From a virus: a stretch of 24,241 nucleotides of DNA. The stretch spans positions 1 through 24,241 of IMG/VR virus record IMGVR_UViG_3300008108_004915, one strand, 5' to 3'. The first letter of the stretch is position 1. Every line of letters starts with the position of its first letter. Of the stretch, positions 1 through 24,241 are shown one piece after another. The notes beneath the pieces are model-generated. The model was not told the DNA's origin. It saw nothing but the letters and a program-made list of their open reading frames with translations, and did not search any database. The translations under genes were made by a program, and so were the position numbers.

Positions 1-162
1 CAATTAGCCAGTGAAGCTATCGGCATACTTAGCAATCCTGGAAATATCACAGCAGCAGCACAGAGCATAGGCGGTGTGGTAGGTGCTATTTTTCCCAAGA
101 GCGCCAGCACAGAAACCACAACCAGTGCCAGTCAACGTAACTTGGTAGGAGGTCCAGATTAA
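1..162 (+). CDS. C-terminal end of an unidentified protein (5' truncated)
   Basis: The window opens inside a reading frame that runs 53 residues to a TAA at 160-162. The visible tail is rich in Ala, Ser, Thr and Gly, includes a hydrophobic Gly/Val/Ile stretch (SIGGVVGAIFP) and ends in a polar Ser/Thr/Gln segment finishing VGGPD. It has no cysteine and no catalytic motif. The next gene starts three bases later on the same strand, so the two are probably co-transcribed. Its place just before gp4 and gp16 suggests a virion or assembly protein, but this is inferred from position only. I do not recognise the family. Confidence 0.6.
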   Translation, partial: QLASEAIGILSNPGNITAAAQSIGGVVGAIFPKSASTETTTSASQRNLVGGPD

Positions 163-165
163 ATT

Positions 166-531
166 ATGACCACTAACTTACCAGCACAAATCATCGAAGA
201 CAGTGCAGCTACTACAAAACTGTATTTTGAAAACTACGGCGAAGCTGCTTTAGAGTTTCCAGCCAATGATGTCACTGCCGCAATAAGTTTTTTCCAACAG
301 GCAGGATTCGATTTAGATGCTTCTGCAACTTCTGCGTCTGTGATTCTAAGACAGGCAAAAATTGACGGCACACCTATTTCTCAAATATTAGACACATTAA
401 AAAGTTTTTCTGGAGTTTCGCTGGGGCAGATAGTAGCAGAAATACTCAATAACAATCGTGTGCCCACATCGCTGCTAGGCTATAGATCCAGTGATGTAAA
501 ACCTAATCAAACCAGAAACATAGCTGCCTAA
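166..531 (+). CDS. Conserved-looking small protein upstream of gp4, function unknown
   Basis: This 121-residue protein starts at ATG 166, three bases after the previous stop. A GGAGG lies about 13 bases upstream, a long spacing for a ribosome binding site. Its TAA overlaps the ATG of the next gene (TAATG at 529-533), so the two are translationally coupled. The protein is acidic to neutral and mostly helical by composition, with no cysteine, no membrane segment and no signal peptide. The C-terminal segment LLGYRSSDVKPNQTRNIAA is the most distinctive part. Its setting among packaging and head genes suggests a virion or assembly role. I cannot name the family. Confidence 0.75.
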   Translation: MTTNLPAQIIEDSAATTKLYFENYGEAALEFPANDVTAAISFFQQAGFDLDASATSASVILRQAKIDGTPISQILDTLKSFSGVSLGQIVAEILNNNRVPTSLLGYRSSDVKPNQTRNIAA

Positions 532-971
532 TGTCTAAATTTGCACAAGGTCGGTTTGAAATGAAAAATCCCGACAAGTACATAGGGAAGAAAACCCCTC
601 TGGCCCGCAGCTCGTGGGAGTTTGTATTCATGCGTATGCTAGACGAGCATCAGGGCGTTGAAAATTGGGCCAGCGAAAGCATACAGATACCCTATAGAGA
701 TCCCATGACAGGCAGATACACAATATATGTGCCTGATTTCTTTGTGGTCTACAAAGATAAATCAGGAAAAAAACATGCAGAAGTGGTAGAAGTAAAACCA
801 CAGAGTCAGACTCTGCGAGAATCTGTAGGCAAAAGCCGATATAATCAAGAACAGTATATTAAAAACATGGCCAAATGGGAAGCTGCTACTGCTTGGTGTA
901 AACAGCAGGGAATTAGGTTTCGGGTAGTGAACGAGGGTGATATTTTCCATCAAGGCACTAAACGCAGATAA
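531..971 (+). CDS. 4: Head completion protein gp4, TnsA/PD-(D/E)XK nuclease-like
   Basis: This 146-residue protein is close in length to T4 gp4 (about 150), which acts at the end of head assembly after DNA packaging. The sequence carries a TnsA-type nuclease core: Glu30 in SSWEF, Asp69 in YVPDFFVVY, and Glu87 with Lys89 in VVEVKP. These fit the PD-(D/E)XK metal-binding and catalytic arrangement. The C-terminal half (KWEAATAWCKQQGIRFRVVN) matches the usual end of this fold, and the tail EGDIFHQG is what I expect for marine T4-like gp4. The ATG overlaps the preceding stop and no strong Shine-Dalgarno is present, so coupled translation is likely. A late-promoter-like element for gp16 overlaps the stop codon. 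The fold and family are seen from motifs; the head-completion role comes from the T4 family. Confidence 0.85.
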   Translation: MSKFAQGRFEMKNPDKYIGKKTPLARSSWEFVFMRMLDEHQGVENWASESIQIPYRDPMTGRYTIYVPDFFVVYKDKSGKKHAEVVEVKPQSQTLRESVGKSRYNQEQYIKNMAKWEAATAWCKQQGIRFRVVNEGDIFHQGTKRR

Positions 972-974
972 GTA
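967..974 (+). promoter_or_regulatory. Late-promoter-like octamer before gp16
   Basis: GATAAGTA ends 4 bases before the ATG at 979. It differs at one position from GATAAATA found at 5068, 7581 and 10472, and it overlaps the stop of gp4. No Shine-Dalgarno sequence separates it from the start. In T4, late transcription starts roughly 6 bases past TATAAATA, so the message would begin at or next to the ATG. Confidence 0.5.
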
Positions 975-978
975 TGAT

Positions 979-1449
979 ATGACTAAAAAATTAGAAGAAC
1001 TATTTGATTTAGAATCTCAAGCTGAGCCAGCAGCACCGCCTCCGCCTGTACATGAAGAAATCAATAGTCTTGATGATCAATATCAAGCAGTGCAAAAGAT
1101 AGTACAAACACTGCCACATATACAAGAACTAGAAAATCTTGATGAGCAAGAACTAGATAATCTTGCCAAGAAAGCCGAACAGGCCTACGATGATCTCATG
1201 GATTTAGGCATGAATGTAGAAGTGAGATATTCAGGTAGGATATTTGAAGTAGCAAGTTCTATGATGGGCAACGCTATTACTGCCAAAAGCAACAAGATAG
1301 AAAAGAAACTCAAAGCAGTAGATCTACAGCTGAAAAAGCTAAAAATAGACAACGATGCTGGAGTAGATCCCAACAACGTAATAAACGGGCAGGGTTATGT
1401 GATAACAGATCGCAACGAACTGCTGAAAAAATTAAGCGGAAAAGCATAA
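979..1449 (+). CDS. 16: Terminase small subunit gp16
   Basis: The 156-residue protein is about the length of T4 gp16 (164). It has an acidic Pro-rich N-terminus, then two long helical segments. The central helix pair (EQELDNLAKKAEQAYDDLMDLG and the charged stretch through FEVASSMMGNAITAKSNKIEKKLKAVDLQLKKLK) resembles the oligomerising coiled core of T4-like small terminases, which form a ring and stimulate the gp17 ATPase during packaging. A longer reading frame reaches back to an ATG at 937 inside gp4. I prefer ATG 979 because it removes most of the overlap, gives the N-terminus MTKKLEELFDL, and sits 4 bases after a late-promoter-like octamer. Unlike T4, where genes 16 and 17 adjoin, three genes lie between them here. 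The call rests on pattern, position and length. Confidence 0.72.
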   Translation: MTKKLEELFDLESQAEPAAPPPPVHEEINSLDDQYQAVQKIVQTLPHIQELENLDEQELDNLAKKAEQAYDDLMDLGMNVEVRYSGRIFEVASSMMGNAITAKSNKIEKKLKAVDLQLKKLKIDNDAGVDPNNVINGQGYVITDRNELLKKLSGKA

Positions 1450-1452
1450 ATA
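1445..1452 (+). promoter_or_regulatory. Late-promoter-like octamer CATAAATA
   Basis: CATAAATA ends 5 bases before the ATG at 1458 and overlaps the stop of gp16. It contains the ATAAATA heart of the T4 late promoter. No Shine-Dalgarno sequence lies between it and the ATG, which points to a leaderless late transcript. Confidence 0.65.
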
Positions 1453-1457
1453 CTCAT

Positions 1458-2054
1458 ATGAAAACTTTTAAAGAATATCTCGTCGAAAACAAAAAAGTCT
1501 ACAGCTTTAAGATCAAAGTTGCGGGCGATGTTCCTGAAAAATTTCAAGAAGCATTAAAATCACGTCTAGACAGCTGCAAGGTCATGACTTTCGAAAAGTT
1601 GTCGACTACGCCTATACAAAAATTACCGTTGGATTTTCCAGGCAAAGAAAACATGCAGGTTACTATATATGAAGTGATTTGCGAATACCCAATTACTCCG
1701 CCTGAAATAGAAACTCATGTCAAAGCTATAGGCATTGATGAAGATTGTTTCCGTGTAAGAAACAGTGGCGAACCTACAGAAGCAGATCAGGTGTTGTTAG
1801 ATAACGAACCCAATGGCGAAGCTATGTTAGACGAACAAGACATGGACAAAGGCACAGGAAAAATCAAACACAAAGACTATTTTGGTGATGACTTCAATAA
1901 GGGATTCTTGAAAGATCTAAGCAAAACAGCCAAGCAGAGAACCAAAGATGGATTCGCTGCTGAATACAAAATACCCAAGCAAAAAATAGACAAAGCTGGA
2001 TCAATGAGTCCAATGTCAAACGCTGGCAAACCAGATCCACACAAAGGAAATTAA
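1458..2054 (+). CDS. Putative internal head protein with T4-type capsid-targeting N-terminus
   Basis: A 198-residue protein of unknown family. Its first ten residues, MKTFKEYLVE, match the capsid-targeting sequence of T4 internal protein III (MKTYQEFIAE, as I recall it) at five positions, with conservative changes at most others. The segment ends in Leu-Val-Glu, which fits the (I/L)-x-E cleavage rule of the T4 prohead protease gp21. Residues 15-100 look like a compact alpha/beta domain (YSFKIKVAGDVPEKFQEALK and a central beta-rich stretch around QVTIYEVICEYPI). The remaining half is polar, acidic then basic, with KHKDYFGDDFNKGFLKDL as its most ordered part. The start follows a late-promoter-like octamer by 5 bases without a Shine-Dalgarno. 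I infer packaging into the prohead; what the protein does there is unknown. It could instead be a core or scaffold component. Confidence 0.75.
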   Translation: MKTFKEYLVENKKVYSFKIKVAGDVPEKFQEALKSRLDSCKVMTFEKLSTTPIQKLPLDFPGKENMQVTIYEVICEYPITPPEIETHVKAIGIDEDCFRVRNSGEPTEADQVLLDNEPNGEAMLDEQDMDKGTGKIKHKDYFGDDFNKGFLKDLSKTAKQRTKDGFAAEYKIPKQKIDKAGSMSPMSNAGKPDPHKGN

Positions 2055-2056
2055 CT

Positions 2057-2779
2057 ATGAACTTTCAAGACCTATTGGCCAAAATGCAGGAGTTGGATAG
2101 GCCAGCCACAGAAGCCTGTGGTGATTCACCGATGTCACCTAGCATGCCAATGAGCATGCCGCCAATGCCAGAAAAACCAGATACTCCACCTCCAAGTATG
2201 AGTTTAAATCTCAATGCACAAGGCATGGACAACATTGAAGAACTAATGAAGCTGATGACTAAAGTTAATCCAGATATGATTAATCAGCCAGCACCAATGA
2301 GCTCTATCAGCATCGAGCCAATGGACAAGCCAATGGGCGGGCTACCTCCATTGAAGATGTTGCCAGATATGGACTCAGACAACGATGATATGCCGGGTGG
2401 AGAAATGGACAGCGATTATGATGACAGTGGAGATCTAGATGCACATGAAAAAGATCACGCAGACGAAAAACCATTGATCAAAACCCTAGACCGTGATGAC
2501 GACGGCGATCACGACATGGACGATCACGATGCTGAAAAGAAAAACAAAGACGAAGCATTTGGCAATTCACTGAACGGCTCAGATTCAGAATATGCAGGGA
2601 TAGATGCTGCTTTTCCAGACGGCGACGACCTAAACAAGCCTAAGAAAAGTTTTAGTGGTAAACCATATCGTGGCGACAATCCTATGGCAGCTGGAGCATA
2701 CGAAAGCAAAGAACAACTACGTGCCAGTATAAGAGAAGAACTTCTACAGAGATTGGCAGAAGCTAAAGGAGCGAAATAA
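2057..2779 (+). CDS. Met/Pro-rich acidic virion-type protein with a calcium-loop-like motif
   Basis: This 240-residue protein starts after a good ribosome site (AAAGGA at 2043-2048). Residues 1-15 are a short helix (MNFQDLLAKMQELDR). Residues 22-50 are dominated by Met, Pro and Ser. A helix follows at 57-72 (MDNIEELMKLMTKV). Residues 104-165 are extremely acidic. Within them D145-x-D147-x-D149-G150-x-x-D153-x-x-D156 has the spacing of thrombospondin type 3 and EF-hand-like calcium loops. The C-terminal 25 residues form a charged amphipathic helix ending LLQRLAEAKGAK. Composition and position suggest a scaffold, core or internal head protein, but no named family is recognised. Its TAA overlaps the ATG of the next gene, so translation is coupled. 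Confidence 0.75.
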   Translation: MNFQDLLAKMQELDRPATEACGDSPMSPSMPMSMPPMPEKPDTPPPSMSLNLNAQGMDNIEELMKLMTKVNPDMINQPAPMSSISIEPMDKPMGGLPPLKMLPDMDSDNDDMPGGEMDSDYDDSGDLDAHEKDHADEKPLIKTLDRDDDGDHDMDDHDAEKKNKDEAFGNSLNGSDSEYAGIDAAFPDGDDLNKPKKSFSGKPYRGDNPMAAGAYESKEQLRASIREELLQRLAEAKGAK

Positions 2780-3423
2780 TGTCAGGATTTAAAATTTCAA
2801 CTGAGTCACTAAGACCAGAATTTTATCAAGTTGTAATTACACTAACTGGTGGTGCAGGAACATATCCTACAGCAGACGGTAATGACAACGGTGCTGTATG
2901 CCCACAAGATCACAGTCAATTTGCTACTAAGCCAACTACATTGGCAATCGGTCGTCGAGTGGCAAGAGGTCATCAACGTTTTTTAGCCATTGTTGAAAAT
3001 CTACAAAAATACGCAGATGCACAGATCCAAGATGTACAGTTTACCAGTGCTGGTGCAACAGCAGCAGATAATCAAGCAACAGCAGTGACATTCACAGTGA
3101 GATATGATCGTGCAGGTGCAGCAGGTGCAGGAGTAACTGAGGGGGTGTTGGGCGGTACAAGAGCAGAAATTGGAACTCCATTCCAATTTACAGCTACCAC
3201 AGACGGTACAATCACTGTCGATACAACAGCTAAAGCTCTACGCTATCAAATTGGTCAGGCGATTGGCAGAACTAACCACGTTAAAAGCATGAGAGTGTGG
3301 GATGGTGCGCAAGGTGCTGAAATCCAAGAATCACTAACTGTTACATTACCTGATACACTTGCTGACATTTACAAAGATGTAGCTGTAACATTAGTTGATG
3401 CAGCAGAAACTATTGATTCTTAA
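2779..3423 (+). CDS. Probable virion structural protein, function unknown
   Basis: The 214-residue protein starts at ATG 2779 after AAAGGAG, a strong ribosome site, and overlaps the previous stop by one base. It is rich in Ala, Thr, Gly and beta-forming residues, with repeated short strands (VVITLTGGAG, AVTFTVRYDR, FQFTATTDGTITVDT, ESLTVTLPDT), no signal peptide and only one cysteine. This composition is typical of secreted or particle-exposed beta proteins and of phage head or tail subunits. It is the last gene before a strong terminator. I compared it mentally with tail tube gp19 and saw no convincing likeness. A capsid decoration or tail-related protein is possible. Confidence 0.75.
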   Translation: MSGFKISTESLRPEFYQVVITLTGGAGTYPTADGNDNGAVCPQDHSQFATKPTTLAIGRRVARGHQRFLAIVENLQKYADAQIQDVQFTSAGATAADNQATAVTFTVRYDRAGAAGAGVTEGVLGGTRAEIGTPFQFTATTDGTITVDTTAKALRYQIGQAIGRTNHVKSMRVWDGAQGAEIQESLTVTLPDTLADIYKDVAVTLVDAAETIDS

Positions 3424-3440
3424 TCAATTTATACATAATC

Positions 3441-3468
3441 AAATAGGCTCTCCGGAGCCTATTTTTTT
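3441..3468 (+). terminator. Rho-independent terminator after the gp4-gp16 gene group
   Basis: A perfect 10-bp stem (AAATAGGCTC at 3441-3450 with its complement at 3455-3464) closes a TCCG loop and runs into a tract of seven T at 3462-3468. It lies 18 bases after the stop at 3423 and ends the first transcription unit just before gp17. Confidence 0.92.
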
Positions 3469-3469
3469 C

Positions 3470-3477
3470 ATTAAATA
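3470..3477 (+). promoter_or_regulatory. Late-promoter-like octamer before terminase gp17
   Basis: ATTAAATA ends 5 bases before ATG 3483, directly after the terminator. The same octamer at the same distance precedes the gene at 14657. It differs from ATAAATA-type copies by one base, and no Shine-Dalgarno is present. Confidence 0.5.
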
Positions 3478-3482
3478 AACAT

Positions 3483-5069
3483 ATGTCAAAATCCTTAGAC
3501 GGCAATCTAATTAAGAAAGCCCATGCACAGATCCGTTACAATTTAGATGAGGTTAAACATCTAGAAGCTTGTATGGATCCAGTTACTGGCCCTTTATATT
3601 TTGCTAAAAACTTTATAAAAATACAGCACCCTACTAGAGGGTCAATTCCATTTGAACCTTACGGGTTTCAAGAACTGTTAATTGAAGCATACCACACCAA
3701 CAAAGAATGCATAGCCATGTTGCCACGTCAGATGGGCAAGACCACATGTGCTGTGGCATACCTATTATGGTATACCCAGTTTATGCCGGACGTACAGGTA
3801 TTGATTGCTGCGCACAAGTACGAAGGTGCTCGAGACATCATGGATCGTTATAGGTACGCCTATGAAAATTTACCCGACTTTATCCGTGCCGGGGTGTATT
3901 CGTATAATAGAAATACCATCGAATATGATAATGGATCACGTATACAGGCAACTACCACAACTGAAAACACAGGCCGTGGTAAATCTCTGTCATTGATCTA
4001 TTGTGATGAGTTTGCGTTTGTGCAACCTCCTGAAAAAGCCAAAGAGTTCTGGACTGCACTATCACCAACATTGGCCACAGGCGGTAAAGCAATTATCACA
4101 TCAACGCCCAACAGTGACGAAGACCAATTTGCTATGATTTGGTTAGAAGCCAACAAGCGATTTGACGATTTCGGCAATGAAACTAAATTAGGAGTTAACG
4201 GCTTCTATCCGTTTTTTGCACCGTGGCAGGAACATCCAGACCGCGATGACGAGTGGGCCAGATTAGAACGTGCTAAAATTGGAGAAGAACGGTTCCGTAG
4301 AGAGTTTGAATGTGAGTTCTTGATCTATGACGAAACACTGATCAACTCTGTGAAGTTAGTCGAACTTGCGGGATCAGACCCTATTATGAACATGGGGCAA
4401 ACACGATGGTACAAAGATATCAGTCCCAAGGCCACATACCTTGTTGCGTTAGATCCTAGTTTAGGCACAGGCGGAGACTACGGTGCCATACAGGTCTACG
4501 AAATGCCTGAAATGGTACAGGTAGCAGAATGGCATCACAATACCACTCCTGTACAGCAACAGGTCAGGGTCATGAGAGAAATATTAAAATATATTCACGA
4601 ACGTGGCGAAGAAAAGGGCGGTGCTCCTATCATCTACTATTCAGTTGAAAACAACAGTCTTGGTGAATCGGCACTGGTTGTAATCAATGATATAGGCGAA
4701 GAAAACTTTCACGGGCTGTTTCTTTCAGAACCTATACGCAAAGGGCATATACGCAAGTTCCGTAAAGGTTTCAACACCACACATAGAAGCAAGATTAATG
4801 CTTGTAGCCAGTTGAAAAACATGATTGAAAATCACAAGATGACTATCCACAGTAAACCGCTGATATCCGAGCTGAAAACATACGTGGCGTCTGGATTGGG
4901 CTTTAAAGCTAAGAGCGGCGAGCACGACGATCTAGTCAGCTCGACACTGCTGATCATGCGCATGGCCGATGTGTTAGCGGACTGGGATCCACAGATCTAT
5001 GACAAAATGACGGAGAAAATCAACGACGATGCCATGCCTATGCCGATCTTTGTAAGCATGGGTCTTTGA
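3483..5069 (+). CDS. 17: Terminase large subunit gp17 (packaging ATPase and nuclease)
   Basis: The 528-residue protein is the motor that pumps DNA into the prohead and cuts the concatemer. N-terminal ATPase domain: Walker A PRQMGKTT (81-88), Walker B LIYCDE (171-176) with catalytic Glu176, and coupling motif STPN (207-210). C-terminal RNase H-like nuclease domain: Asp324 in LVALDPSLGTGG, Glu389 in YYSVENNS, and an Asp pair in GEHDDLVSS (482-483). All expected acidic residues are present, so both activities should be intact. It is shorter than T4 gp17 (610), mainly at the N-terminus. The start has no Shine-Dalgarno and follows a late-promoter-like octamer by 5 bases. The stop codon overlaps the late-promoter-like octamer of the next gene. 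Confidence 0.97.
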   Translation: MSKSLDGNLIKKAHAQIRYNLDEVKHLEACMDPVTGPLYFAKNFIKIQHPTRGSIPFEPYGFQELLIEAYHTNKECIAMLPRQMGKTTCAVAYLLWYTQFMPDVQVLIAAHKYEGARDIMDRYRYAYENLPDFIRAGVYSYNRNTIEYDNGSRIQATTTTENTGRGKSLSLIYCDEFAFVQPPEKAKEFWTALSPTLATGGKAIITSTPNSDEDQFAMIWLEANKRFDDFGNETKLGVNGFYPFFAPWQEHPDRDDEWARLERAKIGEERFRREFECEFLIYDETLINSVKLVELAGSDPIMNMGQTRWYKDISPKATYLVALDPSLGTGGDYGAIQVYEMPEMVQVAEWHHNTTPVQQQVRVMREILKYIHERGEEKGGAPIIYYSVENNSLGESALVVINDIGEENFHGLFLSEPIRKGHIRKFRKGFNTTHRSKINACSQLKNMIENHKMTIHSKPLISELKTYVASGLGFKAKSGEHDDLVSSTLLIMRMADVLADWDPQIYDKMTEKINDDAMPMPIFVSMGL

Positions 5070-5075
5070 TAAATA
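5068..5075 (+). promoter_or_regulatory. Late-promoter-like octamer GATAAATA
   Basis: GATAAATA overlaps the TGA of gp17 and ends 5 bases before the ATG at 5081. It fits the T4 late consensus TATAAATA at seven of eight positions. No ribosome site lies between it and the ATG. Confidence 0.68.
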
Positions 5076-5080
5076 TACTT

Positions 5081-6967
5081 ATGGACGCAACAAATAACAT
5101 AGCTACAGATTTATTCTACAAGGTACGCAGCCGGTTCTCCGGCTTGAAACTAGGTGCAGGTTCGGGTGAGATCACTATCAATCCAGAACAGGCTAGGTTC
5201 TTTGATTTTGACTACACAGAAGGGCAAAATCCCATAGGACATGTTAGTATCAGCCTTGCAGAACCCAACTCTATGAAAGTGTATTTTTCTAATGGAATTA
5301 CAGAAGGCATGGATGACGGGCAGAAAACAAACTGGTACGGCTTCTTGAAAGAACTGCGTCAATTTGCTAAACGAAGATTATTAAGTTTTGACACACGTGA
5401 TATTGCTAAAGACAATTTAGATAAAAGAGATTACGAGTTCCTAAGTCAAAATGCACAACCTAAACCACAGACAAATATGATACAGAAATCAGTCGGAGAA
5501 AGCCTAATGAGTGAAAGCACAATGTATGGTAGCAAAACAATGAGCTATCAAAAATTAATGGACACACGTCTAATTATCAAACACAGCCATGCAGTGATGG
5601 ATGACACACAACCGGGTGCCAGAACTAGAAACATCAATGCATTGTTTGTAGAGAATCAAGACGGTGAACGTTTTAAATATCCGTTTATTCATCTAGCAGG
5701 CGCTCGTGCCATGCAGCGTCACGTGGCCAATGGCGGCTTGCCCTACGATGATCTAGGCAAGAGCATTACACAAATGAGTGAAGAAATTGCTCAACTCAAG
5801 AGTTTCGGCAACTATGTAGTACGCAACGATCTAATGAATTCAGACACTAACTCAGTGGTTGAAAGAAGCACAGAGTATCTAAATCATCTAAGAGAACAGA
5901 TCAAAGCATTAAGCAAACAAAGCCACTACGAGGCATACAAAGAAAACTTCCAGGCCTATGACAGCGAAGAAATACCTCAAGACGTAGTAGAAGATTTCAA
6001 ACAAAAATTCACTGTGAGATCTTTTAAAGAAGATATCGCAACAGTGTTTCCAGTCTTGTATAGACTGATGAAAGAAGGAAACACCATAGGCTATGACGAC
6101 ATAGTCGCTATGACACAACAAGAAATCAACAACGAAGACCTAACGGTTGAAACAGAAGATAACGATCCATTCGTGCAATTTGAAAACTGGGTTATGGGGC
6201 TAGGCGAAGAAAGCTCAGTGACCAGCGAAGATCCTGAAGAACAGGCAGCAGCACTACAAAGCCTACAAGAATTGGTAGGCCAACACTTCCCAGCAGGAGT
6301 TGACGGCACTAATGCTATCGAAAGCCTCAAAGGCCTAATCGAAGATCCAGAACTATACAAACGAATTAAAGAACAGGCAGCAGAAGATCCAGATGCATGT
6401 GTGAGACCATTGGTTAAAGATTGGTTGGAATTCAATGCACCTGAAGCACTAGAACAGTTAGATTTTGGCGACATGGTGGATGACCCGGAAGCAGCCCAAG
6501 GAGGTGACCAAACTGCCCCGGAAGCGGAACCAGCACCAGTTGATCCAGCAGCAGCGGCTGTACCTGCAGAGGAACCAGTACCGCAAGAAGCTGTGGATCC
6601 CGATAATCCTAGAGACTACGAAAGACCAGCAGTGGATAGAAAGAAATCAGGTCAATCTCCACTGACTATGAAAGACGTGGAATACAAGGATGACAAGCCC
6701 AAGCGAGATTTTGAAAAGAGAAAGCAAAGGCTTAACACCGAAGAATTAGCAGAGTTTATCACATCATTTTATGATCGTGACACAGGCACATTCCCTAAAG
6801 GCCCAGAAGGCGTTGCAATCATGGTAGGTAAGAAGTTTGGTGAACAGGCAGAATCAGTAGCTCGAAGATTTGTAGAGCGTATGGCTCCTCAACAAACTAC
6901 TGAACAAAATCCAGAACTATCGCGTATCAGAGAATTATCTGGAATATCACAAGGCATTGGAATGTAA
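5081..6967 (+). CDS. Large protein of unknown function downstream of terminase
   Basis: This 628-residue protein is taken from ATG 5081 (MDATNNIATDLFYKV). An upstream TTG at 5066 would overlap gp17 and lie inside the promoter-like octamer. Residues 1-75 look like a small beta-rich domain, and 76-130 form a basic helical region. Residues 150-230 contain a possible second domain (LIIKHSHAVMDDTQPGARTRNI), followed by mainly helical, acidic sequence to about 460. A Pro/Ala/Glu-rich linker occupies roughly 467-515. A charged helical C-terminal domain ends NPELSRIRELSGISQGIGM. There is no transmembrane segment, signal peptide or known catalytic motif. Late-type promoter, size and position argue for a virion or head-assembly protein, but I do not recognise its family. 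A strong terminator follows. Confidence 0.8.
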   Translation: MDATNNIATDLFYKVRSRFSGLKLGAGSGEITINPEQARFFDFDYTEGQNPIGHVSISLAEPNSMKVYFSNGITEGMDDGQKTNWYGFLKELRQFAKRRLLSFDTRDIAKDNLDKRDYEFLSQNAQPKPQTNMIQKSVGESLMSESTMYGSKTMSYQKLMDTRLIIKHSHAVMDDTQPGARTRNINALFVENQDGERFKYPFIHLAGARAMQRHVANGGLPYDDLGKSITQMSEEIAQLKSFGNYVVRNDLMNSDTNSVVERSTEYLNHLREQIKALSKQSHYEAYKENFQAYDSEEIPQDVVEDFKQKFTVRSFKEDIATVFPVLYRLMKEGNTIGYDDIVAMTQQEINNEDLTVETEDNDPFVQFENWVMGLGEESSVTSEDPEEQAAALQSLQELVGQHFPAGVDGTNAIESLKGLIEDPELYKRIKEQAAEDPDACVRPLVKDWLEFNAPEALEQLDFGDMVDDPEAAQGGDQTAPEAEPAPVDPAAAAVPAEEPVPQEAVDPDNPRDYERPAVDRKKSGQSPLTMKDVEYKDDKPKRDFEKRKQRLNTEELAEFITSFYDRDTGTFPKGPEGVAIMVGKKFGEQAESVARRFVERMAPQQTTEQNPELSRIRELSGISQGIGM

Positions 6968-6988
6968 CAGTTTCGTCGCAGTTAGATC

Positions 6989-7012
6989 GGGCACTTCGGT
7001 GCCCTTTCTTTT
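6989..7012 (+). terminator. Rho-independent terminator with UUCG tetraloop
   Basis: GGGCAC (6989-6994) and GTGCCC (6999-7004) pair around TTCG, giving the very stable C(UUCG)G tetraloop. TTTCTTTT follows. It lies 21 bases after the stop of the 628-residue protein. Confidence 0.92.
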
Positions 7013-7031
7013 GGCTAAATGAAATCAAACT

Positions 7032-7097
7032 TTTATGTAAACGTTTAGTCCTACTAAAGCGTTATATATATACGTAGGGAATATTCTTTACGTAAAC
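7032..7097 (+). promoter_or_regulatory. Regulatory gap with TTTAYGTAAAC repeats and a weak promoter
   Basis: TTTATGTAAAC (7032-7042) recurs as TTTACGTAAAC (7087-7097), 55 bases apart. The second copy contains a perfect palindrome TTTACGTAAA, and a third TACGTA lies at 7071-7076. Between them is a possible hairpin (AACGTTTAG at 7040-7048 against CTAAAGCGTT at 7054-7063, with one bulge). A TATATATA run follows at 7063-7072 and could serve as a -10 region, with GTTTAG at 7043 as a poor -35. The layout suggests operator sites around the promoter of the downstream secreted-protein gene. Confidence 0.4.
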
Positions 7098-7117
7098 AAC
7101 ATAAAGGAAACTTTAAA

Positions 7118-7345
7118 ATGAAATCAATCGCAATCGTAGTAGCATCATTGTTCGCAGTATCAGCATTTGCACAAGCACCTGCTAAGAAAGAAGAAGCCAA
7201 GCCAGCAGCACCGGCCGCAGCAGCAAGTGCTCCAGCACCAGCTAAGGCAGAAGCCAAGAAAGACGAGAAAAAGCCTGCAAAAAGCGAACCTGCTAAGAAA
7301 GAGCCAGCTAAAGCAGACGCAAAAGCCGCTACTCCAGCGAAGTAA
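7118..7345 (+). CDS. Small secreted Lys/Ala/Pro-rich protein with signal peptide
   Basis: The protein has 75 residues. Residues 1-19 form a classic Sec signal peptide: a short basic start (MKS), a hydrophobic core (IAIVVASLFAVSAF) and a probable signal peptidase I site after AFA, before QAPAKK. The mature 56 residues are almost entirely Lys, Ala, Pro and Glu in loose repeats of AKKE, KPA and AKAEAKK types, so they are probably unfolded and basic. A ribosome site (AAAGGA, 7103-7108) precedes the ATG, and its own regulatory gap lies upstream. Such proteins are common in the genomes of betaproteobacteria and relatives, so acquisition from a host is plausible. Possible roles include the periplasm or cell envelope during infection. 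The function is unknown and no enzyme motif exists. Confidence 0.8.
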   Translation: MKSIAIVVASLFAVSAFAQAPAKKEEAKPAAPAAAASAPAPAKAEAKKDEKKPAKSEPAKKEPAKADAKAATPAK

Positions 7346-7523
7346 TTTTGGGTTAGACGATAGTGATCTCATTATTGATGATGAGATCACATTTGGCCGT
7401 AATTTAAAGGCTCGAGACTTTGGCAAGGTAGTCGATGAAGATGAATTATCAGAGTATGTAAAATTTAGATTATGGTTAGCTAGACAACGAGCAATGGCAG
7501 CATATAGGAAAAAGTGGGCTTGA
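7344..7523 (+). CDS. Small conserved-looking acidic protein with no usual start codon
   Basis: A 59-residue segment reads NFGLDDSDLIIDDEITFGRNL and continues KARDFGKVVDEDELSEYVKFRLWLARQRA to the stop TGA at 7521-7523. Its ordered composition (acidic N-half, a helix FRLWLARQRAMAAYRKKW) looks like real protein, and I recall similar small proteins in aquatic T4-like phages. The frame contains no ATG, GTG or TTG at or near the expected N-terminus. The open frame continues back to ATG 7167 inside the secreted-protein gene, but that upstream part is a low-complexity shadow. Options are a rare start codon (CTG at 7290 or ATT at 7371), a +1 shift at the preceding stop, or a lost start after insertion of the upstream gene. 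The start coordinate given is only the first residue after the upstream stop. Confidence 0.5.
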   Translation, partial: NFGLDDSDLIIDDEITFGRNLKARDFGKVVDEDELSEYVKFRLWLARQRAMAAYRKKWA

Positions 7524-7539
7524 CCCACTTTTTTCTTTT
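7509..7539 (+). terminator. Rho-independent terminator before gp32
   Basis: A stem of AAAAAGTGGG (7509-7518) and CCCACTTTTT (7524-7533) closes a 5-base loop that contains the stop codon of the 59-residue frame. A T-rich run continues to 7539. The gp32 unit is thus insulated from upstream transcription. Confidence 0.88.
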
Positions 7540-7572
7540 GGTAAACAAAGTCAAAAAAACAGCAGATAATCA

Positions 7573-7601
7573 TTGACCTTGATAAATAAAAAGCGCATAA
7601 T
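7573..7601 (+). promoter_or_regulatory. Sigma70-type promoter of gp32 with a nested late octamer
   Basis: TTGACC (7573-7578) and CATAAT (7596-7601) are separated by exactly 17 bases, each one base from the sigma70 consensus. Inside the spacer GATAAATA (7581-7588) is the same late-type octamer found at 5068 and 10472. The early start would be near 7608 and the late start near 7594, leaving leaders of about 50 and 65 bases. Dual control would match T4, where gp32 is made both before and during the late phase. Confidence 0.65.
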
Positions 7602-7666
7602 AAAACATGTGCATAAGGCATATAAACATTTTAGGCATAACACAAGGAGGCATTTAAAATGGCATC
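7595..7666 (+). repeat. GCAT repeats in the gp32 leader
   Basis: GCAT occurs six times in 72 bases (starts 7595, 7611, 7618, 7635, 7650 and 7662), three of them as GCATAA. The run is A/T-rich and extends through the strong ribosome site AAGGAGG (7644-7650) into the second codon. T4 gp32 represses its own translation by coating an unstructured A/U-rich leader, and this repeat region is the natural candidate for such an operator here. Confidence 0.4.
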
Positions 7667-8627
7667 ACTCGCAGAAATCCGTGCTAAACTTCAAGAAGCA
7701 CAATCAAAGTCCACAGGACAATCCACCGGCGGTGGAGACAACGCAATTTACCCACACTGGAACATGCAAGAAGGCAAAGAAGCTGTCGTACGTTTCTTAC
7801 CTGACGGTAATCCAAACAACACATTCTTCTGGGTAGAACGTGCAATGATCAAATTGCCGTTTGCAGGTATCAAAGGTGAAACAGACAGCAGGTCAGTTCA
7901 AGTGCAAGTTCCTTGCGTTGAAATGTACAATGACGGTACAGTTTGCCCGATCCTATCAGAAGTGCGTGGATGGTTCAAAGACAAGAGTCTTGAAGAAATG
8001 GGTCGTAAGTATTGGAAAAAGCGTTCATACATTTTCCAAGGCTTCGTGGTTGAAGATCCGCTCAAGGAAGATAAACTTCCAGACAACCCTATCCGTAGAT
8101 TTATCATTGGTCCTCAGATCTACGCTATTATCCGTTCAGCATTGATGGATCCAGAATTGGATGAGTTGCCAACAGACTTTCTGAAAGGTCTTGACTTCCG
8201 TATTGCCAAGACATCTAAAGGTGGCTTTGCTGATTACTCTACATCAAAGTGGAGCCGTCGTGAACGTTCACTAACAGATGTTGAATCAGCAGCAGTAGAA
8301 GCACACGGTCTTTTTGATCTCAGCGGATTCCTGCCAAAGAAACCCACAGATGTTGAGTTGAAAGTAATGAAAGAAATGTTTGAAGCTTCTGTAGATGGTG
8401 AAGCCTATGACATGGATCGTTGGGGTCAATACTTCAAGCCAGCAGGTATGAGTCAGGCCACTGGTGATCCTAATCGTCCAGCAGCGTCGGCTCCTGCAGC
8501 AGATGCAGACGACGAACCCGCTCCTGTAGCTAAGGCCGTTCCGGCAGCGGCACCAGCAGCTTCGGCAGGTGATAACAGTCGTGCGCAAGATATCCTTGCC
8601 ATGATTCGCAATCGTCAGAAGCAGTAA
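7659..8627 (+). CDS. 32: Single-stranded DNA-binding protein gp32
   Basis: The 322-residue protein (T4 gp32: 301) coats single-stranded DNA for replication, recombination and repair and helps load UvsX through UvsY. The N-terminal MASLAEIRAKLQEAQ corresponds to the basic cooperativity region. The OB-fold core (about 28-240) includes VRFLPDGNPNNTFFWVERAMIKLPF and a segment with Cys86 and Cys96. The C-terminal region (about 272-322) has an Ala/Pro-rich acidic linker and then the tip DILAMIRNRQKQ, standing in for the acidic T4 partner-binding tail. Cys86 and Cys96 match the spacing of the T4 zinc ligands Cys77 and Cys87. The residue equivalent to Cys90 is Leu99 and no His occupies the position of His64, so the zinc site seems lost. 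A strong AAGGAGG ribosome site and its own promoters precede it. Confidence 0.92.
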   Translation: MASLAEIRAKLQEAQSKSTGQSTGGGDNAIYPHWNMQEGKEAVVRFLPDGNPNNTFFWVERAMIKLPFAGIKGETDSRSVQVQVPCVEMYNDGTVCPILSEVRGWFKDKSLEEMGRKYWKKRSYIFQGFVVEDPLKEDKLPDNPIRRFIIGPQIYAIIRSALMDPELDELPTDFLKGLDFRIAKTSKGGFADYSTSKWSRRERSLTDVESAAVEAHGLFDLSGFLPKKPTDVELKVMKEMFEASVDGEAYDMDRWGQYFKPAGMSQATGDPNRPAASAPAADADDEPAPVAKAVPAAAPAASAGDNSRAQDILAMIRNRQKQ

Positions 8628-8636
8628 TAGCTAAAC

Positions 8637-8667
8637 ATAGAGTGTGAGGTAACTCACACTCTATTTC
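8637..8667 (+). terminator. Stem-loop between gp32 and uvsX
   Basis: A perfect 12-bp stem (8637-8648 with 8653-8664) closes a GTAA loop. Only TTTCTC follows, so it may be a leaky terminator or an mRNA 3'-end stabiliser. Either would let gp32 be made in excess over UvsX, as needed for a stoichiometric coating protein. Confidence 0.75.
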
Positions 8668-8686
8668 TCAACAGGGCAAAAATAAT

Positions 8687-9766
8687 ATGGCAAAAGCATT
8701 TGATATTTCTAAATTTAGAAAGTCAATTACTAAATCTATCGACGGTTTAAGTATTGGCTTTAACGACCCAACAGATTGGGTCAGTACAAACAACTACGCA
8801 TTAAATTATCTAATCAGCGGCGACTTTAAACGTGGTATTCCGTTAGGTAAGGTAACTGTGTTCGCAGGTGAAAGTGGTGCAGGTAAGAGTTTTATCTGTT
8901 CAGGTAACCTAGTTAAGAACGCACAAGCACAAGGTATCTTTCCTATCCTGATCGATACAGAAAACGCACTAGACGAAAAGTGGTTACACGCACTTGACGT
9001 TGATACAAGCCCAGATAAGTTGTTGAAACTTAACATGGCCATGATTGACGATGTGGCAAAGACTATTACAGAATTTGTTGCAGAATACAAAACAATGCCC
9101 GAAGACGAGCGTCCTAAGGTGTTGTTCATCATCGACTCGTTGGGAATGTTACTGACTCCCACGGATGTTAACCAGTTTCAAGCCGGGGATCTCAAAGGCG
9201 ACATGGGTCGTAAGCCTAAAGCACTAACAGCACTGGTTCGTAACTGTGTGAACATGTTTGGTAGTTTAGGTATTGGTCTAGTAGCAACTAATCACACATA
9301 CGCAAGTCAGGATATGTTTGATCCAGATGATAAGATCTCAGGCGGTCAAGGTTTCATTTACGCATCTAGTATCGTTGTTGCTATGCGTAAACTAAAACTG
9401 AAACTTGATGCAGACGGTAACAAGACTACAACTGTACAAGGTATTCGTGCAGCCTGTAAGATCATGAAAACACGTTATGCAAAGCCCTTTGAAAGTGTAC
9501 AGGTCGAGATTCCTTATGAAACAGGTATGAGTCCATATAGTGGATTGGTCGACTTGTTTGAAGCCAAAGGCATGCTCAAAAAAGAAGGTAACAGCCTTGT
9601 CTACACCACCAAAGACGGTGAGATCATCAAACAGTTCCGTAAGGCATGGGAACGCAATGAGAAAGATGGGCTTGACATCGCCATGGAGGACATTTCAAAA
9701 CATGGCGAAATTTCCGCTTCAGAGATAACTACTATTGTTGAACCTGAAACGGAGATTACTGAATGA
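8687..9766 (+). CDS. uvsX: UvsX, RecA-like recombinase
   Basis: This 359-residue protein (T4 UvsX: 391) forms ATP-dependent filaments on single-stranded DNA for strand exchange and recombination-dependent replication. Walker A is GESGAGKS (61-68), closer to RecA than the unusual T4 version. Glu92 in DTENA is the likely catalytic glutamate, and Walker B is VLFIID (145-150). DNA-binding loop regions follow at about 160-185, and 200-225 includes TNHTYASQDMF and the glycine-rich ISGGQG. The C-terminus is charged. An AGGG motif lies 10 bases before the ATG. It follows gp32 after a stem-loop, and its stop overlaps the next ATG (ATGA). Confidence 0.95.
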   Translation: MAKAFDISKFRKSITKSIDGLSIGFNDPTDWVSTNNYALNYLISGDFKRGIPLGKVTVFAGESGAGKSFICSGNLVKNAQAQGIFPILIDTENALDEKWLHALDVDTSPDKLLKLNMAMIDDVAKTITEFVAEYKTMPEDERPKVLFIIDSLGMLLTPTDVNQFQAGDLKGDMGRKPKALTALVRNCVNMFGSLGIGLVATNHTYASQDMFDPDDKISGGQGFIYASSIVVAMRKLKLKLDADGNKTTTVQGIRAACKIMKTRYAKPFESVQVEIPYETGMSPYSGLVDLFEAKGMLKKEGNSLVYTTKDGEIIKQFRKAWERNEKDGLDIAMEDISKHGEISASEITTIVEPETEITE

Positions 9767-9996
9767 AAGAAGATTTAATTGCTGACCTGTGGCATGTGGT
9801 GATTGGACATATTCCTGAAAAACAAAGACCAGATGTGGCCACTGATTTTGTAAACACATTGTTGGACTATGGTATTAAAGAAAGTGTGTTAGACAGTCTG
9901 CAAGGAGTAGATCCTTTTCTCGACGAAGCTATTACATACGCTATCGACGGCGAAGAGATCGATGATGACACAGACAGCTACGACGAAGAGGAATAA
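9763..9996 (+). CDS. Small acidic protein between uvsX and uvsY, function unknown
   Basis: A 77-residue, strongly acidic protein starts in an ATGA overlap with the uvsX stop, so it is translationally coupled. Residues 1-40 form helices (LIADLWHVVIGHIPEKQRPDV and TDFVNTLLDYGI), followed by SVLDSLQGVDPFLDEAITYAI. The last 15 residues are nearly all Asp, Glu, Ser and Tyr. The stop is directly adjacent to the ATG of the uvsY-like gene. Its fixed place in the recombination operon suggests an accessory to UvsX or UvsY filament assembly, or a DNA mimic. That is inference only; I know of no defined function for it. Confidence 0.85.
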   Translation: MKEDLIADLWHVVIGHIPEKQRPDVATDFVNTLLDYGIKESVLDSLQGVDPFLDEAITYAIDGEEIDDDTDSYDEEE

Positions 9997-10452
9997 ATGA
10001 ATTGGTACGACAAGGTCAGTAAAGATATAAGCAACATTCCCGATGCTGCGGCCTATTATGAAGCTGAGTTAATCGAAGCAAAACAAGATGTCCGCATAGC
10101 GGGAAACATCGAGAAGGCAAGTTCGCAAATGCCTGGCATCGTGGAAGAACGTTTTAATCAACTTCAAGAAATTGAAGGTATCCTTGAGTACTTAAACATT
10201 GAACTTCGAAGGCTTCGTAGTCAGCATTTTCGCAAATATTTAGAAAACTATCAACGAGCTTTATCTTCTAGGGACTGTGAAAAGTTTGTAGAAGGTGAAG
10301 CTGACGTTGTAGATTTTGAAAAGATCATCAACGATTTTGCCTTGCTTCGAAATAAATGGTTAGGTATTATCAAAGCACTTGATCAAAAACAATGGCATCT
10401 AAGTAACATTGTTAAACTACGAGTATCTGGTCTAGAAGACGCCAGTCTTTAA
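9997..10452 (+). CDS. uvsY: UvsY-like recombination mediator
   Basis: The 151-residue protein compares with 137 in T4 UvsY, which forms ring-shaped oligomers that load UvsX onto gp32-coated single-stranded DNA. It is almost wholly helical. The central block IEGILEYLNIELRRLRSQHF and the following KYLENYQRALSSRDCEKFVEGE carry the basic and acidic helix pattern I associate with UvsY. The C-terminal helix (about 120-148) contains LGIIKALDQKQWHLSNIVKLR. It directly follows the uvsX operon with a GAGGAA ribosome site and zero intergenic bases. In T4, uvsX is encoded elsewhere and uvsY lies next to uvsW; here uvsX and uvsY are together and uvsW is 11 kb away. Confidence 0.82.
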   Translation: MNWYDKVSKDISNIPDAAAYYEAELIEAKQDVRIAGNIEKASSQMPGIVEERFNQLQEIEGILEYLNIELRRLRSQHFRKYLENYQRALSSRDCEKFVEGEADVVDFEKIINDFALLRNKWLGIIKALDQKQWHLSNIVKLRVSGLEDASL

Positions 10453-10468
10453 ATACTGGATAATATAC

Positions 10469-10484
10469 GCAGATAAATATCTGC
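10469..10484 (+). promoter_or_regulatory. Late-promoter-like octamer inside a perfect inverted repeat
   Basis: GATAAATA (10472-10479) ends 5 bases before ATG 10485. It is embedded in GCAGATA-AA-TATCTGC (10469-10484), a perfect 7-bp inverted repeat with a 2-base centre. There is no Shine-Dalgarno. This element opens the glycan island on the plus strand. Confidence 0.62.
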
Positions 10485-10955
10485 ATGAAACGCATTGTAT
10501 TAATCACCGGAGGATTTGATCCTCTTCACTCTGGGCATATTGCCTACATCAACTCAGCACGAGAACTCGGCGATTCGTTAATCGTTGGAGTTAATTCTGA
10601 CGAATGGTTACGCAGAAAGAAGGGGCAAGAATTTATGCCCTGGGAAGAACGTGCAACTATTATTTCAGCACTTCACTATGTTGATCGGGTTATTAACTTT
10701 GATGACAGCGATAACAGCGCCAAGGATGCTATTAGAAAAGTTCGATCAATCTACCCGACTGCACAAATAGTCTTTGCCAACGGTGGAGACAGAACCAAAG
10801 AAAACATCCCAGAGATGGATCTACTTCAAGAGATGCTTCATTTAGATTTTGTATTTGCTGTCGGCGGCGATGATAAAAAGAACTCAAGCAGTTGGATCCT
10901 ACAAGAATGGGCCTACGTGCCGAGTACTGGATTGTCAGCGAAGGTGAAGCAATAG
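10485..10955 (+). CDS. HldE/RfaE-like cytidylyltransferase-fold nucleotidyltransferase
   Basis: A 156-residue protein of the cytidylyltransferase fold, which joins a nucleotide to a phosphorylated sugar or alditol. It has GGFDPLHSGHIAYINSA with the nucleotide-binding HxGH (15-18) and SDEWLRRKKG for substrate and phosphate contacts. MPWEERATIISALHYVDRVI also resembles the heptose-1-phosphate adenylyltransferase half of HldE, and FANGGDRTKENIPE and a second signature NSSSWIL follow. The substrate cannot be set from motifs; ADP-heptose-like, CDP-glycerol-like and other products are possible. After residue 142 the sequence loses sense and stops, while a cupin sequence continues in the -1 frame. 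This suggests the gene was once longer (see the next entry). Its late octamer lies 5 bases before the ATG. Confidence 0.85.
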   Translation: MKRIVLITGGFDPLHSGHIAYINSARELGDSLIVGVNSDEWLRRKKGQEFMPWEERATIISALHYVDRVINFDDSDNSAKDAIRKVRSIYPTAQIVFANGGDRTKENIPEMDLLQEMLHLDFVFAVGGDDKKNSSSWILQEWAYVPSTGLSAKVKQ

Positions 10956-11134
10956 TTAATAGACAAATGGAAAGCGGGTATTCCTTACCATCTGTTCATT
11001 TAAGAAAACATATAGAATATAAAGTGCCTGTAAAAGAATGGCATCAGTTAACTAATCCGTTCGATGTCCCAGTAAAAGTAGTCGAAATACAATACGGCGA
11101 ACAATGCATTGAAGAGGACATAGAAAGAAAATGA
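10907..11134 (+). pseudogene. Fragment of a mannose-6-phosphate isomerase-type cupin, out of frame with the upstream gene
   Basis: Seventy-five residues from ATG 10907 give the C-terminal half of a type II mannose-6-phosphate isomerase/GMP-type cupin. RAEYWIVSEGEAIV is the first beta motif, KEWHQLTNP the metal-site region and VKVVEIQYGEQCIEEDIER the typical end. The first part of the cupin, with the residues that normally precede RAEYW (an RPWG-type start and PG..LS..H motif), is missing. The nucleotidyltransferase upstream ends in the 0 frame at the same spot, overlapping this frame by 49 bases. In aquatic phages I recall these two domains fused in one protein. The simplest reading is an out-of-frame deletion of roughly 40 codons. 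It could still be translated as a small protein, but the sheet would be incomplete. Its stop overlaps the ATG of the next gene. Confidence 0.6.
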
Positions 11135-11811
11135 TTCCAATTTTTATCGGATACGACCCCCGAGAAGCTATAGCATACCATGTATGCACAAATAGTATTA
11201 TTAGACATTCTAGTCATCCGGTGAGTATTAATCCCTTGGCATTGAATATACTAAAAGACTACGAAGAAAAACACACAGACGGTAGTAATCATTTTATCTA
11301 TAGTCGTTTCCTAGTACCTCACTTAATGCAATATAAAGGTTGGGCAATATTCATGGACGGCGACATGTTGTTACGAGACGATATTGAAAAGCTATGGGCA
11401 TTGAGAGATGAGTCAAAAGCAGTAATGGTTGTTAAACATGACTATAAAACTAAAATGACTGAAAAATATCTTGGTTCTAAAAATGAAGATTATCCTTGTA
11501 AAAATTGGTCAAGCGTGATCCTTTGGAACTGTGGCCATCCTGCCAATGCTGTAGTTACTCCGGAATTTATACAAAACGCCACAGGGGCACAGGTACATAG
11601 ATTTACATGGCTCGCTGATGAGCTGGTTGGCGAATTACCAGCTGAATGGAATTGGTTAGATATTGAATATGAATGGAACCCCCAAGCAAAATTAGTTCAT
11701 TATACATTAGGTACTCCTTGTTTCCATGAGTTCGCCGACCAAGGCGATTTTGCCAACGAGTGGCATAGAGAAAAAATTTATGTAGATTATTGTCTACAAC
11801 ACGGCCTATGA
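11131..11811 (+). CDS. Glycosyltransferase, GT-A fold, GT8-like
   Basis: This 226-residue protein starts in an ATGA overlap with the cupin fragment. It begins with a short Rossmann strand (IPIFIGYDPREAIAYHVCTNSI) typical of compact bacterial and phage GT8-type transferases. It carries FIYSRFLVPHL (55-65) before the metal- and nucleotide-sugar-binding DxD, D76-G-D78 in AIFMDGDMLL. Late motifs are TWLADELVGELPAEWN and LVHYTLGTPCF, the latter placing a His near the active site as in GT8 enzymes. It should be cytosolic, as no membrane segment is present. Donor and acceptor cannot be read from sequence. It is coupled to the following paralog array by another ATGA overlap. Confidence 0.82.
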   Translation: MIPIFIGYDPREAIAYHVCTNSIIRHSSHPVSINPLALNILKDYEEKHTDGSNHFIYSRFLVPHLMQYKGWAIFMDGDMLLRDDIEKLWALRDESKAVMVVKHDYKTKMTEKYLGSKNEDYPCKNWSSVILWNCGHPANAVVTPEFIQNATGAQVHRFTWLADELVGELPAEWNWLDIEYEWNPQAKLVHYTLGTPCFHEFADQGDFANEWHREKIYVDYCLQHGL

Positions 11812-12605
11812 TATTTCTCAGCAAAAACGGAGAAGATCCCTACATCAATATGTTTGCACAAGGCTGCAAAACTAAATTCACAGCCACTGAAGATTTTCAA
11901 TACAGCAGCAGTCAGGATCCTATTGTGCTGAGAGGTATTCTTAAAAAGAAAATAATTCACAAGTGCTGGGAAGATCGTCGCGATTTCTATTATGTAGACA
12001 CGGGCTATTTTGGCAATGAAATTACAAATTCTAATCCTAATGGATGGAAGTATTGGCATCGTATAGTAAAAAATGATTTGCAGCACAACACAGTAATAAA
12101 ACGTCCGGATGATAGATTTCGACATTTTAACAAAAAAATACACGCATGGAAAACACCTGGCAGAAAAATATTGATTGCCAAGCCTGACGAAAAACCTATG
12201 AAGTTCTATGACTATGACATGAAGACATGGCTGGATCACGTAGTAGCGACTATTAGACAACATACTGATCGTCCGATTGAAATTCGTGATCGTGCGGCTA
12301 AAAGATTAGATCGCATGGTGACCAATACACTACAAGAAGCCTTGGACGATGATGTATTTGCCCTGGTAACTTTTAACAGTGTAGCAGCCACTGAGGCTGT
12401 GTTTTATGGGGTGCCAGTCTTTACTTTAGCTCCTTCGAACGCAGCAGCGCCTATGGGATTACAGGATCTCAGTCTAATAGAAACGCCTCGATATCCAGAC
12501 ACTGACGAGAGATATCAGTGGGCATGTCATTTGGCCTACGGACAGTTTCACAACAGTGAGTTATCTTCCGGACGTGCATTAGAATTACTACAAGAGAATT
12601 TTTAA
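11808..12605 (+). CDS. Paralog A of a five-member family, putative GT-B-like glycosyltransferase
   Basis: ATG 11808 in an ATGA overlap is taken as the start (265 residues), in preference to an upstream TTG. The N-half contains YYVDTGYFGN and then YWHRIVKNDLQH. The C-half contains KTWLDHVVATIRQHTDRPIE, then FNSVAATEAVFYGVPVF and the closing WACHLAYGQFHNSEL block. The same order of motifs recurs in the genes at 12609, 13708, 14657 and 20419. The SxAATEAxxxGxPV stretch resembles the nucleotide-sugar-binding part of GT-B enzymes such as the capsule Kdo transferases KpsC/KpsS and CDP-glycerol transferases. That link is a pattern judgement. There is no membrane segment. Confidence 0.75.
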   Translation: MIFLSKNGEDPYINMFAQGCKTKFTATEDFQYSSSQDPIVLRGILKKKIIHKCWEDRRDFYYVDTGYFGNEITNSNPNGWKYWHRIVKNDLQHNTVIKRPDDRFRHFNKKIHAWKTPGRKILIAKPDEKPMKFYDYDMKTWLDHVVATIRQHTDRPIEIRDRAAKRLDRMVTNTLQEALDDDVFALVTFNSVAATEAVFYGVPVFTLAPSNAAAPMGLQDLSLIETPRYPDTDERYQWACHLAYGQFHNSELSSGRALELLQENF

Positions 12606-12608
12606 AAT

Positions 12609-13715
12609 ATGAAAGCACTTATAAGCGACAAAGAGATAGCAAATTTTTTAGTCACAACGATTGCTAACAGTTTCAGTGATGCTGACATAGAAACTGCACT
12701 GTCTCTCGAATATAACGAACAAGAAACAGGCAACGAAATTTTAAATATTATTGAAAAGAGAGATGCAGGTAAAATAGATAAGTTTAAGGATAAGTTAAAA
12801 GGAAAACTGAGGTTAGCAGTAGATAGAGATTTACGAGCTCATATCGAAAAACTTCAAAACTTTTTAAACAACACAAGAAAAAGAAAAGAATATGTTATTC
12901 GACAAAACTTTTCAAAAATTGTGGAAAAGTTAGGTGTTGAGAATATCCTAGACTTGTATAAACTCAGCGATGAACACGGGTTTGTTAAGTCAGTGGGATT
13001 ACAAATTGATGAAAACACCCAGTTAGTTAGACGATCGACATATCAAAATTCGTTAGACGACTGCATTTTAAGAAACACCACAGGCAACGAAAATATCTTG
13101 GTTGACAAGATAGATAATGCTCTTCCGTTTTGGTTTATTGATTCCGGATACACTAATTTTTTAGAAGGCAAGCAGAAAAAATGGCATCGACTAACTAGAA
13201 ATCACATCCATCAATTGCCAACATTTCAACCGCCGGTTGACAGATTGTCGATATTTAAAGAATTTCCAAAGCCGTGGCGTACTGGTGGCAGCGATATATT
13301 GATAATTGAACCCGGCCCATTTTCTGCGGCAATCTTTCATGTAGATGTACAACAATGGAGGAATGCCATTGAATCAGAATTGAGAAAATACACCGATAAA
13401 CCGATTAAATTTAGACCGAAAATAGATAAAAAGAATAGACAATCATTATACCAAGAATTATTAAATGAAGATTATTATTGTGTGATAAACATCAATTCAA
13501 ACGCTGCCACTGAAGCAGTGTGGGCAGGAATACCTATAATTACACTTGACAGACATATAACCAATTCGATTAGTCGATCAAAGATTTCAGAAATAAATGA
13601 TCTCGCGAGGCCGCATTTAGCTAATTGGCTGTGCATGCTCAGTTACAGTCAATTCACCTACAATGAATTAATAAACGGCACTGCATCAGCAATAATAAAA
13701 AACTATCATGTCTAA
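12609..13715 (+). CDS. Paralog B of the putative GT-B-like family, with an N-terminal extension
   Basis: This 368-residue protein is about 100 residues longer than its relatives. Residues 1-110 are a charged helical extension with coiled-coil character (KFKDKLKGKLRLAVDRDLRAHIEKL), absent from the other copies. The family signatures then follow: FWFIDSGYTN (about 174-183), KKWHRLTRNHIHQ, QQWRNAIESELRKYTDKPI, INSNAATEAVWAGIPIITL and NWLCMLSYSQFTYNEL. It starts 3 bases after paralog A with only weak ribosome-site likeness and overlaps paralog C by 8 bases. It looks more A/T-rich than its neighbours by eye. The extension may recruit a partner or another subunit. Enzyme activity is inferred from the family likeness. 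Confidence 0.75.
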   Translation: MKALISDKEIANFLVTTIANSFSDADIETALSLEYNEQETGNEILNIIEKRDAGKIDKFKDKLKGKLRLAVDRDLRAHIEKLQNFLNNTRKRKEYVIRQNFSKIVEKLGVENILDLYKLSDEHGFVKSVGLQIDENTQLVRRSTYQNSLDDCILRNTTGNENILVDKIDNALPFWFIDSGYTNFLEGKQKKWHRLTRNHIHQLPTFQPPVDRLSIFKEFPKPWRTGGSDILIIEPGPFSAAIFHVDVQQWRNAIESELRKYTDKPIKFRPKIDKKNRQSLYQELLNEDYYCVININSNAATEAVWAGIPIITLDRHITNSISRSKISEINDLARPHLANWLCMLSYSQFTYNELINGTASAIIKNYHV

Positions 13716-14652
13716 ATATACTGCGGTTGCATACTTCGGAGGAATTCCTCCTAATAACACCAATACAGAAAAACCGTTAATCTTGACTAATTTCTGTCAG
13801 GGGGTAACAGCCGCCGGCGACACTGCGATATTACACAAGGGAATGGATGCGATTCCATGTGATGTGGCGTTAATTCAGGGATTTGTACACGAGCATGGCA
13901 AAGACTCGCCCCACCTTAGATTAAGAAGAGCTGCTATTGATCTGCAAAGAAGAAATAATAAACGATCGTTGATTGTTGATAGTAATTTGTTCTTATATGC
14001 TAATAAAGAAAATCCGTTACACTACCTTAGATATAGTTTTGATGGAGTATTTCCAACAACAGGATTTTACTTTGATACTGAAATTGATCCTAGCCGCTGG
14101 CAAAAAATCAGCAAACATTTAAATTTAAGTTTAAAAGATTATCGAAGTCACGGCGAACACATATTAATATGTCTACAGCGTAACGGTGGGTGGAGTATGG
14201 CTGGACTTGATGTACAAGATTGGGCTATAAACACTGTTAATATTTTAAGACAATACACTGACCGCCCTATCGTTATTAGAGCTCATCCGGGTGATAAAGC
14301 AGCACGTGAATACCTCGATCCTAAAAGTCCTAAATGTAAAATAAAATTTTCTAAAGCAGTTAGACTCAGTACCAACACAAATTTAGTAGACGACCTGCGT
14401 AATTGTTGGGCCGCAGTGAATTACAACTCCAGTCCAGTGGTAGGAGCAGCTATAGAAGGCATACCGATATTTGTCATGGATTCGATCAATAGTCAATGTG
14501 CTGAAATTGCCAACACTGATTTATCAAAAATAGAAACACCAACTATGCTAGATCGGCAATCTTGGGTCGAACGACTCGGCATGTTTCATTGGAATTTCCA
14601 AGAGCTCACCTCCGGTGAGTGTTGGCAGCATATACGCAAGTTCATTAAATAA
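13708..14652 (+). CDS. Paralog C of the putative GT-B-like family
   Basis: The protein has 314 residues. Family signatures in order are RSLIVDSNLFLY, LHYLRYSFDGVF, QDWAINTVNILRQYTDRPI, VIRAHPGDKAAREY, NYNSSPVVGAAIEGIPIFVM and SWVERLGMFHWNFQELTSG. The RAHPGD segment is the best match of the array to the HPxE-like phosphate-contacting motif found in capsule and teichoic acid GT-B transferases, which makes this copy the most enzyme-like. The start overlaps paralog B by 8 bases and has no Shine-Dalgarno. The last codons overlap the late-type octamer of paralog D. Confidence 0.75.
   Translation: MSKYTAVAYFGGIPPNNTNTEKPLILTNFCQGVTAAGDTAILHKGMDAIPCDVALIQGFVHEHGKDSPHLRLRRAAIDLQRRNNKRSLIVDSNLFLYANKENPLHYLRYSFDGVFPTTGFYFDTEIDPSRWQKISKHLNLSLKDYRSHGEHILICLQRNGGWSMAGLDVQDWAINTVNILRQYTDRPIVIRAHPGDKAAREYLDPKSPKCKIKFSKAVRLSTNTNLVDDLRNCWAAVNYNSSPVVGAAIEGIPIFVMDSINSQCAEIANTDLSKIETPTMLDRQSWVERLGMFHWNFQELTSGECWQHIRKFIK
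14644..14651 (+). promoter_or_regulatory. Late-promoter-like octamer before paralog D
   Basis: ATTAAATA ends 5 bases before ATG 14657, the same octamer and spacing as before gp17. It overlaps the stop region of paralog C. No Shine-Dalgarno is present. Confidence 0.45.
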
Positions 14653-14656
14653 GTTG

Positions 14657-15469
14657 ATGTATAAATTTCAAGTAACACAGCTAGATTGGTCAGAGAATCC
14701 GTGGTTTCAAAATTGGAAAAACATAAAGGTGGTAGATACCTGGAAAGATGTTTCTAGCGATCTTCCAGTAATTATTGGATCTGATTTATTAAAATATCAA
14801 GTACGCCAGTGGTTAAAAACTTCTCAACCTGCAATTTACATAGGTCGAGGATACCTAGGTAATCATATAGGCAAAGGGCGTTGGTGGTGGCGGTATAGTA
14901 TAAACAGTTGGGCCAATACACAATTAATGCCAATACCGTATTCTAGATGGAAATTAACCGAACTCCCTAAGCATCCGTGGAAAGTTAAAACAATTAAAAA
15001 TATTTTGTTGTGTCCTAGTAAAATGACAGGGCACGTATGGGGTTCTAATCAAAACGGTAATTGGACCGATCAACTGATGGATAAATTTCCAGGAGCAACT
15101 ATTAGGATCAGGGCAAAGGAAAGAAAATCCAAATTACGATGGGCAACACTATGGAGCGATCTAGATTGGGCAGATCTTGTAATCGCTCAATCATCTGCAA
15201 TAACCTGCGAAGCATTTTGGTATGGAAAGAAAGTTATCAGCTTAGAACCGTGTCCGACATGGGCAGCTGGAAGAACCTTTCTAGATAATTGGCAGGACCC
15301 TACAGAACCAGCAGGAAGAGAACAATGGCACGAGCACCTAGCATGGAGTCAGTTTTCTAGAAACGAATGGGAAACTGGAATTGCCTTCGATCTTATTGAA
15401 AAATACTTAGGTCCTGTTATGGATTATAAATCTAATTATTCTTATAATCTAGTAGAAGATTTTAACTAA
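14657..15469 (+). CDS. Paralog D of the putative GT-B-like family, tryptophan-rich
   Basis: ATG 14657 gives 270 residues; alternative GTG or TTG starts upstream would overlap paralog C. Family signatures are IYIGRGYLGN, WWRYSINSWANT, LMDKFPGATIRIRAKERKS, AQSSAITCEAFWYGKKVISL and QWHEHLAWSQFSRNEWETG. It is unusually rich in Trp, mostly where relatives have other aromatic residues. The gene ends by overlapping the minus-strand reductase gene at 15462 by 8 bases, tail to tail. Catalytic activity is inferred from family likeness. Confidence 0.75.
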   Translation: MYKFQVTQLDWSENPWFQNWKNIKVVDTWKDVSSDLPVIIGSDLLKYQVRQWLKTSQPAIYIGRGYLGNHIGKGRWWWRYSINSWANTQLMPIPYSRWKLTELPKHPWKVKTIKNILLCPSKMTGHVWGSNQNGNWTDQLMDKFPGATIRIRAKERKSKLRWATLWSDLDWADLVIAQSSAITCEAFWYGKKVISLEPCPTWAAGRTFLDNWQDPTEPAGREQWHEHLAWSQFSRNEWETGIAFDLIEKYLGPVMDYKSNYSYNLVEDFN

Positions 15470-15473
15470 AATC
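15458..15473. repeat. Short inverted repeat at a convergent gene junction
   Basis: GATTTTA (15458-15464) and TAAAATC (15467-15473) flank AC, exactly where paralog D and the minus-strand reductase end on opposite strands. The arms supply both stop codons. A weak bidirectional terminator is possible, but the A/T stem has a two-base loop and little stability. Confidence 0.3.
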
Positions 15474-16280
15474 TTTCATCTCAGCTATCATGGTAGCATA
15501 ATCAACAATATCAAAGTCAAACTCATTTCTAGTATCTATTAGAATTTTATTGACTGGCTTTGGGCCTTGTGTTCTCAATATCGTTTTACCTAACTGATAT
15601 ATGTCGTTTATTTTTGACACCAGGTCGTACTTGTTAATTTTGTTTTCATTATTAACTACATGATATACGCCTGTTATTGTAGGGTTAAGCATATATTTTT
15701 CAATACACTTTGCAAGTTCTAATGTGGTAATACCATTCCACCAAGCATTATCCCATCCTTGTAATTCCTGTTGTGGATTAGTTGTAATCCATTGAAAAAG
15801 ACCGGTGCCGTTTGATTTAATCTCCGGTCCTATGATGCTCATTCTAAATGTGATATCTTTAGCATTATTAATTTCACCTAGTGATTTTGACTTGCCGTAT
15901 GAGTTGGTTTCGGTGTGCGTATCTGATTCAATATAGTTTCCTTTCTTGCCGTCAAACACACAATCAGTTGATAAGTGAACTACTCGTGTTTTGCTGTTTG
16001 AAAAAATATGTTCTAAAAAATGCGGAAACCATCCATTGATTAATGCAGCACGGTCCGGACGATCGTTACTGTCTTTGACTAACAACCCTATACAATTGAT
16101 TACAAAATCAAACGTATCTACAGCTTCTCTAAGTCCTTGTACTTCTGCAAAGTTCTCAATGTCCACAACAATATCTGCGTTAGATCTTGCCATGGTATTT
16201 ACAGTATGACCCTGTTGTTTAAGATATCGTGTAATAACATGGCCTGCCATCCCATTGGCACCGATTACTAAAACTTTCAT
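15462..16280 (-). CDS. RmlD-like NAD(P)-dependent sugar-nucleotide reductase
   Basis: This 272-residue extended short-chain dehydrogenase belongs to the RmlD (dTDP-4-dehydrorhamnose reductase) type. The dinucleotide motif is GANGMAGH (7-14). HLSTDCVFDGKKGNY (102-116) holds the catalytic Ser/Thr region, and Y128-x-x-x-K132 lies in NSYGKSKSLGE. The C-half (SIIGPEIKSNGTGLFQW, GVYHVVNNENKINKYDL) fits substrate-binding segments of the family. It lacks the C-terminal cupin of CapF/WbjC. Paired with the upstream 4,6-dehydratase through an ATGA overlap, it probably reduces a 4-keto-6-deoxy amino sugar nucleotide; a dTDP substrate cannot be excluded. It is the last gene of the minus cassette. Confidence 0.85.
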   Translation of the reverse strand: MKVLVIGANGMAGHVITRYLKQQGHTVNTMARSNADIVVDIENFAEVQGLREAVDTFDFVINCIGLLVKDSNDRPDRAALINGWFPHFLEHIFSNSKTRVVHLSTDCVFDGKKGNYIESDTHTETNSYGKSKSLGEINNAKDITFRMSIIGPEIKSNGTGLFQWITTNPQQELQGWDNAWWNGITTLELAKCIEKYMLNPTITGVYHVVNNENKINKYDLVSKINDIYQLGKTILRTQGPKPVNKILIDTRNEFDFDIVDYATMIAEMKDFS

Positions 16281-17257
16281 ATAAACTTACCTTTCTTAAG
16301 CATTTCTTTAATTTCTTGTTTGTTCATTATTTTAGTCACAGATGAAAACTCTGCATACGGAAATGGTGCATGATCTTGATAACGAGTGGCCAGTGCCTGA
16401 TTGTATCCTGCTGGAAGTGTTAAAAAGTAATTGCTGTCGTAGCAAAAAGACAACTGCGATTCGTGATGCGAAATTAACATTTCGTCTAGTTTTTCACCGG
16501 GGCGCATTCCAGTTTCTTTAACTTCAACAACTCCGTATTCGTCCATTAACACCTCTGCTAGGTCTTTGATGTAACATGCAGGCATATTCATCACAAACGT
16601 TTCTCCACCTATGCTGTCAATGCTTGCTTTGAACAGCAATAGAATAGCTTCTTCTAATGTTAAAAAGAAACGTGTCATTTTTACGTCAGTGATTGTGATC
16701 GGCCCGCCAGCTTTAATTTGTTCAATGAAGAACGGAATGACAGATCCGCTTGACCCCATAACATTCCCGCCGCGGATACACACAAATTTAGTGTAATCAC
16801 TTAAATCGTTTGCTTGAACAATGATCTTTTCGCCTACTGCTTTAGTCATGCCGTACAGATTTATTGGCTCAACTGCCTTATCTGACGAAACGTCTATGAC
16901 TTTCTTTACACGATTTTCAATAGCAGCATTAACAATGTTAGTAGTGCCGTTGATGTTTGTTTTAATTGTTTCTTGGACATTTTCTTCGCAGACTGGAACG
17001 TGCTTAAGAGCTGCAAGGTGAAAAATATAATCGACGTCTCTAGTTGCTTGTTTAACTGCATCATAGTCTCTGATGTCACCGATTATAAATTTAAGTTTAG
17101 AATTATTAAACTTACGTTTCATTAATACCTGCTGTAACTCCCCTCGAGAAAAACAGATAATTTCTTCCACATCATAATTCTTTAATAGCATGGTGATTAA
17201 GGTCTGACCCCAAGACCCAGTTGCACCGCTTACAAAAATTCTAGTTCCGTTAAACAT
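16277..17257 (-). CDS. UDP-GlcNAc 4,6-dehydratase-like enzyme (PseB/CapE/FnlA type)
   Basis: A 326-residue NAD(P)-binding dehydratase, the usual length for PseB (about 333). It has SGATGSWG (10-17), FSRGELQQ, IIGDIRD (58-64), HLAALKHVPVCEEN (80-93), DVSSDKAVEPINLYGMTKAVGEK with the Ser/Asp/Lys triad at about 125-127, and Y135-x-x-x-K139. GNVMGSSGSVIPFF and TRFFLTLEEA follow. These match the inverting UDP-GlcNAc 4,6-dehydratases that make UDP-4-keto-6-deoxy-HexNAc for pseudaminic acid, FucNAc or QuiNAc. The usual STDK is SSDK here and RYGNV is RGGNV, both modest changes. It has an AGGAA ribosome site and overlaps the upstream methyltransferase by 8 bases. Confidence 0.9.
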   Translation of the reverse strand: MFNGTRIFVSGATGSWGQTLITMLLKNYDVEEIICFSRGELQQVLMKRKFNNSKLKFIIGDIRDYDAVKQATRDVDYIFHLAALKHVPVCEENVQETIKTNINGTTNIVNAAIENRVKKVIDVSSDKAVEPINLYGMTKAVGEKIIVQANDLSDYTKFVCIRGGNVMGSSGSVIPFFIEQIKAGGPITITDVKMTRFFLTLEEAILLLFKASIDSIGGETFVMNMPACYIKDLAEVLMDEYGVVEVKETGMRPGEKLDEMLISHHESQLSFCYDSNYFLTLPAGYNQALATRYQDHAPFPYAEFSSVTKIMNKQEIKEMLKKGKFI

Positions 17258-17810
17258 TTTGATTCCTTAACATAGTAATAATTTCTTCGTCTGAATACAA
17301 TTTTTTGTGACTTATAAACTGCATGAATTCATCATAGGACACAGATTTATACGACTTAGGTGGATCGATCTTAGTAGCCGGAAGTTTAATCAATGTGAAT
17401 CCAAAATTAGTACTCATTGGATATATTTCAAATGATGTTTCTTGTAACATATAATGTAACAACTTAAAAGAATCCGAACACCGACTAGATTGCGTGTATT
17501 TTCTAGAAGGAGGAATCATATCATGTAATAAAATCCATTTAGTAGCATGGTCTATAGAATTATTAAAATCACGTAGGACATAATCGTAGTCATGGTTAGC
17601 ATCAATAAAGATTATATCGAATTTCATTTCTGCGGGCAACGAACTGAAATACTCGTCGGTGGTTCCGGTATACATGGCATTGCCGTTCATGTCTACTGAA
17701 AATTTGTTGTCAGACTCAATTGCATTAAAATTTCTGTTGTCGTTGACACCTAGCTCTAAATAAGAGTATTGTTCGATACCGGGTAAATGATTGATAATAA
17801 TACTACTCAT
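17250..17810 (-). CDS. Class I SAM-dependent methyltransferase (Methyltransf_24-like)
   Basis: The 186-residue protein has the motif I variant YLELGVNDNRNFNAI (17-31), an acidic strand end in FSVDMNG, and motif post-II FDIIFIDANHDYDYVLRDF (64-82), whose IDANHDY is characteristic of sugar and glycan O-methyltransferases of this group. ILLHDMIPP marks the next core strand and contains a His/Asp likely to contact metal or substrate. The ribosome site AAGGAA is 6 bases upstream. It sits between glycosyltransferases and the dehydratase, so a sugar residue is the likely substrate. Confidence 0.82.
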   Translation of the reverse strand: MSSIIINHLPGIEQYSYLELGVNDNRNFNAIESDNKFSVDMNGNAMYTGTTDEYFSSLPAEMKFDIIFIDANHDYDYVLRDFNNSIDHATKWILLHDMIPPSRKYTQSSRCSDSFKLLHYMLQETSFEIYPMSTNFGFTLIKLPATKIDPPKSYKSVSYDEFMQFISHKKLYSDEEIITMLRNQNV

Positions 17811-17819
17811 GTGTATTCC

Positions 17820-18461
17820 TTATATATATTTTCTTGACTTCCTGGGAGTTGCTACTGTTTGATCGGCTGTTAAAAATGTGGCACTGATTGCTGGTCCTAG
17901 ATCATAAGTGTATGAATCTTCTGCTAATTTTCTTTTTACAAATTCTTTAGAGGCTTTTGCTTCCGGATTATATTTTGGATTATCTGTATCGATCCATTTC
18001 TGTAAAAAATGTATTCTTGATCGATCATAATTCCACGATGATTTACTCTTAGAATATTCAACTTCTTCTGTCACGTACATAGCAATGTTGGCTTCTTGTA
18101 ACCGAATATAAAAGTCATCATCTTCGTATCCACCACCAACAAATCGTTCATCCATCATTCCTATTTGTCTCATTAATTGTTTTTTAAAACCAAAAAATCC
18201 AAATCTGTAAAGTCCTACCAAGCCGTACCCTTGATTGATCAGAGACACTGTTTTTTGTACATCGGCAGCAGTCGGCAACATCTTATCAGACATTATAATC
18301 ACAATCTCGTTATCCGCTGCTGCTGTACACACATTTACTAATTTAGAAAAAGAAGGATATCCAGTACCGTCGAAGTAATTAACTTTTTCAGGAAAGATAC
18401 TCTTTTCTATATTAGGAAACAGCTGAGGTTTATTTGAAATCACATAACAGCTATACTGCAT
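17820..18461 (-). CDS. Glycosyltransferase, GT-A, GT2/galactosyltransferase C-domain type
   Basis: The 213-residue protein has a shortened GT-A core. EIVIIMSDKMLP (52-63) holds the metal site region, where a DxD is reduced to SDK. GFFGFKKQLMRQIGMMDERF and then GGYEDDDFYIRL (110-121) give the acceptor-binding and catalytic acidic motif common to GT2 chondroitin-synthase-like and GT7 enzymes. The C-terminal 70 residues are basic and probably peripheral. It overlaps the upstream GT25-like gene by 11 bases and is followed by a 9-base gap to the methyltransferase. Confidence 0.8.
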   Translation of the reverse strand: MQYSCYVISNKPQLFPNIEKSIFPEKVNYFDGTGYPSFSKLVNVCTAAADNEIVIIMSDKMLPTAADVQKTVSLINQGYGLVGLYRFGFFGFKKQLMRQIGMMDERFVGGGYEDDDFYIRLQEANIAMYVTEEVEYSKSKSSWNYDRSRIHFLQKWIDTDNPKYNPEAKASKEFVKRKLAEDSYTYDLGPAISATFLTADQTVATPRKSRKYI

Positions 18462-19143
18462 TGAAATCTCTCCAATAACTCACCTTTGCATTTGTTAAAC
18501 TCTTTTTACCGTCTTTTTTCGTCAATGCCATGCCCATTACATAATTGTGTACTTGAATTATAACATGATGCTGATTAATGGCGTTGTCGGCAGGAAGATA
18601 TGTTTTAGAATATATGTCTAACAACTTTTTGGCAGCTGCTGGCTTGATTGCATACCCGCAGCACCCTGGCATTGAGCTTTGATAGTAATCAGCGGCAGCT
18701 GGTTCGCCTTCGGGATTATCGTAATAATGGCGATATCTGTCAGTTTTTTTAGGGTGGCCTAATGCTAACACCAACACATCGGTCCACTCAACAGGAATAT
18801 AAGGCCTCACTAAAACTATGTCGTCCTCCCAAATTACAATAGGTTCGTTGAGTTCTACACACTTTTGCCAAAGTCGGTAATGACTATAAAAGCATCCTTG
18901 CACCCCTGGACTAAAATGTAAATCGGGATTCATAAGTTTAACAATTCCATTAGCTGGGGGACCTTTAATGCCCCAGGGATGCATGGTCCTTCCTTCAGCC
19001 TTCATCATGGCCATTGCATCATTTCCGTAAGTGCCTTCGAATAGTTCTGCTTCAGACCCGAGTTCAATTAATTGATTTTTTAAGGTAGTAGCTGTGTCAA
19101 GTGACGCTTGAATCTTAGATAAACAAATAATAAAATTTTTCAT
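18451..19143 (-). CDS. Glycosyltransferase family 25-like protein
   Basis: ATG 19143 is chosen because it forms an ATGA overlap with the upstream stop; a TTG six bases upstream is the less likely alternative. The 230-residue product contains the family 25 hallmarks GCFYSHYRLWQKCVELNEP (83-101), WEDDIVLV with acidic residues 106-108, and CGYAIKPAAAKKLLDIY near the middle of the C-half. Family 25 enzymes add galactose or related sugars to lipooligosaccharide. Donor and acceptor here are unknown. Confidence 0.85.
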   Translation of the reverse strand: MKNFIICLSKIQASLDTATTLKNQLIELGSEAELFEGTYGNDAMAMMKAEGRTMHPWGIKGPPANGIVKLMNPDLHFSPGVQGCFYSHYRLWQKCVELNEPIVIWEDDIVLVRPYIPVEWTDVLVLALGHPKKTDRYRHYYDNPEGEPAAADYYQSSMPGCCGYAIKPAAAKKLLDIYSKTYLPADNAINQHHVIIQVHNYVMGMALTKKDGKKSLTNAKVSYWRDFNAV

Positions 19144-19973
19144 TGCCAATATGCTTCTGTTCGTTGAACTTTTAAATCTTCAGGTTTACTGCGACCTAAT
19201 TTCTTTCTGCCGCCTTTGAGGTGGTCCAACCAGGCACCCCACTGACTATTAATCAATGGATGGCCTTCACCTGAGCTGTTTCCTGGTTGAGGCCTAAGAT
19301 CGTATAGATGTGCGGCCCAATCTAACTGCCGCATCTGTGGAAATTTTTTACGAACAGCATCAAACACAAAGCTGTCGTGCCACTCGTCTAATTGAAAAAT
19401 TCCCTGTTCGGCCTGATCGTAGAATCTTTGAAATTCTTTTAAGAATGCCTGTACGTTAGGTGAACGTAGATTCATGGCATACAGACCGCACTCTGAATAT
19501 TTTCCTTTTCTGCCGAGATAACACAGTTCAGAGTCTACAGGAATCATTCTATATAGATCTTTCATAGTGATAGGACTGTGACATATTGTATCTGCATCCA
19601 TCCACACCAACATATCTGCATCTGTCTCTTTAGCACAGTCGAAGATCGCATAAACTTTATGTGCGAACCTAACAGCATGCCACTTAAACCCTTTACCGGC
19701 GTCTTTTCTTTTAGATCTCACAGGGTCAGCAGAGACATCGCCGTTGGCTTTAGGCACATCTTTCCATTGATTTTTAAATGTCATTAATTCTGGAATTTCT
19801 TCAAGTCGTTTCAGTGTAACATGATCGTGATGGCGTATAGCAGGATTACACATTTCTGGATAGATGTGTAAAATCACCTCCGCAGGCCAATTTTCACAGA
19901 AAGTATCGATCATCTTCTGTGCATATTTTTTCAAACCATCTTCATGGAATGTAGTAACGACTGCTATTTTCAT
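19140..19973 (-). CDS. Putative GT-A glycosyltransferase with DAD motif
   Basis: A 277-residue cytosolic protein. It starts with a Rossmann-like strand (KIAVVTTFHEDGLKKYAQKMI) and has a metal-binding D126-A-D128 in MLVWMDADTICHSPI. Later segments YLGRKGKYSECGLYAMNLRS and IFQLDEWHDSFVFDAVRKKF are compatible with the acceptor side of GT8- or GT24-like transferases. The last 30 residues are very basic (GGRKKLGRSKPEDLK), possibly for membrane or nucleic acid contact. It starts in an ATGA overlap with the upstream gene. Placement in a numbered family is not possible by eye. Confidence 0.75.
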   Translation of the reverse strand: MKIAVVTTFHEDGLKKYAQKMIDTFCENWPAEVILHIYPEMCNPAIRHHDHVTLKRLEEIPELMTFKNQWKDVPKANGDVSADPVRSKRKDAGKGFKWHAVRFAHKVYAIFDCAKETDADMLVWMDADTICHSPITMKDLYRMIPVDSELCYLGRKGKYSECGLYAMNLRSPNVQAFLKEFQRFYDQAEQGIFQLDEWHDSFVFDAVRKKFPQMRQLDWAAHLYDLRPQPGNSSGEGHPLINSQWGAWLDHLKGGRKKLGRSKPEDLKVQRTEAYWQ

Positions 19974-20368
19974 CTATAGTGTTCCCATACGTGAAAGATT
20001 CCCTGAAGACTGGTACAGGCCCATCCAGAGTTATATAAAATTTTTACTTTTTCATTTTCTACTCGATCGCCGCCTTCCACAAACAACTTTGAATTGTGTT
20101 TACGCCATATAACTTCTATTTTGTCGAGGTGATCTAACTGATCAATGTCAACAAAGATCGATGACATATCCTGCAAGTGATCCAATTTAACAAAGTTTTC
20201 TTTATATACGAGATTTTTTGCTCTGATAGCTGGCGGCAACTCACTGACCACAAATACTGTGTCATATATTTCTAAGACTTGGTCTAAAATACCAAAAGCC
20301 GACCCTAGCACCAGTGCATGTGTGTTGTTACGTGACAGTTTCATCAGTCTTTTTTGAAATTTATTCAT
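19970..20368 (-). CDS. Small Rossmann-like protein, function unknown, first gene of the minus cassette
   Basis: This 132-residue protein has a basic N-terminus, then ALVLGSAFGILDQVLEIYDTVFVV, which looks like the first strand, turn and helix of a Rossmann or methyltransferase-like fold. DMSSIFVDIDQLDHLDKIEVIW and SKLFVEGGD follow. It is far shorter than a full methyltransferase (usually over 180) and lacks a clear GxGxG motif. It may be a reduced family member or a nucleotide-binding accessory. A late-type octamer on this strand lies 36 bases upstream. Confidence 0.7.
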   Translation of the reverse strand: MNKFQKRLMKLSRNNTHALVLGSAFGILDQVLEIYDTVFVVSELPPAIRAKNLVYKENFVKLDHLQDMSSIFVDIDQLDHLDKIEVIWRKHNSKLFVEGGDRVENEKVKILYNSGWACTSLQGIFHVWEHYR

Positions 20369-20372
20369 AACC

Positions 20373-20380
20373 CATAAATA
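20373..20380 (+). promoter_or_regulatory. Late-promoter-like octamer, plus strand arm of a divergent pair
   Basis: CATAAATA lies in the 50-base gap between the minus cassette and paralog E. It ends 38 bases before ATG 20419. The same octamer stands before the gene at 1458. Confidence 0.55.
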
Positions 20381-20404
20381 TACAACAGTATTAACTACGT
20401 AGAT

Positions 20405-20412
20405 TATTTATT
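20405..20412 (-). promoter_or_regulatory. Late-promoter-like octamer, minus strand arm of a divergent pair
   Basis: Read on the minus strand this is AATAAATA, ending 36 bases before the ATG of the first minus-cassette gene (20368). With the plus-strand copy it forms a nearly symmetric pair around CTACGTAG (20395-20402). Confidence 0.5.
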
Positions 20413-20418
20413 AAAATT

Positions 20419-21243
20419 ATGCGCTTCAGATTATATCGCGAATATGGTGCCCTTAACAGTCCTCCGGTGTTTGACGCCGTGGAACAGGGGTTAAAACAAC
20501 TGGGTCATGACGTTGTGCATGACCACGAAGATGTAGCTGTGATCTGGTCTGTGCTTTGGGCCGGAAGAATGCGATCAAACAAAACGATCTACGACCAATG
20601 TCGGCAACAGGGAAAGTCTGTGATGATCATAGAGGTGGGAAATCTCAAACGAGGCGTAACTTGGCGACTAAGTCTTAATCATATCAACAATCTCGGCGAA
20701 TTCGGCAATGAAAAAAATCTAGATCATTCACGTCCTCAACAGTTAGGCATAAATTTACAACCAGTATCAGATACACGACGTGGTGAAGTACTAATTGCCT
20801 GCCAACATCAAGAAAGTCTACAATGGCAAGGCATGCCTGAAATGAAAAATTGGGTGGCAGACACCATTGAAAAAATAAAACAGTACACTCACAGAAGAAT
20901 CCGTGTGAGATATCATCCTCGTTCGGCATTTCCGTTTAAACAGTCCGGTGTAGTGGTAGAAAGACCTGTGCTGGTTCCGGGCAGCTATGACGATTTCGAT
21001 ATTTTTTACAATTATCACTGTGTGATTAATCACAACAGTGGACCAGCAGTACAAGCAGCCATAAGTGGCGTACCTGTGCTGTGTGATCAGTCAAGTCTTG
21101 CTGCTGATCTCAGTATCAAATGGTCAGAATTAGACAGCCCATATCTGCCCGATAGGACTGAATGGTTTGTGAAACTTTGCCACACTGAGTGGACTGTGGA
21201 AGAAATACGCCAAGGCATACCAATCGCAAGATTATTCAGTTGA
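20419..21243 (+). CDS. Paralog E of the putative GT-B-like family, separated from the array
   Basis: The 274-residue protein carries the family signatures in the same order as the tandem copies: SVMIIEVGNLKRGVTWRLSL (N-half strand and the W-R-x-S segment), KNWVADTIEKIKQYTHRRIR, VRYHPRSAFPF, NHNSGPAVQAAISGVPVL and EWFVKLCHTEWTVEEIRQG. The RYHPRS stretch is the counterpart of RAHPGD in paralog C. It is plus-strand, but 4.9 kb of minus-strand genes lie between it and paralog D. Its stop overlaps the -35 box of the uvsW-operon promoter. Activity is inferred from family likeness. Confidence 0.75.
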   Translation: MRFRLYREYGALNSPPVFDAVEQGLKQLGHDVVHDHEDVAVIWSVLWAGRMRSNKTIYDQCRQQGKSVMIIEVGNLKRGVTWRLSLNHINNLGEFGNEKNLDHSRPQQLGINLQPVSDTRRGEVLIACQHQESLQWQGMPEMKNWVADTIEKIKQYTHRRIRVRYHPRSAFPFKQSGVVVERPVLVPGSYDDFDIFYNYHCVINHNSGPAVQAAISGVPVLCDQSSLAADLSIKWSELDSPYLPDRTEWFVKLCHTEWTVEEIRQGIPIARLFS

Positions 21244-21268
21244 CAACCAGAATTTTAGGCTGTATACT
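21240..21268 (+). promoter_or_regulatory. Near-consensus sigma70 promoter of the uvsW operon
   Basis: TTGACA (21240-21245) is a perfect -35 box. TATACT (21263-21268) is one base from the -10 consensus. The spacing is exactly 17 bases, and the -35 overlaps the stop of paralog E. The predicted start falls at or next to the ATG at 21275, so the transcript may be leaderless. Confidence 0.82.
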
Positions 21269-21274
21269 TGAATA

Positions 21275-22459
21275 ATGCTATCATCAGAATTTGCCGAAGA
21301 CATATTTACAGAGTTCTACGACCAGGTCAGTCAACAGAAAATTTCAATACAAGGCCAAGATTTCTCGCCTATCTCAAGTTTCCATGAAAAAATTATCAAT
21401 GGCAGCGAGCTTACTAAAAATCAGGCAAATTTCCTCATAAAATTATTAGAAAAATACAAGACCATGTCTGCTATGGCGGGGTTTGATTATAGACCTCAAC
21501 TGCAAGATATCAAATGGCGTAGAGGATTTCGAGTACTTGATCTCAGCAAAAAAATCTATGTAGAGCTTCGCGAAAAGAAACTAGAAATTTGCCTAAAATT
21601 TCCCTATCAGCTGAAAAAAGAGTTCGAAGACGAAATTGATAACGGAAAAAATATTCAAACACATAGTTTTTGGGATCACGAACAAAAGGTCAGACGCTTG
21701 GATTTCTATCATTACAATCTAATTGCATTGTACGAATTTGCTCTGAAGCATAATTTTGAAATCGATGACACATTTATGAGTGTGTTGGCCGATGTTGAAG
21801 AAATTTGGCAGAATTCTGAGCATGCAGTGCCTCGTAGTGATATCACTATCTATGGCGTGTCATTAAAAAATGCCTCTGAAGAAACGCAAACATGGTGGGG
21901 GGATCATAAGACTAATGACCCATACAAAGATCTACTGCTGGCTAAAAGCATGGGATTTTTGTACCAAGAAAAACCCCTAAATTTGGCAGAAAAAATAGCC
22001 AGCAGATCTGAAAACACGTTCTGGATAAAAGATAACAAAGATTTTTTTGCGTTAACAAAATTGTTTTCAGGAAGAATATGTGTGTTGTTAGATAGGAGCA
22101 GCGCCACGTTGCCTTGGCTACAAAACTTCGTGGCAGATGCTGATAAAAACGGTGTTTCACGTGAAGAAATCAAGGTATGTTTCAGAGACAGTAAAGAATC
22201 TAACACTGGGTTGAATGATTGGATCAAGGTCGCTGGAGTCGGCGGTCGAGTGGAAACCGGACGGATACTGATTTTTGAATCAAAGCCAGCCAAGTGGTTG
22301 TTTAAGTCAGACAATGATGTTACACTGTTAGTAACAAATAACATATTTCCTCCGACAAATATCATGGCGAGGGACTGGTTCGGTTGTCATCCTTGTGTGA
22401 TATATCTTGGTGATACTAAACCGACAGAAACCAAAGGACAAAAAATTGTTGAACTGTAA
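21275..22459 (+). CDS. Conserved-looking 394-residue protein co-transcribed with uvsW, function unknown
   Basis: This protein has a helical N-terminus (SSEFAEDIFTEFYDQVSQQ) and a segment ELTKNQANFLIKLLEKYK (about 49-66). The middle contains IYVELREKKLEICLKFPYQLK and IEEDT-like acidic helices around 160-195. The C-half looks like alternating strands and helices: RICVLLDRSSATLPWLQNF, GGRVETGRILIFESKPAKW, DNDVTLLVTNNIFPPTNIM, HPCVIYLGDTKP. This resembles a helicase-like or nucleotide-binding fold without a Walker motif. I recall similar proteins upstream of uvsW in aquatic T4-like phages, not characterised to my knowledge. It overlaps uvsW by 14 bases and shares its sigma70 promoter. A role in replication or recombination is inferred. 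Confidence 0.8.
   Translation: MLSSEFAEDIFTEFYDQVSQQKISIQGQDFSPISSFHEKIINGSELTKNQANFLIKLLEKYKTMSAMAGFDYRPQLQDIKWRRGFRVLDLSKKIYVELREKKLEICLKFPYQLKKEFEDEIDNGKNIQTHSFWDHEQKVRRLDFYHYNLIALYEFALKHNFEIDDTFMSVLADVEEIWQNSEHAVPRSDITIYGVSLKNASEETQTWWGDHKTNDPYKDLLLAKSMGFLYQEKPLNLAEKIASRSENTFWIKDNKDFFALTKLFSGRICVLLDRSSATLPWLQNFVADADKNGVSREEIKVCFRDSKESNTGLNDWIKVAGVGGRVETGRILIFESKPAKWLFKSDNDVTLLVTNNIFPPTNIMARDWFGCHPCVIYLGDTKPTETKGQKIVEL
22433..22448 (+). promoter_or_regulatory. Ribosome binding site and TTG start of uvsW
   Basis: AAAGGA (22433-22438) stands 7 bases before TTG 22446, inside the end of the preceding gene. The frame has no ATG near the N-terminus, so this TTG is the best start. A second TTG follows immediately. 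Confidence 0.6.
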
Positions 22460-23900
22460 ATTGACAATCAAGGATGAAGTAAACATCAAAGTAGATGGAC
22501 TGCGAGTTGAAACACGACGGAAAATTGTCAATAAATTAAAGTTCGATTTACCATATGCAAGACACATGCCTGCTTATAAACTAGGTCGGTGGGATGGAAC
22601 TAAAACTTATTTTAATATAGGCGGTAGCGGATACCTTGCACATCTTGATGTGATTCTAGCAGTGATCGAGGATGAAGGTTATGACATCGAAGTTGAAGAT
22701 CTAAGGACGCATCAGGAATTAAAATTTGCTGCTATTGATGAAAATTATTGGGCTGACCTCGGCAAGACTTGGCCCAAAGGACATCAACAAGCTGGAGAAC
22801 CTATTGTGCTGAGAGACTATCAGTACGAGGTAATCAACAAGTTTTTAGAGAATCCCCAGGCCCTGCAAGAAGTTGCTACTGGTGCTGGTAAAACTATTAC
22901 CACTGCGACACTAAGTCATTTATGTGAACCATATGGACGCACTATGGTAATCGTGCCTAACAAGAGTCTTGTGGTGCAGACAGAAGAAGACTATCGAAAT
23001 TTAGGCCTGGACGTTGGTGTATACTTCGGTGATAGAAAAGAATTAGGCAAGACACATACCATATGTACCTGGCAGAGTTTGAATGTGTTAGACAAGAAGA
23101 GTTATGACAACGACACGATGACATTGGCAGAATTCTGTGAAGGGGTCTGTGCAATCATTGTTGACGAAGTTCATCAGGCGAAGGCCGAAGTGTTAACAAA
23201 ACTTCTAACACAAAACTTTCGTAACTGTGCTATACGTTGGGGTCTTACAGGAACTGTACCTAAAGACGCATGGGAATTTCAAGGCATATTAGCCAGTATA
23301 GGTCCTGTGATAAATCAAGTGTCTGCACATGATTTGCAAGAAAAAGGTGTACTGGCACAATTAAATATCAATGTGTTGCAGACTAATGATGTGCAGGTGT
23401 TTACGTCATTCCAGGACGAATACGCATTTCTTGTCACAGACGATAACCGATTGCAATGGATTGCTAATAAAATTGCTGCGCTATCTGCCTCTGGTAACAC
23501 TCTGGTATTGATCAATAGGATTGATACCGGTAATAAATTAATCGCACTACTACCTCAAGCAGTGTTTGTCAGCGGCGGTATGAAGTTGGATGACAGAAAG
23601 GAAGAGTATGATGAAATTAAAACAAGTGATGACAAGATTATTTTGGCGACTTATGGTGTGGCCGCTGTGGGTATTAATATTCCACGCATTTTTAATTTGG
23701 TTCTTCTTGAACCCGGAAAGAGCTTTGTCCGCGTTATACAAAGCATTGGGCGAGGCATTAGAAAAGCAGAAGACAAAGACCATGTAGAGATTTGGGATAT
23801 CACCTCTGCTTGCAAATACAGCAAGCGACATCTCACAGAAAGAAAGAAGTTCTATAAAGAGGCCAAATACCCTTTTACTATTACCAAGGTTAATATATGA
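22446..23900 (+). CDS. uvsW: UvsW, superfamily 2 DNA helicase
   Basis: From TTG 22446 this gives 484 residues (T4 UvsW: about 503), a helicase that remodels replication forks, D-loops and R-loops. The N-terminal domain (1-110) has the family-typical LPYARHMPAYKLGRWDGTKTYF. The helicase core has Walker A ATGAGKT (about 144-150), motif II DEVH (about 240-243) and motif III LTGT (about 267-270). RecA domain 2 has LVLINRID, ATYGVAAVGINIP and motif VI QSIGRGIRK (about 432-440). All motor motifs are intact. It overlaps the upstream gene by 14 bases and the downstream gene by 4 (ATGA). In T4, uvsW is a late gene; here a sigma70-like promoter upstream suggests earlier expression. Confidence 0.95.
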   Translation: MLNCKLTIKDEVNIKVDGLRVETRRKIVNKLKFDLPYARHMPAYKLGRWDGTKTYFNIGGSGYLAHLDVILAVIEDEGYDIEVEDLRTHQELKFAAIDENYWADLGKTWPKGHQQAGEPIVLRDYQYEVINKFLENPQALQEVATGAGKTITTATLSHLCEPYGRTMVIVPNKSLVVQTEEDYRNLGLDVGVYFGDRKELGKTHTICTWQSLNVLDKKSYDNDTMTLAEFCEGVCAIIVDEVHQAKAEVLTKLLTQNFRNCAIRWGLTGTVPKDAWEFQGILASIGPVINQVSAHDLQEKGVLAQLNINVLQTNDVQVFTSFQDEYAFLVTDDNRLQWIANKIAALSASGNTLVLINRIDTGNKLIALLPQAVFVSGGMKLDDRKEEYDEIKTSDDKIILATYGVAAVGINIPRIFNLVLLEPGKSFVRVIQSIGRGIRKAEDKDHVEIWDITSACKYSKRHLTERKKFYKEAKYPFTITKVNI

Positions 23901-24241
23901 GCGAAAGAAAAATAAAAGATTGGGCATGGCCTTACATAAACAATTTCAGGACATACATAGACATCGGTGCCAGTACAGGAACTACTTCATCGCCATTTAT
24001 TAATTCGTTTGAAACAATATATTGTTTTGAACCCAATCCCAATAGTTTTAAAGAATTGTCTAAGTTTCCAAAATTAATATGTCATAATTGTGCATTAGGC
24101 AATACAAATGAAACGAAATTGTTGGTGATGAATTCTATGACTCACAATCCAGAACATGGGTCATTGTCTGAAAAAAGAATTGAGGGATGGGATAAAGCAG
24201 AAACCTACGAAGTTGAAATAAAAAGATTAGACGATTTTAAA
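23897..24241 (+). CDS. FkbM-family methyltransferase, N-terminal part (3' truncated)
   Basis: The gene starts in an ATGA overlap with uvsW and runs off the window after 115 residues. FRTYIDIGASTGTTSSPF (18-35) is the SAM-binding motif I of FkbM-type enzymes. IYCFEPNPNSFKELSKF follows with the acidic residue of motif II. LICHNCALGNTNETKLLVMN and EVEIKRLDDF match the next core strands, the latter being the usual TLDDF-like site. FkbM enzymes mostly O-methylate sugars and polyketides. A link to the glycan island is plausible, though it lies downstream of uvsW. Confidence 0.88.
   Translation, partial: MSERKIKDWAWPYINNFRTYIDIGASTGTTSSPFINSFETIYCFEPNPNSFKELSKFPKLICHNCALGNTNETKLLVMNSMTHNPEHGSLSEKRIEGWDKAETYEVEIKRLDDFK

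Follow-up and report, generated by a model that had tools for sequence, protein, structure and literature searches.

Messages that begin at their own start codon, and the promoters that may produce them, have been described in several systems close to the one considered here. Leaderless genes with a '-10 adjacent to ORF' are known from Deinococcus-Thermus (PMC12340547), and TA-led genes have been described elsewhere (PMC3160421). For phages, the leaderless mRNA of lambda cI is named in PMC9031893 and phage transcripts are stated to be 'often leaderless' (PMC5312081); leaderless phage mRNA as such is thus not new. Late promoters of T4 (TATAAATA, served by gp55/gp33/gp45) carry an octamer that begins at -13 (PMC2988020), and those of cyanophages the octamer NATAAATA (PMC2984593; PMC3037559). 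T4 late messages usually carry leaders with a Shine-Dalgarno (SD) sequence, and docking of the promoter, i.e. its placement at a fixed short distance from the start codon, is unusual for T4-type late genes.

The window analysed here comprises 24,241 nt (positions 1-24,241 of IMGVR_UViG_3300008108_004915); in what follows, the gap is the number of bases between octamer end and start codon. A preliminary description had reported six late-type octamers lying 4-5 bases before an ATG, five of them at 5, at genes lacking SD sequences. This held on direct reading of the sequence: the gap is 5 in five of the six cases (Table 1), and none of the six genes has an SD match (at least 4 nt to AAGGAGGT at SD spacing). 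The good SD sequences claimed for other genes were confirmed, as AAGGA/AGGAG-type, for those at 2057, 2779, 7118 and 7659. As to the assignment of both terminase subunits to docked genes, the large one (TerL) is secure while the small one rests on a weak profile match. The list had missed a seventh docked gene, which lies behind a promoter of another type (TTGACA-N17-TATACT-N6-ATG, 21240-21274). Several further window genes without an SD sequence also lack the octamer.

Table 1. Docked promoters, the genes behind them and neighbouring signals in the window
Feature	Position	Strand	Remarks
Docked late-type octamer GATAAGTA	967-974	+	gap 4 to ATG 979; overlaps upstream stop codon 969-971
Gene, predicted leaderless mRNA	979-1449	+	phrog_16202 E 2e-14; phrog_445 TerS E 6e-4; possible small terminase subunit (weak)
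Docked late-type octamer CATAAATA	1445-1452	+	gap 5 to ATG 1458; overlaps upstream stop 1447-1449
Gene, predicted leaderless mRNA	1458-2054	+	no PHROG match
Intrinsic terminator	3441-3468	+	10-bp stem, T tail; ends just 5' of TerL octamer
Docked late-type octamer ATTAAATA	3470-3477	+	gap 5 to ATG 3483
Terminase large subunit, predicted leaderless mRNA	3483-5069	+	phrog_36964 E 1.6e-115; 54.5% identity to PA5oct TerL
Docked late-type octamer GATAAATA	5068-5075	+	gap 5 to ATG 5081; starts within TerL stop
Virion structural protein, predicted leaderless mRNA	5081-6967	+	phrog_13484 E 2.5e-17
GATAAATA, candidate leadered promoter (contrast)	7581-7588	+	70 bases 5' of gp32-like gene 7659, strong SD
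Docked late-type octamer GATAAATA	10472-10479	+	gap 5 to ATG 10485; within palindrome GCAGATAAATATCTGC 10469-10484
Heptose-phosphate adenylyltransferase-like gene, predicted leaderless mRNA	10485-10955	+	phrog_7878 E 1.3e-31
Docked late-type octamer ATTAAATA	14644-14651	+	gap 5 to ATG 14657; overlaps upstream stop 14650-14652
Gene of unknown function, predicted leaderless mRNA	14657-15469	+	no PHROG match
Docked sigma70-type promoter TTGACA-N17-TATACT	21240-21268	+	gap 6 to ATG 21275
Gene, predicted leaderless mRNA from sigma70-type promoter	21275-22459	+	adjoins DNA helicase gene

It is the position of the octamers and not their number that is informative, since WTAARTA is less frequent in the window than expected (17 on both strands vs 24) and enrichment as such could be rejected; no perfect TATAAATA was found there. 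NTAARTA stands at gap 4-5 before six of the 28 window gene starts; when the regions upstream of these starts were dinucleotide-shuffled 3000 times, the count averaged 0.13 and never exceeded 2. An octamer at this place fills most of the SD position, so the absence of SD is partly forced by the placement and does not constitute independent evidence. A codon-usage gene caller recovered five of the six docked starts, gene 979 not being picked.

The window phage, previously taken as T4-like, is not a close relative of T4 but belongs to a group of jumbo phages that are distant relatives of Pseudomonas phage PA5oct. The packaging order is PA5oct-like, counterparts of head closure, 283, 282, TerL and 278 following each other in the same order with differing genes between them. 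In three relatives of 270-282 kb (G001, G002 and G003), the counterparts of genes 1458-2054 and 5081-6967 are homologues of PA5oct gp282, a structural protein, and gp278, respectively. The TerL tree is a quick-mode construction in which long branches were flagged; it was used unrooted and shows clustering only. One relative, with a TerL identity of 64%, occurs in a Betaproteobacteria MAG, which is too weak a link to name a host and was rejected as such.

Conservation of the fixed distance in close relatives, proposed earlier as a check, was found in nearly every located gene copy of 80 such phages, a copy being located when its protein match begins within the first six residues of the ATG. The octamer of gene 979 lies at gap 4 in 59 relatives and at gap 5 in one (60/60 at 4-5), that of TerL at gap 5 in 72 and gap 4 in three (75/75). 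Gap 5 is kept in 59/60 copies of gene 1458 and gap 4 or 5 in 75/76 of gene 5081, the single exception being 7 in both cases; it is also found in 33/34 located copies of gene 10485, and gap 4-5 in the 3/3 copies of gene 14657 whose start was located. The TATTTTTTT tail of the terminator precedes the TerL octamer in 72/75 relatives. While the length of the spacer is kept, identity of its middle bases falls to 39-61% in three of the four genes profiled, and codon-like conservation begins directly after the docked ATG; in this profile the octamer core and the ATG are invariant by construction, the rows having been chosen for them. Counting against the general picture, a 4-nt SD-like match is present at 21 of the 173 distinct docked starts of the close relatives.

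In the three large genomes, distances from NTAARTA to ATG, counted over ORFs of 60 or more amino acids, form two peaks, with 29/29/21 sites (G001/G002/G003) at gap 4-5, 9/10/7 at 6-13 and 39/48/43 at 14-35. An SD sequence of 4 nt or more accompanies 3/79 sites at gap 4-5 against 81/130 at 14-35 (Fisher 2e-19, partly geometric). Restricting the count to first-ATG ORFs left 23/24/18 docked at gap 4-5 vs about 2 expected, and an unsupervised hexamer-by-position scan of 1507 starts returned TAAATA at gap 5 (40 vs 3.6 expected). Among the 23 docked ORFs of G001 are some short, possibly spurious ones. The caller takes account of codons and of the type of start codon but ignores upstream sequence, and it penalises non-ATG starts; it found 20/22/14 docked genes, all with ATG. 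Start codons at gap 4-5 comprise 79 ATG vs 7 GTG/TTG, the means at other gaps being 4.07 and 2.92; non-AUG starts are much less efficient in leaderless translation in E. coli (PMC9031893). Leaderless messages are also reported to be spared by kasugamycin (PMC5230787). The base profile of docked octamers resembles that of leadered ones, with a core TAA(A/G)TA and A favoured just before it.

According to the T4 geometry, an octamer occupying -13 to -6 makes the A of ATG the +1 position when the gap is 5. Transcription starts prefer a pyrimidine at -1 and a purine at +1, and a pyrimidine bias at -1 is therefore expected at these genes if +1 is the A of ATG. It is present at 35/40 gap-5 starts and at 25/31 starts docked to sigma70-type promoters, vs 79/191 SD-led starts (P 5e-8 and 6e-5, respectively) and 306/588 with neither feature; the bias is absent from gap-4 genes (8/17). 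A gp55-type late sigma factor is encoded in all six records searched, the G001 protein matching phrog_234, to which T4 gp55 belongs, at E 3e-24 and solved gp55 (7d7c) at E 4e-5. The label 'late' is an inference that rests on the motif and on this factor, without expression data.

Docking had been presented as a feature of late promoters, which proved incomplete: since sigma70-type promoters are docked too, it cannot belong to late promoters solely. TTGACA-N16-18-TATAAT peaks at gap 6 (5/9/5 in G001/G002/G003), and none of the 23 such sites at gap 5-7 is accompanied by an SD sequence. The primase and SbcD genes have a docked host-type promoter in all three genomes, and promoters similar to that of window gene 21275 precede its homologues in G001 and G002, the one in G003 being weaker. 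Among 160 loci centred on TerL, from close relatives and from the PA5oct side, sigma70 docking was not visible: the close relatives have one site each at gaps 6 and 7 as against 12 at gap 20, and the PA5oct side has 3, 1 and 1 at gaps 5, 6 and 7. It was visible in a more distant marine clade (1, 9 and 4). Each of the two promoter types stands at the distance that would put its +1 on the A of ATG, an inference from sequence alone.

We consider leaderless mRNA, as the preliminary description had proposed, to be the best explanation and a likely one (roughly 0.83), on sequence evidence without RNA 5' ends or ribosome data. The octamers would be T4-type late promoters read by the host RNA polymerase with the phage gp55-like sigma factor, initiation falling on the A of the start codon at gap 5 or one base off at gap 4, and the host ribosome would engage the resulting messages at their 5'-terminal AUG, a capacity of the host that has not been tested. 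A second set of genes would be transcribed from octamers 14-35 bases upstream and mostly carry an SD leader, and a third, including primase, SbcD and helicase, from TTGACA/TATAAT promoters of host type, docked for the most part at gap 6 with +1 on the ATG. What the sequence shows directly is that the spacing is fixed and conserved, that the distances fall into two peaks, that each promoter type keeps a distance of its own, that gap-5 genes favour a pyrimidine at -1 and that a sigma factor is encoded. The place where transcription starts, its timing (late or early) and translation from a 5' AUG are inferred.

It could be argued that the AT-rich octamer is not a promoter but a translation signal, which would take the place of the SD on an mRNA extending further upstream, as happens in SD-poor bacteria. 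In favour of this, the octamer keeps a set distance from the start codon and no SD accompanies it. However, a similar octamer profile is found 14-35 bases 5' of SD-led genes, the host-type promoter with its -35 box docks one base further, at 6, in agreement with its own geometry, spacer length is conserved while several spacer bases vary, and a terminator stands immediately 5' of the TerL octamer; we regard this possibility as very unlikely. Even less probable in our opinion is that the start codons are misplaced and that the true starts lie downstream behind normal leaders. The starts do come from ORF rules and not from proteomics, and the caller omits gene 979, but matches in relatives start within six residues of the ATG (a condition of that count), codon-like conservation sets in right after it, and a caller blind to upstream sequence nevertheless finds the 20/22/14 docked genes, exclusively with ATG.

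A more serious objection, though still an unlikely one, accepts the octamers as promoters but holds that translation does not depend on leaderless initiation: most ribosomes would reach these genes through termination-reinitiation on polycistronic mRNA, tight packing making the promoter overlap the upstream stop. In its favour, four of the six docked window genes begin 4-11 bases past such a stop, with the octamer overlapping it in these four cases. Against it, an intrinsic terminator, with its T tail so widely kept in relatives, precedes TerL; a T run lies 5' of the docked octamer of a tail-tube-like gene in 3/3 genomes (no terminator scan was made there); and docked octamers precede two divergent G001 ORFs of unknown function (246253-246945 and 246973-247785). 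Moreover, compaction alone would not explain why one promoter type sits at gap 4-5 and the other at 6.

Under the leaderless reading, a bolder proposal can be formulated, which we judge clearly more apt to fail than to hold: a T4-type jumbo-phage lineage and, independently, a Pelagibacter myovirus would have split their genomes into two translation regimes, promoter placement setting protein stoichiometry or exploiting a host state that favours leaderless initiation. As parts of this joint claim, certain replication genes, together with late genes of low copy number (terminase, neck, tail-completion, baseplate), would have docked host or late promoters and be leaderless, and high-copy proteins (major capsid, scaffold, sheath, tube) would retain SD leaders. 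Functions were sought for 17/23 docked and 8/11 sigma70-docked ORFs of G001, four being counted as counterparts of window genes. Copy number as the docking rule is only suggestive, a tail-tube-like protein being docked; portal, UvsX, SbcC and others are not docked and, in several genomes, not SD-led either. Phage ribosomal protein S21, present in 1/10 records, is not required as a cause of docking.

If true, late-type and host-type promoters docked throughout a widespread aquatic lineage would offer a natural laboratory for leaderless translation, help start-codon calling in metagenomic phages and inspire compact expression design. Late-promoter prediction failed in pelagimyophages (PMC7029224), a failure on which docking may bear. 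Pelagibacter phage HTVC008M, where 13 first-ATG ORFs are docked vs 1.4 expected, is a cultured phage, with Ca. Pelagibacter ubique HTCC1062 as the host given in its record, in which docking can be tested.

Relatives without the fixed distance had been named as a possible refutation. Close relatives keep the spacing, whereas T4 and PA5oct, tried as further examples, were negative and the marine clade shows gaps of 5-9. TerL of this clade has gap 7 in 75/76 cases, which would leave a leader of 2-3 bases, so that an exact zero leader is not universal. CBB, 121Q, Vibrio 2.275, Atu_ph07, KVP40, P-SSM2 and Syn9 gave no clear excess of TAAATAN4-5ATG over a reversed-pattern control, and Phosso (4 vs 2) has too few sites.

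The arrangement described here shares with T4 late promoters the octamer, a weak or missing -35 element (the best match to TTGACA at docked octamers has 3-5 mismatches in 51/65 sites and 1-2 in 14/65) and a gp55-family sigma. In T4, however, no more than 4 octamer sites are at gap 4-5 (one when only first-ATG ORFs are counted), whereas 49 lie at 14-35 bases, 28 of these having an SD. Furthermore, of five records, only T4 matched the profiles of coactivator gp33 (phrog_254) and clamp gp45 (phrog_223), both undetected in G001-G003 and PA5oct, where remote homologues may escape. The cyanophage octamer is the same, in phages that are T4-like, yet TAAATA exceeds control matches at 20-29 bases in P-SSM2 (75 vs 50) and Syn9 (38 vs 19), while gap 4-5 shows no excess in either (6 vs 10 and 3 vs 7, respectively). 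Lambda cI is a phage message beginning at AUG, as is predicted here; it is a single regulatory gene, unlike the genome-wide layout seen here. With the Deinococcus-Thermus and TA-led genes, these phages have in common a -10 element only a few bases upstream of the ORF, the leaderless mRNA predicted from it and a spacing requirement; there a host promoter is used in bacteria, whereas here phage late-sigma and host-type promoters are both docked and a class of SD-led genes is kept beside them.

Matches to PHROG families assign the window (24,241 bases of an IMG/VR virus fragment) to a T4-type phage, in the region of its packaging and recombination genes. Relatives of its large terminase TerL are encoded on at least 427 IMG/VR stretches, of which 80 were kept, including three contigs of 281,658 (G001), 280,019 (G002) and 269,730 bases (G003). 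By TerL, the closest named phage is the Pseudomonas jumbo phage PA5oct (54.5% identity), and the window is very likely a jumbo-phage fragment with T4-like core genes. A minus-strand gene block adjoins the recombination genes; several of its members have no PHROG match and two are epimerase-like.

Coordinates of features in the window and in related phages
Feature	Record	Position	Strand	Basis or remark
Head closure	window	531		PHROG match
Large terminase (TerL)	window	3483		PHROG match
Virion structural protein	window	5081		PHROG match
gp32-like	window	7659		PHROG match
UvsX	window	8687		PHROG match
UvsY	window	9997		PHROG match
Heptose-phosphate adenylyltransferase-like gene	window	10485		PHROG match
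Gene block	window	15462-20368	minus	
Nucleotide-sugar-epimerase-like genes (n=2)	window	within 15462-20368	minus	phrog_540
DNA helicase	window	22407		PHROG match
Intrinsic terminator	window	3441-3464		followed by T tail
Palindrome	window	10469-10484		
Host-type promoter and ATG of gene 21275	window	21240-21277		TTGACA-N17-TATACT-N6-ATG
Two divergent ORFs	G001 (L093:6253-7785)	246253-247785		unknown function
Ribosomal protein S21 homologue	G002 (L142)	15466-15624		
Docked octamers, examples	HTVC008M (L152-L154)	6280, 18943, 19456, 49760, 75559		

The preliminary description had placed a T4 late-type octamer 4-5 bases before the ATG of six genes without Shine-Dalgarno sequence (SD), here named by their start coordinates: 979, 1458, 3483 (TerL), 5081, 10485 and 14657. 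All three claims held: the octamers are at the claimed positions, the gap to ATG is 5 at five genes and 4 at gene 979, and 0/6 genes have an SD match of at least 4 nt. The octamer motif as such is not over-represented in the window (17 seen, 24 expected); its position is enriched: of 28 gene starts, 6 carry such ‘docked’ octamers, where 0.13 would be expected and 3000 dinucleotide shuffles never gave more than 2. Directly 5′ of the TerL octamer lies an intrinsic terminator with its T tail, the latter present in 72 of 75 relatives. The octamer of gene 10485 sits within a palindrome, GCAGATAAATATCTGC, identical in 27 of 34 relatives, which could be an operator or could reflect a coincidence of constraints.

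The spacing was then checked in the 80 close relatives (L001-L080), counting NTAARTA octamers at gap 4-5 only where the homologous ATG could be located. It is kept at nearly every located copy: 60/60 for gene 979, 59/60 for 1458, 75/75 for TerL, 75/76 for 5081, 33/34 for 10485 and 3/3 for 14657. Nine other window genes treated in the same way gave no octamer at gap 4-5 in the relatives. Spacer identity was profiled on distinct rows picked for octamer presence, so that octamer core and ATG are invariant by construction. In these rows, identity of the middle spacer bases drops as low as 39-61% in three genes (979, 1458 and TerL) and 66-69% in 5081. The base directly before ATG, mostly T, is 84-100% conserved; spacer length is thus under stricter conservation than spacer sequence, last base excepted. 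ATAAATA-N5-ATG occurs 88 times, in all 15 relatives of at least 48 kb searched, against 2 for the reversed control.

Genome-wide, the NTAARTA-to-ATG distance is bimodal in G001/G002/G003 (ORFs of at least 60 aa), with 29/29/21 sites at gap 4-5, 9/10/7 scattered over gap 6-13 and 39/48/43 at gap 14-35. SD matches accompany 3/79 sites at gap 4-5 versus 81/130 at gap 14-35, the former figure being partly geometric since the docked octamer takes up most of the SD site. Start codons at gap 4-5 are ATG in 79 cases and GTG/TTG in 7. Restriction to first-ATG ORFs leaves 23/24/18 docked, with about 2 expected, and a codon-usage gene caller, blind to upstream sequence and penalising non-ATG starts, gives 20/22/14, all ATG (PA5oct 3, T4 0). 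In an unsupervised hexamer-by-position scan, TAAATA at gap 5 is among the strongest signals beside SD sequences (40 seen, 3.6 expected, 1507 starts). Docked octamers and those further upstream resemble each other in base profile, with G and then A favoured before TAAATA, and seem therefore to be one element at two distances.

Two further hexamers emerged from the unsupervised scan: TTGACA (pooled set, gap 29) and TATAAT (G002 and G003, gap 6). A search for TTGACA-N16-18-TATAAT, with at most one mismatch per box, gave a maximum at gap 6, with 5, 9 and 5 sites in G001, G002 and G003. Gaps 5-7 together hold 23 sites, all of them lacking an SD; in that range T4 has no site and PA5oct a single one. 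With a looser -35, such promoters precede primase and SbcD at gap 6 in 3/3 genomes, DnaB helicase in 2/3 (gaps 7 and 5) and QueE in 2/3 (gap 5). Among the sigma70-docked G001 proteins, 8 of 11 listed were taken into a family scan: 4 gave hits to DNA-metabolism families, 1 to QueE and 2 to families of unknown function, and 1 has no match. Window gene 21275 has a host-type promoter of this class, docked at gap 6; comparable promoters precede its homologues in G001 and G002, and a weaker one precedes that in G003.

The T4 late octamer occupies -13 to -6 (PMC2988020), which puts +1 six bases downstream of its last base; for a TATAAT box, classically at -12 to -7, the corresponding figure is seven. 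With gap 5 and gap 6, respectively, the A of ATG would coincide with +1 of the promoter concerned. Were the octamer instead a translation signal, this behaviour at two distances would not be expected; that explanation is very unlikely. A pyrimidine precedes ATG in 35/40 gap-5 genes and 25/31 sigma70-docked genes, compared with 79/191 SD-led genes (P 5e-8 and 6e-5, respectively) and 306/588 genes with neither; this bias fits the prediction, because transcription start sites prefer a pyrimidine at -1 and a purine at +1. Gap-4 genes do not show it (8/17). A late sigma, homologous to PA5oct gp346, is encoded in 6/6 records; that of G001 matches the T4 gp55 family (E 3e-24) and the solved gp55 (E 4e-5). 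Among five records, gp33 and gp45 profiles match T4 only.

The best reading, likely on sequence evidence alone, is that gp55-type late promoters and, likewise, host-type sigma70 promoters are docked onto start codons, each of which would yield leaderless or near-leaderless mRNA. This supports the leaderless late mRNAs inferred in the preliminary description, but docking is not confined to late promoters, as sigma70-type promoters dock too.

Gene classes were assigned with 39 PA5oct queries, some without match. In all three genomes a docked octamer stands before the genes of the head-tail adaptor (Ad2), a tail-tube-like protein, gp283 (possibly TerS), gp282, TerL and gp278, and SD leaders serve the major capsid, scaffold, sheath and main tube proteins. 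For portal, UvsX, SbcC and others, neither feature is present or the arrangement differs between genomes. In G001 the octamer of a large baseplate wedge gene is docked, together with a 4-nt SD-like match; in G002 and G003 it lies at gap 18. Among 13 further docked G001 ORFs scanned, 5 gave hits to late or structural families or the adenylyltransferase, 1 to a radical SAM family and 7 to nothing. Docking may favour low-copy proteins, a pattern that is no more than suggestive. The start codons of two divergent G001 ORFs, both with a docked octamer, lie 27 bases from each other; two promoters placed in this way would overlap in back-to-back orientation.

Counts of TAAATAN4-5ATG against the reversed pattern exceed the control in G001 (29/7), G002 (30/5), G003 (21/9) and the Pelagibacter phage HTVC008M (16/7). 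No clear excess is seen in T4 (10/12), PA5oct (20/30), Atu_ph07 (17/26), CBB (7/22), 121Q (6/25), Vibrio 2.275 (6/5), P-SSM2 (6/10), Syn9 (3/7) or KVP40 (3/5); Phosso has 4 against 2. The cultured HTVC008M, with 13 first-ATG ORFs at gap 4-5 (1.4 expected), including annotated head closure, DNA end protector and baseplate proteins, is apparently an independent case; in its IMG/VR relatives gap 5 is less distinct (28/1841 starts versus 25 at gap 19). Ribosomal protein S21 has a homologue in 1/10 records, and PA5oct and HTVC008M are also annotated with it.

Of 80 TerL loci on the PA5oct side, 55 are docked at gap 4-5; six more have gaps of 6-8, five an SD leader and 14 neither. In a marine clade (L236-L315, near a Betaproteobacteria MAG), the TerL gap is 7 in 75/76 and 8 in the remaining locus. 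Octamer counts across the clade's genes are highest at gaps 5, 6, 7 and 9 (97, 94, 65 and 46 of 1381 distinct starts), which would imply leaders of a few bases. Sigma70 docking is visible in this clade and rare in the short TerL-flanking loci of close relatives and the PA5oct side. On a quickly built TerL tree of 119 rows, 10 changes suffice for the gap 4-5 state, compared with 35.8 when labels are shuffled. Docking is therefore a lineage feature, its exact distance fixed only inside subclades. PA5oct, a named member without docking, has an SD and adjoins docked relatives on a long branch.

The open-access literature searched yielded no description of a jumbo-phage lineage that docks T4-type late promoters while keeping an SD-led class as well. 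Examples of leaderless mRNA are already on record in phages. Outside phages, leaderless genes that have the -10 box next to them have been predicted in many bacteria (PMC3160421) and are already known in Deinococcus-Thermus (PMC12340547).
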